DNA of 64,000 nt from Actinoalloteichus hoggarensis (GTDB lineage: Bacteria > Actinomycetota > Actinomycetes > Mycobacteriales > Pseudonocardiaceae), in NCBI RefSeq assembly GCF_002234535.1, contig NZ_CP022521.1:3844001-3908000 (forward strand), written 5' to 3'. Within the stretch, counting starts at the first letter, position 1, and each line of letters starts with the position of its first letter. Positions 1 through 64,000 of the stretch are shown piece by piece. The notes beneath the pieces are model-generated. The model saw only the letters and a list, made by a program, of their open reading frames with translations, was not told the origin of the DNA and did not search any database. Both the position numbers and the translations under genes were made by a program.

Positions 1-1772
1 TGGCGGGATTCCTGCGGCTGCTCGGCGTGCCGGGGCAGCACATCCCGCATGGTCTGGACGCGCGCGCGGCGCTGTACCGGGACCGGCTGGTGGGCAGACG
101 GGTGCTGGTGCTGCTCGACAACGCGGCCACCGAAGAACAGGTCAGGCCGCTGCTGCCGGGCACGGCGGACTGTCTCGTGCTGATCACGACCCGACGCAGG
201 CTGTCCGGGCTGGACGGCACCCGGCCGCTGCCGTTGGGCGTGCTGGGCACCGCGGAGGCAGTCGCGCTGCTCGCCCACATCGCGGGGGACGGTCGGGTCG
301 AGGCCGAGCCCACGGCGGCCCGGCGGGTCGTCGAGCTGTGCGGCGGGCTGCCGCTGGCGGTGGTCCTGGCGGCACGCAGGCTGCGCAACCGTCCGTCCTG
401 GACGGTCGGCGACCTGGTCGAGCGGCTCGCCGACGCCGAGCGACGACTGGCCCGGCTCTCGGCGGGCGCCCTGGGCGTGCATGTCATCTTCGACCTCTCC
501 TATCGCGCGCTGCCGCCCCGGCATCGCCGCCTGTTCCGGCTGCTCGGCGTGCACCCCGGCGACGACATCACCGCGCACACCGCCGCCGCGCTCGGCGACC
601 TGCACCCCGACGACGCCGAGAGCCTGCTGGAGGACCTGCTCGACGAACATCTGCTGCACCAGTCCACGCCCGGCCGTTACCACTTCCACGACCTGCTGCG
701 CAGCTTCGCCCGGGAGCGCGCCCACGCCGAGGAGTCGGCGTCGGACCGCGACGGGGCCGTGACCCGGCTCCTCAGCTGGTACCTGCACGCCGCCGAGGGC
801 GCCAGGCGACTCCTGGAGCCGCACCGCGGCCAACCGGTCCGGCTGCACCCGCTGCTGACCCGGCATCCCGTGCCGGTCCCCGCCGACCACGAACAGGCCC
901 TCGCCTGGTGTGAGGCCGAGCGGGGCGGGCTGCTCGCCGCCGTGCACGCGGCGCTGGAGATCGAACAGCTCTCGATCGCCTGGCAGCTTCCGTCGATCCT
1001 GCTGAACTTCTACTACCGGCGCAGCCACTGGGCGGACTGGTTGACGACGCACCGCATCGCCTTGAAGGCGGCCCGGGCGCTCGATGAGCAGCACGGACAG
1101 GGCCTCATCTGGCGTGGGCTCGGCATCGCACAGCACGATCTCCGGCATTTCACCGAGGCCGTGGACTGCTATCAACGGGCGCAGCGCATCCTGGACACGG
1201 TGGGCGATCGCAACGGGCAGGCCTGGAACCTGAACAACCTGGGCATCGGCTACATCGATCTGGAGCGGCTCGACGACGCTCGCGGCTGCTTCGCGGCGGC
1301 GCTGCCGGGCTTCCGGGAGACCGGCGACCGTCAGGGCGAGGGCATCTGTCTGAGCAATCTCGGCGACACGCTGCGCAGACTGGGCCTGCGTGCCGAGGCC
1401 ACCGCGCACCTTCAGGAGGCCCTGCACATCCAGCATGACATGACCGATCAGGCGAGTCTGCGCTTCACCCTGACCTGTCTCGGCGATCTGCTGCACGACG
1501 GCGGCGACTGGGCCGAGGCGGCGCGACATCATCGGGAGGCCGTCGTGGTGAGCGAGCGCGTCGGCGATCAGCGGATGGTGGCCCGCGCGTTGATCGGCCT
1601 GGCCCGTGCACTGGAGGCGACGGGCGACACGGACACAGCACTGCGTCACCGACGCCGGGCCCTGGTCATCTTCGACGAACTCGGCGACCCGCAGGCCGAG
1701 GTCCTGCGGCCGCTGCTCGGCCGACCGCCGATCGATCGGTCCGAACACCAGGGCACGTCGGACGACCCGTGA
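1..1772 (+). CDS. AfsR/SARP-type regulator, C-terminal part (NB-ARC + TPR), cut by left edge
   Basis: The reading frame is open from base 3, so the true start lies outside the window; the GTG at 27 is internal. The visible part begins just before a Walker-B-like stretch (VLVLLDNA) and an NB-ARC sensor segment (LVLITTRRRL), continues through a winged-helix-like region and ends in five or so tetratricopeptide repeats (about residues 355-560 of the visible part, e.g. AWNLNNLGIGYIDLERLDDA). This is the layout of AfsR/DnrI-like STAND regulators of secondary metabolism. The P-loop and any N-terminal DNA-binding domain are off the window, so DNA binding is inferred from the family. It ends about 1 kb before the next gene and its target is unknown. 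Confidence 0.85.
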   Translation, partial: AGFLRLLGVPGQHIPHGLDARAALYRDRLVGRRVLVLLDNAATEEQVRPLLPGTADCLVLITTRRRLSGLDGTRPLPLGVLGTAEAVALLAHIAGDGRVEAEPTAARRVVELCGGLPLAVVLAARRLRNRPSWTVGDLVERLADAERRLARLSAGALGVHVIFDLSYRALPPRHRRLFRLLGVHPGDDITAHTAAALGDLHPDDAESLLEDLLDEHLLHQSTPGRYHFHDLLRSFARERAHAEESASDRDGAVTRLLSWYLHAAEGARRLLEPHRGQPVRLHPLLTRHPVPVPADHEQALAWCEAERGGLLAAVHAALEIEQLSIAWQLPSILLNFYYRRSHWADWLTTHRIALKAARALDEQHGQGLIWRGLGIAQHDLRHFTEAVDCYQRAQRILDTVGDRNGQAWNLNNLGIGYIDLERLDDARGCFAAALPGFRETGDRQGEGICLSNLGDTLRRLGLRAEATAHLQEALHIQHDMTDQASLRFTLTCLGDLLHDGGDWAEAARHHREAVVVSERVGDQRMVARALIGLARALEATGDTDTALRHRRRALVIFDELGDPQAEVLRPLLGRPPIDRSEHQGTSDDP

Positions 1773-2805
1773 CCGGCCACGAGCCCTGCCGGCACGGCAG
1801 GGCGGCCGAACGCGACAGGAGAGCGGATCCTTGTCGGCGCGGCGATCTCCGTCGAACTCCTGATCACCTCGACGGCTGTCACGCACGGTTCGACCATCAC
1901 TCGTCGGCGGTGAGGTGCCATGTCTCTCGCCCTGACCGCGTCGACCCGTTCGGGCGGCCGGCAGCCGGGCGTCCCGGCCACGCGGGGGTCCGCCGTCCCG
2001 ACTCGATCGGCTTCGGTGGGCCGCGCCGAACGCGAGGCCTCGCCCGCGGTGCGCTCGGCGGAGGCGTCGATCGCGGCGCCGCCGTGCCTCGGCCGCGCTG
2101 TGCGGCGACGACCGGGATCGAAGACGAGCCTCCCCGGCGCGAACACGAGCGCGACCGCGGCCGGATGAACGCGCGGGCCTCGGACGAGACATCGATCTGC
2201 CTGGGGTCCGATGATCGGTACGTCGCCGAACGCGGCCGCCGCCTCACTTTCCACGAGGACCCGCGCCCCCACGCGACGGGCGACGGCGCGGGCCGAACCG
2301 GGGCCGTGTCCGTATCGGGTCTGGCGGTCTTCCGTCGGCGCCGGGCACCGTGGTTCTCCGGCCGGGACCGGCTCGTCGTCGAGGAGGTCGAGCGGCTCGA
2401 CGAACGTCGCTCCACCGGCGGGGCGCTGATGATGCTCGCGCAGTCGGGGGGAGGTCCTCGCCGCTGCGGACGAGCCCGATCCACGTCCTCGAAGGCGGTG
2501 CCCTGCCCGGATCGCGGCGGTGGCCCGTGGTGCTGTCCTCCCCCACCGTCCGGCCATGCCCACGCTGACGGCGAACCTGTCCGAGAAGCCGGGCGGGACG
2601 GTTCGAGCTGGACGCGGCGGTGACGCAGGGACCCGTCCGACTGGCCGCGCCGCGGGCGGAGCCACGACGGCGAGACGACCGCGGCGGCGGTCGCCGCGCC
2701 CGCCCGGCGTAGACCCGGGCCGTCGCGGGCACCCTAAGATCGGCGACGCGCTCGGCGACGCCCGCCGGGGTGCGCTCGGCGCCCACTTCGGTGAGGGGAG
2801 TCTCG
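1773..2805. other. 1 kb gene-free stretch
   Basis: Long open frames exist on both strands, but their translations are Arg/Pro/Gly-rich with no domain, hydrophobic periodicity or ribosome binding site, as expected for chance frames in GC-rich DNA. I see no RNA gene or clear repeat. It may be decayed coding DNA or simple intergenic sequence. Confidence 0.5.
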
Positions 2806-3675
2806 ATGAACAGCGCAGAGCGACCGGCCGCCGCGGCAGGCACGTTCGCCATCGGCGGCGACATGCCGGTGACCCGACTGGGCTACGGCACGATGCAGCT
2901 GCCCGGCCCCGGCGTGTGGGGCGAGTCGAAGGACCCGGACGAGGCGGTACGGGTGCTGCGCCGCGCGGTGGAGCTCGGCGTCACCTTCATCGACACCGCC
3001 GACGCCTACGGCCCCTTCGTCGCCGACCACCTGCTGCGGAAGGCCCTGCACCCCTATCCGGACGATCTCGTCATCGCGACGAAGGCGGGCTTCTCCCGCA
3101 CCGGCCCCGACAGATGGGTGCCGATCGGCAGGCCCGAATACCTTCGGCAGCAGGTGGAGCTGAGCCTGCGGCATCTCGGCCTGGAGCGCATCGACCTGCT
3201 GCAGCTGCACCGCATCGACCCCGAGGTCCCGTTGGCCGACCAGGTCGGGGAGCTGGCCGCCCTCCAGCAGGAGGGCAAGATCCGTCACCTCGGCCTCAGC
3301 GAGGTCACCGTCGCCGAGGTCGAGGAGGCGAGCCGGACGGCCACGATCGTGTCGGTGCAGAACATGTACAACCTGGCGCGCCGCGACGCCGAGCCGCTGC
3401 TGGAGTACGCGGAGACGGCCGGCCTGGCCTTCATCCCGTGGTTCCCACTGGCCACGGGCGAACTGGCCCGGCCGGGGGGCCCGCTCGCGGCGGCGGCGCG
3501 GGAGCACGGGGCGAGCCCTTCGCAGCTCGCGCTGGCCTGGCTGTTGCAACGCTCCCCGGTGATGCTGCCCATTCCGGGCACTTCCAGCGTGACCCATCTG
3601 GAGGACAACGTGGCCGCGGCGACCATCGACCTGGACGACGCCGAGTTCGCCGTCCTGCTGCGCGCCGTCTCCTGA
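2806..3675 (+). CDS. Aldo/keto reductase
   Basis: A 289-residue NADPH-dependent aldo/keto reductase. The ATG at 2806 is preceded by GAGGGGAG five bases upstream, which selects it over the in-frame codon at 2770. The family's catalytic tetrad is visible: Asp and Tyr in the FIDTADAYG segment, Lys in ATKAGF and His in LLQLHRIDP. The C-terminal cofactor segment (LPIPGTSSVTHLEDNV) is also present. Family members reduce aldehydes and ketones in the cytoplasm; the substrate cannot be read here. Flanking genes give no pathway context, so it is probably monocistronic. Confidence 0.9.
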   Translation: MNSAERPAAAAGTFAIGGDMPVTRLGYGTMQLPGPGVWGESKDPDEAVRVLRRAVELGVTFIDTADAYGPFVADHLLRKALHPYPDDLVIATKAGFSRTGPDRWVPIGRPEYLRQQVELSLRHLGLERIDLLQLHRIDPEVPLADQVGELAALQQEGKIRHLGLSEVTVAEVEEASRTATIVSVQNMYNLARRDAEPLLEYAETAGLAFIPWFPLATGELARPGGPLAAAAREHGASPSQLALAWLLQRSPVMLPIPGTSSVTHLEDNVAAATIDLDDAEFAVLLRAVS

Positions 3676-3906
3676 CTCCGGCGGCGCCCACGACACCACC
3701 CGGCCGAGGTGCCGTCCGCGCTACCCGCATCCCCGTGACGCGCCGCGCGGTGGAAACCGGCCGGACCACGGCATCCGCCCGCGGCGTCGACACGACGCCG
3801 CGGCACCACGACCCGCTCCGCCCAGCTCGGCGGGCGCCGCCTCGGCGCTGCGCCGGCGGCCGGGCACCGACCGACCTCGCCCGGCGAGGCAGGAGAGGAC
3901 GAACCG

Positions 3907-4182
3907 ATGACCGCCGACCTGGTGGCCGAGGCGACCCGTGCCCTGCGCAGCATCCGCGCGACCTCCTACCGGGTCGAGTCCACCGGCGACGGGGCCGCCG
4001 TCACGCTGGTCATCCGGGCGAGCCCGAACGGACGGCGCAACGCCGCGGACCGCATCGTGGCGGCGCTGCGCCGCGGCGGCCTCGTGTTGGACGCCGGCGA
4101 CGACGACCCGATCCACGCGCTCGCCGACCACGTCGAGCCCGTGGCGGTCCGCCGCGCCCCGCAGGCGCCTACGGCAGACTGA
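3907..4182 (+). CDS. Small hypothetical protein (91 aa)
   Basis: An ATG at 3907 follows a good AGGAGAGG ribosome binding site about 8 bases upstream. The product is a 91-residue soluble alpha/beta-like protein with a conserved-looking middle (VTLVIRASPNGRRNAADRIVAAL) and an acidic turn (DAGDDDP). It has no signal peptide, membrane segment or family I recognise. It lies 231 bp downstream of the aldo/keto reductase on the same strand. The function is unknown. Confidence 0.55.
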   Translation: MTADLVAEATRALRSIRATSYRVESTGDGAAVTLVIRASPNGRRNAADRIVAALRRGGLVLDAGDDDPIHALADHVEPVAVRRAPQAPTAD

Positions 4183-4394
4183 TCCGCCGCCGTCGGCGGT
4201 CGCCGTCACGAGGCGGGAGCCGCGGGCGTCGATCGTGATGAACGCGTCCCACGACAGCGGCGAGTGCGCCACGCTTCCGACCCCGTGCGTCAGCGGCTGA
4301 AGGCGGCACACGAGCCCGAGCCCGCCGACGCCTGCCCGAGAGAGACGGCCGGACCGCCGCGCGTGACCGTGCCCGGGGGCCGCCGGGCGCACCG

Positions 4395-5354
4395 CTACGC
4401 CGTGGGGCAGGCCGCCGAGTGTTCGACGCCCGCCCACTCGGCATAGGACGTCCAGGCCAGCAGTCTCGACCGGGTCTCGAACCGCCTCGGCTCGCCGCTG
4501 ACGGGATCGGTGAACTCCAACACCGTGGCCAGCAGTTGCAGCGGGCGGCGGAAGTCGTCCAGCGCGGTCTCGACGAGCGTCGGATAGAAGTCGTCGCCCA
4601 GGATCGGCACTCCGAGACCGCTCATGTGCAGGCGCAGCTGATGGGTCCGCCCCGTCCTCGGCAGCAGCCGGTACCGGCCCAGACCGTCGCGCCGCTCCAT
4701 CAGTTCGATGCGGCTCTCGCTGTTGGGCGGGCCGTCGACCTCCCGGGCGGTGATGATCCCGCGTTCCTTGACGATGCGACTGCGCACCGTGCGCGGCAGG
4801 TCCAGCGCGGGTTCGACGGGTGCGACGGCCTCGTACTCCTTGTACACGCGCCGATCGCGGAACATCGTCTGGTACGCCCCGCGCAGCTCGCGGCGGGCGA
4901 CGAACAGGACCAGCCCGGCGGTCACCCGGTCCAGCCGGTGCGCGGGGCTGAGCAACGGCAGGTCGAGTTCGCGCCGCAGCCGGACCAGCGCGGTCTCCAG
5001 CACGTGTCTGCCGCGCGGGATCGTCGCGAGGAAGTGCGGCTTGTCGACCACCACGATGTTCTCGTCCCGGTGCAGGACGCGGACGTCGAAGGGCACCGGC
5101 ACCTCGTCGGGGAGGTCGCGGTGAAACCAGACGAAGGAGTCGGGACGAAACGGCGCGTCGGGCGCCACCGGTCCGTCGGCTCCGACGATCTCCCGACCGG
5201 CCAGCATCTCGTCGATCCGGGCGGGCGCGACCATCGGGAGCCGCTCGACGAGGTGGTCGCGGATGGTCGCCCACGGCCCCTCGGCGGGCAGCCGCAGCCG
5301 CGCAGGGTCGAGGCCGTTGCGCTGCGGCAGCGGCGAGGCGAGCTTCCGTCTCAT
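4395..5354 (-). CDS. RluA-family pseudouridine synthase
   Basis: A 319-residue RNA pseudouridine synthase. The signature HRLDRVTAGLVLF with the catalytic Asp lies near residue 158, followed by the typical RTGRTHQLRLH motif. It isomerises uridine to pseudouridine in rRNA or tRNA; the exact target is not predictable. The Met at 5354 (MRRKLASPLPQ) is preferred to an upstream in-frame start because the extra N-terminus is low-complexity Arg/Pro. The start lies 77 bases from the end of the phosphoribosyltransferase gene upstream on the same strand, so the two may be co-transcribed. Confidence 0.92.
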   Translation of the reverse strand: MRRKLASPLPQRNGLDPARLRLPAEGPWATIRDHLVERLPMVAPARIDEMLAGREIVGADGPVAPDAPFRPDSFVWFHRDLPDEVPVPFDVRVLHRDENIVVVDKPHFLATIPRGRHVLETALVRLRRELDLPLLSPAHRLDRVTAGLVLFVARRELRGAYQTMFRDRRVYKEYEAVAPVEPALDLPRTVRSRIVKERGIITAREVDGPPNSESRIELMERRDGLGRYRLLPRTGRTHQLRLHMSGLGVPILGDDFYPTLVETALDDFRRPLQLLATVLEFTDPVSGEPRRFETRSRLLAWTSYAEWAGVEHSAACPTA

Positions 5355-5430
5355 CCGGCCCAGCCTATCCGGCGTCGACCACCGGCCCCGACCGCGCGGA
5401 CGGGGCCCCGCACGGTGCGCGGTCATCAGC

Positions 5431-6102
5431 TCATGGCCGTTCCTCGGCCCCGGCGGTCAACAGAGCGATGACCTCGTCGTCCGTGGTCTGGCCGAAGTCC
5501 TGATACCACTGCCCGACGGCGACGAAGGACGACGGCAGCGAGAGGCACACCACCTCGTCGGCCTCGGCGGTCAACGCCTGCGCCGCGTCCGGCGCGCAGG
5601 CAGGCGCCGCGAAGACGAGCCGTCGCGGGTCCGTGCGCCGGAGGGCTCGCAGCGCGGCCGTGGCGGTGACCCCGGTGGCCAGCCCGTCGTCGATCACCAG
5701 GACGTCGCGGCCGCGAGTCGGCGTCGGGGGCCGGTCGCCCTGATAACGGCGCACCCGACGCCGGGCCTCCTCGCGCTCGTCGGCGCAGGCCCGACTCAGG
5801 TCCCGGGCGTCGAGCCCGAGCATCGTCAGCGTCCGCTCCGCGTAGTAGGGCGGGCCGTCGGCGGTGACCGCCCCGACGCCGAACTCCGGCTGTCCGGGGA
5901 CGCCGATCTTCCTGGCCACCGCCACGTCGAGCGGGACGCCGAGTTCCCCGGCCACCTGGGCGGCCACCGGCACCCCGCCTCGCGCCAGTCCCAGCACCAC
6001 CGGCTCGTGCCAGGGCCGTCCCCGCAGGCGGGCGGCGAGCAGCCGGCCCGCGGCCGGTCGGTCCAAGAACACCTCGGTCTCGACAGCCATGTCAGCAGCC
6101 AT
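5431..6102 (-). CDS. Phosphoribosyltransferase-fold protein
   Basis: About 223 residues with a type I PRTase fold. The PRPP-binding loop DVLVIDDGLATGVTATAAL sits near residues 130-148, and an N-terminal segment (PVVLGLARGGVPVA) is typical of stand-alone actinobacterial phosphoribosyltransferases. The product and substrate base are unknown. The start is uncertain: Met codons at 6102 and 6090 are both possible and neither has a strong ribosome binding site. It is likely the first gene of a two-gene unit with the pseudouridine synthase. Confidence 0.85.
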   Translation of the reverse strand: MAADMAVETEVFLDRPAAGRLLAARLRGRPWHEPVVLGLARGGVPVAAQVAGELGVPLDVAVARKIGVPGQPEFGVGAVTADGPPYYAERTLTMLGLDARDLSRACADEREEARRRVRRYQGDRPPTPTRGRDVLVIDDGLATGVTATAALRALRRTDPRRLVFAAPACAPDAAQALTAEADEVVCLSLPSSFVAVGQWYQDFGQTTDDEVIALLTAGAEERP

Positions 6103-6202
6103 ACCCGACGGCGCGCCGTGGATAAACCCGCCGGGCGGCGGAGCCGACGTCGGCGGACGATCGGCGGGGCAGACAGGCCGCCGCCCCGCCGCCGGCATGG
6201 CA

Positions 6203-6979
6203 TCAGCCGGTGAAGAACTCCGTCAACACCGGGGCCACCGCGGCCGGGGCCACGTCGTGTCCCTGGCCGTCCAGGACGCGCTGCCTGCCGCTGGGCACGG
6301 CGTCGGCGAGCGCCTTGGCCGACTCCCGGTAGGCCGCCGAACTGGCGCCGCCCGCCAGCACCAGAGTCGAGACCGTCACGGCGGCGGCCGACTCCGCGGG
6401 CAGCGATCCGTCGCCCATCACGGCGTTGTCGTAGAGCAGGGTGTGCGCCAGCTCTTCGAGGCCCGCCCAGGTCGGCGTCGCACGCATCCCGGCGACGGCT
6501 TCGGCGGACATCCCGGTGGAGGACAGGAACAAGGCGACGGCCTCGCCGCGCCGCCCGGTGGACACCAGCTCGCCGAGTCGGGTGGTGTACTCGGTCGAGC
6601 CCTCCCGCGGGCCGTCGGTGATGATGAACGGCGGCTCGTAGAGCGCCAGTCTGCTGATCGAGAGTCCCGCCGCGGCGGCGTCGAGGGCGAGGGCGGCTCC
6701 GGAGGAACGGCCGTAGACGAGTGCCGAACCGCCCGCCGCCTGGATCACGGCGTCGAGATCCTCCACCTCTCTGGCCACGGCGTAGGGCGCGGTGTCACCG
6801 CTGTCACCTCGGCCGCGTCGGTCGTAGGTGAACACGGTGAAGCGCGCCGCCAAGACCTCGGCGAGCGGTGCCGCCGAGGTCCGGGTGTCGAAGGCCCCGC
6901 CGACCAGGATCACCGCAGGCCCCTCCCCCGAGCGGTCGACGGCGATTGCGGTGCCGTCGTGCGATGTCACTGTGCTCAT
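6203..6979 (-). CDS. Alpha/beta-fold hydrolase
   Basis: A 258-residue alpha/beta hydrolase. The nucleophile elbow is GRSSG (Ser near residue 93), the oxyanion region is ILVGGAF near residue 24, and the catalytic His is in GQGHD near the C-terminus. GGGAGCG precedes the ATG at 6979. The YDRRGRGDSG stretch matches the alpha/beta hydrolase 1 family, often annotated as haloperoxidase-like or esterase. The substrate is unknown. Confidence 0.9.
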   Translation of the reverse strand: MSTVTSHDGTAIAVDRSGEGPAVILVGGAFDTRTSAAPLAEVLAARFTVFTYDRRGRGDSGDTAPYAVAREVEDLDAVIQAAGGSALVYGRSSGAALALDAAAAGLSISRLALYEPPFIITDGPREGSTEYTTRLGELVSTGRRGEAVALFLSSTGMSAEAVAGMRATPTWAGLEELAHTLLYDNAVMGDGSLPAESAAAVTVSTLVLAGGASSAAYRESAKALADAVPSGRQRVLDGQGHDVAPAAVAPVLTEFFTG

Positions 6980-7689
6980 GTCTTGTCGCTCCCATAGTGC
7001 TGGATTCCTGTGCTGAACCGACGAACCTTCCCATCGCAGCCCGACACGCGCGCGGCGGACGCGCGCGACTGAGGGGGTGATCTCATCAACGGTACGTGTC
7101 CGCCCCGTGACGACGCCGTCTTCCGTCGCCGGGCTCTCGAGCCGTGCTGAGCAGTGACGACGCGGTCGCCGCCGGATGTCGACGGCGACACGGAACCCGA
7201 ACCCGTGCCTGGAGGACCGGGAACTTCACCGTCCGTGGTCGGGTCGACCCGTCCGGAATCCGCCAGGTCACGGGATCACGGCCCGCGGCGGTCAGGGCGT
7301 CCGGACGCCGGTCCACGACGATCCGGCGGACTCGTCCTCGGCGGCGACGCGCTGCCGGGGCGTTCTCGACACCGGGGCGTCAGTATCGGAGGCCGGCTTG
7401 TTCGACGGCACCGATCCGGCGAGTCGTCCGGTATCGATCGGGTCGTGGATCTTCTCCTCGGTTCGGAACAGATACCTCCCGTCTTCATCTCGACCACAGC
7501 GGAATCTCTTCTCACCCGCCCGCGGCGCACGATCGTCGACGCACGGCCGTCGTCGCGCGGGCCGATGGCGGAGGACGGAGTGGACGACATGGGCGAGAAG
7601 GACTCCCCCGGGGCGGCCAGGGCGACGCGCAGCCCGAGAGACGGGAGAACCGGGGCGACGGAAGCGATGCGAACAAACATGCGGACGAC
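6980..7689. other. Gene-free stretch upstream of the PCMT pseudogene
   Basis: No frame gives a recognisable protein. The translations are Arg/Ser/Pro-rich. In functional relatives an ATP-grasp gene often sits beside this methyltransferase type, so I looked for ATP-grasp remnants and found none. Confidence 0.45.
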
Positions 7690-8760
7690 GAATGGGAATT
7701 CGATTCACCGTGAATGACTGGCGGACGGCGCTCGCCGTCCCCCCTGATCGATTCATCTCCTCGGCGGTGTGGGTCGACGCTCCGCCGCGCCGGCAGGCGT
7801 CGGTCGACGACGGTGCGACACCACCGGCCGGCGTCGGCGGGTGGCCGTCCGGCCCGTGCAGCCAGCCGTCGCTGGTCGCGGTCTGCTCACGGCACTGGAC
7901 GTCCGACCGGGGCATCGGGTGCGGGAGATCGGGGCGGCCACCGGCTGGAACGCCGCGTGCCTGACCGCTCGGGTGGGCGGCGCCGGGCCGGCGGTGTCGG
8001 TGGAGATCGATCCGACCGTGGCCGGCGCCGCCCGCCGCGCGCCGGCAGGCGTGGACGGATCGCCCTCGGTGGTGACCGGCGACGGTGCCTCGGCCATCCG
8101 TCGGAAGCGCCGAACGAGCGGCTCGTCCGCACCACCTCGGTGCGCGCGATCCCCTCGGCGTGGATCGCGCAGGCCCCGCCGGGCGCGGCGATCGTCACCC
8201 CATGGGGCACTGGTTACGGCCCGGACGCCTCGATTCGTGCCGTGGTCGAACGAGATGGGCGGGGCGTCCGGTGGGTGCGGGCGTGGGCTCGCCTTCATGC
8301 GGCTTCGGCGACAACGACGGGACACCCTCGAACCGAGCCGATCGGCGCCGGCCACGGCTGGGACGACGCGGGCCGTGCGTAGCGGCCGGCGGCTGTTCGA
8401 GTGGTCGCCTTCGCGGAGGCCGCCTCACGATCGGACCGCGGGTGCCGTTCTGCTCTCCGACGGTCGAGGACCTCGACGCCGACCGCAGGGTGATCGAGCC
8501 GCACGACGTGCGCTCCGCGTCGTGGGCACGGGTCGCCATGATCAGGAACTCGGACGCATGGACGGTTCGGCGACTCGGGCCGCGTCGACTGTGGACGGAG
8601 CTCGACACCGCCTACGAGTGGTGGCCGGCGGCGGGCGGACCGACCCCCGACCGATACGGGGTGACAATGGCCCCCGACGGGAGCCACGAGGTGTGGATCG
8701 GCCCTCCCGAGGGCGCCCGACGGTGGGTGCAGCCGGTGCGGCGCGCCGGGGCGCCGCACC
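7690..8760 (+). pseudogene. Decayed PCMT-family methyltransferase (several frameshifts)
   Basis: Pieces of one protein-L-isoaspartate O-methyltransferase-like protein occur in the right order but in different frames. The N-terminal segment DWRTALAVPPDRFISSAVW is in one frame (about 7710-7770). The SAM-binding core (LLTALDVRPGHRVREIGAAT, then SVEIDPTVAGAARR) is in a second frame (about 7880-8100). RLVRTTSVRAIPSAWIAQAP to TPWGTGYG is in a third (about 8115-8225). The tail LWTELDTAYEWW to DRYGVTMAPDGSHEVWIG is back in the first (about 8590-8705). The SAM motif is also altered (REIGAATG for the usual LEIGAGTG). The C-terminal tail resembles methyltransferases found beside ATP-grasp peptide-modifying enzymes. 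Sequencing errors could mimic one frameshift but hardly three. Confidence 0.75.
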
Positions 8761-9138
8761 GCGTCGTCCGCGTGGTCGCCGAGTCGCCGTCGCACGGTCG
8801 ACACCCGTACGACGCGGACGAGCGGCACGCCCCGTGGCAGGCCGTACGTGGCGGTGTGCCCGAACCGAGTCGCCCGGGCCGCGCCGGTTCTCCGAGGTCC
8901 CGCGCCCACGTTCGCGCCTCGTCGTGTCGCCGCTGTTCACCACCGAATTCCCACCCGACGGCACCCGACGTCGCCGCCCGTCCCACCGAGAAGACGACGA
9001 GGCATTCCGCCGCCGGTTCTCGAGAAACGCCTGCGCGGGCCGCACAGGCACGCCTACCCTGACTCGCCGGGGAATGCTTCATCTGATCGACGAGTCGTCG
9101 ACGACTCGTCATCGGCCATGGAGAACGGGGGTCTTCTC

Positions 9139-9576
9139 ATGGGTGTGTGGCGAAAGACAGGTGCCTCGCTCGGCACGGCACTGGTACTGATTCTCTCGTC
9201 CGTCTCCGGCGCGGCGGCGGACGACTCGGATTCGGGTTCGGTGGCGCAGGCGAGCTGCGATACGACTCTGCGCATCCCCGGCGGCGGCATGATCGGCGTG
9301 GTGCCCGCCAACACCGGCAGCGGATCGAACTGCATCCTCGGCGTCGGCAATCAGGGATCGGCGGTCCGCGCCCTGCAGGACCACCTGCGAATCTGCAACA
9401 GTCAGCCCGTCTCGACGGACGGCATCTACGGTCCGCAGACCAAGGCGGCCGTGGAGATGGTCCAGCGGCGGTACGGAGCCACCGTCGACGGGGTCTACGG
9501 ATCGCAGACACGCAATGCCATGCTGTGGTTCGGCAGGAACGGCTGCGGTCCCTGGAGCAGACTGGGCATCCGGTGA
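9139..9576 (+). CDS. Secreted peptidoglycan-binding-domain protein, copy 1
   Basis: A 145-residue exported protein. A signal peptide (MGVWRKTGASLGTALVLILS, then Ala-rich to about residue 28) is followed by four cysteines and a PG_binding_1 domain (GNQGSAVRALQDHL, GIYGPQTKAAVEMVQ). The ATG at 9139 follows a GGGGG ribosome binding site; an in-frame ATG at 9118 is less likely. The family binds cell-wall peptidoglycan; no catalytic domain is attached. A close tandem paralogue starts at 9875. Confidence 0.85.
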   Translation: MGVWRKTGASLGTALVLILSSVSGAAADDSDSGSVAQASCDTTLRIPGGGMIGVVPANTGSGSNCILGVGNQGSAVRALQDHLRICNSQPVSTDGIYGPQTKAAVEMVQRRYGATVDGVYGSQTRNAMLWFGRNGCGPWSRLGIR

Positions 9577-9874
9577 TCCGACGCTTCGCGGGCCGCTCAG
9601 CACGGTGACGCCGCACCTCTCGCCGTCATCCCGAAGACGATCCGGGCGGCGATGATCAGCAGGCGGCCAGTCGACGTCCAGGAGCGCGCCCGCCGCCTCG
9701 TCATGGTTCACGGCTGCCGTCCGCGAATCTCGGCTACGCCCGCCGACAGTGCATGGGTGATGTCCCGGCGCCTGTCGGCGGCGACCACCCCGGCCTCACC
9801 GATAAGGCGATCACTCGATCGATCGAAGGACAGGCGACGGCGCCCGTCGTCGACACGGAACAGGGGGAACTCTC

Positions 9875-10369
9875 ATGGACTGGCGTAACGCGAGCGCCTC
9901 ACTCGGCGCGGCACTGATCCTGCTGGCATCGTCGGTCACCGTCGCGAGCGCGACGGAGTCCGACTCGGCATCGGCGGCTCAGGCGAGCTGCAACACGGCC
10001 TGGTCGATTCCCGGCAGCGTCGGCGTGATCCCCGCGAGCACCAGCAGCGGGGTCGGCTGCATCCTCGGCGTCGGCAACCAGGGATCGGCGGTACGAGCGT
10101 TGCAGAACCACCTCCGGGTCTGCAACGGCCAGGACATCTCGGCGGACGGCGTCTACGGTCCGCGAACCGAGACCGCGGTGCGGAACGTCCAGCGGCGGCA
10201 TGGAATCACCGTCGACGGAACCTACGGACCGCAGACGCGCGACGCGATGCGGTGGCGCGGGGCGAGCGCCTGCACGGACTGGTCCAAGATTCCGGTCCCC
10301 CGGCCGCGACAGGCGGATCACCAGACCGACGACGCCGCGCCGCACGGAGGCACGCGCCTCGCACCCTGA
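9875..10369 (+). CDS. Secreted peptidoglycan-binding-domain protein, copy 2
   Basis: A 164-residue tandem paralogue of the 9139 gene. It has a signal peptide (MDWRNASASLGAALILLASS), matching cysteines (QASCNTAW, GCILGVGNQGSAVRAL, RVCNGQD) and the same repeat DGVYGPRTETAVRNVQRR plus DGTYGPQTRDAM. An AGGGGG ribosome binding site precedes the ATG. It differs by a longer Pro/Asp/His-rich C-terminal tail. It probably acts at the cell wall, with unknown function. Confidence 0.85.
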   Translation: MDWRNASASLGAALILLASSVTVASATESDSASAAQASCNTAWSIPGSVGVIPASTSSGVGCILGVGNQGSAVRALQNHLRVCNGQDISADGVYGPRTETAVRNVQRRHGITVDGTYGPQTRDAMRWRGASACTDWSKIPVPRPRQADHQTDDAAPHGGTRLAP

Positions 10370-10549
10370 GGGCGCTCCGCGACGCGCGGTCGAGGCACCG
10401 ATCCCGGTGTTCGCCGGACGTCGTCGCGGTCGCTCGGCTACGGTCGCCCACATCTCAGGTGCGGGCGACCGTAGCCCGCGGCGCCGGGCCTCGGCGCTCC
10501 CTGTGGGCTCAGACCGCATGGAGCGACAAGGAAGGACCGTCGGAATCCC

Positions 10550-11566
10550 ATGAGTTCCGCATCGACGGCGACGGACGCCGGCGCGACCGTGCCGACCCCC
10601 GCGCCACGCGGGCGGCGAGACTCTCGTGTCCGGCTGATCGTGGGGTACGCGGCCATCGTGGCCGTCCTGCCGTACTTCCTCCTCAAGGCAGCCTGGATCG
10701 CCGGCTCGACCATCGGCATCACGGGCGCCTCGTCCATCGACGCGGCGGTCGTGCAGGGCGGGAACATCGCCACGGCGGCCCTGGAGATCGGCGCGATCGG
10801 GATCATCCTCCTGTTCACCCACGCCTGGGGTGCACGGGTGCCCGCGTTCCTGGTACTGGCCCCCACCTGGGTGGGGACGGGCCTGCTCGCGCCGTTCGTC
10901 ATCACCGGTCCGGTGGTCGCGGCGTCGGTCCTGATCGACTCGTCGGCCGTGGGCGACGGCTCGATGGCCCCCTGGGTCGGTCCGCTGGTCTACCTCAGCT
11001 TCGGTGCGCAGGCGATCGGCATCGCGGCCTCCTTCGTGCTCTACGCCCGAGACCGCTGGCCGCAGGTGCTCACCGGGCGGGTACGGGATCGACCGCCGGG
11101 TCTCCACCAGCCCGTGGTGGTGTTGTTCTCCCTGCTGGTCACGACGCTTCTCGTCATCGTGGCCGCGGCACGGCTGTCCTGGGCGTTCGGGGCGACCTGG
11201 GGCCTGTCCACTGGTCTCGTCGAGAGTCGAGGACTCGCCGAGCGGCTCGCGGACGCCGGCACCGCGTCGTTCGCGGTCGCCGCCGCGGCGGCGCTGCTCG
11301 CCCTGGCCTTCCGGCGCCCGCCACGCCTGCGGACGGCGGTTCCGCTCGCGCTGGGCTGGGTCGGCGGCGGCGCCGTCTTCGGCAGCGGTCTGTATTCGAT
11401 GGTCCTGCTCCTGGCCGGAGTCGCCGGTTCGGGCATGCCCACGACGCAGACCGGGCTGGTGCCCTTCGTCGACCTGCTCCAACTGCTCGCCGGCACGGTG
11501 ATCGCCGTGGTCGGCGCGTTCGTCCTCGCCGAGTCGCACGCGCGCGGCGACGATCACCGGCACTGA
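10550..11566 (+). CDS. Multi-pass membrane protein, unknown
   Basis: A 338-residue integral membrane protein with about eight hydrophobic segments, e.g. LIVGYAAIVAVLPYFLLKAA near residue 28, AALEIGAIGIILLFT near 80 and a final LLAGTVIAVVGAFVLA. No catalytic motif or family is recognisable. An AAGGAAGG sequence lies about 14 bases before the ATG, slightly far for a ribosome binding site. It stands alone on the plus strand and ends in a small hairpin. Confidence 0.75.
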   Translation: MSSASTATDAGATVPTPAPRGRRDSRVRLIVGYAAIVAVLPYFLLKAAWIAGSTIGITGASSIDAAVVQGGNIATAALEIGAIGIILLFTHAWGARVPAFLVLAPTWVGTGLLAPFVITGPVVAASVLIDSSAVGDGSMAPWVGPLVYLSFGAQAIGIAASFVLYARDRWPQVLTGRVRDRPPGLHQPVVVLFSLLVTTLLVIVAAARLSWAFGATWGLSTGLVESRGLAERLADAGTASFAVAAAAALLALAFRRPPRLRTAVPLALGWVGGGAVFGSGLYSMVLLLAGVAGSGMPTTQTGLVPFVDLLQLLAGTVIAVVGAFVLAESHARGDDHRH

Positions 11567-11577
11567 GTCGCACTCAG
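11563..11577. terminator. Small hairpin at the stop codon (weak terminator candidate)
   Basis: CTGAGT and ACTCAG form a 6-bp stem with a 3-base loop overlapping the stop codon of the membrane protein gene. There is no T-tract. It is weak evidence for termination. Confidence 0.3.
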
Positions 11578-12115
11578 GTGGCGACGGTCATCGCGCCGAG
11601 TCGGCGACCGGCCGGGCTCCCGACATCGGCCGCGGCGCGGCGGTCCGGCGGTCGAGCCGGGGTCCGCCTGCCGCGTCGGATCGATCGCGGCGGGTGCTCG
11701 ACCGCGAGGCGATCACACGACGGGCGGCGTCAGCCGCACCGTCCTCATCGGTACGGACGGCTTAGCCAGGCTCGCCTCCGGCGGACTCGTGTCGGGGCCG
11801 GCGGGGAGACGGTGATCTCGATGGCGCGGCCTGCCCACGTCCGTCACCACACGACGGGGCACCGGCCGCTGAACGACGGTGGCGGCGTCCGACACGGCCC
11901 GCGCCGCCGCGACGGACTGCCGGCCACGCGCCGCGACATGAGTCGTCCGCCGCACGCCACACCGCCGTGCGGGCTTCATCCACGGCCGGAACGCGGGCGG
12001 GGGCGCATCGCCTCGATGCGATCACCGCCGTCATTGCGCCGCGGACCGGCTGTCGGTCACCGAACCGCGCGACCGGTGGCCGCGGCGGTGCACGAAAGCG
12101 GTGCCGCCGCTCGAC
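11567..12115. other. 550-bp intergenic stretch between convergent genes
   Basis: It separates the 3' ends of the membrane protein gene and the NmrA-type gene. Frames here lack ribosome binding sites and recognisable domains. Nothing else is seen. Confidence 0.5.
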
Positions 12116-13036
12116 TCAGCCCGCCCGCAGGTGCTCGCGAGCCCAGTCCTCGAAGCCGGTGAGCGGGATGCCCAACGCCCGCGCGAACTCGGGTCGCGCG
12201 GGTTGACCCGCCACGTTCAGGATCTCGTGAAAGGCGCCCATCGCAGGCATCCCGGCGGCCGCGGCCTCCTCGGCGGTCATGTCCGGCGCGGGCAGCTCCC
12301 TGCCGAGGACCCGCGAGAGGATCTCGGCGATGGCGGTCATCGACAGGTGGTCGCTCGCCAGCTCCAGCTCCACACCGTGGAACCGGCCGGGATCGGCGAC
12401 GGCCGCCGCGGCCGCCCGGCCGATGTCGCCGACCGCGGTCAACGAGATCATGGTCGCAGGCTTCAGCACGCTGACCAGGCCGCCGTCGAGGCCGCGTGGG
12501 AACAGGAACGCCTCCTCAGGCCGAAGCTTGTCCATGAAGAACGCGGGCTTGAGGAGCGTGTAGTACGGGAAGCCCGCCGCTCGCACCCGGTCCTGGATGC
12601 CTGCCTTGGCGGTGTAGTGAGGCTCCATCGGTGCCCAGCGGCCCTCGGCCCAGCCGGGGAACTCGGTGTGCTGCCCGGCTCCGGACACCGAGGTGTGGAC
12701 GAACTGCGGGACGCCCTCGGCCCGCGCGGCCTCGATCAGGTTGGCGGCCTGTCGCACCTCGCCGTCGAAGTCGATGCCGTCGGCGGTCATCGGGGGCGTC
12801 TGCACCGAGAAGACCGCGCGGGCGCCCGCCACGGCACGGCGCACGGAGGCGAGGTCGTCGAGGTCTCCGGGGACGAGTTCCGCCCCCAGCGCCGCGACGG
12901 CCAGGGCCCGGTCGGCATGGGGATCACGCACGAACGCCCGGACGGGGATGTGCGCCGCGAGCAGGGCACGCGCGGTGGCACCGCCCTGCCTACCGGTGGC
13001 TCCGGTGACGAGGACAGGGGCGAGATCAGTGGACAT
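12116..13036 (-). CDS. NmrA-like NAD(P)-binding reductase
   Basis: A 306-residue Rossmann-fold protein. The dinucleotide motif VLVTGATGRQGGATARALL is at residues 8-26, with the NmrA/azoreductase-type continuation (VRAFVRDPHADRA, VPGDLDDLASVRRAV). GGAGG nine bases before the ATG at 13036 fixes the start, which is not the longer in-frame extension. Family members are redox sensors or quinone/azo reductases; the catalytic role is not determined. It is divergent from a TetR regulator 108 bp away, which probably controls it. Confidence 0.9.
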   Translation of the reverse strand: MSTDLAPVLVTGATGRQGGATARALLAAHIPVRAFVRDPHADRALAVAALGAELVPGDLDDLASVRRAVAGARAVFSVQTPPMTADGIDFDGEVRQAANLIEAARAEGVPQFVHTSVSGAGQHTEFPGWAEGRWAPMEPHYTAKAGIQDRVRAAGFPYYTLLKPAFFMDKLRPEEAFLFPRGLDGGLVSVLKPATMISLTAVGDIGRAAAAAVADPGRFHGVELELASDHLSMTAIAEILSRVLGRELPAPDMTAEEAAAAGMPAMGAFHEILNVAGQPARPEFARALGIPLTGFEDWAREHLRAG

Positions 13037-13144
13037 GTGCGTGTTCCTCCATCGCTGCCGCCACGAAACGGCGTGGTCCGCCGTTTCTGATCCGCTAAGA
13101 TACGGAGGCCCCCGCCACTTGAGCAAACCGCGAGGTGAAGGCCT
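13037..13144. promoter_or_regulatory. Divergent promoter region, NmrA gene / TetR gene
   Basis: A 108-bp shared intergenic region. A -10-like TAAGAT at about 13096 faces the TetR gene, and TCCG/CGGA arms flank it (about 13091-13106), forming a short imperfect inverted repeat that could be the TetR operator. The assignment is tentative. Confidence 0.4.
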
Positions 13145-13741
13145 ATGCCCGCCCAGCGCGCGGACGCCAGACGCAACCACGCACGCCTCCTCGCCATCGC
13201 CGAGGCGGAAGTCGCCGCCCACGGCGCCGAGGCGTCGTTGGAACAGATCGCCCGCCGGGCGGGACTCGGCTCGGCCACCGTGCGCCGCCACTTCCCCGGC
13301 AGGCGAGCGCTACTGGAGGCCGTGTTCCGGGAGCGGATCGAGGCGCTGTGCCTGCGCGCGGGCGAGCTGACCGACGCGGCCGACGCGCGATCCGCCCTGC
13401 TGACCTGGCTGGGCGCCGTGATTGCGCATGCCGCTTCCGCACGAGGAATGGCCGCCGCCCTGACCCCGGATGCGGTGGCGGCACAGGAGAGCGAGTGCGC
13501 GGCGAAGCTCACCGAGGCCGGCGAGCCGCTGGTGCGCCGCGCCGTCCGAGACGGCGCCGTCGCGTCGGGGGTCACCGCGGCGGACCTGCTGACGCTGATC
13601 ACCGGGATAGCGCTGGCCACGGAGCATCACGCGGACCGCGCGGCCGAGGCCGACCGGCTGCTTCGTCTGACGATGGCGGGGATCAGCCCGCCGGGGTCTG
13701 CGATCGACCGTGCTTCCTCCCCGGCGGGCGCGCATCGCTGA
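13145..13741 (+). CDS. TetR-family regulator
   Basis: A 198-residue TetR/AcrR-type repressor. The N-terminal helix-turn-helix is at about residues 12-55 (ASLEQIARRAGLGSATVRRH followed by FPGRRALLEAVF); the C-terminal ligand domain is all-helical. A GAGGTGAAGG ribosome binding site precedes the ATG. It is divergent from the NmrA-like reductase gene, a typical arrangement for local control of that gene and self-control. Confidence 0.9.
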   Translation: MPAQRADARRNHARLLAIAEAEVAAHGAEASLEQIARRAGLGSATVRRHFPGRRALLEAVFRERIEALCLRAGELTDAADARSALLTWLGAVIAHAASARGMAAALTPDAVAAQESECAAKLTEAGEPLVRRAVRDGAVASGVTAADLLTLITGIALATEHHADRAAEADRLLRLTMAGISPPGSAIDRASSPAGAHR

Positions 13742-13987
13742 TCCACTCGATCGAGATCTTGCCGGAATCGAACAGGGGTTCGATCATGGAGTCATGATCG
13801 AGCAGCCGACTCCGATGCCCACCGTCCGCACCGCCACCCGGCCTACGCTCAAGGCCACTGTCCGCACCGCCACTCGGCACGCCAGGGTCTCCGGGTTCCG
13901 GGTTCCGGGGGCAGGCGGGCTGCCGCCACGAAACGCCGGGCCGCGTGCCATCGCCGGAGCCGTGCCGTGTCACGGCCGGTCGGTCGT

Positions 13988-14452
13988 TCAGAAGTCGGGA
14001 ACCACGGCCCCCGCCGCCACCAGAGCGGTGACGACCTCGTCATGTCCGCCCAGGGCGGCCCACTCCAGGGGAGTCATGCCTGCCGCGTCGACGTCTGCCT
14101 CCGGGTGGGTGGCCTCGCTGAGGTTGGCGTCGGCGCCGTGCTCCAGTAACAGCCGCACCACGCCCAGATGCCCCCACGACGCGGCCGCGCACAGCGGCGT
14201 TCCCTCGTCGGGACCGCCGTGGCTCTCCACATCGGGCGCCGCGCCCGCCGCCAACAACAGACGCACCGCTTCGGTGTGACCGCTGACGGCGGCGGCATAC
14301 AGCGGGATGGTCCCCGAGGTGTCGGCCAACGCCTGGTCCGCACCGGATTCGCGAAGCAGAGCGGCCAGTGCGTCGGTCTGGCCGAGCGCCGCCGCAGCGC
14401 CGATCCGGGCACGCAGCGAGTCCGGGTTCGAGGGGTCCACCGTGTCTGTCAC
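13988..14452 (-). CDS. Ankyrin-repeat protein
   Basis: A 154-residue cytoplasmic protein made almost entirely of ankyrin repeats, e.g. GTIPLYAAAVSGHTEAVRLL, GTPLCAAASWGHLGVVRLLL and MTPLEWAALGGHDEVVTAL, about four in all. These repeats mediate protein contacts; the partner is unknown. The GTG at 14452 (VTDTVDPSNP) is chosen because TACACT lies seven bases upstream without a ribosome binding site, the pattern of a leaderless actinobacterial mRNA. A longer in-frame start at 14569 is possible. Confidence 0.8.
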   Translation of the reverse strand: MTDTVDPSNPDSLRARIGAAAALGQTDALAALLRESGADQALADTSGTIPLYAAAVSGHTEAVRLLLAAGAAPDVESHGGPDEGTPLCAAASWGHLGVVRLLLEHGADANLSEATHPEADVDAAGMTPLEWAALGGHDEVVTALVAAGAVVPDF

Positions 14453-14700
14453 GCCGGGCAGTGTAGTCAGGACGCCAGCCCCTTCGGCACCTCGACGACC
14501 TTCGCCCGCGTGAGCACGATACGGGGCCCCGCGGGACCCGCGTGGCGGCTTTCCGACCGTCTCGAGCATCGGCCGCGCCGGGACGCTCGGGAACTCGGGC
14601 GGGCCACCACCCGTCTATGACGGCTCGGGGGCGGCGGGCGACCACGAGCAGGCGTCGACCGCGCGGGCCACGCACCGCACCCGCGCGGCTCGGCGGCCGC

Positions 14701-14742
14701 CGACGCACGACGCACGACGCACGACGCACGACGCACGACGCA
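14701..14742. repeat. Tandem repeat array A: 7-bp unit CGACGCA x6
   Basis: Six perfect head-to-tail copies of CGACGCA. It runs directly into array B, whose unit differs by one added A. Confidence 0.97.
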
Positions 14743-14798
14743 CGACGCAACGACGCAACGACGCAACGACGCAACGACGCAACGACGCAACGACGCAA
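14743..14798. repeat. Tandem repeat array B: 8-bp unit CGACGCAA x7
   Basis: Seven perfect copies of CGACGCAA, evidently derived from array A by one inserted base followed by expansion. Confidence 0.97.
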
Positions 14799-14804
14799 CC
14801 GGAT

Positions 14805-14895
14805 CACCAGTCACCAGTCACCAGTCACCAGTCACCAGTCACCAGTCACCAGTCACCAGTCACCAGTCACCAGTCACCAGTCACCAGTCACCAGT
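14805..14895. repeat. Tandem repeat array C: 7-bp unit CACCAGT x13
   Basis: Thirteen perfect copies of CACCAGT, six bases after array B and 19 bases before the stop codon of the alpha-galactosidase gene. The unit is much less GC-rich than the surrounding DNA. Confidence 0.97.
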
Positions 14896-14914
14896 CACGG
14901 ACCATGGTCGCGCG

Positions 14915-17626
14915 TCAGCGCGGCACGGCGCGCGCCCGGATCAGCAACAGCTGTTCCGGATGCATCGCGGGAGCCCGCAGCCCGACGCGGTCGAGTACGC
15001 GACCGCTCAGCCGCGCCCCGCCGTCGATCCACGGGACGTCTCGCCGCATCCGCAGTGCGGGCCGATGCCCCGGCGCCTGCACCGCGACGTCGTAGTCCCG
15101 CTCCGGGTCGAGGCCCGGCAGCCGCACCACGCCGGGGATGGCGGTCACCGGGGTGGCGAGCTGCACCAGGGAGAACACTCCTTCACCGCCGTCCCGAGCG
15201 ACGATTCCGTGCAGGGCGAAGGACGGGTCGTGCTGTTCGGCGCGCACCAGCGTCCCGGTGTGCAGCAGCGGGCGCAGCTCCTTGTACAGCGCGACCCACT
15301 CCGCCAGTTCGGCACGGTCCTGCTCCGAGGCCGAGGTCAGGTCCCATTCGATGCCGAACGAGCCGAACAGGGCGGTGCCCGCCCGGAAGGACAGCGCGTG
15401 GGTGCGGGCGGTGGTGTGCGCACGCGGTGCGCCGACATGGGAGCCGACCAGTTCGGGCGGCAGGAGCTGACTCGTCCAGCGCTGGATCTGCTGGCGCTCC
15501 AACGGGTCGATGACGTCGCTGCCCCATACCCGGTCGGCGCGTTCCAGGATGCCGAGGTCGATGCGCAGCCCACCGGAGGAGCACGATTCGATCTCGACGT
15601 CGGGGTGCCGGGATCGGAGCTCGTCCAGGAGCCGGTAGACCGCGAGGGTCTGCTGATGGACGCCCGCCGCGCCCGTCGGCGGACGGCCCGCGTCGATCAG
15701 ATCGCGGTTGTGATCCCACTTCACGTAGCTGATGTCGTACTCGCTGAGCAGGGAGTCCAGCCGTTCCAGCAGGTAGGCGAAGACCTCCGGGTTGCCGAGG
15801 TCGAGAACGAGCTGGTTGCGCGACAGCAGCGGCGTGCGGTCGGCGAACCCGAGGATCCAGTCCGGGTGGGCTCGGGCCAGGTCCGAGTCGGGATTGACCA
15901 TCTCGGGCTCGAACCACAGGCCGAACTCCATGCCCAACGCCCGAACCTGCTCGATCAGCGGGGTGAGCCCGTCCGGCCAGACGTCGGGATCGACGTACCA
16001 ATCGCCGAGTCCGGCCCGATCATGGCGTCGATGCCGGAACCAGCCGTCGTCCAGCACATACCGCTCGACGCCCACCTCGGCGCCGCGCCGGGCCAGCTCG
16101 ACGAGCCGATCCAGGTCGTGATCGAAGTACACGGCCTCCCAGGTGTTCAGCATCACCGGCCGGGCACGACGCGGGTGGTGCGGCCTGGCCCGCAGGTGCT
16201 CGTGGAACCGGGCGGCGACCCCGTCGAATCCGATGCCGTACGCGGCGTACAGCCACGGACCGACGTAGCCCTCCCCCGCCGCCAGCCGTACCTCGCCCGC
16301 CGCCAGCAGCTCGCCGCCGCCGAGCACGGCCGTGCCGTCGGCGAGCCGTTCGGCGTAGGCGAGCTGGTTGCCGCTCCAGGCCACGTGCACGGCCCAGACC
16401 TCGCCGGAGCGGAAGTCGAAGCCCTCCGTCCCCGCCGCGAGGATCAACGGTGCGTCCGCCCCGGTGCGCCCGCGCCGGTTCTCCCGGGTGTGCGAGCCGA
16501 CGAGGAAGGGGGCGCGCTGCGGGGCACGCTCCCGGCCCCAGCGGCCGGCCAGGTCGAACAGCTCGGTGGCCACCGGCGGGACGGGCAGCGCCAGCGTGAG
16601 GCCGCCCAGGGCGTACGGGGTGTCCCGGCTCTGTCGGGCCGCGCTCCAGGCCGCACCGCCGACGGCGGAGGTGGTCGAGGCCGCGTCGGTGGCTCCGACG
16701 GCGATCGGCGTGGGGGTGGTGCTGGTGTGCGCGACTGCCGAGTCCACCGCCGTGGCGACACCAGCCACGTCGGCGACGGCCACATCGGCGACGGCCACGT
16801 CAGCCCCGACCGTGTCCGTACCAGCCACGTCAGTCCCGACCACGTCATCGCCGGCCGTGTCCACACCACTCGCGTGAGCCCCGCCCGCGTCGGCACCGAC
16901 CCCCGGGGCGGCCGCGTGGCACCCGTCCGCCGTGTCGGCCGAGCCGACTCCGCCCGCCGTGTCGGGCGCCGCCGGGTTCGCGGTGACGCCCGCACGCTGG
17001 CGGAGCAGGCCGGTGGGCAGCATTTCGATCTCGACGCGAACGGCCAGGTCGGACTCGGCGTCGACTCCGTCGACCACTACTCGGCCGCCGCCCTCGGACC
17101 AGGTCTCGATGTCCAGGGCCGTCCGCTCGATCAGCGGCGACCAGCCCCGGCCGTCCCGCTGCCCGGTCAGCCCCGGCCTGCCTCGCCAGCCCGACGCATG
17201 CTCGGGGAGCACGTCGACGCCGATCACGGGCGGCTCGTCGACGTCGTTGGGCGCGGGCGCCGGAATCGAGGCTCGATGCAGCTCGGTGAGCATCGCGCCG
17301 TCGACGTCGCCGAGGTCCGCGCCCCAGTGCAGCACCGAGGGCAGTCGACGAGGGGCGAGGCTCAGCACCAGGCTGACCCCGGCGGCCCGGAGGTGGATCA
17401 GCCGCGCGCCGGAGGACGGATCGGCGACGACCGTCCCGGTCGCCGGGGCGCCCCGCGCCGGCTTCCGAGGCACGGCGTGCCCCTCCGCCTGGACGGCGTT
17501 CGGGGCGTCGCCGGGCTCGACGATCTCGATCGCCTCCGGTGTCGCCACGGCGGTGACGACCGCGGTGTCCTCGGGCTCCGCGCCGTCGTCGGGAATCGGG
17601 GCGGCGTCGGCGGGCGGCAACGGCAT
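14915..17626 (-). CDS. Alpha-galactosidase, GH36, with low-complexity insertion
   Basis: A glycoside hydrolase family 36 enzyme of about 903 residues; typical members have about 700-730. The catalytic (beta/alpha)8 barrel shows the nucleophile Asp in YVKWDHNRD and the acid/base Asp in WGSDVIDP, plus RYVLDDGWF and EPEMVNPDSD. The family releases terminal alpha-galactose from oligosaccharides. No signal peptide is evident, so it is probably intracellular. GGAG seven bases before the ATG at 17626 sets the start. About 110 extra residues (codons at about 16629-16980), rich in Ala, Asp, Gly, Thr and Val with near-repeats such as VAVADVAVADVAG, interrupt the N-terminal beta-sandwich. The gene stands alone next to three repeat arrays. 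Confidence 0.93.
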   Translation of the reverse strand: MPLPPADAAPIPDDGAEPEDTAVVTAVATPEAIEIVEPGDAPNAVQAEGHAVPRKPARGAPATGTVVADPSSGARLIHLRAAGVSLVLSLAPRRLPSVLHWGADLGDVDGAMLTELHRASIPAPAPNDVDEPPVIGVDVLPEHASGWRGRPGLTGQRDGRGWSPLIERTALDIETWSEGGGRVVVDGVDAESDLAVRVEIEMLPTGLLRQRAGVTANPAAPDTAGGVGSADTADGCHAAAPGVGADAGGAHASGVDTAGDDVVGTDVAGTDTVGADVAVADVAVADVAGVATAVDSAVAHTSTTPTPIAVGATDAASTTSAVGGAAWSAARQSRDTPYALGGLTLALPVPPVATELFDLAGRWGRERAPQRAPFLVGSHTRENRRGRTGADAPLILAAGTEGFDFRSGEVWAVHVAWSGNQLAYAERLADGTAVLGGGELLAAGEVRLAAGEGYVGPWLYAAYGIGFDGVAARFHEHLRARPHHPRRARPVMLNTWEAVYFDHDLDRLVELARRGAEVGVERYVLDDGWFRHRRHDRAGLGDWYVDPDVWPDGLTPLIEQVRALGMEFGLWFEPEMVNPDSDLARAHPDWILGFADRTPLLSRNQLVLDLGNPEVFAYLLERLDSLLSEYDISYVKWDHNRDLIDAGRPPTGAAGVHQQTLAVYRLLDELRSRHPDVEIESCSSGGLRIDLGILERADRVWGSDVIDPLERQQIQRWTSQLLPPELVGSHVGAPRAHTTARTHALSFRAGTALFGSFGIEWDLTSASEQDRAELAEWVALYKELRPLLHTGTLVRAEQHDPSFALHGIVARDGGEGVFSLVQLATPVTAIPGVVRLPGLDPERDYDVAVQAPGHRPALRMRRDVPWIDGGARLSGRVLDRVGLRAPAMHPEQLLLIRARAVPR

Positions 17627-18860
17627 TCGAGGCTCCAACGGTCGCGGCGGCGGGATGTCCGGCGAGCCTGCCCTGCGGGGAGACCCCTGGGAAGGGCATA
17701 CATCGGACACCGAACGTCGAAGCCGAATGCGTCCGCGCATCGGCCGTCCACCGAGACGGCCGGTCCGCAGGCCGCACCACCGGACACGGCGACCGACCGG
17801 CACGGCCCGCCGACCGCACGACGACCGCACGACGACGTTCGCCTCGGCGGCGACGACCCTCGTCGGCGAGGGCACCCGCAGTTCTATGGCAGCGGCCCCG
17901 GACGGGTCAACCGGCACGACGCGGCCGCGCACCCTCCAGGCCCCGATCTGACCCGTCGGCGACGTCGACGGGATCGCGCCCGGCGTCCGGATCGGGATCG
18001 AGCGAAGCGGCCTGCTGTGGGTCGCCTGAGATCCCTCGATGACCAGGCCCGGAGGTGACCAGCTCGTCGTCGCCCGGCCCTACGACGTCACGGCGACTCC
18101 GCTCTCCGACTCATCTCGCTCTGCGACTCATCTCGCTCGTCGGGACTCGGGGCGCCGGGGCTCGCGGTGCTCGGCCTGTCGGCGTGGCGATCTCCGACCG
18201 AGTGATCGGGAGATCCGCACTCGGGCTGTCTGTCCATGTCGGAGGCGGCTGCCGCATGCACTGCGGCGACGCCCGCCCGATCGCGATCATCGCAGGTCGA
18301 CCGCACGGCGGGTCGACCGCGATCACCGAACTGCCTGCTTCGGTCGGCGACGATGTCGATCAGCCACCACGGGCGCGCTGTACCACCACGTGCGGGGGTC
18401 GACGAGGCCGCAGGCGATCCGACGGCGTCGAATCGGTGCGCCGATCGCGACCGGGCCGCCGGCCGAACCTCACCTGTGCGGCGGCAGGCTGCGCCCGAAC
18501 CGCCGTGCAGTCCGCACCTGAACCGCCGTGCAGGTCGAGCCCGAACCGCCGTACAGGGGCACGCTCGCTCGAATCACCACAGGCCACGCCCGAACCGCCG
18601 TGCAAGTCGTGCCTGACCCGCCGTGCAGTCGAGCCCGAGCCGCCGTGCGGGCCGCGAAGCCAGGCCGGGTCACCGGGCGAGCAAGGCCGCGAACGGCGGG
18701 ACGCGCACCGACCCGAGCCCCGCCGCGATCCACCCACCATCGGCCGACGGACTCGAGCGGCTGCGAGCGACCGGCTTGTCGGCCACGGCATCGGAGCGGG
18801 CCGATGGCGGACCGTATTCCGTTCGCAGAGTTCACCCGTCGCTGCCCACGCGGCTCCCGG
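17627..18860. other. 1.2 kb gene-free stretch containing a 23-bp-period repeat
   Basis: It lies between the 5' end of the alpha-galactosidase gene and the 3' end of a membrane-protein gene. Frames on both strands give Arg/Pro-rich or repeat-encoded peptides without ribosome binding sites. The only structure I see is the repeat array at 18497-18650. Confidence 0.55.
18497..18650. repeat. Short direct-repeat array, core GAACCGCCGTGCAG, period about 23 bp
   Basis: Copies of the 14-bp core, most with one or two changes, start at 18497, 18520, 18543, 18592, 18615 and 18637. A badly diverged unit at about 18570 fills the double gap. The period of 22-23 bp is not a multiple of three, so the array is unlikely to be selected as protein. 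Spacers of about 9 bases rule out CRISPR. Confidence 0.8.
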
Positions 18861-19448
18861 TCATGTCAGCGCGACCACGAGCACGACGAGCAGCACGATC
18901 ACCGCACCGACGATCCCGAACGCCAACAGGAACGGCCTGCGCTCCGCCGCCGGCACGATGCCCGGATAGACCTGAGCGAGCCTCTTCGCCGTGGTCCCCG
19001 GCGGGAAGCCCTGCACGGGGACCCGCAGCTCGCGGACGAGTCGATCGAGGTCGGCCCGGTCGTAGAGCGAGTCCATCAGGCGCAGCAGCCGCCTGCCCCG
19101 CGCGTCCAGGAGGAAGACGTTGTGCGGGGTCTCGCGGCCCATGAACAACAGGCCCTGTACCACCAGCGCCACCAGCGAGCGCGGCACCCAGCGGACTCCG
19201 CCGAACATCCCCCTGCTGCCGATCCGATGCGCCGTGAGGACGACCCGTGATCGTGTCAGCGACAAGAAGACCAGACCCATCAGCAGGCCCATGAACGCCG
19301 AGGTGACGAGGAATCCCGCCAGTCCAGCCTGAATCGTGGCGGGCACGATCAGCAACGCCGAGACCACGACGCCGAGGATCGCGGACATCCGTCGGCGCTG
19401 TCTGGACGGGTGCAGAACGAGTAAGGCCGCGTCAGATGGGGTCGACAC
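18861..19448 (-). CDS. Membrane protein with two N-terminal and one C-terminal TM segments
   Basis: A 195-residue hypothetical protein. Hydrophobic segments lie at about residues 22-40 and 43-63, and a C-terminal one at about 173-194 (LLAFGIVGAVIVLLVVLVV). A soluble middle (VVLTAHRIGSRGMFGGVRWV, VFLLDARGRRLLRL) resembles PH-like domains of bacterial membrane proteins; this is tentative. The GTG start at 19448 has TAGCAT six bases upstream and no ribosome binding site, suggesting leaderless translation. It lies next to the decayed end of the CRISPR array. Confidence 0.7.
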   Translation of the reverse strand: MSTPSDAALLVLHPSRQRRRMSAILGVVVSALLIVPATIQAGLAGFLVTSAFMGLLMGLVFLSLTRSRVVLTAHRIGSRGMFGGVRWVPRSLVALVVQGLLFMGRETPHNVFLLDARGRRLLRLMDSLYDRADLDRLVRELRVPVQGFPPGTTAKRLAQVYPGIVPAAERRPFLLAFGIVGAVIVLLVVLVVALT

Positions 19449-19589
19449 GGGCTCATGCTAGACAGCGGCCCCATGCGGCGAGGCGTGGTCGGGGGATCGG
19501 CGTTCGTCGGCGGCGATCGTCCCCGCGCGCCCGGCGGGCGGTACCCGTCGCAGGCATCCCCCGCGCCCCGCACCGGCCCCGAGGGCGGT

Positions 19590-20100
19590 GGGGGAGGCCG
19601 CTGGCGTTCACGATCCGCGTGGCGGCCCGGCTGTGGTCCCCGACCCGACGGGCCGGTGTCACAGACCGTGGTCCATCCCCGCCAGACGACGATCCGTCGC
19701 GGTCCACACCGGCCCGGAGAGCCGGTGCCACGCTCTGGGCGAGCGATGCAGGCCGCCTCGCCCGGCGGTTGCGATCCGCACCGGCCCCGCACACCCGGTG
19801 CCACGCAGCCGTCACACGCCTTCGCCCGCGACTGCGTACCGGTCGTGATCCGCACCGGCTTTGGACGGCCGGTGCCACCACCGCGAATCTTCACGCCCGC
19901 GAGCTTGTCGCTCTTGTCGCGATCCTCACCGGCTCCGGAGAGCCGGTGCCACACGCAAACGCAGCCGAGGTCGATCCGTGGCTTGCAGGGTTGCGATCCT
20001 CACCGGCTCCGGAGAGCCGGTGCCACGGTTGTCCGACTACCTCCAGCGGCAGGCCCAGGCCGCGTTGCGATCCTCACCGGCTCCGGAGAGCCGGTGCCAC
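19590..20100 (-). CRISPR. Ageing CRISPR array, 37-bp repeats and mostly 37-bp spacers, no cas genes in window
   Basis: Exact copies of a 37-bp repeat occupy 20064-20100 and 19990-20026, and a one-mismatch copy lies at 19916-19952. Increasingly degenerate copies lie at 19842-19878, 19768-19804, 19696-19731 and 19626-19662, with a trace near 19590. The spacing is exactly 74 bp for the first five. Spacers are 37 bp and unrelated, then 36 and 33 bp at the decayed end. The repeat carries a 9-bp stem (CACCGGCTC/GAGCCGGTG, loop CGGA). On the minus strand it ends in GGATCGCAAC, like repeats whose crRNA 5' handle ends in AAC. Degeneration to the left puts the leader on the right, so transcription is probably leftward. 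Confidence 0.88.
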
Positions 20101-20486
20101 CCTGCGCATCCAGGGGCATTACCTGATCAAGCGCGCCCAGGTTATCGGTTGGTGACCGACACGCCCGCAGAACACTTCGGACTGTCCCGGCGTGTCGGCC
20201 GACGCCTCGCCTTCCGAACCTGGCAGAGGCCGCTTTCGACGGCCCGGCCGGTCGTCGCGGCGCCTCCGGCTGTCCGTCCGGCCGCCCCGGTAGACGCACG
20301 GTCTTGACGTCACCACGCGGGCGGGCGCTGCCGCACGACAGCCGCTCCCCCGCCAGAACATCGCCGTCCGAATCGGCATCGGCGGGCGGATCGCCCGTCC
20401 TCCTCGAGCGATCAGTTTCCGGCCCGTCTGCCGTCTCAATGATCAGCACGTGCGTACACGGCCGAGAACAGCGAGGAGATGGTGAC
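20101..20486. other. Presumed CRISPR leader side and MFS promoter region
   Basis: A 386-bp stretch without a credible gene, between the intact end of the CRISPR array and the GTG start of the MFS gene. The part next to the array (about 20101-20160) is where a leader would lie; it contains locally AT-richer bases (CATTACCTGATCAAG) but no defined motif. Confidence 0.4.
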
Positions 20487-22073
20487 GTGGTCGCTGATGA
20501 CGCCCTCCGGGCAGGCAGGCGGGAGTGGCTCGGGCTGGCGGTGCTGGCCCTGCCCACTCTGCTGCTGTCCCTGGACTTCAGTGTGCTCTATCTGGCCCTG
20601 CCGAGCTTGACCGCCGACCTGGGGGCCTCCAGCACTCAACAACTCTGGATCATGGACATCTACGGCTTCGTCGTGGCCGGGTTCCTGGTCACCATGGGTT
20701 CGTTGGGCGACCGCATCGGCAGGCGGAGACTGATGCTCATCGGGGCGGGCGCCTTCGGCGTCGCGTCCCTGTTGGCGGCCTTCTCCACCAGCCCGGAGAT
20801 GCTCATCGTGACCCGGGCGCTGATGGGCGTCGCGGGCGCGTGTCTGATGCCGTCGACGCTGTCGCTGATCAGCACCATGTTCCCGTCCCCCCGCCAGATG
20901 GGCGTGGCGATCGCGGTCTGGATGAGCTGCTTCATGGGCGGTCTCGCCATCGGCCCGGTGGTCGGCGGGATCATGCTGGAGTTCTTCTGGTGGGGCTCGG
21001 TCTTCCTTCTCGGCGTTCCCGTGATGGTGCTGCTGCTGATCACCGGTCCCCTCCTGTTGCCGGAGTATCGCGACGCCGAGGGCGGCAGACTGGACATGGT
21101 CAGCGCCGCGCTCTCCCTGGCCGCGCTCCTGCCGGTGATCTACGGGCTGAAGGAGCTCGCCAAGGACGGCTGGGCCGTGCTTCCCGCCTGCTCCGTCGTG
21201 CTCGGCCTGCTGATCGGCGCCGTGTTCGTGCTGCGCCAACGCAGGCTCACCAGCCCGCTGCTGGACATGCGACTGTTCGGCAACAGGACCTTCAGCGCGG
21301 CGTTGGTGCTCTGGCTGCTCAGCGGGGCAGTGCAGGGCGGGACGAGCTTTCTGGTCGCCATCCAGTTGCAGAGCGTGGCGGGGCTCTCCCCCCTACACGC
21401 CGGACTGTGGCTGGTGCCGTCGACCGTGTTGATGATCTTCTCGATCATGATGGCGCCGATTCTCGCGCGCCGTTTCCGACCTGCCTCTGTGATGGCGACC
21501 GGCATGGTGCTGGCCGGACTCGGCTATCTGTTGATCACTCAGGTCGAGAGCGCCGACGGGCTGACCGTCCTGCTCATCGGCTGGGCACTGGCGCTGTCGG
21601 GCCTCGGACTGCCGTCCGGGTTGAGCACCGCGCTCATCCTGGGCTCCGCACCGCCGGAGAAGGCTGGTTCGGCGTCGGCGATGTCGGAGACCACCAGCGA
21701 ATTCGGCATCGCCCTCGGTGTCGCGGCGCTCGGCAGCCTCAGCACGGCGGTCTACCGTTGGCAGACGGCCACGACCATTCCGGACGACGTCCCGCCGGAG
21801 GCTGCCGAGGCGGCGCGCGACAGCATCACTGCCGCCGTGTTCTCCGCCGAACAGGTACCGGGTGCGGCAGGCGAGGAACTGCTGCACGTCGCGCGGGAGG
21901 CCTTCACCACCGGTCTGACCACCGTCGCCGGAATCGCGGCGGCCCTCTTCATCGTGCTCGCGGCCATCGCGGCCACCGCGTTGCGGCACGTGAACACGAA
22001 CGCGGAGGCGCCTGTGGAGCAGGACGATCGACGGCAGGGCGACCAGGGGTCCACCACGGCGTCCCTGCGCTGA
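20487..22073 (+). CDS. MFS drug exporter, 14-TM (DHA2/QacA type), copy 1
   Basis: A 528-residue proton-coupled efflux transporter. The N-terminal half has the DHA2 signatures: motif A (GSLGDRIGRRRLMLIG) and motif C-like GGLAIGPVVGGIMLEFFWWG. Fourteen hydrophobic segments fit the QacA subfamily, and an acidic, basic-mixed C-terminal tail follows. The GTG at 20487 is selected by GAGGAG eight bases upstream; the longer in-frame N-terminus is not membrane-like. It is closely similar along its length to the exporter at 57130, suggesting one serves the biosynthetic locus and the other arose by duplication. It is convergent with the sigma-factor gene. Confidence 0.92.
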   Translation: MVADDALRAGRREWLGLAVLALPTLLLSLDFSVLYLALPSLTADLGASSTQQLWIMDIYGFVVAGFLVTMGSLGDRIGRRRLMLIGAGAFGVASLLAAFSTSPEMLIVTRALMGVAGACLMPSTLSLISTMFPSPRQMGVAIAVWMSCFMGGLAIGPVVGGIMLEFFWWGSVFLLGVPVMVLLLITGPLLLPEYRDAEGGRLDMVSAALSLAALLPVIYGLKELAKDGWAVLPACSVVLGLLIGAVFVLRQRRLTSPLLDMRLFGNRTFSAALVLWLLSGAVQGGTSFLVAIQLQSVAGLSPLHAGLWLVPSTVLMIFSIMMAPILARRFRPASVMATGMVLAGLGYLLITQVESADGLTVLLIGWALALSGLGLPSGLSTALILGSAPPEKAGSASAMSETTSEFGIALGVAALGSLSTAVYRWQTATTIPDDVPPEAAEAARDSITAAVFSAEQVPGAAGEELLHVAREAFTTGLTTVAGIAAALFIVLAAIAATALRHVNTNAEAPVEQDDRRQGDQGSTTASLR

Positions 22074-22074
22074 G

Positions 22075-22117
22075 GGCCCGCCCGGCGCCGACGTCGACGG
22101 GCACAGCGGGGCGGGCC
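22075..22117. terminator. Hairpin between convergent genes
   Basis: GGCCCGCCC and GGGCGGGCC form a perfect 9-bp stem around a 25-base loop, directly after the MFS stop codon and just before the sigma-factor stop codon. It is a plausible bidirectional terminator without a T-tract. Confidence 0.5.
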
Positions 22118-22152
22118 GGGGCGGTCGCCGTGACACCCCGACCCGCGCGCGG

Positions 22153-23187
22153 TCACATCGTCATCGGAAGATCGAAGGCAGGCAGGACGTCGGGATGGAA
22201 GGCGGTCACCTCCGCCACCTGCCCCTCCTCGATCCGCAGCACGTCGAGCCCGAAGGCATGCCAGCGGGTCTCTCCCGGCGCGCGGACGTAGACCGCCGCC
22301 GCAGGCTGTCGGTTCGCCCAGGTCTCGACGCAGCGGAACTCGACGGCGTCCGCGCCGTCCAGTGCGGGCGACCAGGCCGTGATGATCGTGTCCCGTCCCT
22401 GATACCAGACCGGGTGCGCGCCGAAATGGCCGCCTGCTCCCGGCTGCTGCCCGCATCGCGCGTCGGCACGCAGCAGCGCGGCCAGCTCCGCCATGTCGCA
22501 ACGCTCGGTGGCCGCCAGATAGCGTTGGAGGACCGCGCGTTCCGCCGCACTGGGATCTCCGCTCGGCGCCCAGTCAAGCCGCCGAGGCGGCAGGTGCCGC
22601 CGCAGGGTGGCGCGCGCCCGTTGGAGGGCGCTGTTCACCGATGCCACGGTGCTCTCCAGCAGCGTGCCCGTCGCCTCGGCGGGCCAGCCGAGCACGTCAC
22701 GCAGGATCAACGCCGCCCGCTGTCGCGGCGGGAGGTGCTGGATGGCGGCGAGGAAGGCCAGCTCGATGGTCTCCTTCGCCAGCACCACGGCATCCGGGGC
22801 CCCGTCCTCGGACGTGCCCCCGGTGAGCAGCCGATCCGGGTACGGCCGCAGCCACGCGACGGCGGCCGGCGGTGCCTGCGCCACCCCGGCGACCTGCCTG
22901 CGCGTGGGAGACCGTTCGAGGAAGTCCAGACAGGCGTTCGTCGCGATCCGGTAGAGCCAGGCACGGAACGTCGCACGGCCTTGGAAGGTGTCCCGCCTGG
23001 TCCAGGCCCGCAGGAACGTCTCCTGGGTCAGGTCCTCGGCGTCTTCGTACGAGGCGAGCATGCGGTAGCAGTGCACGTGCAGCTCTCGTTCATAACGCCG
23101 CACGAGTCGCGCGAAGGCGGCCTCGTCGCCCGCGCGCGCCGCGGCCACCACGGCGGCGTCCTCGGTCCTCGTCGACTCGGTGTCCAT
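22153..23187 (-). CDS. ECF sigma factor with SnoaL-like C-terminal domain (SigG type)
   Basis: About 344 residues. Sigma region 2 is at about residues 15-80 (AFARLVRRYERELHVHCYRM, DLTQETFLRAW) and region 4 at about 145-195 (LPPRQRAALILRDVLGWPAE). An extra SnoaL/NTF2-like C-terminal domain (about 215-340) is typical of ECF families whose activity is set by this domain rather than by an anti-sigma factor. It directs RNA polymerase to unknown promoters. The Met at 23187 gives the usual family N-terminus; an upstream in-frame start at 23262 is possible. Confidence 0.88.
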   Translation of the reverse strand: MDTESTRTEDAAVVAAARAGDEAAFARLVRRYERELHVHCYRMLASYEDAEDLTQETFLRAWTRRDTFQGRATFRAWLYRIATNACLDFLERSPTRRQVAGVAQAPPAAVAWLRPYPDRLLTGGTSEDGAPDAVVLAKETIELAFLAAIQHLPPRQRAALILRDVLGWPAEATGTLLESTVASVNSALQRARATLRRHLPPRRLDWAPSGDPSAAERAVLQRYLAATERCDMAELAALLRADARCGQQPGAGGHFGAHPVWYQGRDTIITAWSPALDGADAVEFRCVETWANRQPAAAVYVRAPGETRWHAFGLDVLRIEEGQVAEVTAFHPDVLPAFDLPMTM

Positions 23188-23626
23188 CGGATCTGCGGAT
23201 ACCTCGGTGTCGTGCCCGGCGGCGCCCGCCGGACCGATTCCTCGTCCTGTCTGTGTCTGCATGCCGAGTATGACGGGTCGACCGGCCCGGACTCATCGGT
23301 CGTGACGAGAAGAGATGCCCGCGAACGCCCGCACGGGACGGCGTCGTCTCGACCAGGACCGGCCGGTCCGGGCAAGGGGCGACTCGGGGATCGCCGTCGG
23401 GCGAGGACGCCCGGACGGGCCTGGTTCCGTCTGGCGACACGGTGGCCGGTCGACGCCGTGGGCAGGCGGTCGACCCCCGGGCAGCAGCAGGACGACGACC
23501 ATCGACTGCGGGGTGGCGACCGGCTGACCCGTCGGCGTTCTGCGTCGCGCCGGGCGTCTCGTCAGGCGCGGCGCCGATCCCCGCGCGGCCCGCGGCGCCA
23601 CGGGACCCGGCGTTCGGCCCAGGGCG
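23188..23626. other. Intergenic stretch upstream of the sigma factor
   Basis: It contains the possible 25-codon extension of the sigma-factor gene and its presumed promoter. The remaining roughly 360 bp hold no credible gene or repeat. Confidence 0.45.
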
Positions 23627-24811
23627 TCAGCGACGTCCCACGGGGAGCCGGACCTCCGCGCTGGTGCGCATCGCGCCGTCGGACCCCTCGCCGAGGTAGA
23701 AGCGTGCGTTCAGGCTCCGATCGTGGACGTCGACGACCGTGCGCCAGACGGCCCGCCAGCTCGGGTCCGTCCGGGGGGCGACCGCGTCGAGGTCGGCGCG
23801 CATCGTCTCCGGTGTGGACGCGGTCTGCCCGCTCTCCCGGGTCCGGCTGGTGAGCGTCCGCATCCGCCCGTAGGTCTCGTGGCTGTCGGTGTTGTCGGGG
23901 GGCAGCTCCGCCACCACGGGATGACGGTGGAGCAGGTGGTTGGTCACGCACAGCGGGCCGTCGTCGACCTCGATGATGTGCTCGTCCCCGTGCGGCGACC
24001 GCTCCCAGACGAAGCCCCGCCCGGCGGCGTCGGCGATCAGATGATGGCAGGGCGTTCCGTCGTCGTACTGCTTGGTGCTCAGCAGCGCCTCCTTCGCCTC
24101 CTCGGCGTCGGCACAGGTGTCCAGCAGGAAGCGCGGCACCTGCGTCGGATTGAGGCCCGCCGTGGGCTGGGCGGCCCCGTCGGCTCGGGCGGTCTCGACG
24201 TCGGCCATGAGCAGTACCACCGCGAGGCCGTGCTCGTTGACGCCGTCGGTGGCGCCGTCGAGACCGAAGATGCTGATCGCGGTCGAGGCCGGGCCTTCGT
24301 CGGGCACGAGGTCGACGACGTACGGCGTCTCGCAGATCCGGGGACCCGCCGGGGTCGCGGCGGGCGTGTCGCCGTCGATCGCGGCCAGCAGGCCCTGCCA
24401 GTCGCCGGTGAAGAAGTCGAAGTTGCGCACGATGCGGCCGTGTCCGTCCGAGGCGGCCTGCGGCGGATACCAGACCGCCGAGCAGCCGAAGTCGGCCGCG
24501 CCGGAGACGATCGTGGAGAAGTCGAGGTCGTCTCGCTCCGGGTCGAGGCCGAACGCCTCGGCGACGCCGAGCATCCGGGCGTGGTGCGCGGGCCACTCGC
24601 GGGCGAACCATCGGCGGCGGGCCCGGTTCCGCAGGGTGTCGGCCACCGGTGGGGGCGCCCAGCCGAAGCGTGTCCCGGCCTCCGTCGCGAGGGCGCGGCC
24701 GATGTCGGTCTGGCTGCCGCGCAGGGCGAGACGGCGGACGGTCAGGATGTCGTCGGGGCCGCCGCCCGCCACCACCTCGGCCTCGGTGCGGCCGGTCGTC
24801 GTCTGGTTCAT
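23627..24811 (-). CDS. C45-type Ntn hydrolase/acyltransferase
   Basis: A 394-residue member of the family including isopenicillin N acyltransferase-like C45 peptidases. The probable autocatalytic nucleophile is Cys in FGCSAVWYPP (about residue 110), followed by VRNFDFF and a Ntn-fold pattern (GLDGATDGVNEHGLAVVLLM). Family enzymes self-cleave to expose the Cys and then hydrolyse or exchange linear amide acyl groups. AGGAG seven bases before the ATG at 24811 fixes the start. It lies 105 bp after a GNAT gene on the same strand, probably an operon controlled by the divergent GntR-TetR regulator. Confidence 0.85.
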   Translation of the reverse strand: MNQTTTGRTEAEVVAGGGPDDILTVRRLALRGSQTDIGRALATEAGTRFGWAPPPVADTLRNRARRRWFAREWPAHHARMLGVAEAFGLDPERDDLDFSTIVSGAADFGCSAVWYPPQAASDGHGRIVRNFDFFTGDWQGLLAAIDGDTPAATPAGPRICETPYVVDLVPDEGPASTAISIFGLDGATDGVNEHGLAVVLLMADVETARADGAAQPTAGLNPTQVPRFLLDTCADAEEAKEALLSTKQYDDGTPCHHLIADAAGRGFVWERSPHGDEHIIEVDDGPLCVTNHLLHRHPVVAELPPDNTDSHETYGRMRTLTSRTRESGQTASTPETMRADLDAVAPRTDPSWRAVWRTVVDVHDRSLNARFYLGEGSDGAMRTSAEVRLPVGRR

Positions 24812-24916
24812 CGGGACACTCCTGTCATCGTCTTCACTACCGCGGGTCGTGGGACGCTCGGCGGGGGCGGCCGACGGCCGTCTCTCGCGCGACGCCTCCA
24901 CTGGTCGGTTCGGTGG

Positions 24917-25528
24917 TCATCGGGCGGCAGGCCGCCACAGCGTGGTGATGTCGGGGCCGTCGGGAAGCCGGACGGGCTCGCAGGCGGCCTGGAAGCCGTG
25001 TCGCTCGAACAGGGCGCGAGCGCCCGCCGACGCCGTCTCCAGATAGACGCCGAGCCCCGCCGCGTCGGCCTCCGCCAGGCCCTGACGCAGCAGTGCCGAG
25101 CCGAGCCCTCGGCCCTGGTCGCCGGGCCGCACTCCCATGAAGGACACGTGCAGGTACCGCTGCCCACGCGGATGCCGTTCGCCGAGCAGCGTGAGCAGGC
25201 TGGTCAGCCGCTCCGTGTGGGCGGCGAGCGCGGGCGGCAGGTCGACGGCACCGAAGTCCGGGCCCGAGGTGCCTTCGCCGGTGACGGGCATCCACAGCGA
25301 GGCCGCCTTGTCCTCGACCATGAGGAGCCCGCCGTCCGCCGCGACCTGACCGGCCAGCGGGAGGTAGTAGTACTGCTGGCACTCCTGACGTTCGGCGTCG
25401 TCGGGGAAGAGCCATCGAGTGGACTCCTCCGCCATGAAGGCCTCGGTGAGGATGCCGACCGCCGATTCCACGTCCCCGGGGCCGCCCTTGCGTACAGACG
25501 AAACGAGCGTGTCGTGATCGTCGACCAT
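24917..25528 (-). CDS. GNAT N-acetyltransferase
   Basis: A 203-residue acetyltransferase of the GNAT fold. The acetyl-CoA pyrophosphate loop is in GVRPGDQGRGLGSALLRQGL (about residues 131-150), and the C-terminal ALFERHGF motif follows. It would transfer acetyl from acetyl-CoA to a small-molecule amine; the substrate is unknown. A strong AAGGAGGG ribosome binding site precedes the ATG. It is first in a two-gene unit with the C45 hydrolase and divergent from the fusion regulator across a 278-bp region with a palindromic operator. Confidence 0.9.
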   Translation of the reverse strand: MVDDHDTLVSSVRKGGPGDVESAVGILTEAFMAEESTRWLFPDDAERQECQQYYYLPLAGQVAADGGLLMVEDKAASLWMPVTGEGTSGPDFGAVDLPPALAAHTERLTSLLTLLGERHPRGQRYLHVSFMGVRPGDQGRGLGSALLRQGLAEADAAGLGVYLETASAGARALFERHGFQAACEPVRLPDGPDITTLWRPAAR

Positions 25529-25662
25529 GAGTGCCCTCCTTGCTCTGTGCTGTCACCCTGGTGCGGGTCCGCCACACGTCGCCGCTTCCGCGTACACCAT
25601 AAGCATGGCATCATCGGCGGAGCAAACACGGCCTATAACGGCAAGATACGATCTCCACCACA

Positions 25663-25688
25663 CTAGTGCACTGGATGCAGTGCACTAG
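25663..25688. promoter_or_regulatory. Perfect 10-bp inverted repeat, probable operator
   Basis: CTAGTGCACT, six-base spacer, AGTGCACTAG. It lies in the divergent region between the GNAT and regulator genes. The half-site CACTAG recurs at 25765-25770, 36 bp before the regulator start, in a sequence reading GCACTAGTAC. A further ACTAGCTAGT palindrome overlaps the right arm (25684-25693). The layout suits binding by the GntR-TetR fusion protein and autoregulation. Confidence 0.75.
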
Positions 25689-25806
25689 CTAGTCGATCAC
25701 CAGCGACGATGCCGTACATCGGACTCCGCAGCGCCGATCGCCACGTCGACGAGCCCGAGTAGCGCACTAGTACGATCGAGCGATCTGACCGGAAGGAAGT
25801 CCGAGC

Positions 25807-26730
25807 ATGACCGCCGAACCGACCGAAGAGGACGGCCCGCCCTACGCGCGGATCGTCGGCGCGATCCGCGCACGCATCGCGTCCGGCGAGCTGCGACCGG
25901 GCGACCGGGTGCCGTCGACCCGGCAGATCACCCGGGAATGGGGTGTGGCCATGGCCACGGCGACCAAGGCTCTGACCGCCCTGCGCCGCGAAGGCCTGGT
26001 CCACGCGAAGCCGGGAGCGGGCACCGTGGTCTCGGACCGGCCGGGGCGCCCGGCTAATCCGACGTCGGCCTCCCGCGCCGCCGACGTCGCCCTGAACCGC
26101 GAGACGATCATCGCGACCGCGATGGGCGTCGCCGACCTGGAAGGCCTGGCAGCCCTGTCGATGCGCCGCGTGGCCACCGAGCTCGGGGTGAGCACGATGG
26201 CGCTGTACCGACACGTCGAAGGCAAGGACGCCCTCGTCCACCTGATCACCGACGCCGCGTTCACCGAGACGCCGCTGCCCGAGCCGCCGTCGGACTGGCG
26301 ACGCGCGCTGGAGATCTCCGCGCGGCGGGACTGGCGGATGTACCGACGACACCCGTGGGCGGCCGCGCGAGTCTCGGTGCCGAGGCCGCTGCTGACACCG
26401 GGCGGCCTGGCCAACGTGGAATGGCTGATGCGGGTGCTCGGCGCGGATCGACCCGATCGGCGCGAGGCGGCCATGCAGGCGATCATCACGCTGACGGCCT
26501 TCGTCGTCGGCATGGCGACCTGGCTCGGGTCCGATCTGGACGAGGAACAGGAGACCGGCGTCAGCAACGATCAGTGGTGGTGCAGCCAGGACGCCGAGCT
26601 GGCCGAGCTGGAGGCGACCGGCCGGTTCCCGCTGCTGTTCGCGGTGGACGTCCCGCCGGACCTCGACTCCGTCTTCGAGTTCGGTCTGGCCCGTCTCCTC
26701 GACGGGCTGGCGGGCAGCGTCGAGGAGTAA
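25807..26730 (+). CDS. GntR-TetR fusion transcriptional regulator
   Basis: A 307-residue regulator with two DNA-binding modules. An N-terminal GntR-type winged helix (about residues 12-76; PGDRVPSTRQITREWGVAMA) precedes a TetR-type HTH (about 95-145; LSMRRVATELGVSTMALYRH) and a tetracycline-repressor-like C-terminal ligand domain. The GGAAGGAAG ribosome binding site is good. Such fusions exist in actinobacteria, usually next to the gene they control. The divergent GNAT/C45 operon and the palindrome at 25663 are the obvious targets; it may also act on the biosynthetic locus that starts downstream. Confidence 0.9.
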   Translation: MTAEPTEEDGPPYARIVGAIRARIASGELRPGDRVPSTRQITREWGVAMATATKALTALRREGLVHAKPGAGTVVSDRPGRPANPTSASRAADVALNRETIIATAMGVADLEGLAALSMRRVATELGVSTMALYRHVEGKDALVHLITDAAFTETPLPEPPSDWRRALEISARRDWRMYRRHPWAAARVSVPRPLLTPGGLANVEWLMRVLGADRPDRREAAMQAIITLTAFVVGMATWLGSDLDEEQETGVSNDQWWCSQDAELAELEATGRFPLLFAVDVPPDLDSVFEFGLARLLDGLAGSVEE

Positions 26731-26991
26731 GAGCACCCGGAGGCCTCGGCGACGGGCACGGAACACGGCAGGAGACCGGTTCCGTCGACTCGAGGTCGCC
26801 TCCACGTCGTGGGCTCGCCGAGCACTGTTGCCGCATCGCCGTGGAGACCCCGCAGACACCACCCATGCCGGGCAACCGACGGCACCGCTCGCCGGCGTCC
26901 CCCGCACTGAACGGCTCCGCCCCGCCGCCGTCCCCTCCAGCGCCGTCCCCTGCCGCGCCGTCGGCTCCGTCGTCACTCCGGGAGCACGCGG

Positions 26992-28632
26992 TCAGCCTTG
27001 GACGACGTCCCGCTCCGCCACGCCGCGGGCGACGTCACGGAGGGCGAAGCGCCGCAGCTTGCCGCTGCTGGTGCGGGGCAGTTCGCTCATGAACTCGATC
27101 CGCCGCGGATACTTGTACGGGGCGATCCGATGCTTGACGAACTCCTGGAGTTCTCGGGCCCTGGTCTGATCGCCGGCGACGCCCTCCCGCAGCACCACAC
27201 AGGCGGTGACGAGCGTGCCGCGCAGCTCGTCCGGGACGCCGACGACTCCGCACTCGACGACGTCGGGATGTGCCAGCAGCGCCTCCTCGACCTCCGGCCC
27301 CGCGATCTTGTAACCCGCCGAGACGATCAGATCGTCCGTTCTCGCCTGGTACCAGAGGTAGCCGTCGGCGTCTCGCCGGAAGCTGTCGCCGGTGATGTTC
27401 CATCCGTGGCGCACGTAGTCTCGCTGGCGGTCGTCGGCGAGATAGCGGCAGCCGGTGGGCCCTCGGACCGCGAGCCTGCCGACTCGGCCCGTCGGCACCG
27501 GACGGCCCGCCTCGTCGAGGATCGCGACGTCGAAGCCCGGCACCGGGCGGCCGGTCGCGCCGGGGCGGATGTCCTCGTCCGCCGCGGAGACCACGATGTG
27601 CAGCAGCTCGGTCGTCCCCAGGCCGTTGATGATCTCGACGCCGGTCGTCCTGCGGAACTCGTGCCACGTCGACGCGGGCAGGTGTTCACCCGCCGACACG
27701 GCCCGACGCAGCCCGCGAAGCCTCGTCGCCGCGCCGGAGGCCAGCATCGCGCGATACGCGGTGGGCGCGCTGAAGCAGACCGTCGCGCCGTGGTCGGCGA
27801 TGTGCCCGGCGAGCTGATCCGGTGTCGGCGATTCCAACAGGAGGACCGCGGCTCCAGCCCGCAGCGGGAAGATCAGCAGACCGCCGAGGCCGAACGTGAA
27901 GCCCAGCGGCGGGGTCCCGGTGAAAAGGTCGTCGGGCGTCGGTCGCAGGACGGTGCGGGAGAAGGTGTCCGCGACGGCGAGCACGTCGCGGTGGAAGTGC
28001 ATGGTCGCCTTGGGTCGCCCGGTGGTACCCGAGGTGAAGGCCAGCAGTGCGACGTCGTCCGCGGCGGTGCGCACCGGTTCGAAGTCGTCGGAGATCCCGT
28101 CGACCTGGGACACCAGGTCATCCGGCGACGCACCGCCGTAGGCGAGCACCGGGGTCCCCGGCAGGCCCGCGCGAAGCTCGTCCAGGTACCGGTGATCGCA
28201 CAGGGCGAGGTCGATCCGGCAGACGTCGTGCACCTCGGCGAGTTCTCTCGCCCGCAGCAACGGCATGGTGGTGACCGCGACGCAGCCCGCCGTCAGCAGG
28301 CCCAGCCAGCACAATGCGAGCCACGGGCTGTTCGGCCCGCGCAACAGCACGCGGTTCCCCGGCACCAGGCCGTGGTGTTCGGTGAGCAGCCGACCGATCC
28401 GACGCGCCGTGCGCAGCACGTCCCCGTAGGTCCACCGTTCGGTCGGCGATGCCAGACACAGCCGATCGGGACCGTAGTGCTCGATCGCACCCGTCAACAG
28501 CGTGACCGCGCAGTTGAGCCGGTCGGGATAGGCCACGTCCGGCACCGGAGACGAGAGGTCCGGCCACTGCGACAGGGGCGGCAGTCCATCCCGGCAGAAC
28601 GTGTCGACGTGCGCCGACGGGGTGAGTCGCAT
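26992..28632 (-). CDS. Aminobenzoate/benzoate-type acyl-CoA ligase (ANL family)
   Basis: A 546-residue adenylate-forming enzyme. Motifs: LLAFTSGTTGRPKATMHFHR (P-loop-like), INGLGTTELLH, ITGDSFRRDADGYLWYQART and the C-terminal Lys in LPRTSSGKLRRFAL. The AMHFHRD continuation and the PPLGFTFGLGGLLIFPLRAG segment resemble benzoate and 2-aminobenzoate CoA ligases. It would activate an aryl acid as the adenylate and then the CoA thioester; anthranilate is a reasonable guess given the tryptophan dioxygenase nearby. The Met at 28632 is chosen by AAGGGG upstream. It is the second gene of a unit with the NAT homologue. Confidence 0.85.
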   Translation of the reverse strand: MRLTPSAHVDTFCRDGLPPLSQWPDLSSPVPDVAYPDRLNCAVTLLTGAIEHYGPDRLCLASPTERWTYGDVLRTARRIGRLLTEHHGLVPGNRVLLRGPNSPWLALCWLGLLTAGCVAVTTMPLLRARELAEVHDVCRIDLALCDHRYLDELRAGLPGTPVLAYGGASPDDLVSQVDGISDDFEPVRTAADDVALLAFTSGTTGRPKATMHFHRDVLAVADTFSRTVLRPTPDDLFTGTPPLGFTFGLGGLLIFPLRAGAAVLLLESPTPDQLAGHIADHGATVCFSAPTAYRAMLASGAATRLRGLRRAVSAGEHLPASTWHEFRRTTGVEIINGLGTTELLHIVVSAADEDIRPGATGRPVPGFDVAILDEAGRPVPTGRVGRLAVRGPTGCRYLADDRQRDYVRHGWNITGDSFRRDADGYLWYQARTDDLIVSAGYKIAGPEVEEALLAHPDVVECGVVGVPDELRGTLVTACVVLREGVAGDQTRARELQEFVKHRIAPYKYPRRIEFMSELPRTSSGKLRRFALRDVARGVAERDVVQG

Positions 28633-28779
28633 GGTGAGTCCCCTTCTCTCCACTTCGGCGGACCGGTCCGCCGTGGTCCTCTCACAGGGCGAGCGCCGAG
28701 CCGCCCGGTCGCGGTGGCGCGGTCGGCAGGCGGCTGTCGCCGATGGGCGTCATCGGAGTCGGCCTCGACTACGCGACGC

Positions 28780-29694
28780 CTACGGTCGGAGCGACGACGG
28801 CGACGTCCCCCGGCTCTCGGCACGGCCGTCCCGGCGCTTCGCCAACCAGCGCAGATGGACGGCGTATGCCCGCTCCCACAGCTCTCGCCGCCGTCGAGGG
28901 CTCACATCGTCGAGGACGATCCCGAGGCGGCCGACCAGCGCGTCCAGCCACTCGCCCGCGCTTCGCAGCTCTGTGATGCTCGAACCGACCCTGGTGAGCA
29001 CACAGCCCCGCAGCCGGTCGATGTCGGCGGCGGTACGGCGATGCGCTGTGAAGACGCGCACGAACAGCGAGTCCTCGGACGTCGACATCTCCCGATGCGC
29101 GGCGGTGAACTCCGCGGTGGCCGCGGGCCTGGAGAGGAAGTCCATCGCGATGAAGTGTCCTCGCCGGTCGTGATCGAGCCGCCAGCCTTCGGGCGCCACC
29201 GGCGAGGTGCGGAGTCGGTAGACGAAGCCGCCCTGCCGATGCACGCCTGCAACCAGCGGCAGCGGTGCGTGTGGACCGTCACCGAGTCCGACGTCGACCA
29301 GCCATGTTCCGTCGGGGTTGTCGGTCGTCGGCAGGCCGCGCACCGTGAGAGCCATGTGATGGCCGTCGATACCGAGCGCGGCCGAGCGATCGTTGAGCAC
29401 GACGCTGCCGAGATGTCGCTCGACCTGGAATCCCAGTGCGCTCAGCAGGGCTTCGAAGGCGCTGTTCAGCGTCAGGCAGTATCCGCCCCGGCCCAGCCGG
29501 ACCAGCCGGTCCGCGGACTCGGTCGGATCGAGGGCGCCGAGGCGGCCGAGGTGGATGTCCACGGTCTCGTAGGCGATCCGCTCCACATGCGCGCGATGCA
29601 GGCGCCGCAGCGCGTCGACCGCCGGCGGGCCCGGATGCGAAAGTCCAAGCCTGCGGAGGTAGCCGTCGACGTCGAAGCCGGTCACGGCCGCCAC
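28780..29694 (-). CDS. Arylamine N-acetyltransferase / amide synthase homologue
   Basis: A 304-residue NAT-fold protein with an intact Cys-His-Asp triad: Cys73 in GGYCLTLNSAF, His113 in HMALTV and Asp134 in WLVDVGLGD. NATs acetylate arylamines from acetyl-CoA; paralogues in natural-product loci (the rifamycin RifF type) form amides from aromatic amines and larger acyl thioesters. Location immediately before an aryl-CoA ligase gene favours a biosynthetic amide-forming role. The start is a GTG at 29694 and is not certain. It is divergent from the tryptophan dioxygenase gene. Confidence 0.85.
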   Translation of the reverse strand: MAAVTGFDVDGYLRRLGLSHPGPPAVDALRRLHRAHVERIAYETVDIHLGRLGALDPTESADRLVRLGRGGYCLTLNSAFEALLSALGFQVERHLGSVVLNDRSAALGIDGHHMALTVRGLPTTDNPDGTWLVDVGLGDGPHAPLPLVAGVHRQGGFVYRLRTSPVAPEGWRLDHDRRGHFIAMDFLSRPAATAEFTAAHREMSTSEDSLFVRVFTAHRRTAADIDRLRGCVLTRVGSSITELRSAGEWLDALVGRLGIVLDDVSPRRRRELWERAYAVHLRWLAKRRDGRAESRGTSPSSLRP

Positions 29695-30238
29695 CGGTCC
29701 CGACGCCGCCCCCGGCTCGCGGGGTCTTCACACCACGCCGCTGAGATCATCTCGTCGCTCCTTCCTCCGCAGCCGGCCGACCCGTGTCCGGACGGTGCGG
29801 CCCGACCGCGGTGACGGCGGACGCGGACCGGCCGTCTCCGGGGCGGGCGTCCTGCCCTGCCGCGTCGCCATCCTGACAGCGCTGCCCTGGCGACACTTCT
29901 TCTGAAATGCGCGACACGCGACGGCTGCCCAGTCGCGCCGCGTCGGAATACGCAGCGGAGTGTCCGGTTCTCCGAGGATGCGCAGCTGATGCGATGACTG
30001 GCGGACGCTCTTCCGGAACAGCGCCGGACACCGTACCGTCCGACCACGGGAATAGGAGAGCGCAGGATTCCACGAATAGGCCGCGACGCAGGATCAGTGG
30101 TGTCCGAATCGCATCCGGGATTCACTCGGACTACGCGGTCGACCGACGATCCCGGTGGTCTCGGGCTTCACGTCGAATCCTCACGACGGCAGCCATCGCG
30201 AAGACGGCGGGCCACGGATGCGATGGGGTGATGAGATC
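29695..30238. promoter_or_regulatory. Divergent promoter region, NAT operon / tryptophan dioxygenase
   Basis: A 544-bp region between divergent starts, somewhat richer in A/T than its surroundings. No frame encodes a convincing protein. Individual promoter boxes could not be assigned with confidence. Confidence 0.45.
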
Positions 30239-31033
30239 ATGTCGAGCACACGGCCGGCCACATCCGAGTACACCTCGTACCTGGCATTGGACGAATTCCT
30301 GACAACGCAGCGGCCGCGTTCCGAACAACCCGACGAACTGCTCTTCATCATCGCGCATCAGGTGCATGAACTGTGGTTCAAACTCCTGCTGCACGAATTC
30401 GACTGCCTGCGGCGTCGACTGGAGACCGGCGACGGAGAGGGGGCCCTGCACACGCTGCGCAGGGCGGCGGGGGCGTTACGAGCCACGGTCTCGCCGATCG
30501 AGGTTCTCCAGACTCTGACGCCCCGGCAGTTCGCGGGCTTCCGCTCAGCGCTCGGAACCGGGAGCGGTACGCAGTCGGCCCAGTTCCGGGAGCTCGAAGC
30601 CGTCTTGGGCCGACGCGACGCCCGGATGCTCGAGCCCTTTCCCCTCGGTGGTACGGAACGACGTCGGGTGGCGGCGGCCATGGACAGGCCGTCGGTGTTC
30701 GACTCGCTGCTGGCGTACCTTGCCGTGCAGGGCAGTCCCGTGCCGCTGGACCGACTTCATCGTGACGTCTCGCTGCCGCTCACGCCGTCGTCGGAGGTTC
30801 AGGAACTGCTGGCGGACGTGTACCGCGCGGACGGTCTCGCCGCCCAGCTCTGTGAGCATCTGGTCGAGATCGACATGCTGTTCCGGGAGTGGCGGGTCCG
30901 GCATGTCGGGATGGTGGAACGCATCATCGGCGATCGGCCGGGCACCGGCGGCACGACAGGCGCCGCCTATCTCCACGCCGCCGCGCCGAGACTCCTGTTC
31001 CCCGATCTGTGGGCGGCGCGCAGGCAGCTGTAG
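30239..31033 (+). CDS. kynA: Tryptophan 2,3-dioxygenase
   Basis: A 264-residue haem dioxygenase opening the indole ring of L-tryptophan to N-formylkynurenine. Visible motifs: the substrate/distal His40 in AHQVHELWFK, GTQSAQFRELE, the proximal haem ligand His222 in WRVRHVGMVERIIG, and GTGGTTGAAYL. The ATG at 30239 is preceded by GGGGTGA. No kynurenine formamidase or kynureninase gene is in the window. In this setting it probably feeds kynurenine, anthranilate or a derivative into the cluster rather than serving tryptophan degradation. Confidence 0.92.
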   Translation: MSSTRPATSEYTSYLALDEFLTTQRPRSEQPDELLFIIAHQVHELWFKLLLHEFDCLRRRLETGDGEGALHTLRRAAGALRATVSPIEVLQTLTPRQFAGFRSALGTGSGTQSAQFRELEAVLGRRDARMLEPFPLGGTERRRVAAAMDRPSVFDSLLAYLAVQGSPVPLDRLHRDVSLPLTPSSEVQELLADVYRADGLAAQLCEHLVEIDMLFREWRVRHVGMVERIIGDRPGTGGTTGAAYLHAAAPRLLFPDLWAARRQL

Positions 31034-31193
31034 CCCGTCGCCGTACGCCGGGCCGGAAGGGCGGACCTGCCGAGCAGCGTGGTGCGGCGGAGGAGCGGCG
31101 ATCCTCCATGCCGGTGGACCGGTGGGGCGGTGGACCGATCACCACGACGCCGTGTCGATCACCGAGCGCATCGGCCGGGCCCCGAGACGGCCT

Positions 31194-31221
31194 CGTGCCG
31201 CCGCGTCGACGCGGCGGCACG
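31194..31221. terminator. 28-bp perfect palindrome, bidirectional terminator
   Basis: A perfect self-complementary sequence centred on GTCGAC, ten bases past the stop codon of the aminomutase gene and 160 bases past that of the dioxygenase. Its outer arms are CGTGCCGCCGC and GCGGCGGCACG. It lies between convergent genes, with no T-tract. Confidence 0.65.
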
Positions 31222-31230
31222 TCCGGCTGA

Positions 31231-32835
31231 TCAGCGCAGGTCCGCGACGACCTCACCGACGGCTGTCAGGAACTCCCCCCGGCGCAGGGCCGCAGCCACC
31301 GTCTCGATGTCGTCGCTCATGTAACGGTCCCGGTCCAGCGTCGGCACCAGCGAGCGCACGGCGTCGTAGGCCGCCATGCCCGCCGGGCCGAGCCGATCGT
31401 GCCGACCGGACACGTCCACCGCCTGTGCGGCGGCCAGATACTCCACCGCCAGTATTCGATCGTTGTTGCCGAGCACGCGGCGCGCGTTGCGCGCCGAGAT
31501 CAGCCCCATGCTGACGATGTCCTGGTTGTCCCCGTTGGACGGGACGCTCTGGGTGCTGGCCGGCCCGATCGTGCGGTTCTCGGCGACCAGCGCGGTCGCC
31601 GGGTACTGCGCGCCGGCGAACCCGCTGTTCAGGCCCGGATCGCCCGCGACGAGGAACTCGGGGAGCCCGTAGCTGAGGTGGCGGTTCAGCATGCGATTGG
31701 TCTGCCGTTCGGACAGGACACCGAGCTGTGTGAGCGCGATGGTCACGAAGTCCATGGCGAACGCGACGGGTTGACCGTGGAAGTTCGCTCCGTGGAAGAC
31801 CTCGCGGCCTTCGAAGAACAACGGATTGTCGTTGGAGGAGTTCAGTTCGATCCGCAGTGTGTCGGCCGCGCGATCGAGCGTGTCGCGGACGGCGCCCAGC
31901 ACCTGCGGGATCGCCCGCAGCGAATAGGCCTTCTGCAGGTAGAGGTCGATGCGCTCGACGGCCCCGCCCTGCCGCCGCCGAGCCACCTGCTGTCGCAGAT
32001 CGGCGTGCTCCACGGTCAGCCCGCTCCCGCGCAGTAGTGCCCGCATGTTCGCCGCTGTGTCGATCTGGCCCGGATGCGGGCGGGCGATGTCATGTCCCTC
32101 CGGCAGGAACGGGCTGGTCGATCCCCGCAATGCCTCGATGACCAGGGCCGTCACGATCTCGGCCTGTCGCACCTGGTCGAGCGCCCGGCTGACGACCAGC
32201 GAGCCGAGCCCGGTCATCGCCGAGGTGCCGTTGATCAGCGCGAGGCCTTCCTTGAACCGCAGCTCCACAGGTTCGATGCCGTGGTGCCGCAGCACCTCCG
32301 CGGTGGGCGTCGGCTGTCCGTCATGGCAGACGTAGCCCTCGCCGATCAACGTCGCGGCGATGTGTGACAGCGGAGCCAGGTCGCCGCTGGCGCCCAGCGA
32401 GCCCATCTCGGGAATGGCCGGTGTGATGCGCAGGTTCAGATACAGCGCCAGGCGTTCGAGCACCTCGGGTCGGACGGCGGAGTGTCCTTTGGCGAGTGCG
32501 TTCAGCCGTGCCGCGACGATCGCCCGGGCCTCGTCCTCGGCGAACAGCGGGCCGACGCCCGCGCTGTGACTGCGCACCAGGTTGGTCTGGAGTTCGACCT
32601 CCTTCTCGGTGCCGACCATCATGTAGATCATCTCGCCGTAACCGGTCGTCACCCCGTACACCGGGATGCCCTGCCGGACGACGTCCTCGAAGATCGCCCG
32701 GCTCTTCGCGGCGCGTGCGACGGCTTCGGGGGACACGACGCACGGCACGTGATCCTCCGCGAGTCTGCGGACGGCCGTCGGGGTGAGCTGCTCGCCGTCG
32801 AACACGACCGGTGTTTCGTCCTCATGTACGGGCAT
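31231..32835 (-). CDS. MIO-dependent tyrosine 2,3-aminomutase (SgcC4-like)
   Basis: A 534-residue member of the aromatic ammonia-lyase/aminomutase family. The MIO prosthetic group forms from Ala149-Ser150-Gly151 (GSLGASGDLAPLSH). The catalytic Tyr60 is in VYGVTTGYGEM, and His90 in LVRSHSAG lies at the position of a residue used by SgcC4. From memory the sequence is strongly similar along its length to SgcC4 of the C-1027 enediyne pathway, which converts L-tyrosine to (S)-beta-tyrosine; SgcC4 numbering is offset by three. GGAGGTAGG precedes the ATG. It lies 87 bp after the NRPS gene, apparently one operon. A tyrosine ammonia-lyase is the main alternative. Confidence 0.93.
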   Translation of the reverse strand: MPVHEDETPVVFDGEQLTPTAVRRLAEDHVPCVVSPEAVARAAKSRAIFEDVVRQGIPVYGVTTGYGEMIYMMVGTEKEVELQTNLVRSHSAGVGPLFAEDEARAIVAARLNALAKGHSAVRPEVLERLALYLNLRITPAIPEMGSLGASGDLAPLSHIAATLIGEGYVCHDGQPTPTAEVLRHHGIEPVELRFKEGLALINGTSAMTGLGSLVVSRALDQVRQAEIVTALVIEALRGSTSPFLPEGHDIARPHPGQIDTAANMRALLRGSGLTVEHADLRQQVARRRQGGAVERIDLYLQKAYSLRAIPQVLGAVRDTLDRAADTLRIELNSSNDNPLFFEGREVFHGANFHGQPVAFAMDFVTIALTQLGVLSERQTNRMLNRHLSYGLPEFLVAGDPGLNSGFAGAQYPATALVAENRTIGPASTQSVPSNGDNQDIVSMGLISARNARRVLGNNDRILAVEYLAAAQAVDVSGRHDRLGPAGMAAYDAVRSLVPTLDRDRYMSDDIETVAAALRRGEFLTAVGEVVADLR

Positions 32836-32921
32836 TGCCTACCTCCGGTTGAGACGCGGGTGACACGCCACTCGCACGTCGGCCGGGCGGCCGCCGGTGA
32901 GCGGACGTGCTCGATCCGTTG

Positions 32922-35900
32922 TCACGGCGCCGTCTGCCCGCCGTCGCGCCGAGGAGAGTCGACGGCGACCAGCGCCGCGAGTCCGCCCAGCGAGGGATCG
33001 ATGAGGAAACCCCAGAGCGGCACGGTCACGCCGAAGCGCTCTCGAACCCGCCGCAGCATCGACGGCACCAGCAGGGAGTGACCGCCGAGTGAGAAGAAGT
33101 CGTCGTCGCAGCGCATCCCGTCCGTGCCGAGCACGCCGGACCAGAGCTCGGCCAACTCCCGTTCCGTCGGGGTGCTCGGCTGTCGAGATCTCGGATGCGG
33201 CACGGGACCGCGTTGTCCGAGCCCTCGGCGGTCCACCTTGCCCGCCGCGCCGCGTGGCAGGCCGTCGACGTGGACTCGGAACGATGCCGGGATCAGCACG
33301 GCGCCGAAGCGGGTGCGCAGGTGCGCACGCCACACCTCCGGGGAGCCTGCCCGCCCCGGGACGGGGGCGACATGCAGGACGAGCCTGCTGACCAGTCCGT
33401 CCCGGTCGATCACGGGCACCGCCGCGCACTCGGCGATCGAGTCGTGCGCCGCGAGCGCGGTCTCGACCTCCGTCAACTCCACCCGATTGCCGAGCAGCTT
33501 GACCTGGAAGTCCCGCCTGCCGCGGAACTCGAGCAAGCCGTCCGGTCGGCGTCGACCCAGGTCCCCGGTTCGGTAGCAGCGCCGATCAGCTGTGGGCCGC
33601 GGCCCGCCCGCGGGCAGGCGCCGGAACACGTCCGGGCCGGCGTCGAGTTCGCCCAGATACCCCTCGGCCACGTGCGGGCCCCGGATGACGATCTCCCCGA
33701 CGACGCCGGTGGGGCACAGCCGATCCCGCTCGTCCAGGATCAGCACCTCCCGCCCGGGGATGGGGACGCCGATGGGCACGGCCCCGTGCTGGGCGTCGGC
33801 GATCTCATACCAGGTGGCCGCGATGGTCTCGGTGGGACCGTAGAGATTCACCAGTCGAGTCAGCGGGAGACCCGCCCGTAGGCTGTCGGCCAGCGCGGGC
33901 GGCAATGCCTCCCCCATCAGCAGCAGATGGCTCAGATCGGCGAGTCGTTCCGTCGAACCACTGCCGAGCACGACGGCGAGAAGTTCCCTGGCGAAGCTGG
34001 GCACCGTCTGCAGATGGGTGATGCGCTCGGACGCGAGCCAGTCCACCAGCTTCTCCGGGTGCACCCTGATCGTTTCGGGGACCGGGCACAGCGTCGCCCC
34101 GGCGACCAGTGTCGCGAAGACCTCGCACAGCGCCGGGTCGTGTTCCGGCGTCACCCATTGAGCGACCCGCGACGTGGACTCGATGCGGAACTCCTCGGCG
34201 AACCACGTCACGTACTGCGCCAAGGACCCGTGCGAGTGCGCGACGCCCTTGGGTCTGCCCGTCGAACCCGAGGTGTAGGCGATGTAGGCACGGTCGTCTC
34301 GTCCTGTCTCGGCGCGGACCGTGTCGGTCGAGGCTGCTGCCCCTCGGGCGCCGTCGTCTCGTCTGGAGAGGGCGACGACTCGGCCGGACTGCTCCGCGGC
34401 GAACCACCGCGCCAGTTCGTCGGTGTCCGGGTCGCGATCGACGAGCAGGCAGCCGGGCCGGAGGTCGGCGAGCAGCTCCCGGCCCCGCCGCCCGACCCGG
34501 CCGGGGCCCGACCACACGAGGTGCGCGCCGAGGTCCAGCACGGCGAGCAGAGCGGCGATCCGCAGCGAGCTGGTGGACATGCGCACCACCACCGCCGATC
34601 CGCGGGTCACCCCCGCCGCGCGCAGGGTGCGGCCGACGGACTCCGCCCGCTCGACCAGTTCCCGATACACCACGGGCTCGGTGGGATGGGCGACGGCGAC
34701 GGCCTCGGGTCGGGCGGCGGCCTGTCCTCGTACTCGCTCGTGCACGGGGACCTCCGACGGCGGACCGGCGTCGACGAGGTCGCCCTCGCGCAGCATCGCG
34801 CGGAGGGTGTCCTCGGAATCCATCGCGAGCTCGGCGACGGGAACGTCCGGGGCGGCCACCGCCGACCGCAGCAGGCCGCGGAACTGGTCGAGGAGAACGC
34901 GGGCGGAGCCGGGGTCGAAGAGACTCGTCCGGTATTCGATCCGCCCCGTGATCGTCGGCTCCAGGGCCTCGACGATCACCGCGAGGTCGACCGCAGCGGC
35001 GCCGGGGTGCACGGGCTCCGGGTGCACGGCGGCGCCCGCGAGGGCGAGGGTCGGCGGTGCCGCGGTGTCCCGAAGGTCGAACACGGCGTCGCACAACGGC
35101 ATCCGACGCGGGTCACGCGCCGGGTTCACCGCGCGCACGACGTCGGAGAACGGCACCTCGGCGTGGTCGACGGCCTCGGACCATCGGCGTCCGGTGGCCG
35201 AGAGCATCTGCCGGAACGTCGAGGTCGGCGAGAAGTCCGCACCGAGCACCACGGTGTTGCGCAACGCGGCGACGCGCCGGGCGTCCGCCGCGCGACGCAG
35301 CGAGATCGGCACGCCGACCGCCACTCGCTCCTGGCCGGTCACTCGGTGCAGCAACGCCAGGAGGCCCGTGTGAAGCAGGACTCGCGAAGTACTCCCGGAC
35401 CGTTCGGCGAAGGCCGACAGAGTGGCGCTGAACTCGGCGCCCCAGTCGAATCGCAGCTCGTCCCCCGCGAACGACGGCTCGGCGGGGCGCGGACGATCGG
35501 CGGGCAGGTCGAGGGGCGGCGGCGGAGGCGTCAGCGTCGTGGTCCACCAGTCGAGGAGGCGCGCCGAGTCCCGGCCGCCGTCGGAGCCGGAATCTGCGTC
35601 GTCCGGGGCGGATGCTCCGCTCGTCGTCGACGGATCGGCGGCCGACGAATCAGCGGCGGACGTGTCGCGGGCCGTTCGGCCGGCAGCCGTTCGGCGGAAC
35701 CACCGTTCCGCACGTACCACGCCGCGGGAACCCGGCGGAGCCGAACTCCTCCTCGACCCTGCGATCCCGTCGGCCGTGGTCGCCTCGGCATAGGCCGCCG
35801 AAAGATCCGCCACGAGGATCGACAGGGACTCCTCGTCCACCGCGATCCGATGCAGGGCGAGCAGCACCACGTGGTCTGTGTCGGTGAGGTGGACGACCGT

Positions 35901-36326
35901 CAGCCGAGCGGGCGGCTGCGTCGAGAGATCGAACGGCGCCGACACGGCCGCGCGGCAGGCACGCTCCGCTCGCTCCCGCCGATCCGTCGCGCCGCGACGC
36001 CGCAGATCCAGCACGGTCGGCGGGGAGTCGGACGCCACGCCGATCCGCCGAAGGACTCGGCCGTCGACGTCGATGAAGGTGCTTCGCAGCACGTCATGGC
36101 GGTCCAGCACCGACAGCCACGCGGCGCCGAGTGCCGCCGAGTCCACCGCGCCGTCCACCCGATAGCGCAGGCACAGCACGTGCGCCGCCGAGTCTGGGGC
36201 CAGCCGGTGGAGAAACCAGGACTCGTGCTCGGCGACGCCGGTCGCCGCGACCGACCGACGGCCGTCTCCGTCGGATGTCCCCGTCCCCACCGCATCCGCT
36301 TCCATGTTCGCAGTCTCGAATCCCAC
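32922..36326 (-). CDS. NRPS, degenerate C - A - T
   Basis: About 1134 residues. The N-terminal condensation domain (about 30-480) has its HHxxxDG motif altered to HRIAVDE (residues 159-165), losing the catalytic second His. The adenylation domain (about 540-1030) is complete: AYTSGSTGRPKGVAHSH, NLYGPTETIAATWY, YRTGDLGRRRPDG, and the A10 Lys in AAGKVDRRGL. Aligned by eye to GrsA, the pocket reads D-P-C-Q-L-M-L-A-A (235-331), keeping Asp235. A thiolation domain follows (DDFFSLGGHSLL, Ser near 1082). No thioesterase. Linkage to the aminomutase suggests it activates beta-tyrosine, like SgcC1. The start is a GTG; Met at 36305 is an alternative. Confidence 0.92.
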   Translation of the reverse strand: MGFETANMEADAVGTGTSDGDGRRSVAATGVAEHESWFLHRLAPDSAAHVLCLRYRVDGAVDSAALGAAWLSVLDRHDVLRSTFIDVDGRVLRRIGVASDSPPTVLDLRRRGATDRRERAERACRAAVSAPFDLSTQPPARLTVVHLTDTDHVVLLALHRIAVDEESLSILVADLSAAYAEATTADGIAGSRRSSAPPGSRGVVRAERWFRRTAAGRTARDTSAADSSAADPSTTSGASAPDDADSGSDGGRDSARLLDWWTTTLTPPPPPLDLPADRPRPAEPSFAGDELRFDWGAEFSATLSAFAERSGSTSRVLLHTGLLALLHRVTGQERVAVGVPISLRRAADARRVAALRNTVVLGADFSPTSTFRQMLSATGRRWSEAVDHAEVPFSDVVRAVNPARDPRRMPLCDAVFDLRDTAAPPTLALAGAAVHPEPVHPGAAAVDLAVIVEALEPTITGRIEYRTSLFDPGSARVLLDQFRGLLRSAVAAPDVPVAELAMDSEDTLRAMLREGDLVDAGPPSEVPVHERVRGQAAARPEAVAVAHPTEPVVYRELVERAESVGRTLRAAGVTRGSAVVVRMSTSSLRIAALLAVLDLGAHLVWSGPGRVGRRGRELLADLRPGCLLVDRDPDTDELARWFAAEQSGRVVALSRRDDGARGAAASTDTVRAETGRDDRAYIAYTSGSTGRPKGVAHSHGSLAQYVTWFAEEFRIESTSRVAQWVTPEHDPALCEVFATLVAGATLCPVPETIRVHPEKLVDWLASERITHLQTVPSFARELLAVVLGSGSTERLADLSHLLLMGEALPPALADSLRAGLPLTRLVNLYGPTETIAATWYEIADAQHGAVPIGVPIPGREVLILDERDRLCPTGVVGEIVIRGPHVAEGYLGELDAGPDVFRRLPAGGPRPTADRRCYRTGDLGRRRPDGLLEFRGRRDFQVKLLGNRVELTEVETALAAHDSIAECAAVPVIDRDGLVSRLVLHVAPVPGRAGSPEVWRAHLRTRFGAVLIPASFRVHVDGLPRGAAGKVDRRGLGQRGPVPHPRSRQPSTPTERELAELWSGVLGTDGMRCDDDFFSLGGHSLLVPSMLRRVRERFGVTVPLWGFLIDPSLGGLAALVAVDSPRRDGGQTAP

Positions 36327-36630
36327 CCAGCGGTAGTGCTTCTCTCAGAATGCGATGACCCGCACGAGCACGGTGAACTGGTCGAACATGCTTCGGAGCC
36401 GCATGATCGAGGAGGCTCGCACCGCGGATGCGTACCGGTGCCCGCCTCTCCCGGCGGCCGAGCAGGAGCACGGGCGGCGAGACGCCTCGCCCGGCTCCGG
36501 AGGCCGTTCGCACGGGGTCTTCGAAGATCGTCCGGATAGAGTGCCGTCGAGATGTCGAGAATCCGATGACTGCTTCGATCTCCTCTGTGAGAGGTGCCCG
36601 TGCCGGGGACCGGGAAGCGAGGAACGCACT
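36327..36630. promoter_or_regulatory. Divergent promoter region, NRPS operon / DGPF gene
   Basis: 304 bp between divergent starts. No separate gene is seen; an in-frame upstream extension of the DGPF gene is open here but lacks family similarity. It probably holds promoters for both units. Confidence 0.45.
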
Positions 36631-36993
36631 GTGAAGTACATGCTTTTGATCTACGGCAGCGACGACCTGTGGGCGCAGTTCTCCGAGGACGACTTCGCGA
36701 AGATGATCGAGCAGGACGCCGCCTTCCAGAAGGAGGTTCGCGAGTCCGGCGAGCTGGTGAGCGTCGAAGGCATGGCGGACCGCACCAACGCGAAGGTCGT
36801 CCGCGTCCGCGACGGCGCCCCGGTGGTGACCGATGGTCCGTATCTGGAGTCGAAGGAGCACCTCGCGAGCTACTTCGTCATCGACGTCGAAAGCCCGGAG
36901 CGGGCGATCGAACTCGCCGCGAAGTACCCCGCCTCGACGGGCAACGGCGTCGAGGTGTGGCCTCTCCTCGAACAGGGCGGCACCGAGACCTGA
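36631..36993 (+). CDS. YCII-related DGPF-domain protein
   Basis: A 120-residue small cytoplasmic protein starting VKYMLLIYG at a GTG preceded by GAGGAA. It has the family signature VVTDGPYLESKEHLASYFVIDV and the terminal GNGVEVWPL. DGPF/YCII proteins have a ferredoxin-like fold; most are uncharacterised, often near ECF sigma factors, and a few act in small-molecule metabolism. It lies 197 bp upstream of a BBE-like oxidase on the same strand. Confidence 0.88.
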   Translation: MKYMLLIYGSDDLWAQFSEDDFAKMIEQDAAFQKEVRESGELVSVEGMADRTNAKVVRVRDGAPVVTDGPYLESKEHLASYFVIDVESPERAIELAAKYPASTGNGVEVWPLLEQGGTET

Positions 36994-37190
36994 CGAGTCT
37001 CGCGCCGGGGCCGATTCGCGCCGTCGGTCCCGGCGCGAACCTGCCGCCCTGCCGCACCGCCTTCCGTGTGGCGAAACCGGTCACGAACCGTGGACGGCGG
37101 AGCAGTCGACAGCCCTTCGGTCACCGATGCGGGACACGGCGCCCGCGTTCGGGTGATCGACGCCGTGAGATGTCTACAGAGGAGAGAATC

Positions 37191-38531
37191 ATGAAAGCCG
37201 AGGAGATCGGTGCGTTGCGGGCGGCCGTCGCCGGCGACGTCGTCGGCGCCGCCGACGTCACGTACGACGAGCTGCGCAACATCTTCGTTCACCAGGGCAG
37301 GCCCGAGGTCATCGTCCGGTGTACGAGCAACGATGACGTCCGAGCCGCGATCCGGTTCGCGCTCGACCACGAGCTCGTGATCTCCGTCCGCAGCGGCGGA
37401 CACAGCAACGCGGGTTTCAGTACCAATGACGGCGGAATGGTCATCGACCTGACGCCTCTCGACCAGGTCGAGATCATCGATGCGGAGAACTCCGTGGTCC
37501 GGCTGGGCAGCGGTGCCAGATGGGGCGCGGTGGCCAGTGCCCTCGGCGAGCACGGCCTCGTGATCTCCTCCGGAGACACCTCCACGGTCGCGGTCGGCGG
37601 ACTGCTGCTCGGCGGCGGCATCGGCTGGCTGGTGCGGAAGTTCGGCCTGGCCATCGACAACGTCGTCGGCGCCGAGGTGGTCACCGCCTCGGGCGAGGTG
37701 CTGCGTGCCGACGCCGAGGAGAACCCCGAGCTCTTCTACGGCATCCGCGGCGGCAGCGGCAACTTCGGGGTCGTCACCTCCTTCGACGTCGTCGCGCAGA
37801 AGGTGCCGGGCGTGCACTTCGGCACGATCAACTACCCCGCCGACGAGACCGCGGCCGTGGTGAAGGGGTGGGCGGACTACATGCGTACGGCGCCGCCCGA
37901 GCTCACGACGACGGTGGGGGTGTTCCCTCCGTTCGACGGCGTGCCGACACCGGTGAACCTCACCGTCTGTTACGCCGGGACGGACGCGGCGGAGGCGGAG
38001 GCGGCGATCGCACCGCTCCGCCGGCTCGGCACGCTGCTGGCCGCGGACGTCAAGCCGGTGCCCTACGCGGCCGTGCTGAACGAGCCGTCGCAGCTGCCGC
38101 CCGGCTGGCAGCCGATGGTCAAGAGCAGCTTCGCACCGGTGGCCGGTCCCGAGTTCATCGACACCGTCCTGACCGGTGCCCGGCAGTTCGCGATGCTGTA
38201 CGTCGAGTTCAGGAGCATGGGCGGGGCGGTCCGCGAGGTCGCCGAGGATGCCACCGCGTTCGCCTATCGGGACGACGAGATCATGTTCTTCACCACTCAC
38301 CTCGGCGGCCCCGAGGACCATCAACGGATCGAGACCGAGTTCCGCGACTTCTGGCGGACGTTGGCACCGTTCAGCCACGGCGCCTACAGCGGATTCATGA
38401 GCGCGGTCGACGAGGACGACGTGGCCGCCATCTACCCGACGGCGACGCGCGCCCGACTCGCGGCGCTGAAGGCCGTGCACGATCCGACGAACGTGTTCCG
38501 ACTCAACCCCAACGTCAGGCCGTCCAAGTAG
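37191..38531 (+). CDS. BBE-like FAD-linked oxidase 1 (single histidyl link)
   Basis: A 446-residue oxidase of the berberine-bridge/6-hydroxynicotine oxidase class. His71 in SVRSGGHSNAGF is the expected 8-alpha-histidyl FAD attachment. The second (cysteinyl) site is replaced, with GDTSTVAVGG at 128-137, so the flavin is probably bound through one link. It also shows GGSGNFGVVTSFDV and a C-terminal NVFRLNPNV. Such enzymes oxidise alcohols, amines or activated C-H bonds using O2. GGAGAG precedes the ATG at 37191; an in-frame ATG at 37170 is less favoured. Confidence 0.9.
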   Translation: MKAEEIGALRAAVAGDVVGAADVTYDELRNIFVHQGRPEVIVRCTSNDDVRAAIRFALDHELVISVRSGGHSNAGFSTNDGGMVIDLTPLDQVEIIDAENSVVRLGSGARWGAVASALGEHGLVISSGDTSTVAVGGLLLGGGIGWLVRKFGLAIDNVVGAEVVTASGEVLRADAEENPELFYGIRGGSGNFGVVTSFDVVAQKVPGVHFGTINYPADETAAVVKGWADYMRTAPPELTTTVGVFPPFDGVPTPVNLTVCYAGTDAAEAEAAIAPLRRLGTLLAADVKPVPYAAVLNEPSQLPPGWQPMVKSSFAPVAGPEFIDTVLTGARQFAMLYVEFRSMGGAVREVAEDATAFAYRDDEIMFFTTHLGGPEDHQRIETEFRDFWRTLAPFSHGAYSGFMSAVDEDDVAAIYPTATRARLAALKAVHDPTNVFRLNPNVRPSK

Positions 38532-39080
38532 AAGGCGCCCCTCTCGACGGCATTCCTGCGTGCGGCGTCCCGGCGTCGGCCGGGTCTGCGGTGTCTCGCC
38601 TCGGCCATCCGGGTACCCCCAGGCCCGGTCCGACACGGCGGTCCCCGGCCCGGCCGACGCCCGGCTCCGTACCCGGCCTGACCGTCAGCCGCGCGCGGGA
38701 TACGACGACACGCAACGGCTTGCCGAGCCTGTCGTCGCGGGCGGTGCCCGGAGGTCTCGGCCGCCCCTTCCCGTCTTCCCGTCTTCCCGACCTCGCGTTC
38801 GCCCGAGCTCGAACGCCTCGCCGCAGCGGATCGCGCGCTGTTCGGCGCCGGTCGCGCCGAATCGAGTCACGCCGGTCCGGGAAGGGTCGCAATCTGAGAG
38901 ATGTCGCGCCTCGCGACCACGTGTGACGCTGGGCATCGCGGCGGCCTGATCCGGTTCGGCACGAACGGCCGGCCGCGACGGAGTCGACGCCGCGGGGCCT
39001 GAGGAGACCGACGTCCACGCCTGCATCGCAGACCGGCCGTCGCTCCCGCGCTCCCACCAGACGAAGGACGTGACGCGGGT
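38532..39080. other. 550-bp intergenic stretch
   Basis: It lies between two plus-strand oxidase genes. Frames are low-complexity and lack ribosome binding sites. Two adjacent copies of TTCCCGTC occur at about 38768-38785; nothing else is seen. The size suggests a separate promoter for the 39081 gene. Confidence 0.4.
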
Positions 39081-40316
39081 ATGAGTGTGGCCACGAACGC
39101 GCCGAGCGACGATCCGTCCCCGGCGGGACCGCAGCTGACCGAGGACGAGGTCGTGGCCAGAGCGGAGCGACTGGCGCGCACCCTGGTCGACCGGCAGGCC
39201 GAGACCGAGCAGCGGACCTTCTACGCCGAGGACGTCCACGAACAGTTTCGTGCGGCGGGGTTCTACCGAATCCTCGTCCCGAGGCGCTTCGGCGGTCACG
39301 AGTTCAGTGCGGAGACGTTCCTGCGGGTGTCGACGGCGCTCGCCCGAGGCTGCCCGTCCACGGGCTGGATGTACTGCCTCGGCGCCGCGCACGCGCTCGC
39401 GGCGGCGACGTTCTTCGACGAGCGCGCCCAGACCGAGCTGTTCGCGGACGGCGACTTCATCAGTCCGGCCACGATCAACCCGAGCGGCTCGGCACGGCGA
39501 GCCGACGACGGGGGTTGGATCATTCGAGGCACCTGGCCCTACTGTTCCGGCGCGCCGTACGCGACGCACTTCATCGGACACACGATCGTCGAGTCCGCCC
39601 AGGGCGCCCCGGGCACGCCGCTGCTCTTCATCATCCCGCGCAGCGGCTGGACCATGCTGAACGACTGGGGCGACCAGCTCGGTCTCCAAGGCAGCGGGTC
39701 ACACAGCATCCGGATCGACGACGCCTACGTCCCCCCGCATCACGCCTTGGAGTCGGTGCATCTGAGCGAGATGGACGTCAGTCGGGGCACCGTCGGCCGC
39801 AGGCTGCACGGCAATCCGGAGTACGGCGGCGGGCCGCTCAGTTTCATGCTGCTGGAGTCGGCGTCTCTGGCCGTCGGCATGGCGCAGGGAGCGCTGGACG
39901 CCTACGAGGAGCTGATGCGCACCCGCAAGACGATGTTCGCCGCGGTCCTGCGCGCCGAGGATCCCGACTATCAGCTCTGGTATGGCCAGGCGGGCGGCAT
40001 GATCGCCGCGGCGGAGGCGGCCGTGCGCAACGCGGCCCAACAGTGGAGCGCGGTCTGCGCGGCCGGGCCGTCGGCATTCACCCGCGAACAGGATCTGCGG
40101 ATCGCCACGATCTGCCGAGAAGTGATCCGGCTGTGCTGGCAGGCTGTCGAGGGCTATCTGTTCCGGACCGCCGGGTCCAGCTCGGTCCGGCTCGGCAGCC
40201 GCATCGAACGGGTGTGGCGGGACATGTCGACGCTGCACAGTCACGTCGGGGTCGGGGTCCTCCTCGCGTCCGTGGCGACCAGGGAGTTCACCAAGGCACG
40301 ATTCGGCGTCCGCTGA
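39081..40316 (+). CDS. Acyl-CoA-dehydrogenase-fold flavin monooxygenase-like protein 1
   Basis: A 411-residue protein of the group D flavoprotein monooxygenase/acyl-CoA dehydrogenase superfamily. The N-terminal helical domain (RAAGFYRILVPRRFGGHEFS), beta domain (GGWIIRGTWPYCSGAPYATH, LQGSGSHSIRIDDAYVPP) and C-terminal helical bundle with RTAGSSSVR are all visible. Relatives such as HsaA and KijD3 hydroxylate phenols or amines with FMNH2 from a separate reductase; no reductase gene is in the window. The substrate is unknown. GAAGGA lies about 12 bases before the ATG. Confidence 0.85.
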   Translation: MSVATNAPSDDPSPAGPQLTEDEVVARAERLARTLVDRQAETEQRTFYAEDVHEQFRAAGFYRILVPRRFGGHEFSAETFLRVSTALARGCPSTGWMYCLGAAHALAAATFFDERAQTELFADGDFISPATINPSGSARRADDGGWIIRGTWPYCSGAPYATHFIGHTIVESAQGAPGTPLLFIIPRSGWTMLNDWGDQLGLQGSGSHSIRIDDAYVPPHHALESVHLSEMDVSRGTVGRRLHGNPEYGGGPLSFMLLESASLAVGMAQGALDAYEELMRTRKTMFAAVLRAEDPDYQLWYGQAGGMIAAAEAAVRNAAQQWSAVCAAGPSAFTREQDLRIATICREVIRLCWQAVEGYLFRTAGSSSVRLGSRIERVWRDMSTLHSHVGVGVLLASVATREFTKARFGVR

Positions 40317-40537
40317 GGCGTCCGCCCCCGCGGTGTCCCGCCGCGACCGTCCGATGACGTCGCCGACCGATGGCGCCGCGAAGCGAGCGGCACGCACGTC
40401 CCTCGGTGTTCGCCGATGAGGTGCGGACCGGCCGCCGCCGCGAAGGACGTCGTGCGCCCCGGCGCGACCCGAGAACGAACCCGACGGCGGCCGACGATCC
40501 CACCGGCCGGGGCGAGGCGAGCAGGGAGGGATGAGAC

Positions 40538-41917
40538 ATGACCGATCCGAAGGATCAGGACGGCCGCGTGGCTCGGCCGGGCGAGCAGGCCTACGACGTC
40601 GCGACGCGGGTGTTCAACCTCGCGGCGCCTGCCCGGCCTGCCGCGGCGGTGACGGCGCGCACCGCGGAGCAGGTGCGGTCCGCGATACGCCATGCGATCA
40701 AGCACGGGATGTCGGTGCGCGTGCATTCGACCGGGCACGCCTCGGCGACCGCGAGCCCGATGGAGGGCGCGCTGCTGATCCGCACCGCGCTGTCCGAGGA
40801 GGTCCGCATCGACGAGGAACGACGGGTGGCCCGCGTCCCTGCGGGACGGACCTGGCGTGACGTCGTCGAGGCGGCGGCACCGTACGGACTCGCCGCGCCG
40901 CACGGCACGTCGCCGACGGTCGGCGTGGTCGGCTACGTGCTGCGGGGCGGCATGAGCTTCTACAGCAGACATGTCGGTCTCGCCGCCAACAGCGTGACGG
41001 CAGTCGAGCTGGTGGACGCCGGCGGCCGCCTTCGCCTGGTCACCCGGGAATCCGATGCCGAACTGTTCTGGGCACTGCGGGGCGGCGGCGGCGGATTCGG
41101 CGTCGTCACGGCCGTCGAGATCGCGTTGTTTCCCGTCACCGGGGTGATCACCGGCGCGGCCTACTGGTCGGCGGCCTACGCGCCCCGGCTGCTGTCGGCG
41201 TGGCTGCGGTGGACCGACGAAGCCCCGACTGAGGCGGGCACGTCGCTGCGGATGATGAATCTGCCATCGCTGCCGGAGATCCCCTCCGCGTTGACCGGCG
41301 GCCCCGTGGTCTGCGTGGCGGGCGCGGTGTTCGCCGAGCCGCCGGACTCGCTCGATCAAGCCGTCCGACGCGCCGGGGACCTTCTCGGCCCACTGCGAAC
41401 CGTGGCCGAGCCGCTGCTCGACACGTGGGCGCCCGGGACGCCGACGTCGGTCCTGGACGCACACGACGATCCCACCGAGCCGGTCGCCGTCCTCGGCGAT
41501 CACCTGCTGCTGCGGGACCTGCCCGCGACCGGTGCGGCGGCCTTCCTGCGTGCTGTCGCAGGCGACTCCGGCTCGCCGCTGGTGGCCGCCGAGCTGCGTC
41601 AGCTCGGCGGGGCCGCGTCGAGTCCCCATCCTGCGGGCGGTGCCCTCGACCATCTGGACGCCCGGTTCGCCTTCATGGCCGCCGGGCTGCCCGGCGGCAC
41701 CGGCAGCGCGCAGTCGATCATGGACCATTGCGCGACGGTGCGGGCCGCGCTCGCACCCTGGGACACCGGTCGGACGGCTCCGACGTTCGTGGAGAACCGC
41801 GAGCAGCCGCAGGGACACCTCGATGCGGATCGACGCAGGTCCGTCGAGCTGCTGCGAACCCGCGTCGATCCGCAGGGCCGGTTCTCCGGTGACGTCCTGC
41901 CCGACGTGGACGCCTGA
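40538..41917 (+). CDS. BBE-like FAD-linked oxidase 2
   Basis: A 459-residue FAD-binding PCMH-type oxidase. His67 in RVHSTGHASAT is the likely covalent FAD site. The cysteinyl position is Ser125 (HGTSPTVGVVGYVL). GGGGGFGVVTAVEIALFPVTG is typical of the fold. The C-terminus differs from most BBE enzymes: the usual YYxxNYxxL motif is missing and the protein ends in a polar tail (DPQGRFSGDVLPDVDA). A GGGAGGG ribosome binding site is present. It follows the flavin monooxygenase gene by 221 bp. The substrate is unknown. Confidence 0.87.
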   Translation: MTDPKDQDGRVARPGEQAYDVATRVFNLAAPARPAAAVTARTAEQVRSAIRHAIKHGMSVRVHSTGHASATASPMEGALLIRTALSEEVRIDEERRVARVPAGRTWRDVVEAAAPYGLAAPHGTSPTVGVVGYVLRGGMSFYSRHVGLAANSVTAVELVDAGGRLRLVTRESDAELFWALRGGGGGFGVVTAVEIALFPVTGVITGAAYWSAAYAPRLLSAWLRWTDEAPTEAGTSLRMMNLPSLPEIPSALTGGPVVCVAGAVFAEPPDSLDQAVRRAGDLLGPLRTVAEPLLDTWAPGTPTSVLDAHDDPTEPVAVLGDHLLLRDLPATGAAAFLRAVAGDSGSPLVAAELRQLGGAASSPHPAGGALDHLDARFAFMAAGLPGGTGSAQSIMDHCATVRAALAPWDTGRTAPTFVENREQPQGHLDADRRRSVELLRTRVDPQGRFSGDVLPDVDA

Positions 41918-42725
41918 TTCGGAACGGTCGCGGCAGCGGAATCCGAGCCGGGCGGCGATCCGGCCCGGCCGAGTCCGCCCCGGCCCGCATCCTCCGCGCA
42001 GGCCCGGGGCGAGCGCTGTGGCGGGACCCCGAACCGGAACATCCGACACGGGGGCAGCGGGAGGCCCGGGCCCGGGACACGCATCACCGCCCGGTTCCAC
42101 CACGCCGAGTGTTCGATGCCACAGGGAGCGTCATGAGAGGTTCGTGAGTTCAGGCGGACGTCCTCCACTCGGCGAGGACCAGGGCGGTCCACCCCGACGC
42201 GGGCCGAGCCATACGGCTTCGGTGGAGGAAGGCGAGACCGCAGCCCGGAGGTCCGGCATCGAGCTCGGACGAACACAGCCGCCACGCGGCAGGCCGACGG
42301 CTCCTGTCTCACTACGGCCGCCACGGCAGGCTGATCGGCCTCGAGGGCCGACTCGGCAGGCTCCGCGCCGGTCACGGCCGTGCGGGAGCGGCGACCTCGC
42401 GCCCCCCGCACCACGAATCCGCCGCGGCGAACGACCTCTCTCGGCCTCCCCGGAGGGCCGGCCGACGGAGAAGACGGTCGACGATGTCATCCCGCCGACG
42501 TGACAAGCTCCGTGGCCGACGCTCAGCCGCGACTCGAGCCGTCGGCTCCCGCCGGAGGTCATCGTCCGTGAAGCGGCGGAGGAGGGCGAGGACGAGTCCC
42601 CGGCAGCGCGGCCCGCCACCTCGGGCGACCACTCCGAAGGCCGCGGGCCGATCGTTCACCGCCCGGCGAGCAGGCCTCGTCCACCCGCACGGCCGGCGCC
42701 ACGCGCGTGCGGCACGGTGGACAGG
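41918..42725. other. 808-bp gene-free stretch between convergent genes
   Basis: It separates the ends of oxidase 2 and the SDR. Frames on both strands are Arg/Pro/Ser-rich, without ribosome binding sites or domains. No terminator with a clear long stem was recognised. Confidence 0.5.
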
Positions 42726-43508
42726 TCAGTGGTGGAACTCCCCCGCATTGACATCCAGGCAGTGACCCGTCACCGCGCGAGCCAGGGACGAGATCAGAAA
42801 CACCACGGCGTCGCCGACGGCCTCGGGTTCGGGGAGCTCCCGCAGGTCCAAATTCGCCGCGACCTCGTCGTACACCTGGCGAGCTGCCACGCCGCGTTCC
42901 GCGGCGAGGTGGGCGAAATAGTCTTCCAGGGCTTCCGCCCAGACATAGCCGGGAGCCACCGAGTTGACGCGCACGCCCTGCGGACCGAGTTCGGTGGAGA
43001 GGCTCTGCGCCAGGGCCAGCAGTCCTGCCTTGGCCACCTTGTAGGCGCCGAACCGCGGCCTCGAATGCCGCAGGGCCGCCGAGTTGACCATCACCACGGC
43101 TCCGCGGCTCTCGACCAACGCGGGGGCGAGCATCCTGGTGAGGCGCAGCGCGGCGAAGACGTCGACCTCCAGTGTCGCGCGGACCGCGGCCAGCTCGACG
43201 TCCGCGAGGTCGGCCATCGGCGGTCGGGCGAAAGCGTTGTTCACCAGCGCGTCCACCCGCCCGAAGGCCGTTGTCGCCGCCGAGGCCAGTGCCGCCGCGG
43301 CGTCCGGATCGGTCAGATCGGCGGGCACGGCGAGTGCTCGTCGCCCCGTCTGCTCCACCTCGTCGGCGATCTGATCGATCACCGTGCCGGTTCTGGCGGC
43401 GAGCACCACGTCGGCGCCCGCGAGCGCGCACTGGACGGCGATCGCCCGCCCCAGGCAGCGTCCGGCGCCTGCGACCAGCACCACCTTGTCCTCCAGCAGT
43501 CCACCCAT
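42726..43508 (-). CDS. Short-chain dehydrogenase/reductase
   Basis: A 260-residue classical SDR. The cofactor motif is VVLVAGAGRCLGRAIA at residues 8-23, with NNAFARPP for the usual NNAG, the catalytic Ser in MVNSAAL, and YKVAK as the YxxxK pair; PGYVWAE follows. Arg in AARTG hints at NADP(H), but the call is weak. GGTGGAG before the ATG at 43508 fixes the start; a much longer in-frame upstream extension is non-homologous. It is the last gene of a four-gene minus-strand unit. It reduces a ketone or oxidises an alcohol of unknown structure. Confidence 0.88.
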   Translation of the reverse strand: MGGLLEDKVVLVAGAGRCLGRAIAVQCALAGADVVLAARTGTVIDQIADEVEQTGRRALAVPADLTDPDAAAALASAATTAFGRVDALVNNAFARPPMADLADVELAAVRATLEVDVFAALRLTRMLAPALVESRGAVVMVNSAALRHSRPRFGAYKVAKAGLLALAQSLSTELGPQGVRVNSVAPGYVWAEALEDYFAHLAAERGVAARQVYDEVAANLDLRELPEPEAVGDAVVFLISSLARAVTGHCLDVNAGEFHH

Positions 43509-43695
43509 CACTCCACCTCTCCATCGGGTCGTACCGGGACTTCTCCTGGGACGTCGGGGCGGTCCGCGAACTCGTGCCTCGGCGTCGGATCGGCACGGGG
43601 CCGCGGCGCGAACACGGCGGCAGAGGCCGCGCACGTCCGCCACCCCGGCGACCGACGGCGGACCGCCCGACCCGGCGGGCGCACCGACGACGCGA

Positions 43696-44433
43696 CTACG
43701 ACGACTCGACCGGGCGCTGTGGCGCCGCCTCACGCCGCTCGGTCCGATTGAGCCACCACTGGACGAGGAACACGTTGATCACCCAGCCGAGCCAGGGCGC
43801 CGTGAGCCCGATCTGCGCGAACACCGCCGGGTCGTCGATCCCGAACATCGTGAGGACGATCATGAAGACGCGACCCCACACGATGTTGATGGCGAACGCG
43901 AAACTGAACAGCATCCACCGTCGATGCTGCCGATAGCGCCGCTGCCGGGCCCGAATGAAGCCCATCGTGGTCGTGACCAGCCAGAAGACCCCGCCCAACG
44001 TCGTGCCGACACTCGGTGCGGGCGACAGCGGGGTGATCACCATGGCGATCACGGCCGAGGGCAGCGCACCGGCGAAGACGTACAGCCGCCCGCTCCAGCG
44101 GTGCACCGCCGGACGGCGGCGCCGCAGCGCAGGCCACAACTGGAGGCACACGGTCACCAGCGCCACGGTGCCGAACACGATGTGCGACACCAGCAGCGGA
44201 TAGTGGACCGCCGAGTCCTCCCGGATGACGATCAGCGAACGCGCCGGGTCCAGCGTCAGGTAGGGCGGCCAGGCGATCGCGAGGAAGGCCAGCACCACCA
44301 CGACCAGCGGAACCACCCATGGTCGTCGCCACCACCGCGGGCGCGATGCCGTCCCGCCCGCGGCGACCTCTCTCGATCCCATGGCCGGGGACCCGCCCGA
44401 ACTCGCGCCTGTCCGCTCTTCGTGCTGGGTCAT
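43696..44433 (-). CDS. DUF2306-type membrane protein
   Basis: A 245-residue protein with a polar N-terminus (about 35 residues) and six or so membrane segments (e.g. VVPLVVVVLAFLAIAW, IVFGTVALVTVCLQLWPALR, ALPSAVIAMVITPLS). VHRWSGRLYVFAG, followed later by RQHRRWMLFSFAFAINIVW, is characteristic of the DUF2306 family. Function is unknown. The conserved histidines resemble metal or haem sites in other membrane families, but this is unproven. It lies between a methyltransferase and an SDR gene. Confidence 0.82.
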   Translation of the reverse strand: MTQHEERTGASSGGSPAMGSREVAAGGTASRPRWWRRPWVVPLVVVVLAFLAIAWPPYLTLDPARSLIVIREDSAVHYPLLVSHIVFGTVALVTVCLQLWPALRRRRPAVHRWSGRLYVFAGALPSAVIAMVITPLSPAPSVGTTLGGVFWLVTTTMGFIRARQRRYRQHRRWMLFSFAFAINIVWGRVFMIVLTMFGIDDPAVFAQIGLTAPWLGWVINVFLVQWWLNRTERREAAPQRPVESS

Positions 44434-44641
44434 CGGCGTGGTTCCCTTCTCGCTGCATGCCTTTCGTGGACACGGGGCCCGGCGCCTCAGAGGAGGGCCG
44501 CATCGGAAAGACGTCGATGCGGTGTCGGCCGGGATCGATCGTCGTGGCCGGCCACCGGTGTGCGGACGCGGTCCGACCAGGCGTCACGGTAGGACGCCGC
44601 TCTCGGACGGCACAGCTCCGAGAATGCGCAGTACGGCGGCC

Positions 44642-46180
44642 TCAACGGCGACGGACGGCGGTCAGGAGGACGACGCCTCCGATGCTCGTCCGATGCGTGA
44701 TCCGCAGTCCGGCCTCGGTCAGCCAGTCGGTGATCTGCTCGTCCTCGAACAGGACGATCCCGTCGGGACTGCCGGGGAAGCTGTGCGCATGCTGGAAGTA
44801 CCGGTAGATCGGATCGCCGCCCCAGCGGAAGGTCATGAGGGTGAGCGTGCCGCCCGTACGCAGGCAACGGCCGATCTCGTGCAGGGCCGCAGCCGGGTCG
44901 GGCAGGGCCTGGAGCGCGTTCCAACAGTTCACCGCGCCGAGGGCGGCCTCCCCGAAGGGGAGCGTGAGCGCGCTGCCACGCACCGCGGCCACCCCGGGAA
45001 GCCGGCCGCGCAGCTCAGACAGCATCGGGCCGATCACGTCGAGCGCGATGACCCGTTCCTCACCGAACACCTCGGCCGCGATCGCGGTCCAACGACCGGC
45101 GCCCGCCCCGAGGTCCAGCACGGGGCCGTTCACGGCGGCGAGATGTTCGGTGAGATAGGCGTCCTCGACCGACGGCGTGACATCGCCTCCCCAGTTGGAG
45201 CCCATCACCCGGAGGAAGGCCGGTCGCAGCACCGTCTCGTAGTAGTGACCGATGCCGGTCATCCCGGTCGCGTTCTGGAGTACGTCGTCCTCGTCGGGCC
45301 GGGCATCGCCCTCCGCCAGCAGGTCGAGCACGCCCCGCGCATGTCGGTAGGCCCGCGCGCAGGACGTGCAGTGGGCGACGGCATCCGACAGCGTCAGTCG
45401 GGCGCGGCAGGTCGGGCAGCACAGCGCGTCGAGATGCCGGGCCAGAAGCCCGGTGCCGTCTGCGGGCGGTGTTGCGGCAGGCGCGGCCAGTGGGCTCACG
45501 TCGGTCACCACGGTCGGTCCGCCGTTGCGGACAGACCACAGGGCCTTGGCACCGGTGTAGGCGAGCACCGACCTGGTGTCGCTGCGCCAGGTCGCGAGAA
45601 GCTGTTCGGGAGTGAGCTGGTCGATCCAGCCCCGGTCGAAGTCCCGTTCGCTGTCGTTCAGCGACCATTCGTGCGGGGACGGCCAGACCCGGCCGAGGAC
45701 CACGTCGGCGGGGTCGAGCGTCGCGAGACAACGTCGCAGCCTCGTCGCGTCCTCCGGTGCGAGTGGGAGCCTCGCCGTAGCCGTGAGGACGCGGTCCCGG
45801 TCCTCGGGCAGGTGCGACAGCAGGTACAGCAGAGCGAACGTCAGCGGCTCGTCCTCGGCGGCGTCGTCGAGCAGCGCCAGATACCGGTCGAGCCCGCCGC
45901 GCACCGCCTGCGTCACGGGTCCGTCGACGGCGGGATACTCGGCTTCGGCGAGCAGGCCGAGCAGGATCAACAGATGACCACGCAGATCCTCGTCGACCAC
46001 ATCGAGGTGCGCGAGCAGATCCGCGGTCGCGGCCTGCGCACGCGAGGTGAGCTCGCCCTCCACCCATAACGCCCCGGTCAGTCGTAGAAACTCCTCATCA
46101 CGTGCTTCGGGCGCCGCCTCGGCGAACGATCTGATCAGATCGCGGACGGACGGTGCCACGGTGCGGGAGTCGCTCATCAC
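44642..46180 (-). CDS. Large SAM methyltransferase with zinc ribbon and N-terminal helical domain
   Basis: A 512-residue protein with three parts. An N-terminal all-helical domain (about 1-175) has no family I recognise. A four-cysteine zinc ribbon of Trm112-like type follows at about 250-285 (CCPTCRARL, HCTSCARAYRHARGVLDLL). A class I SAM methyltransferase follows at about 320-510 (VLDLGAGAGRWTAIA, ALPDPAAALHEIGRCLRTGG). The target is probably a small molecule in the cluster; a phenolic oxygen or amine of the hydroxylated aromatic unit is possible. A GGAG ribosome binding site precedes the paired ATG codons. It begins 97 bp after the solute-binding homologue. Confidence 0.85.
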   Translation of the reverse strand: MMSDSRTVAPSVRDLIRSFAEAAPEARDEEFLRLTGALWVEGELTSRAQAATADLLAHLDVVDEDLRGHLLILLGLLAEAEYPAVDGPVTQAVRGGLDRYLALLDDAAEDEPLTFALLYLLSHLPEDRDRVLTATARLPLAPEDATRLRRCLATLDPADVVLGRVWPSPHEWSLNDSERDFDRGWIDQLTPEQLLATWRSDTRSVLAYTGAKALWSVRNGGPTVVTDVSPLAAPAATPPADGTGLLARHLDALCCPTCRARLTLSDAVAHCTSCARAYRHARGVLDLLAEGDARPDEDDVLQNATGMTGIGHYYETVLRPAFLRVMGSNWGGDVTPSVEDAYLTEHLAAVNGPVLDLGAGAGRWTAIAAEVFGEERVIALDVIGPMLSELRGRLPGVAAVRGSALTLPFGEAALGAVNCWNALQALPDPAAALHEIGRCLRTGGTLTLMTFRWGGDPIYRYFQHAHSFPGSPDGIVLFEDEQITDWLTEAGLRITHRTSIGGVVLLTAVRRR

Positions 46181-46276
46181 TGCTCCTCTCTTCGGCCCGG
46201 ACGTCGGACCGAGGAAGGCCCGCGCAGCGGCTCGGCCACAGGGTGTGGCGCCGTCGGCGGCGGGCGGTCGACGGGC

Positions 46277-47677
46277 TCAGCCCACGCGGAAGTGCCGAGG
46301 ATCGATGTCCGGTCCTGCGGCGAGGCGGGCGTGGTAGTCGTCCAACAACCGCTGCGCCGCCCGCTCGGCCGAGCGGAACCGGGCGACGGGATCGGCGCCG
46401 AGCGCGAGGACGTCGTGCATCGCGTCGGTCATGACGTCCTGTGCGCCGACGAAGTCGCCGAGCAGAGCGCCGAGCGCGGCGGGCGAGCCGTCACCGGCGG
46501 CGAGCTGGTCGACCGCGACCCGGTGATGCGGGTTGGCGTCGAACCAGCCCTCGTGCCGGAGCCGCTCGTGTCCTGCCCCGGTGACGGGAATGAATCCGCT
46601 GCTTCGATGCCGAGCCGCCACGTTCTCCGGGTCCAGCATGTACAGCAGGAAGGCCAGCGCCCCGTCTCTGGTCTCCCGGTCCAGTCCCGCGGTGAGCCAT
46701 AACGAGTCGCCGCCGATGACGTTGCCCGCATAGGGCACCTCGTCGTTGTGGGGCATCCGACTCACCTCGACATCGAATCCGCCCGCTCGGCCCGCCTCGA
46801 CCATGCGTTGCGCCTCCACCGAAGTACTGAGCACCATGGCCACTCGCTGCTCGGCGAAGGCACGATGGTTCTCCACCCACGCGCGCAGGGTGTCCTCGCC
46901 TGCCGCCCGCACCCCGGTGTAGTGGTAGTGCCCGTGTCGATGCATCGTCAGCCACCACCGGACGAACGCGGTCATGGCTGGGGAGGTCAGATCGATGCGC
47001 TCCGCCCGACCCGACCTCCCGTTGTCGTGGTCGGCGAGCAGCGCGCCCTGCTGGGCCAGGGCCTGTTGGAAGACCCAGCCGTGGTTCGGCCAGCTGACCC
47101 CGCGAGCCGCGTTCGAGGGCAGCGCCTCCACCGCGGTGCAGGCGGCCTCGACTTCACGCCAGGTGGCAGGGGCGGCGGGAATGCCTGCCCGTCGGAGCAG
47201 GGTGGTGTTGGTGTACAGCAGCATCGTCGATGTCAGCGGAGGAACCGCGAACAGCTCGCCGCCGTCGGTGTAGTAGTCGCGACCGGCGGCGACCAGGTCG
47301 TCGAGCACCACCCGCTCGCCCAGAATCTCCGTCCGACCTCCGATCGCCGCCTCCACGGAGGTGAAGAGCGGTGATCCGTCGCGGGCGAGCATGTCACGGG
47401 CGAGCTGGGTGGAGGTGTAGAAATTCTGGACGATCGCGGGCGGGCGCCCCCGCCGTGCCGCTTCGGCGACCATCCGAGGCAGCACGAGGTGATCCCGGCC
47501 GTGGACGACGACTCGGTACTCGGGGTGACGAGCGGTGAACCGTTCGGCCAGTGCCCTCGTCTCGTCCAGGAACAGCGGCACGACGGGATAGTCGTTGAGC
47601 CACACCTCGATGACGACCGCCGTGCGGTCCACGTTCTGCTCGGCGTGGCCGGGATCGGGGTGAACGACGTCCTGCAT
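46277..47677 (-). CDS. Solute-binding-protein (UgpB-like) homologue without signal peptide
   Basis: A 466-residue protein of the extracellular solute-binding protein family 1 fold (LLYTNTTLLRRAGIPAAPATWREVEAACTA, VSWPNHGWVFQQAL, GGDSLWLTAG, FLLYMLDPENVAARHRSSGFIPV). The only well-supported start is the ATG at 47677 (AAGGA eight bases upstream). It gives MQDVVHPDPGHAEQNVDRTA, a hydrophilic N-terminus with no signal peptide or lipobox. No ABC permease or ATPase gene adjoins it. It would therefore be cytoplasmic. It is the first gene of a four-gene unit with a methyltransferase, membrane protein and SDR. Its role is unknown. Confidence 0.85.
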   Translation of the reverse strand: MQDVVHPDPGHAEQNVDRTAVVIEVWLNDYPVVPLFLDETRALAERFTARHPEYRVVVHGRDHLVLPRMVAEAARRGRPPAIVQNFYTSTQLARDMLARDGSPLFTSVEAAIGGRTEILGERVVLDDLVAAGRDYYTDGGELFAVPPLTSTMLLYTNTTLLRRAGIPAAPATWREVEAACTAVEALPSNAARGVSWPNHGWVFQQALAQQGALLADHDNGRSGRAERIDLTSPAMTAFVRWWLTMHRHGHYHYTGVRAAGEDTLRAWVENHRAFAEQRVAMVLSTSVEAQRMVEAGRAGGFDVEVSRMPHNDEVPYAGNVIGGDSLWLTAGLDRETRDGALAFLLYMLDPENVAARHRSSGFIPVTGAGHERLRHEGWFDANPHHRVAVDQLAAGDGSPAALGALLGDFVGAQDVMTDAMHDVLALGADPVARFRSAERAAQRLLDDYHARLAAGPDIDPRHFRVG

Positions 47678-48061
47678 GGCGATGTCCTTCGAGTCGAGCG
47701 GGACCGGCTCGGGACCGGCGTCGAGTGTCACGTCCGGATGGGGGCGTAGGCGGTCGATCACCGATCCTGCCCAGCGCAGCGATGGCCCACATCTCCACGA
47801 ATGCGGTGTCGGGCGGCGGACGCGGCAGAAGACCCGGACCGGTCCGTCGCCCTGATGTCCCGACGGTGACCGGCCCTGACTCGCGCGAAGCGAGAACGCA
47901 CGGCCTCGACCGGGGAGACGCCGCACGCTCGAAGGGGATCGGGCCGTCGCGTGCTGTCAGGATCGGATGTCGCGGCGAAGGTCGACGATGATGCACGGCC
48001 CCACCGCCCCACCCCCACCACCGACGCGGCAGCGAGCGACGCGGGAAGGTGACGAGGTCTG
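47678..48061. promoter_or_regulatory. Divergent promoter region, solute-binding homologue / hydroxylase operon
   Basis: A 384-bp shared region between two divergent biosynthetic units. No small gene is credible here. Promoter boxes are not distinct enough to call. Confidence 0.45.
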
Positions 48062-49720
48062 ATGGCCGATCAGCACGACAGCCGGGAGAACGAGCACGGA
48101 GCGGGCTCGAGCACCCGCCCCATGACGGGTGAGGAGTACGTCGACAGCCTGCGCGACGACCGCGAGGTCTACCTCTACGGGGAGCGCGTCGAGGACGTCA
48201 CCACGCATCCGGCCTTCCGCAATCCCGTCCGAATGACGGCCCGCCTGTACGACGCCCTGCACGACCCAGCACGACGGTCGGTGCTCACCACCGCGACGGA
48301 CTCCGGCGGCGACGGCTACACGCATCGGTTCTTCACCACACCGCACAGCGCGGCCGACCTCGTCGCCGATCAGCGGGCGATAGCGGAATGGTCCCGTCTC
48401 AGCTACGGCTGGATGGGTCGCTCTCCCGACTACAAGGCGTCCTTCCTCGGCACGCTGGGCGCCAACGCCGACTTCTACGAGCCGTTCGCGGACAACGCAC
48501 GACGGTGGTACCGCGAGGCACAGGAGAAGGTCCTGTACTGGAACCATGCCATCGTTCATCCGCCGGTGGACCGGCATCGCCCGCCCGACGAGGTCGCCGA
48601 CGTGTTCATCCACGTCGAGAAGGAGACCGACGCGGGTCTGATCGTCAGCGGCGCGAAGGTCGTCGCGACGGCGTCCGCGATCACCCATCACAACTTCATC
48701 GCCCACTACGGACTGCCGATCAAGGAGCGGCGGTTCGCGCTGATCGCGACGGTGCCGATGGCGGCGGCGGGCGTGAAGCTGATCTGCCGGACGTCCTACG
48801 CGGCCACGGCCGCGGTGATGGGCAGCCCGTTCGACCACCCGCTGTCCTCCCGCCTGGATGAGAACGACACCATCCTGGTGCTGGACCGGGTCCTGATCCC
48901 CTGGGAGAACGTGTTCGTCTACGGCGATCTCGGCAAGGTGCAGATGTTCACCGCGCGTTCCGGTTTCCCGGAGCGCTTCACCTTCCACGGCTGCACGCGG
49001 CTGGCGGTCAAGCTGGAGTTCCTCGCAGGCCTGCTCGCCAAGGCGTTGGAGCTGACCGGCACCCGGGACTTCCGAGGAGTGCAGACTCGTCTCGGCGAGG
49101 TCCTCGCCTGGCGGAACCTGTTCTGGGGACTGTCCGACGCCGCCGCACGCAATCCCGTGCCGTGGCGCAACGGCTCCGTGCTGCCCAACCCGGAGTACGG
49201 CATGGCCTACCGCTGGTTCATGCAGCTCGGCTACCCGAGGATCAAGGAGATCATCCAACAGGACGTCGCCGGGGGGCTCATCTACCTCAACTCCAGTGCG
49301 GAGGACTTCAAGAACCCGGAGATCCGGCCGTATCTGGACCGCTATCTGCGCGGTTCCGACGGATCCGACGCGGTCCAGCGCGTCAAGGTGATGAAGCTGC
49401 TGTGGGACGCCGTCGGCAGCGAGTTCGGCGGCAGGCATGAGCTGTACGAGCGCAACTACGCGGGCAACCACGAGAACACGCGGATCGAACTGCTCTCCGC
49501 CCAGACGGTGAACGGCCGGATCGACGACTACAAGGCCTTCGTCGACGCCTGTCTCGAGGAGTACGACCTGGACGGCTGGACGGTGCCGGACCTGTCCTCG
49601 TTCGACGAGCTGCGCCGTATCCGGCACGACACGCTCACCGGTGGACGGTCGAACTCCGGTGAGCGCCCCCACCCCGCAGGCTTCGAGCAGAGCCGCGTCG
49701 ACGAGAAGGAGATCGGATGA
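48062..49720 (+). CDS. HpaB-family flavin-dependent hydroxylase (SgcC-like)
   Basis: A 552-residue two-component monooxygenase of the 4-hydroxyphenylacetate 3-hydroxylase class. Recognisable stretches: [61 protein letters not shown] and [15 protein letters not shown]. The family uses FADH2 and O2 to hydroxylate ortho to a phenol OH. SgcC of C-1027 acts on carrier-bound beta-tyrosine; here the stop codon overlaps the start of a carrier-protein gene, supporting the same substrate form. The reductase partner is not in the window. GAGG precedes the ATG. Confidence 0.93.
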
Positions 49721-49989
49721 GCGGCGAAGGGGTCGAGGAGTCCCGGGCCACCGAGATCGCGCACCGGGTCGGGGCGATCTGGCGCGATGTGCTCGGTGCG
49801 GACACGCAGGCCACGTTCTTCGAACTGTCGGGTCAGTCGATCTCCGCCGTGCGGATCGCGGCGCGGATCGAGGACGAACTGGGCATCACCGTGGACATCG
49901 GTGAACTCTTCGAGGACCCGACCGGCGAGGCGTTCGCCCGCGCGGTCGCGGCGCGGGCGGCCGAGGCGCCGAGCGACCGACAGCACTGA
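49717..49989 (+). CDS. Free-standing peptidyl carrier protein (SgcC2-like)
   Basis: A 90-residue acyl/peptidyl carrier. The phosphopantetheine site is the second Ser of [20 protein letters not shown] (about residue 37), a variant of the usual GGHS. The following helix and [10 protein letters not shown] fit the PCP fold. The ATG overlaps the hydroxylase stop codon in ATGA, implying translational coupling. It is expected to hold the beta-tyrosyl thioester during hydroxylation and transfer, as SgcC2 does. Who loads it is open, since the NRPS has its own T domain. Confidence 0.92.
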
Positions 49990-50069
49990 TACGGCCGCTG
50001 GACAGCCGTCGCTTCAGCACACGGTGGTCGCCGAGGACCTCCCGGCGGCCGGACGAGGACGGGATCGCG

Positions 50070-51446
50070 ATGAGCATCTCCAGGACGACACGTCCGCAGA
50101 CGGGTCCGTTCGAGGACCGAGTTCCCCTGTCGGTGCAGCAGGAGTTCCTCTGCATGTGGGACAAGGGCGACGAGATGGGCCCCTTCGGCCCGAGCTACCA
50201 CATCGTGGACGGCTGGCGGCTGCACGGGGCGGTGGACGTCGAGGCCCTCAGAGCCGCCCTCGACGACGTGGTGGCCCGACACGAGGCACTGCGCACGATC
50301 ATCCAGCGCGAAGGCGAGCGGTGTCAGCGGATCCATCCGCCGAGTTCACCGGAGCTGACGGTGCTCGACCTTCCCGGGGGCGAGGCGTCCCGCGAACAGC
50401 GAGCCGAGGAGCTGCTCAACGAGCTCGCCGCGGGATCGTCGAACGCACGTCGCCTCCCGCTGCTGCGCGCTGTGCTGGGTCGCTTCGACGCGCGGGACGC
50501 GGTGCTGGCCCTCGTCGCTCACCACACCGCGGTGGACGCCTGGTCGATGCAGGTGATCATGCGTGATCTGATCCGCTGCCATGCGGCACGGGCGGCGGGC
50601 ACCGAACCAGACCTGCCGCCCGCGACGCAGTACCGGGAGTACACCCGCAGGCAACGGGACGGCGGACGCCGCGCGGACTCCGCCTCCGTCCGACAGTTCT
50701 GGCGGGAGACGTTGCGGGGCGGGCACGCCTTGGCCCTGCCCACGGACCGGGCACGCTCGGCCGAACCGGTGTTCTCCACCGCCTGGTATCGCTTCGCGTT
50801 CGGCCCCGAACTCGCGGCGGCGACCGAACGGACCGCCGTCGCGCTGCGGAGCTCGCCGTTCATGGTGCTCCTGGCCGCGTTCGCCGTCCTCGTCCGCCAC
50901 ACGACGGGCGCGACCGATGTCGTGATCCCGACTTTCACACCCGGCCGCGATCAGGCACGTTTCCACGACGCGGTCGGCTCGTTCTTCAACTGCCTGCCGA
51001 TCAGGGTGGACCTCCGTGACTGCCGTAGCTTCCTGGACGTGGTCGCCGAGACCAGAGCACGCGCTCTGCGTGCCTATTCGCACGAGATCCCCCTGATGGA
51101 TGTGATCGCCGAGGTTCCCGACCTGATGAGTCGAACCCAGGTCGACGGGCTCGCCTCCTGTGTGTTCCAGGTGATCCAGACACCGCACACCATGCGGTCG
51201 GAGCAGGTCGGCGACGTGACGGTCTCGGCCATCCGCCGGAAGACGCTGTCGCAGGCGAAGGGATCGGACATCCCCGACGGACTGCTGTTATGTCTGGAAC
51301 TCGATCCCGCAGGGGGTCTCATCGGCGAGCTGGGTTACAGCCGGAATCTGTACGACCTGGCCACGGTGCGCGGCCTGACCTCCCGGCTGGAGGCTCTGCT
51401 TTCCCGGTTGCTCGGCGACCCGGCCGCGCCGATCGACGGGGGATGA
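50070..51446 (+). CDS. Free-standing condensation enzyme (SgcC5-like)
   Basis: A 458-residue stand-alone NRPS condensation domain. The active-site motif is LVAHHTAVDAWSMQ, retaining both His and the Asp but with Ala for Gly, and DVVIPTFTPGRDQARFHDAVGSFFN follows. From memory the N-terminal half (SVQQEFLCMWDKGDEMGPFG) closely matches SgcC5, which joins the carrier-bound 3-chloro-5-hydroxy-beta-tyrosine to the enediyne core as an ester. Here it probably makes an ester or amide between a hydroxy-beta-tyrosyl carrier thioester and an acceptor. It lies 80 bp downstream of the carrier gene. Confidence 0.93.
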   Translation: MSISRTTRPQTGPFEDRVPLSVQQEFLCMWDKGDEMGPFGPSYHIVDGWRLHGAVDVEALRAALDDVVARHEALRTIIQREGERCQRIHPPSSPELTVLDLPGGEASREQRAEELLNELAAGSSNARRLPLLRAVLGRFDARDAVLALVAHHTAVDAWSMQVIMRDLIRCHAARAAGTEPDLPPATQYREYTRRQRDGGRRADSASVRQFWRETLRGGHALALPTDRARSAEPVFSTAWYRFAFGPELAAATERTAVALRSSPFMVLLAAFAVLVRHTTGATDVVIPTFTPGRDQARFHDAVGSFFNCLPIRVDLRDCRSFLDVVAETRARALRAYSHEIPLMDVIAEVPDLMSRTQVDGLASCVFQVIQTPHTMRSEQVGDVTVSAIRRKTLSQAKGSDIPDGLLLCLELDPAGGLIGELGYSRNLYDLATVRGLTSRLEALLSRLLGDPAAPIDGG

Positions 51447-52164
51447 GCGGGGCGGGTGCTCGGTGGCGCACCGTGTCGCGGTGCACGCGATGGTCACCGC
51501 TGGGCACCGTCATGCCGCGGGAGCACCCCGCACCGAGCAGGCCGGGCGGAGTGCGCTCGGGCGGACCGGCGGCGCCTGTGGTCAAGGCCGGGGAGTCGGG
51601 GCTCCGTACACGCTGGCGCGGGTCCATGTGCCCGGAGGACGCGCCGGGCGGCCCCGTGTCGAGCCGGCCGCGCCCTCGGGACCGCGGTATCTTCCGGCCA
51701 CGGCGCGTCCGACCACGTCGTGTCCCAACACGTCGTCTCCGAACACGTCGTCCGCATGGCGGCGACCCACGGGGCGTGAAGACGGCGGCGCGGCCGGGCG
51801 GCTGCGACGAGCCGGACTCGTCGACCGACGGCATATGTCGGCGCCGACGGGACCGCCGGTCGCGGCCCGGAACAGCGAACCCGTCGCGAACCTGCGGCAC
51901 CGCCCGGGTCCGCCGGGCGGCCGACGCACGTCCGGGCTCATCATGGCTGCGGGAACGCTCGTCGAGGCGTCGAGGCGCGTATCGGACCACCGGACGGCCC
52001 GGTCACGACGGCGGAAGGCCTGCGGAGGCATCCCTCGCGAGGAGACGGCGACCCGGAGCCGCAGGCGCCCGCACGGCGGTGCGCCCCGTGGGCCGGCGGT
52101 GAACGCACGAGCAGGCGGAGGGTTCCGCCGCGGCGCTCACCGCCGGTGCGCCGACCGCAGGCCG
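51447..52164. other. 718-bp stretch between convergent genes, with short 15-bp repeats
   Basis: No credible gene. At 51714-51752 there are two and a half imperfect copies of a 15-bp unit starting CACGTCGT. The rest shows nothing recognisable. Confidence 0.5.
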
Positions 52165-52995
52165 TCAGCCGACGGGCTTGCGCGCGGTCACGATCGCGTA
52201 CCCGACCGTCTCGGCGCCGGGGGCGAAGAACCGCGACAGCGAGTCGCGCAACCCGGCGGCCGTGTCCGCGTCGAAACGCTCGGTCAGCTCCGCACGCATC
52301 CGCTCGGCGGAGTCCACGTACTTGTGCCCAAGCCCGAAGACCCGAGGCCCGCACTGGACGTACTCCTCGACGACGAAGCCCGACTCGCGCAGCATCGTGA
52401 TCCACTGCGGCAACGTCGGCAGTCGGGCGAAGCCGATGCCCGCGGCGAACTCGGCGGCCTCCGCGGGCGTGAACTCGGCCTCCAGGGTGTAGTCGCACAC
52501 CGCGATCCGACCACCGGGACGGAGCACCCGGCGGAACCCGCGCAGGACCGCCGCCAGGTCGGGAGCGGCCTGCAAGGACTCGATCGCCATGATCGCGTCG
52601 AAGCTGCCGTCCGGCTGAGTCAGCTCGCCGTAGTCGCCGAGCAGGAATTCGACCCGGTCGCCGAGATTCGCGGCGGCGGCCTTGTGTTCGGCGCGGGCCG
52701 CCTCCGTCGCGCTCACCGTGATCCCGGTGACGTGTACGCCGCGTTCCTCGGCGACCAGCAGCGCGGGCGCGCCCAGGCCGCAGCCCGCGTCGAGGAGCCG
52801 CTCACCCGACCGCAGCCCCAGTGAGTCGGCCACCTTCCTCGTGATGCGCCGAGAGGCCTCCGCCATCGGCGTGTCGTCCTCGTCGCCGTACCAGTACGCC
52901 AGATGCACCTGACCGTCGTTGAACACGTCGGAGACGGGGGACGACTGGTCGTACCGTCTGCCGATCTCGGCAGGACCTGCTGTCACTGATGCCAT
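52165..52995 (-). CDS. SAM-dependent methyltransferase (small-molecule type)
   Basis: A 276-residue class I methyltransferase. Motif I is LLDAGCGLGAPALL (about residues 67-80), followed by VTGITVSATEAARA and FDAIMAIESLQAAPD. The N-terminal region (RRYDQSSPVSDVFNDGQVHLAYWYGDEDD) is typical of C-, O- or N-methyltransferases of natural products related to the sterol/geranyl-type family. The substrate is unknown. GAAGGGAAG before the ATG at 52995 sets the start. It is the last gene of a minus-strand unit with the alcohol dehydrogenase, P450 and flavoprotein genes upstream. Confidence 0.9.
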   Translation of the reverse strand: MASVTAGPAEIGRRYDQSSPVSDVFNDGQVHLAYWYGDEDDTPMAEASRRITRKVADSLGLRSGERLLDAGCGLGAPALLVAEERGVHVTGITVSATEAARAEHKAAAANLGDRVEFLLGDYGELTQPDGSFDAIMAIESLQAAPDLAAVLRGFRRVLRPGGRIAVCDYTLEAEFTPAEAAEFAAGIGFARLPTLPQWITMLRESGFVVEEYVQCGPRVFGLGHKYVDSAERMRAELTERFDADTAAGLRDSLSRFFAPGAETVGYAIVTARKPVG

Positions 52996-53042
52996 GACTT
53001 CCCTTCCGATGGCGGGCCGCGCCGCGCGGCGCGGGAGCGGAA

Positions 53043-54059
53043 TCAGTAGGCGACGACGGCTCGGAAGCGGACGTCGCCTTCGCGGACCTTGTCCACCGCG
53101 GCCGCGACGTCCTCCTTGGCGAAGACCTCGACGACCGGCGTGACCAGACCGCGAGCGACGAGGTCCAGCGCCTGGACCAGCAGGTGCAGTCCGTCGTGGG
53201 TCGCACCGATGATGCGCTGACGCTGCGCCCACACCGGGCTGGTCGGCCCGATGGTGAAAGACCCGACGGGGTCGATGGTCGCCAGCACCAGCCGGCCACC
53301 CGGCCGCAGACCGGTCAACGTGTCCGCTGCCGCGGCGGCGGACGTCCCCGTCACCAGGACGACGTCGGCGCCACCCGCCGCGCGCAGCTCCGCTCCGTCC
53401 GAGACGACGGCATCCGCGCCCAGAGCGCGCACGGCGTCGTGCTTCGCGGGCGATCGAGTGATCGCGACCGTCTCGAAACCCTGCGAGCGAGCGAACTGGA
53501 CGGCCAGGTGTCCCAGTCCCCCCACGCCCAGCACCGCGACGCGGTCGTACGGCTTCGGCTCGGCCGCGCACAGCGCACTCCATGCGGTATACCCCGCGCA
53601 GAGCACCGGCGCGGCCAGTTCGTAGGAGATGCCGTCCGGCAGCAGGACCGTGCTCGCCGCGGACACCGCGACGTATTCGGCGTGGCCGCCCGGCGCGGTG
53701 ATCCCGGTCATCACCGGCGCCGAGCAGTTCATCCCGGATTGTCCGGTGAGCGGCAGCCCGAGAGCGCAGTAGTCGCAGCGCCCACACGTTCCCTGCACCC
53801 AGGTGGCGCCGACGCGATCCCCGACGCGGCGCGAGACGACGCCCTCGCCGACCGCCACGACCTCACCCGCCGCCTCATGTCCGACGATTACGGGGTCGAT
53901 CGCGGGGAACTCGAAGGCGCCGTCCGTCAGGTAGACGTCGTTGTGGCACACGCCGCAGGCACGCACCCTGATGAGCACCTGGCCGGGTCCGGCGACCGGG
54001 GTGGGAACCTCGCGCAGCTCCCATCGTCGATTCACTCCTGGAACGACCGCTGCCTTCAT
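53043..54059 (-). CDS. Zinc-dependent alcohol dehydrogenase
   Basis: A 338-residue medium-chain dehydrogenase. Catalytic zinc ligands: Cys in GVCHNDV, His in GHEAAGEV and Cys in PVLCAGYTAW. The structural zinc cluster is CGRCDYCALGLPLTGQSGMNC with four Cys. The Rossmann motif is AVLGVGGLGHLAVQFA. It oxidises a primary alcohol or reduces an aldehyde with NAD(P). It lies 47 bp upstream of the methyltransferase gene and 81 bp downstream of the P450 gene, so it is probably in the same transcript. A ribosome binding site-like AGAGAGGTGAT lies before the ATG. Confidence 0.92.
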   Translation of the reverse strand: MKAAVVPGVNRRWELREVPTPVAGPGQVLIRVRACGVCHNDVYLTDGAFEFPAIDPVIVGHEAAGEVVAVGEGVVSRRVGDRVGATWVQGTCGRCDYCALGLPLTGQSGMNCSAPVMTGITAPGGHAEYVAVSAASTVLLPDGISYELAAPVLCAGYTAWSALCAAEPKPYDRVAVLGVGGLGHLAVQFARSQGFETVAITRSPAKHDAVRALGADAVVSDGAELRAAGGADVVLVTGTSAAAAADTLTGLRPGGRLVLATIDPVGSFTIGPTSPVWAQRQRIIGATHDGLHLLVQALDLVARGLVTPVVEVFAKEDVAAAVDKVREGDVRFRAVVAY

Positions 54060-54140
54060 GCGCAGATCACCTCTCTCGACAAGAACGGCTGCCGAAGGCT
54101 CCGTGACACGACGGGGCCGGGACGGGGCCGCGGCGCGGGC

Positions 54141-55394
54141 TCAGACGGTGACATCCGACGGCGAGCCCACGACGGCGGGTTCGGTGAGCACGGGAAGGGT
54201 GAGCCTGCCGTTCATGATGAACGTCGCCTGCGGCTCCAGCTCGCCCTCATCGACCGCCAGCGTCAGCCGGGGGAATCGGTCGAACAACGCCGTCAGCGCG
54301 ATCTCCGTCTCCAACCAGGCCAGCGGTGCCCCGATGCACCGGTAGATGCCGTGACCGAAGGACAGATGCTCCTTGTCCTTCCTGGCGACGTCGAAACGGT
54401 CGGCGTCCGCGCCGTGCAACGCGGGATCACGGCCGATGCCCGCGAAGTTGATGAGGACCGGTTCACCGCGAGGAATGGTCACGCCGCCGAGGACGACCTC
54501 CTCGGTGGTGAACCGGAACGGCAGGTGGGCGACAGGGGCCTGGACCCGCAGCGTCTCCTCGACGGCCTCCCGCAGGTCGACTTCGCCGGACCGCACCAAC
54601 GCGAGCTGCTCCGGATGCGTCAGCAACGCCGCCACGGCATTGGTGATCAGGTTCATCACCGGTTCGGTCCCGGTGGCGAGCAGTAGATGCAGGGTCCCGA
54701 CGAGCTCGGAGTCCGACAGCTGCGAGCCGTCCTCCTTGGCCGCGATCAGGTCCGTCGTCAGGTCGTCACCCGGTGTACGGCGCCTGCTTTCGACGAACTC
54801 GTACATCTCCCGATGCCACTGCTCCACATTGGCGGCGGACTCCTCCGGGGTGAGGGTGGTGTCGACGTTCGTCTCACCGCCGCGCAGCATCCGGGCACGT
54901 GCCTCCGGGGGGATGCCGAACAGATCACAGATCACCCTGGACGGCAGTGGGTGGGCGAAGGCCGCCTTGAGGTCCACGGGGCGACCCGGCGGGACGGCGG
55001 CCAGCTCGTCGAGCAGCTCCGCCACGAGCCGTTCGATGCCGGGCCGCATCGCAGCCACGCGACGAGGCGTGAACGCCTTCGCCGTCAGCCTGCGCAGCCG
55101 GGTGTGGTCCGCGCCGTGGGTGGTCGTCAGGTTGTCCATCAGGACCCAGCCGATCAAGGGGAAGTCGTCGCCGATCCGACCATCGACGTAGGCCGTCCAA
55201 TGTCTGCGCGGGTCCTTGGAGAATCGGTGATCCGACAGGGCCAGTCTGGCGGCGGCATGGCCGGTGATCGACCAGGCACGGACGCCGCCCGGCAGTTCGA
55301 CCGGGGCCACCGGTCCGTGTGCTCGGATGCGGCGGGCCTCGTCGTGGATGTCGGCGCCGGTGCGATCGATGACCACGGGTCGGTGCTCGAGCAT
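54141..55394 (-). CDS. Cytochrome P450 with atypical I-helix
   Basis: A 417-residue soluble bacterial P450. The haem-thiolate Cys353 is in FGHGIYRCIG; the ExxR motif is EETLR (279-283, with Glu280 and Arg283). In the I-helix the usual AGxE/DTT reads ATGTEPVMN (240-248): the acid Glu244 remains, but the Thr pair that helps proton delivery is replaced by Pro-Val. P450s lacking this Thr often act on substrates that supply the missing hydroxyl, or catalyse C-C or C-O coupling. GGAGG before the ATG fixes the start. It lies 98 bp after the flavoprotein gene in the same unit. Confidence 0.92.
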   Translation of the reverse strand: MLEHRPVVIDRTGADIHDEARRIRAHGPVAPVELPGGVRAWSITGHAAARLALSDHRFSKDPRRHWTAYVDGRIGDDFPLIGWVLMDNLTTTHGADHTRLRRLTAKAFTPRRVAAMRPGIERLVAELLDELAAVPPGRPVDLKAAFAHPLPSRVICDLFGIPPEARARMLRGGETNVDTTLTPEESAANVEQWHREMYEFVESRRRTPGDDLTTDLIAAKEDGSQLSDSELVGTLHLLLATGTEPVMNLITNAVAALLTHPEQLALVRSGEVDLREAVEETLRVQAPVAHLPFRFTTEEVVLGGVTIPRGEPVLINFAGIGRDPALHGADADRFDVARKDKEHLSFGHGIYRCIGAPLAWLETEIALTALFDRFPRLTLAVDEGELEPQATFIMNGRLTLPVLTEPAVVGSPSDVTV

Positions 55395-55492
55395 GACAAC
55401 CTCCGGGATGCGGGACGCGGCGGCGGAGCACGGCGAGATCGGCGCGGACGACGTCTCAGTCGAGGCGCCGCGCTGCCCCCGTACGACGCGAT

Positions 55493-56671
55493 TCACAGGA
55501 ACGAGGTGTTGGGCTCCAGACCGCAGAGGATCCGCCCGTAGAGCTCCAGGTTGGTGTTCGGATGCATGATGGCGTGCAGATTCAACGTCTGCACGTCCCG
55601 CTCGATACGCTGGATAGGCACGTCGCGGTAGATCGAGGAGCCGCCGCTGGCGGTGTTCAGCACGTCGACGGCCTCCTTGGCGCGCAGGCACACCGCGCCG
55701 ACGTCGAGCCGGACTCGGGCCCGTTCCTCCACCGTCCATTCTTCGGCGGCGCCCTTCTCGTCCACCATCGCGGCAGCTCGCCGGGCATGGAACTCGGCCT
55801 CGTCGATCTTGGTCACCGCCTCGCCGACCTGAAGATGGGTGAGGGGCGCCGTGCTCTGATCGTCGTACGACGTGTAGGTGATCTTCCGTCCCGGGAGCCG
55901 CTCGAAGAAGGCCTCCTTCGCCGCCTTCGCCAGCCCCAGCGCCGTCGCTCCGACGGTCGTGGCCGCCGTGGGCATGAAGGGCGCGCGATACATCGGGGAG
56001 TCCGCATTGCGGACGGAACGGTGTCGGCCGCCCAGCACCGGTCCCAGCGGCAGCACCCGCTCCTGCGGGACGAACAGGTTCTCGGCGGCGGTGGTGACGC
56101 TGCCCGAGCCGCGCAGGCCCGCGGTGTGCCAGTCGTCGATGATCGCGAGGTCCGACAGCGGGATGAGCGTCATGATCGGTTCGAGTTCGCCCTCGGCGTT
56201 CGGCATCACGGCGGCGTTGGTGTTCCAGTGACTCTGGGTCGCGCCGCTGTTGAACGCCCACCGCCCGGTCAGCAGCACACCGCCGTCCGTCGGCGTCGCC
56301 ATCGCGCTGGGACTCAGGATGCCGCTGACCCGCACGTCCGGCGTGGCGAACACCTCGTCCTGCACGTCGTCGGGGAACATCCCGACCATCCAGGTGCTGA
56401 TCGCCCAGACCGCGACCGTCCACGAGGTCGAGCCGTCGCCTCGGGCCAGTTCGGCGAGCACGTCGACCAAGGTCCGCAGATCGGACTCGCCGCCGCCGTG
56501 ATGAGCGGGCATCCGCATTCGCAGAAGGCCCGAATCCGTGAGGGCCTGGATCGTCTCCTCGTGCAGGCGTCGGTTCTCCTCCTGCCACAGCGCATGTCGC
56601 CGGAGGACCGGCACCAGCGTCGATGCTCGATCGAGCAGTTCGGCGGAGTCGAGCCCTCGGGTCGACGTCAT
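55493..56671 (-). CDS. Acyl-CoA-dehydrogenase-fold flavin monooxygenase-like protein 2
   Basis: A 392-residue group D flavoprotein. N-terminal helices (ALTDSGLLRMRMPAHHGGGE), beta domain (LLTGRWAFNSGATQSHWNTN, GLRGSGSVTTAAENLFVPQE) and a C-terminal helical bundle with NTASGGSSIY are visible. It shares the fold, not close identity, with the protein at 39081. It probably oxygenates a phenol, amine or carbon centre using reduced flavin from an unlinked reductase. The ATG at 56671 follows CGAGGAGG; longer in-frame extensions are not homologous. It is the first gene of the four-gene minus-strand unit. Confidence 0.86.
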   Translation of the reverse strand: MTSTRGLDSAELLDRASTLVPVLRRHALWQEENRRLHEETIQALTDSGLLRMRMPAHHGGGESDLRTLVDVLAELARGDGSTSWTVAVWAISTWMVGMFPDDVQDEVFATPDVRVSGILSPSAMATPTDGGVLLTGRWAFNSGATQSHWNTNAAVMPNAEGELEPIMTLIPLSDLAIIDDWHTAGLRGSGSVTTAAENLFVPQERVLPLGPVLGGRHRSVRNADSPMYRAPFMPTAATTVGATALGLAKAAKEAFFERLPGRKITYTSYDDQSTAPLTHLQVGEAVTKIDEAEFHARRAAAMVDEKGAAEEWTVEERARVRLDVGAVCLRAKEAVDVLNTASGGSSIYRDVPIQRIERDVQTLNLHAIMHPNTNLELYGRILCGLEPNTSFL

Positions 56672-57129
56672 CAGAATCCTCCTCGGTGAACGCGGCCGGA
56701 CCGGGTACCCGCCGGTGTCACTGGTCGCGACGCCGGGTCGGCCGCTGATCGGTACGTGCGTCGGTGCGGTCTCCACGAGGCGTCGCCGCCCGCCCGCACC
56801 AAGAGAAACCCTGGCATCCCGCAGGACGACGTGACATCTCCCGAATTGCGATCTCGCGACCGCACCGCCAATCCCGATCGACGTGATCACGGCCGCGAGT
56901 CCGAAGACGACGGACGTCGAGTCGTCGGCGCATCACCGGCCCCGGCATCGGACCAGGATCCGCCCACGGGGAATTCGACACCGCGCGCGGCCGCACCGCT
57001 TCGAGGACGCGGCATTTCCCGGGGAACGAGCGGTCGGCTGATGTCGAGGAATCAACGGCGGCTCCGACCTCTACTCGACAAGGGACCCTCGGGCATCCCG
57101 CCACCGTTGTGATCGAGGAAGGAACTCCC
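56672..57129. promoter_or_regulatory. Divergent promoter region, flavoprotein operon / MFS exporter
   Basis: A 458-bp intergenic region with promoters presumably for both directions. No gene or strong repeat was recognised. Confidence 0.45.
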
Positions 57130-58746
57130 ATGCAGGACGCGAATCCAGCCGCGACAGGTCAGAAAGCGGGGCGTCGGGAATGGATAGGGCTGGCGGTGCT
57201 CGCTCTCCCGACTCTGCTGATGGCATTGGACATCGGCGCGCTGTTCCTCGCACTGCCACACCTGACGGCCGACCTCGGCACCACGAGCACACAACAGCTC
57301 TGGATCACCGACATCTACGGCTTCCTGCTGGCGGGCCTGCTCATCACGATGGGCTCGCTCGGTGACCGCATCGGACGGCGCAAGCTGCTGCTGATCGGCG
57401 GAGCGGCGTTCGGCGTCGCCTCGGTGGTGGCCGCGTACGCGCCGACGGCGGAGACCCTGATCGCCGCCAGGGCGCTGCTCGGCATCGCCGGGGCGACCCT
57501 CGGCCCGTCGACCCTGGCCCTGATCACCAACATGTTCCGCGACGCCAGGGAACGCGGTGTGGCGATCGCGCTGTGGATGACCTGCATGATGGGCGGTGCA
57601 TCGCTGGGCCCTGTCCTCGGCGGCGTGATGCTGGAGTACTTCTGGTGGGGATCGGTGTTCCTCCTCGGTGTGCCGGTCATGCTCCTGCTGTTGGTGATGG
57701 GACCGCTGCTGCTGCCCGAGTACCGGGCCCCGCAGGCCGGGCGGATCGACCTGTTCAGCGTCGTGCTGTCCCTGGGCGCCATCCTGCCGATCATCTACGG
57801 GATCAAGCAGCTGGCGACGAGCTTCGACAGCAGCCCAGTGGAGGGGCTCGTCGCCCTCGTCGCGGGCCTGGCGATCGGCACCGTGTTCGTCCGCCGCCAG
57901 CTGCGACTCGAAGACCCGCTGTTGGATCTCCGACTCTTCCGCAACAGTTCCGTCAGCACCGTTCTGGGCGCGGGCCTGTTGACGTCGGCGAGCATGGGCG
58001 GCATCGGGATGCTGTCGAGTCAGTACCTCCAGACGGTCCTCGGGCTCTCCCCCGCGCAGTCGGCGCTGTGGTACGCCCCGATGGGCATCGGCACCGCGGT
58101 GGGCTCACTGCTGACGCCGGTCCTCACCCGACGGATAAGACAGAGCACCCTGATCGTCGGCGGCCTGGTGTTCTCCCTGAGCGGGTTCGTCCTGCTGGCC
58201 TTGGCGCCCTCGGCGGGCGGGCTCGTCCAGGTGGTCATCGGCATCACCGTCATCGCGGTCGGGTCCGGTCCGCTCTTCGTGTTGGGCGCGGGTCTGGTCG
58301 TCGGTTCGGTGGAGCCGGAGAAGGCCGGGTCGGCGGCGTCGATCTCGGAGACCTGCTCCACCTTCGGATCCACCTTCGGCATCGCCGTCCTCGGCACCAT
58401 CGGCGCAGCGGTGTACGGCACGCAGATGCGCGATTCCATGGTCGAGGGCATCCCTGCGGACGCGGCCGAGACAGCGAGCCAGACAGTGGCCGGAGCCGCG
58501 CTCGCCGCGGAGGGGCTGCCGGGAGCACAGGCGGCGGAGCTGCTGAGATCGGCGCACGAGGCCTTCACGAACGGACTCAACACGAGCGCCGTGGTCAGCG
58601 GACTCATCGCCGTCACTTTGGCGATTCTCACGGCGCGGATCCTGCGGCGTAAGGAGGCCGCGACGGCGAACCGGCCTGCCGGCCAGGAGGCAGCCCCGCA
58701 GGAGGCCGGTGCGGCTGACGAGGAGCCGCTCAAGGCCGACGGCTGA
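57130..58746 (+). CDS. MFS drug exporter, 14-TM (DHA2/QacA type), copy 2
   Basis: A 538-residue transporter with motif A (GSLGDRIGRRKLLLIG) and GASLGPVLGGVMLEYFWWG, and 14 hydrophobic segments. GAGGAAGGAA precedes the ATG at 57130. Long stretches are identical or near-identical to the 20487 exporter (REWxGLAVLALPTLL, TSTQQLWITDIYGF, FWWGSVFLLGVPVM). It sits within the biosynthetic locus and is the likely product exporter and self-resistance pump, comparable in type to exporters found in enediyne and anthracycline clusters. Confidence 0.93.
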   Translation: MQDANPAATGQKAGRREWIGLAVLALPTLLMALDIGALFLALPHLTADLGTTSTQQLWITDIYGFLLAGLLITMGSLGDRIGRRKLLLIGGAAFGVASVVAAYAPTAETLIAARALLGIAGATLGPSTLALITNMFRDARERGVAIALWMTCMMGGASLGPVLGGVMLEYFWWGSVFLLGVPVMLLLLVMGPLLLPEYRAPQAGRIDLFSVVLSLGAILPIIYGIKQLATSFDSSPVEGLVALVAGLAIGTVFVRRQLRLEDPLLDLRLFRNSSVSTVLGAGLLTSASMGGIGMLSSQYLQTVLGLSPAQSALWYAPMGIGTAVGSLLTPVLTRRIRQSTLIVGGLVFSLSGFVLLALAPSAGGLVQVVIGITVIAVGSGPLFVLGAGLVVGSVEPEKAGSAASISETCSTFGSTFGIAVLGTIGAAVYGTQMRDSMVEGIPADAAETASQTVAGAALAAEGLPGAQAAELLRSAHEAFTNGLNTSAVVSGLIAVTLAILTARILRRKEAATANRPAGQEAAPQEAGAADEEPLKADG

Positions 58747-58973
58747 GGACGGGCGGCGGGGAGCGAGAGTGTCGAGCTCCCCGCCGACTCCACACAGGCC
58801 GGGGCGGCGAGGGCATGTCCGCCGGAGGGGCCGCCCGAACGGGATCGGTCATCCGACACCCTCACATCGGCGGGCAGTCGACCGCACGACGCGCCCGCCC
58901 TCCCCGCATGCGTCCTGCCGCCGGTCCAGAGCGGGGCCGACCGTGCCGACACACGGCCGCCTCCCGCCGCGCG

Positions 58974-60089
58974 TCAGCCGCCGCCCGTGAGCTCCGCCAC
59001 GATCGCGCCGATGCCGTCCACCGGGCTGGGCGCGAACGGGTCGAACCGGTTCTTGGTCAACGCGACCGTGACCCCGGTAGAGGAGTCCGCGTAAGCGGCG
59101 CTGCCGCCCATCCCGACCATGCCGAACACTCCGGGAGTCGCCTCGGAGGTCGTGCCGGGCCTGCCGACGTTGTAGCCGAGCGCCTTCGGGTAGGCGTGCC
59201 CCGTGACCTGGTCGACGTCGCGAGTCTGCACGGCGCTGATCTCCCGCAGTCGCGCGGGCGACACCAGCCGCACCCCGTCGACCTCCCCGAGCAGCGCGGC
59301 GTACATCCGGGCGACGGCCCGAGCCGTCATCGTGCCGCCTGCCGGGATGTCGGCGGTCAGCACGTCCCGGCGATTGCCGTAGGCGGCGGTGGGCATCACC
59401 GCGGTGGGCACCGCTGCGAACAACGGGAAGTCCGGCGGCATCGCGGCGAACATCGCGGCGCTGTCGGCCGCGTCCGTCAGCACCGCCAGCCGTTCGAGGT
59501 CGGACTCGGGGACGCCGAAGAAGAGTTCGTCGGCGATGCCCAGCGGTACGGTGATCTCCTCGCGTAGCACCGTGGAGATGGGGGTGCCGGTGGCCCGGCG
59601 GACCACTTCTCCGACGAGGTAGCCGTAGGTCTGCGCGTGGTATCCCGTCCTGGTCCCCGGCTCCCACCACGGTTCGGTGTCGGCGATCCGGGCGCAGGTG
59701 ACGTCCCAGTCGCAGAGGTCCTCCGGAGTGGTCGCTTGTGGCAGCCCCGGCACTCCGGCCGAGTGCGTCAGCACATGCCGCAGGGTGGTTCGTTCCTTGC
59801 CATGAGCCGCGAACTCCGGCCACAATCGCGCGATCGGTTCGTCATAGTCGAGCACGCCACGATCGACGAGCACATGCACGACGGTGGACGTCACGCCCTT
59901 GCCGGTGGAGAAGCTGTTGAACGGGGTGCTGGACAGCACCGGCCGACCGGTCGCCGGATCGGATACCCCGGCGACCGCGTCGACGATCAGTTCGCCATGT
60001 CGATACGCCGCCACCTGGACGCCGATCTCCGTTCCGGAGTCCACCAGCCGATCGATCGCCTCCTGGACCAGCTTCTGCACGTCGTTCAT
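58974..60089 (-). CDS. Beta-lactamase-fold serine hydrolase 1
   Basis: A 371-residue class C beta-lactamase/EstB-type protein. The nucleophile is Ser in SFSTGKGVTS (SxxK), an active-site Tyr lies in YHAQTYGYLVGEV, and the late VFGMVGMGGSAAYADS segment corresponds to the third motif. No signal peptide is seen, so it is cytoplasmic and unlikely to be a periplasmic antibiotic-resistance enzyme. In biosynthetic loci this fold also provides esterases and acyltransferases (LovD type). GAGGTGAT precedes the ATG. It lies downstream of the second copy (60490), 400 bp away. Confidence 0.88.
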   Translation of the reverse strand: MNDVQKLVQEAIDRLVDSGTEIGVQVAAYRHGELIVDAVAGVSDPATGRPVLSSTPFNSFSTGKGVTSTVVHVLVDRGVLDYDEPIARLWPEFAAHGKERTTLRHVLTHSAGVPGLPQATTPEDLCDWDVTCARIADTEPWWEPGTRTGYHAQTYGYLVGEVVRRATGTPISTVLREEITVPLGIADELFFGVPESDLERLAVLTDAADSAAMFAAMPPDFPLFAAVPTAVMPTAAYGNRRDVLTADIPAGGTMTARAVARMYAALLGEVDGVRLVSPARLREISAVQTRDVDQVTGHAYPKALGYNVGRPGTTSEATPGVFGMVGMGGSAAYADSSTGVTVALTKNRFDPFAPSPVDGIGAIVAELTGGG

Positions 60090-60489
60090 GGTCGATCACC
60101 TCGTCCGCATCGTCTTCCGGCGCATCCGGCGCCCTGTGCAGAAGAGGTCGGAACAGGCCTCGCCGACTCGACAGCCGACATCGCGACGTCCGGCAGGGTC
60201 GGTGCCGCCGTGCGGCCGTCTCGGCGGGCCCGTCCGGCACCGCGGGAGCGGGCTCATGTGGTGGGGAACAGGCGCTAGCCGTAGCAGCACACCACGTCCT
60301 GCCAGGACTTATCCGGCCGTCGACCGTGCCGCGGCCCCGGTGTCGAGCCGGATGGTCCGGCCGTCGCGACCACATCGTGACCGCACGAGACGCCTTCGAG
60401 ACCGGCCGGGTCCAGCCAGCCGATTTCGCTCGTCCGGGTGACAGGTCGGCCTGAGTTCCGTCCTGCCCGGCGGAGCGTCCACCCGCTGC
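60090..60489. other. 400-bp gap between two serine hydrolase genes
   Basis: The two genes are codirectional but separated by 400 bp without a recognisable ORF, so the downstream gene may have its own promoter. Nothing else is seen. Confidence 0.4.
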
Positions 60490-61698
60490 TCAGTCGTCGA
60501 TCGCCTGATACACCGACGTCCAGAAGTCGACATAGAGCCCCGTGCTCGACGGCGGTGCGAGGCGTTGAGCCATCAGGATCGCCACCATGTCCTCGGCCGG
60601 ATCGCAGTACCAGGAGGTCGTGAAGCCGCCGTCCCATCCGAACCGCCCCGGAGTCGCGGCGAGGATGTCCCGATTGGTGACCACGGACAACCCGAAGCCC
60701 CATCCTCGGTTGTCCCAGTAGCCGGGGAAGAACCCCGACCGTGCCTTCTGCTCGGGCGTGAGCTGGTCTGTCGTCATCATCTCCACGGAGGCTCTGGAGA
60801 GGATGCGCTCACCCTCGCAGGCTCCCTTGTTCAGCAGCATCCGACCGAAGGCCAGGTAGTCGTCCGCCGTGGAGACGAGCCCGGCCGCACCGTCATGGAA
60901 CACCGGCGGGTTCGCGTGCTGTCCACCGGCCGCCTCGTCATAGACCTCCAGCGTCCCGGTGGCATAGTCGACCCAGTAGCTCGTCGAGAGCCGGTCCATC
61001 TTCGCGGGCGGCACGCTGAAACCGGTGTCGTGCATGCCGAGCGGCTCGAAGATCCGCTCACGCAGGAACCGGTCCAACGACTGACCGGACGCTCGCTCGA
61101 TGAGGACGCCGAGCACCTGAGCCCCGGTGTGGTACATCCATTTCTCGCCGGGCTGATGAAGCAGCGGAAGCGTGGCGAACGTGCTGATCCACTCGTCGGA
61201 GGTGTAGGGCGACGGCGGCTTGGGCTTGCCGAGGGCGAGTTGGAGGGCGTCCTGCGCCGCATGGATCGGATAGCCGTCCTTGGGTTCGAGGATGAGCCCG
61301 TATCCCAGCCGGAAGGTCAGCACGTCGCGGACGGTGATCGGCCGCTCGGCGGGGACGGTGTCGTCGACGGGGCCGTCGATGCGCCGCAGAACCCGACGGT
61401 CGGCCAACTCGGGCAGCAGCCCGGTCACCGGCTCGTCCAACCGCAGCCTGCACTCCTCGACGAGGATCATCGCCGCCGCCGCGGTGATCGGCTTCGTCAT
61501 CGACGTGACGCGGAAAATGGTGTCGCGTCGCATCGGCTCCGGACTGTCGAACGCCTGCGTGCCGAGCACGTCGACGTGGGTCTCTCCTCGCCGGTTCACC
61601 AGGGTGACGATGCCCGGCACTTCGTTCTTCTCGACATAACCGGCCATGACGTCGTGCATTCGGCCGAGCCGCGCCTTGGACAAGCCCGCACTGATCAT
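60490..61698 (-). CDS. Beta-lactamase-fold serine hydrolase 2
   Basis: A 402-residue CubicO/EstB-like protein. The SxxK nucleophile is in RVTSMTKPITAA (Ser near residue 67), Tyr lies in WMYHTGAQVLGVLIERASG, and the C-terminal GWDGGFTTSWYCDPAEDM is typical of family VIII esterases. No signal peptide. It is only distantly related to copy 1. Possible roles are ester hydrolysis, acyl transfer or product inactivation. It is divergent from the BBE-like oxidase 3 gene across 309 bp. Confidence 0.88.
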   Translation of the reverse strand: MISAGLSKARLGRMHDVMAGYVEKNEVPGIVTLVNRRGETHVDVLGTQAFDSPEPMRRDTIFRVTSMTKPITAAAAMILVEECRLRLDEPVTGLLPELADRRVLRRIDGPVDDTVPAERPITVRDVLTFRLGYGLILEPKDGYPIHAAQDALQLALGKPKPPSPYTSDEWISTFATLPLLHQPGEKWMYHTGAQVLGVLIERASGQSLDRFLRERIFEPLGMHDTGFSVPPAKMDRLSTSYWVDYATGTLEVYDEAAGGQHANPPVFHDGAAGLVSTADDYLAFGRMLLNKGACEGERILSRASVEMMTTDQLTPEQKARSGFFPGYWDNRGWGFGLSVVTNRDILAATPGRFGWDGGFTTSWYCDPAEDMVAILMAQRLAPPSSTGLYVDFWTSVYQAIDD

Positions 61699-62007
61699 GA
61701 TCTCGTCTCACTCCGTTTCGTCCCGGTCGCTCCGATGCCCGCGGGCCGCCTGTCTCGTATGGATTCGGTGGTCTGCCGCCGAGAACTCCTGCCCCATCGG
61801 CGACTATGGCACTCCGCGCCAGACCACACTCCTTCGATATTGCGGTACCGATTTCCTCCGCCGCGCCGGAGAAATGGTCGACGTCCGTTCGACGTGCACG
61901 ATGTCGACCGCGACCACGCACCCGAGATCGCATTCGGAGAGAAGCATCGAGGAACGGCCCCGTGCGACGGTCTGGCCACCAGCTCCGGCCCTCGTGGAGG
62001 TATCACC
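61699..62007. promoter_or_regulatory. Divergent promoter region, serine hydrolase 2 / BBE oxidase 3
   Basis: A 309-bp intergenic region, locally AT-richer (TTCGATATTGCGGTACCGATT near 61832-61852, here longer than a single box). It probably holds both promoters. Confidence 0.4.
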
Positions 62008-63516
62008 ATGTCCGAGAACGGTGCCGTGATCGTCACGCCCCAGGACCCCCGCTACGCCCGTCTGGCGGAGTGTTACAACCATCGTTTCGTCGGCAGACCG
62101 GACGAGATACGTCTCGTCGCGACGACAGCCCAGGTCGTCGACGCGCTCGCCGAGGCGGTGGCGACCGGACGGCGGCCCGCCGTGCGCAGCGGCGGGCACT
62201 GCTTCGAGGACTTCACCGCCGCGGGCGACGTCCGGATGCTCCTGGACCTCTCCCCCATGGCGGCGGTACGACACGATCCGGAACGTCGGGCCTTCATGAT
62301 CGAGGCCGGCGCCACGCTGGGGCAGGTGTATCAGGTCCTGCACGACGGCTGGGGCGTCACCATCCCGGCCGGCACCTGCTTCGAGGTCGGGGTCGGCGGG
62401 CACATCACCGGTGGCGGGTACGGACACCTCTCCCGCCGGGACGGCCTGGTGGTCGACCACCTGTACGCGATCGAGATCGTCGTCGTCGACGCTGCCGGGC
62501 GGCCGGAGGTGATCGTGGCGACGCGCGACCCCGAGGACCCCCACCGCGCCCTGTGGTGGGCGCACACCGGCGGCGGCGGCGGCAACTTCGGTGTCGTGAC
62601 GCGCTTCTGGCTGCGCTCCCCCGGCGTCGAGTCCGACGATCCCGCCGATCTACTGCCCCGCGCGCCGCGCGCCGTACGCAGGCGCTTCGTCCAGTGGTCC
62701 TGGGACACGATGACCGAAGAACGGTTCGCCCGGCTCGTCGACGGCTACTGCTCCTGGCTGGCCGCCCACAGCGCGCCGGACTCGCCGTACCGGCACCTGT
62801 GGAGCAATCTCATCATCACCCATCGATCGTCGGAGACGTTCGGCATCACCTCGGTGATCGACGCCGACGTGCCCGAGGCGGCCCGGCTGTTGAGCGACCA
62901 CCTCGCCTCGATGACCGAGGCGGTCGACGTCGACCCCGTCGTCGACACCGAGGACGTCGCGGCGTGGATGAGCGAGTGGATGCCCTCCTATAGCTGGCCG
63001 AGCGATCCGCGGGGCCGATACAAGCACAAGGCCGCCTATCTTCGACGTCCGTACTCGCGCGGACAGCTCACGGCGATCTACGACGCCCTCACCGACCCTG
63101 AGTACCACAATCCGGCGGCGTGCCTGGTGCTCACCGCCTTCGGCGGCCGGGTGAACTCGGTGGCACGCGACGCGACCGCGATCCCGCAACGCGACTCGAT
63201 CCTCAAGGCCTCCTATAGCGCCGGGGCGTGGTTCGACGCGGCGGAGGATGACGTCCACATCGCCTGGGTGCGCAGGTACTACCGGAGCGTCTACGCCGAG
63301 AGCGGCGGCGTCCCGGTTCCCGACGATCGATCCGACGGCTCCTACATCAGCTATCCGGACGCCGATCTGGCCGATCCCGAGTGGAACACCTCGGGAGTCC
63401 CCTGGCACGTCCTCTATTACAAGGACAACTATCACCGTCTCGCGCGGGTCAAGGCGAGGTACGACCCCCGTGACGTATTCCGTCACGCTCTCTCGGTGCG
63501 GCCGGCGTCGGACTGA
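62008..63516 (+). CDS. BBE-like FAD-linked oxidase 3 (bicovalent flavin)
   Basis: A 502-residue oxidase with both covalent FAD residues of the bicovalent class: His64 in VRSGGHCFEDF and Cys124 in PAGTCFEVGVGGHITGGGYG. The C-terminal YYKDNYHRLARVKARYDPRDVF motif is intact. The sequence fits aclacinomycin-oxidoreductase-like (AknOx) enzymes, which raise the flavin potential to oxidise difficult alcohols or form new rings. GTGGAGG before the ATG at 62008 fixes the start; the long upstream in-frame extension is chance. It is convergent with the acyltransferase gene. Confidence 0.93.
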   Translation: MSENGAVIVTPQDPRYARLAECYNHRFVGRPDEIRLVATTAQVVDALAEAVATGRRPAVRSGGHCFEDFTAAGDVRMLLDLSPMAAVRHDPERRAFMIEAGATLGQVYQVLHDGWGVTIPAGTCFEVGVGGHITGGGYGHLSRRDGLVVDHLYAIEIVVVDAAGRPEVIVATRDPEDPHRALWWAHTGGGGGNFGVVTRFWLRSPGVESDDPADLLPRAPRAVRRRFVQWSWDTMTEERFARLVDGYCSWLAAHSAPDSPYRHLWSNLIITHRSSETFGITSVIDADVPEAARLLSDHLASMTEAVDVDPVVDTEDVAAWMSEWMPSYSWPSDPRGRYKHKAAYLRRPYSRGQLTAIYDALTDPEYHNPAACLVLTAFGGRVNSVARDATAIPQRDSILKASYSAGAWFDAAEDDVHIAWVRRYYRSVYAESGGVPVPDDRSDGSYISYPDADLADPEWNTSGVPWHVLYYKDNYHRLARVKARYDPRDVFRHALSVRPASD

Positions 63517-63563
63517 GCCCCGGCCGGGTCGCCGTGAACCGGCGTGCGCACCTCGCCGTCCGG

Positions 63564-63583
63564 GACCGGCGCCCTGGCCGGTC
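63564..63583. terminator. Hairpin between convergent genes
   Basis: GACCGGC and GCCGGTC form a 7-bp stem with a 6-base loop, between BBE oxidase 3 and the acyltransferase gene, just overlapping the latter's stop codon. No T-tract. Confidence 0.45.
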
Positions 63584-64000
63584 ACCCCTCCGCACGACTC
63601 GGCGGGGCCGGGTCGGCTCGTCGTCGACCACGCAGCCGCAGTGCGGGACGTTCGACGGCGTGCAGGCTGATCAACGACACCACGATGCTGCCGGCGAGCA
63701 CGAAGGCGAGCAGTTCCCAGAAGCCGACCTGGCCGCGGAACATCTGTGACGGCACCGGAACGTTGCCGAAGGCGCTTCCGTTGGCGAACCACAGGTGGAT
63801 GAACAGCACGTGCCACAGATACATGCCGTACGAGATGCGGCCGAGGAACAGCACCACCCGGTTGCCGAGGACGGCCGTCATCAGTCGTGATCGCGCGGCG
63901 GGCACCGTCAACGGCAGGATGATCAGCACGGCGAACGCCAGCAGCAGGACGTTCTCCACCAACTCCTGAGTCATGCCGCCCCACGTCCCGTCCCCGGGCT
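63582..64000 (-). CDS. Membrane acyltransferase (acyltransferase 3 type), C-terminal part, cut by right edge
   Basis: The frame stays open to the window edge, so the Met at 63974 is probably internal and the gene continues to the right. The visible 139 or so residues show membrane segments (VLLLAFAVLIILPLTV, FWELLAFVLAGSIVVSLISL) and the family motif FLGRISYGMYLWHVLFIH, ending in HAVERPALRLRGRRR. Acyltransferase 3 proteins O-acylate sugars, macrolides or cell-wall polymers at the membrane. It may tailor the product or be the first gene beyond the cluster. Confidence 0.88.
   Translation of the reverse strand, partial: PGDGTWGGMTQELVENVLLLAFAVLIILPLTVPAARSRLMTAVLGNRVVLFLGRISYGMYLWHVLFIHLWFANGSAFGNVPVPSQMFRGQVGFWELLAFVLAGSIVVSLISLHAVERPALRLRGRRRADPAPPSRAEG

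Follow-up and report, generated by a model that had tools for sequence, protein, structure and literature searches.

Enediyne polyketide synthases (PKSs) are ordered as KS-AT-ACP-KR-DH with a C-terminal PPTase, and DUF1702 and UnbV proteins are conserved partners of the enediyne PKS cassette. The locus of Streptomyces globisporus JCM 4378 (L027 and L146-L149), which we take to be the C-1027 cluster, is one of the systems compared below. In Table 5 of PMC5676828, a maduropeptin cluster and an enediyne cluster are entered for each of A. caeruleus and A. fjordicus, so that the aminomutase of these species could sit in either, and a T1PKS enediyne cluster is entered for A. hoggarensis. Our literature search returned no paper tying beta-tyrosine and the aminomutase to PKSE, or treating SgcC1, SgcC4 and SgcC5 jointly.

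The window analyzed here is a 64-kb stretch of the Actinoalloteichus hoggarensis chromosome, and coordinates given with L006 refer to its right flank. It very likely represents the left, peripheral half of an enediyne cluster of about 60 kb (about 31-93 kb, with an approximate left border), probably of the 9-membered type. This reading is based on the identities of the genes and their co-location, on the key motifs found in the aminomutase, the carriers and the condensation enzyme, and on conservation in further enediyne clusters. All members of a C-1027-type beta-tyrosine arm (aminomutase, adenylation enzyme, hydroxylase, free carrier and free condensation enzyme) were found. The five ORFs occur where the initial annotation had placed them, and family models, solved-structure matches and the tree support all five functions, the model and PDB scores being far above chance:

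31231-32835, minus strand: tyrosine 2,3-aminomutase (MIO enzyme), SgcC4-like; TIGR03832, PDB 2rjr, intact Ala-Ser-Gly, 78% to the S. globisporus copy
32922-36326, minus strand: NRPS, SgcC1-like, with a degenerate C domain (HRIAVDE), an A domain and a carrier with intact Ser (Pfam, alignment); putative GTG start
48062-49720, plus strand: HpaB-type two-component hydroxylase, SgcC-like; Pfam E 1.8e-91 and 5.7e-75, best PDB match 4oo2
49717-49989, plus strand: free peptidyl carrier protein, SgcC2-like, 90 aa, LSGQSI; Pfam PP-binding E 5.2e-12
50070-51446, plus strand: free condensation enzyme, SgcC5-like, HHTAVDA; Pfam E 8e-58, best PDB match 4znm

The NRPS, aligned in 12 rows including the window protein, is 47% identical to its S. 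globisporus homologue. The hydroxylase shows 84% identity to its relative in Streptomyces sp. H27-S2 and 75% to that of S. globisporus; it scored 693 bits against a curated cut-off of 885 for the NCBIfam HpaB-2 model, suggesting an HpaB relative rather than that equivalog, and it presumably carries out the 3-hydroxylation of carrier-bound beta-tyrosine. With its S. globisporus counterpart the free condensation enzyme shares only 46% identity, and its acceptor could therefore differ.

A 2064-aa PKS with Pfam matches to KS, AT, KR and DH was detected at L006:9592-15786, starting 9.6 kb beyond the right window edge. Compared with the PKSs of three such clusters elsewhere, it showed 54-64% identity across 96% of its length, with 55% for the S. 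globisporus PKS and 64% for that of A. caeruleus. Its PDB matches include DynE8 fragments, no Pfam match to an ACP or a PPTase was obtained, and none of the best 25 of its 102 NCBIfam matches reached the cut-off, the top one scoring 558 of the 1740 bits needed. The PKS is adjoined by a thioesterase (L006:9120-9590), whose best PDB match is 4i4j (ACP-polyene thioesterase), then CalE7, with DynE7 also matching. Two DUF1702 proteins, an UnbV protein and a GMC oxidoreductase were found near it with Pfam, and the right flank also encodes an SgcJ/EcaC-family protein, an epoxide hydrolase and a flavin reductase (L006:8567-9193). The PKS and its partner genes span about 65-93 kb in window coordinates. 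The earlier statement that the cassette has no enediyne PKS therefore holds inside the 64-kb window but not for the locus as a whole, because the window stops 9.6 kb too early.

From these assignments, the aminomutase would convert L-tyrosine to beta-tyrosine, which the adenylation domain of the NRPS would activate and load onto a carrier protein, and the HpaB-type enzyme with the flavin reductase would hydroxylate the tethered beta-tyrosine. The enediyne core would be derived from the PKS-thioesterase pair (L006:9120-15786) and may be tailored by the neighboring oxidases, an epoxidase-like enzyme and the epoxide hydrolase, while the free condensation enzyme would couple the hydroxylated beta-tyrosine unit to this core. 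The other genes between 36 and 64 kb of the window are as follows (Pfam assignments unless stated otherwise):

36594-38531, plus strand: FAD-linked oxidase (FAD_binding_4), start uncertain; 60% relative in the H27-S2 cluster
39081-40316, plus strand: acyl-CoA-dehydrogenase-fold flavin enzyme; HsaA model under its cut-off, 69% relative in H27-S2
40538-41917, plus strand: FAD-linked oxidase; 67% relative in the Sphaerisporangium locus L026
42726-43733, minus strand: short-chain dehydrogenase; 68% in H27-S2, 64% in M. foliorum
43696-44433, minus strand: DUF2306 membrane protein; 66% in H27-S2
44642-46180, minus strand: SAM methyltransferase domain with a long N-terminal extension; 59% in H27-S2
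46277-47926, minus strand: extracellular solute-binding protein; relatives of 44-56% in four other loci
53043-54059, minus strand: zinc-type alcohol dehydrogenase; 71% in H27-S2
55493-56890, minus strand: acyl-CoA-dehydrogenase-fold flavin enzyme; 57-68% in 6 of 17 compared loci
57109-58746, plus strand: MFS exporter; 44-56% in 8 of 17 compared loci
58974-60089, minus strand: serine hydrolase of beta-lactamase/esterase fold; 63% in H27-S2, 62% in M. foliorum, no NCBIfam model at cut-off among the 25 listed
60565-63516, plus strand: BBE-type flavin oxidase occupying the C-terminal half of the ORF, with 65-66% identity across about half of it; the true start probably lies far 3' of the called TTG
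63582-64000, minus strand: acyltransferase-3 gene (family and locus comparison), leaving the window and extending to 64859

Close aminomutases (67-79% identity) were found in 20 genomes, 18 of which (5/5 and 13/15) contain DUF1702, against none of the 14 control genomes; DUF1702 serves here as a stand-in for the PKS cassette, the PKS itself having been searched only at sampled loci in 15 of the 20. The two genomes in which DUF1702 was not matched, both Streptomyces (L032 and L035), indicate that the aminomutase alone is no proof of an enediyne. Of the 38 genes called from 31 to 93 kb, 30 have a relative in the enediyne cluster of H27-S2 at thresholds of 40% identity and 40% query coverage; the PKS match there extends over 44% of the query, as called.

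In line with the initial annotation, neither a halogenase nor a sugar gene was observed among the Pfam-scanned genes, which cover most but not all ORFs of the window and its flank. Flavin halogenases carry the motifs WxWxIP and GxGxxG. No protein of 350-650 aa with both was detected in the window cluster, by a motif scan that can miss diverged enzymes, and the genome matches PF04820 only at 0.54 and 2.31 Mb. Proteins with these motifs were present in 4 of the 18 clusters or loci scanned, including S. globisporus and A. caeruleus. A halogenase assignment was rejected for the product of L006:4381-6075, which among solved structures is closest to two epoxidase-type monooxygenases, Lsd18/LasC and MonCI. 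A PF04820 match of the genome itself (L023), used as a probe in a frame that lacks the motif and is probably non-coding, hit a single protein, in the Micromonospora phaseoli locus. The PF00960 model (neocarzinostatin-family apoprotein), which recognizes the S. globisporus apoprotein, had no match in the whole genome or in the control genomes, S. globisporus being outside this genome-wide scan. The sequenced type strain harbors a complete-looking enediyne cluster in which neither a halogenase nor an apoprotein was found, so that a non-chlorinated compound related to known enediynes could be obtained from it. According to PMC5181780, an E2-type gene is present and R3 absent in 9-membered enediynes; the two DUF1702 genes and the epoxide hydrolase fit this type, at a level that does not tell the E2 and E3 subfamilies and R3 apart.

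Three genes to the left of the aminomutase bear on a possible second arm:

26992-28653: benzoate-CoA-ligase-like enzyme
28780-29694: arylamine N-acetyltransferase-fold protein
30155-31033: tryptophan dioxygenase, a second genome copy

It is unlikely that the enediyne carries, besides hydroxy-beta-tyrosine, an anthraniloyl-like arm that these three proteins would derive from tryptophan. The dioxygenase was at first favored as a cluster gene, being one of two in the genome (the copy at 6.30 Mb is followed by a kynureninase); it matches only at 35-38% in the two other genomes of the genus, and the ligase has the benzoate-CoA ligase family as its top NCBIfam model, though under the cut-off (332 of 375 bits). 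An anthranilate-like arm was also inferred in section 8 of PMC5181780 from the tryptophan-degradation, activation and condensing enzymes of CB03578. The case was then weakened by an order-wide search, which found a dioxygenase match of E 1e-50 or better in 80 of 397 genomes (its own included), many at 50-58% identity, and by six dioxygenase neighborhoods of 18-19 kb, none of which matched the PKS, thioesterase, DUF1702 or UnbV; in one of them (L169) the dioxygenase adjoins an AMP ligase 35% like the window ligase, suggesting ordinary catabolism. Moreover, dioxygenase and acetyltransferase relatives were absent from all 20 close aminomutase loci, from the longer stretches of five of them and from the A. 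fjordicus cluster region, both proteins score under the curated NCBIfam cut-offs, and no kynureninase was seen among the scanned window genes. The chance is slightly slimmer again that the product is an unchlorinated, apoprotein-free 9-membered enediyne whose hydroxy-beta-tyrosine arm is joined by an anthraniloyl-type arm through a cluster-borne dioxygenase, aryl-CoA ligase and N-acetyltransferase-fold acyl transferase.

The proposal that the hydroxy-beta-tyrosyl unit is attached to a different, non-enediyne scaffold is highly improbable. It drew on the 64-kb window itself being without a PKS and would be in keeping with the two Streptomyces genomes in which a close aminomutase is found but DUF1702 is not matched. 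However, the initial annotation had held that an enediyne PKS cassette just outside the window would make the locus an ordinary one, and extension to the right revealed such a cassette 9.6 kb away on the same chromosome. In addition, a single contig of H27-S2 carries relatives of genes on either side of the window edge, and so does one of M. foliorum (best PKS match only 30%, with 60 kb of contig compared). The beta-tyrosine genes are therefore part of an ordinary enediyne antibiotic cluster, a new pathway of a familiar kind. This corrects a misleading lead: the cassette is no evidence of a new scaffold here, and the two Streptomyces genomes are a better place to seek beta-tyrosine on a non-enediyne one.

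That the MIO enzyme is an ammonia lyase, with the cassette supplying a coumarate-like acid, can practically be dismissed: the fold is common to MIO lyases and mutases, and the histidine ammonia-lyase subfamily model PRK09367 also exceeds its cut-off (533 vs. 524 bits), but TIGR03832 reaches 957 bits (cut-off 501) where the histidine lyase models stop at 533 and 531, and the top PDB matches are the tyrosine aminomutases 2rjr and 2ohy (E ~1e-262; 2rjr 4e-262), with AdmH next at E 1e-102. The tree, which contained no named reference lyases, places the enzyme in a clade of 22 rows with 100/100 support, alongside the A. fjordicus copy and the full set of 20 close relatives, that of S. globisporus among them; the second MIO enzyme of the genome falls in a separate clade. 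Model scores, structures and tree all favor a tyrosine aminomutase, and the clade also supports a C-1027-type cassette for beta-tyrosine activation, hydroxylation and transfer.

Among the described systems, CB03578 (PMC5181780), compared by its description only, likewise has an enediyne cluster for which enzymes of tryptophan degradation, of activation and of condensation are reported, but that paper lists it with an apoprotein gene and outside the beta-amino-acid clusters. A. caeruleus DSM 43889 (L029, L142-L145) and A. fjordicus (L183-L188) share the aminomutase at 76-78%, and the PKS and core genes of A. caeruleus are 64-85% identical; however, of the 16 genes called in the window from 36 to 60 kb, only 5 have an A. 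caeruleus relative of at least 40%, to which tblastn adds the carrier protein as a sixth, and A. caeruleus encodes a protein with halogenase motifs, unlike the window cluster. S. globisporus resembles the window cluster in its aminomutase (78%), GMC oxidoreductase (77%), HpaB-type hydroxylase (75%), epoxide hydrolase (68%), PKS (55%) and free condensation enzyme (46%), and in an NRPS that also lacks the HHxxxDG motif. It differs in having a PF00960 apoprotein gene and a protein with flavin-halogenase motifs, neither of which was found for the window cluster, whereas the C-terminal carrier domain of the window NRPS is absent from that of S. globisporus. The uncharacterized cluster of H27-S2 (L033, L131-L135) has another gene order, and the 100 kb searched of its 152-kb contig contain neither a dioxygenase nor an N-acetyltransferase relative. 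Nevertheless, it resembles the window cluster in having no halogenase-motif protein, and its relatives of the 30 genes include the methyltransferase, both acyl-CoA-dehydrogenase-fold enzymes, the short-chain and alcohol dehydrogenases and the beta-lactamase-fold enzyme.

A search for ketosynthases across the whole genome gave 38 matches, one of which, at 3922659-3923519 in a frame of 2091 aa, lies 14.7 kb to the right of the window end, the window being bases 3844001-3908000 of a single contig of 6,606,717 bases. The following genes were observed in this right flank (L006, where position plus 64000 gives the window coordinate):

73592-79786 (L006:9592-15786), minus strand, PKS of 2064 aa with KS, AT, KR and DH domains
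one base from the PKS, thioesterase of 156 aa, best solved relatives 4i4j (ACP-polyene thioesterase) and CalE7
near the PKS, flavin reductase
near the PKS, SgcJ/EcaC-family protein
near the PKS, epoxide hydrolase
near the PKS, two DUF1702 proteins
near the PKS, UnbV protein
near the PKS, DUF5987 protein
near the PKS, GMC oxidoreductase

The PKS reached the cut-off of no NCBIfam model among the 25 listed, and Pfam did not detect its ACP or PPTase parts. The initial annotation had proposed a beta-tyrosine cassette without an enediyne PKS, possibly serving a different scaffold. An adjacent enediyne PKS cassette, set beforehand as the refutation of that claim, was looked for in the right flank and found, so the locus is an enediyne cluster that the right edge of the window divides. 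The genome of A. hoggarensis DSM 45943 is given as one circular chromosome of 6607 kbp, and Table 5 of the same source already records for this species a 'T1pks, Enediyne' cluster (PMC5676828), which we infer to be this locus. A literature search for hoggarensis and enediyne returned nothing beyond PMC5676828. The strain was already listed in print with an enediyne cluster, and what is corrected here is the scaffold claim, not the genes.

The beta-tyrosine genes themselves are as follows:

31231-32835, minus strand, tyrosine 2,3-aminomutase, TIGR03832 957 bits (cut-off 501)
32922-36326, minus strand, NRPS of 1134 aa with condensation, adenylation and carrier domains
48062-49720, HpaB-type hydroxylase, best solved relative 4oo2
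49717-49989, free carrier protein, as first annotated
50070-51446, free condensation enzyme, best solved relative 4znm

All five annotated reading frames are present at the coordinates first given, and the beta-tyrosine biochemistry assigned to them is supported by family models, solved relatives and intact aminomutase motifs. With the NCBIfam HpaB-2 model the hydroxylase scores 693 bits, under the cut-off of 885. We take 4oo2 to be SgcC and 4znm to be SgcC5; the Sgc names of these genes are our presumed assignments, SgcJ excepted, a name given by the family model itself. The runner-up models for the aminomutase in the profile search were histidine ammonia-lyases (533 and 531 bits), the former also above its own cut-off of 524, while the closest solved structures were tyrosine aminomutase entries 2rjr, 2ohy and 2qve. 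The aminomutase retains intact the Ala-Ser-Gly that forms MIO, and with it the YGVTTGYGEM loop and NLVRSHSAGVG. A tree was built from 60 rows, namely the window, 55 of the 80 loci and four own or same-genus MIO proteins, without named reference lyases. In it the window protein shares a 22-row clade (support 100/100) with the A. fjordicus copy and every one of the 20 close loci, its nearest neighbours inside the clade being weakly resolved, and the second MIO protein of the genome was placed in a separate clade.

In the condensation domain of the NRPS, HRIAVDE replaces HHxxxDG, and a motif scan of 12 NRPS rows, comprising the window and 11 relatives, found no HH form; three of the rows are short gene calls (528, 667 and 790 aa) possibly missing the domain. 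The free condensation enzyme, which carries HHTAVDA in the window and HHTAADA in S. globisporus, is therefore the likely catalyst of transfer, rather than the NRPS condensation domain. The carrier domain of the window NRPS has an intact Ser, as it does in four relatives, whereas the S. globisporus NRPS has no carrier domain; with the free carrier besides, two carriers could be loaded in this cluster.

The C-1027 paradigm is the basis of the proposed steps. By analogy, the aminomutase would form beta-tyrosine, the adenylation domain would activate it, hydroxylation would take place on a carrier protein, and the free condensation enzyme would transfer the unit onto the enediyne core; the methyltransferase at 44642-46180 could conceivably add a methyl group to the aryl unit. 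No halogenase-motif protein was found by motif scan in the cluster, with PF04820 matches in the genome at 0.54 and 2.31 Mb only, and no sugar-nucleotide or glycosyltransferase families were found among the genes scanned in window and flank, as the initial annotation had stated for halogenase and sugar genes within the window. The apoprotein model had no match genome-wide; it does recognise the neocarzinostatin-family apoprotein of S. globisporus, whose gene lies on the same contig as the PKS of that strain. Together these results suggest, from gene content, an unchlorinated product without sugar.

To the left of the aminomutase, the first three genes below passed their Pfam cut-offs, and all three scored too low for the curated cut-offs of the NCBIfam models that matched them best:

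30155-31033, tryptophan 2,3-dioxygenase
28780-29694, arylamine N-acetyltransferase-fold protein
26992-28653, benzoate-CoA-ligase-like enzyme
20304-22073, MFS exporter, with 42-56% relatives in 8 of 17 compared loci

We consider it improbable that the first three genes are part of the enediyne cluster. Across the 20 loci with a close aminomutase, the stretches compared contain no relative of the dioxygenase or acetyltransferase, nor do longer stretches including the A. fjordicus region, and within the order 80 of 397 genomes, its own included, have dioxygenase matches with an E-value of 1e-50 or better. Their membership is favoured by a second tryptophan dioxygenase at 6.30 Mb with a kynureninase next to it downstream, by matches of only 35-38% in the two other genomes of the genus, and by an enediyne cluster with tryptophan-degradation genes, for which PMC5181780 infers an anthranilate-like arm. 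The exporter does not fix the left border, because the proteins related to it also match the exporter at 57109-58746. An ECF sigma factor with a SnoaL-like C-terminal domain (22153-23262), 57% like a Micromonospora protein (L031), is a possible regulator.

The aminomutase scan of the species-genome collection, in which 592 loci were confirmed and the best 80 kept, possibly omitting the window's genome and those closest to it, gave 20 loci at 67-79% identity, the next being 43% or less. DUF1702, scored per genome, was found in 18 of these 20 genomes (5 of 5 and 13 of 15). The two without a match are Streptomyces sp. WMMB 322 and S. diastatochromogenes, possibly owing to incomplete assemblies. 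In these two (L032:9971-15250 and L035:3294-6303), an aminomutase 75-76% identical with intact Ala-Ser-Gly is followed by a short AMP-binding protein, making them candidates for beta-tyrosine outside enediynes. An aminomutase (67%) is paired with an HpaB protein (66-69%) in a Ktedonobacteraceae (Chloroflexota) MAG that has DUF1702 genes, so that, provided the binning is correct, the cassette may also occur outside Actinomycetota.

Five clusters were read out further, and at thresholds of at least 40% identity and at least 40% coverage, homologues of the 38 called genes (31-93 kb) numbered 30 in H27-S2, 26 in M. foliorum, 19 in S. globisporus, 17 in A. caeruleus and 16 in S. verrucosisporus, which are lower bounds because the compared stretches are 46 to 100 kb long. 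In M. foliorum the best PKS match reached only 30% within the stretch compared, and that of H27-S2 covered 44% of the query. A. fjordicus, for which Table 5 lists both maduropeptin and enediyne clusters (PMC5676828), has an aminomutase of 76% identity, but the different cluster surrounding it has few other genes in common with the window. The PKS of the window cluster is 64% identical to that of A. caeruleus over 96%, and 55% identical to that of S. globisporus over 96% of its length.
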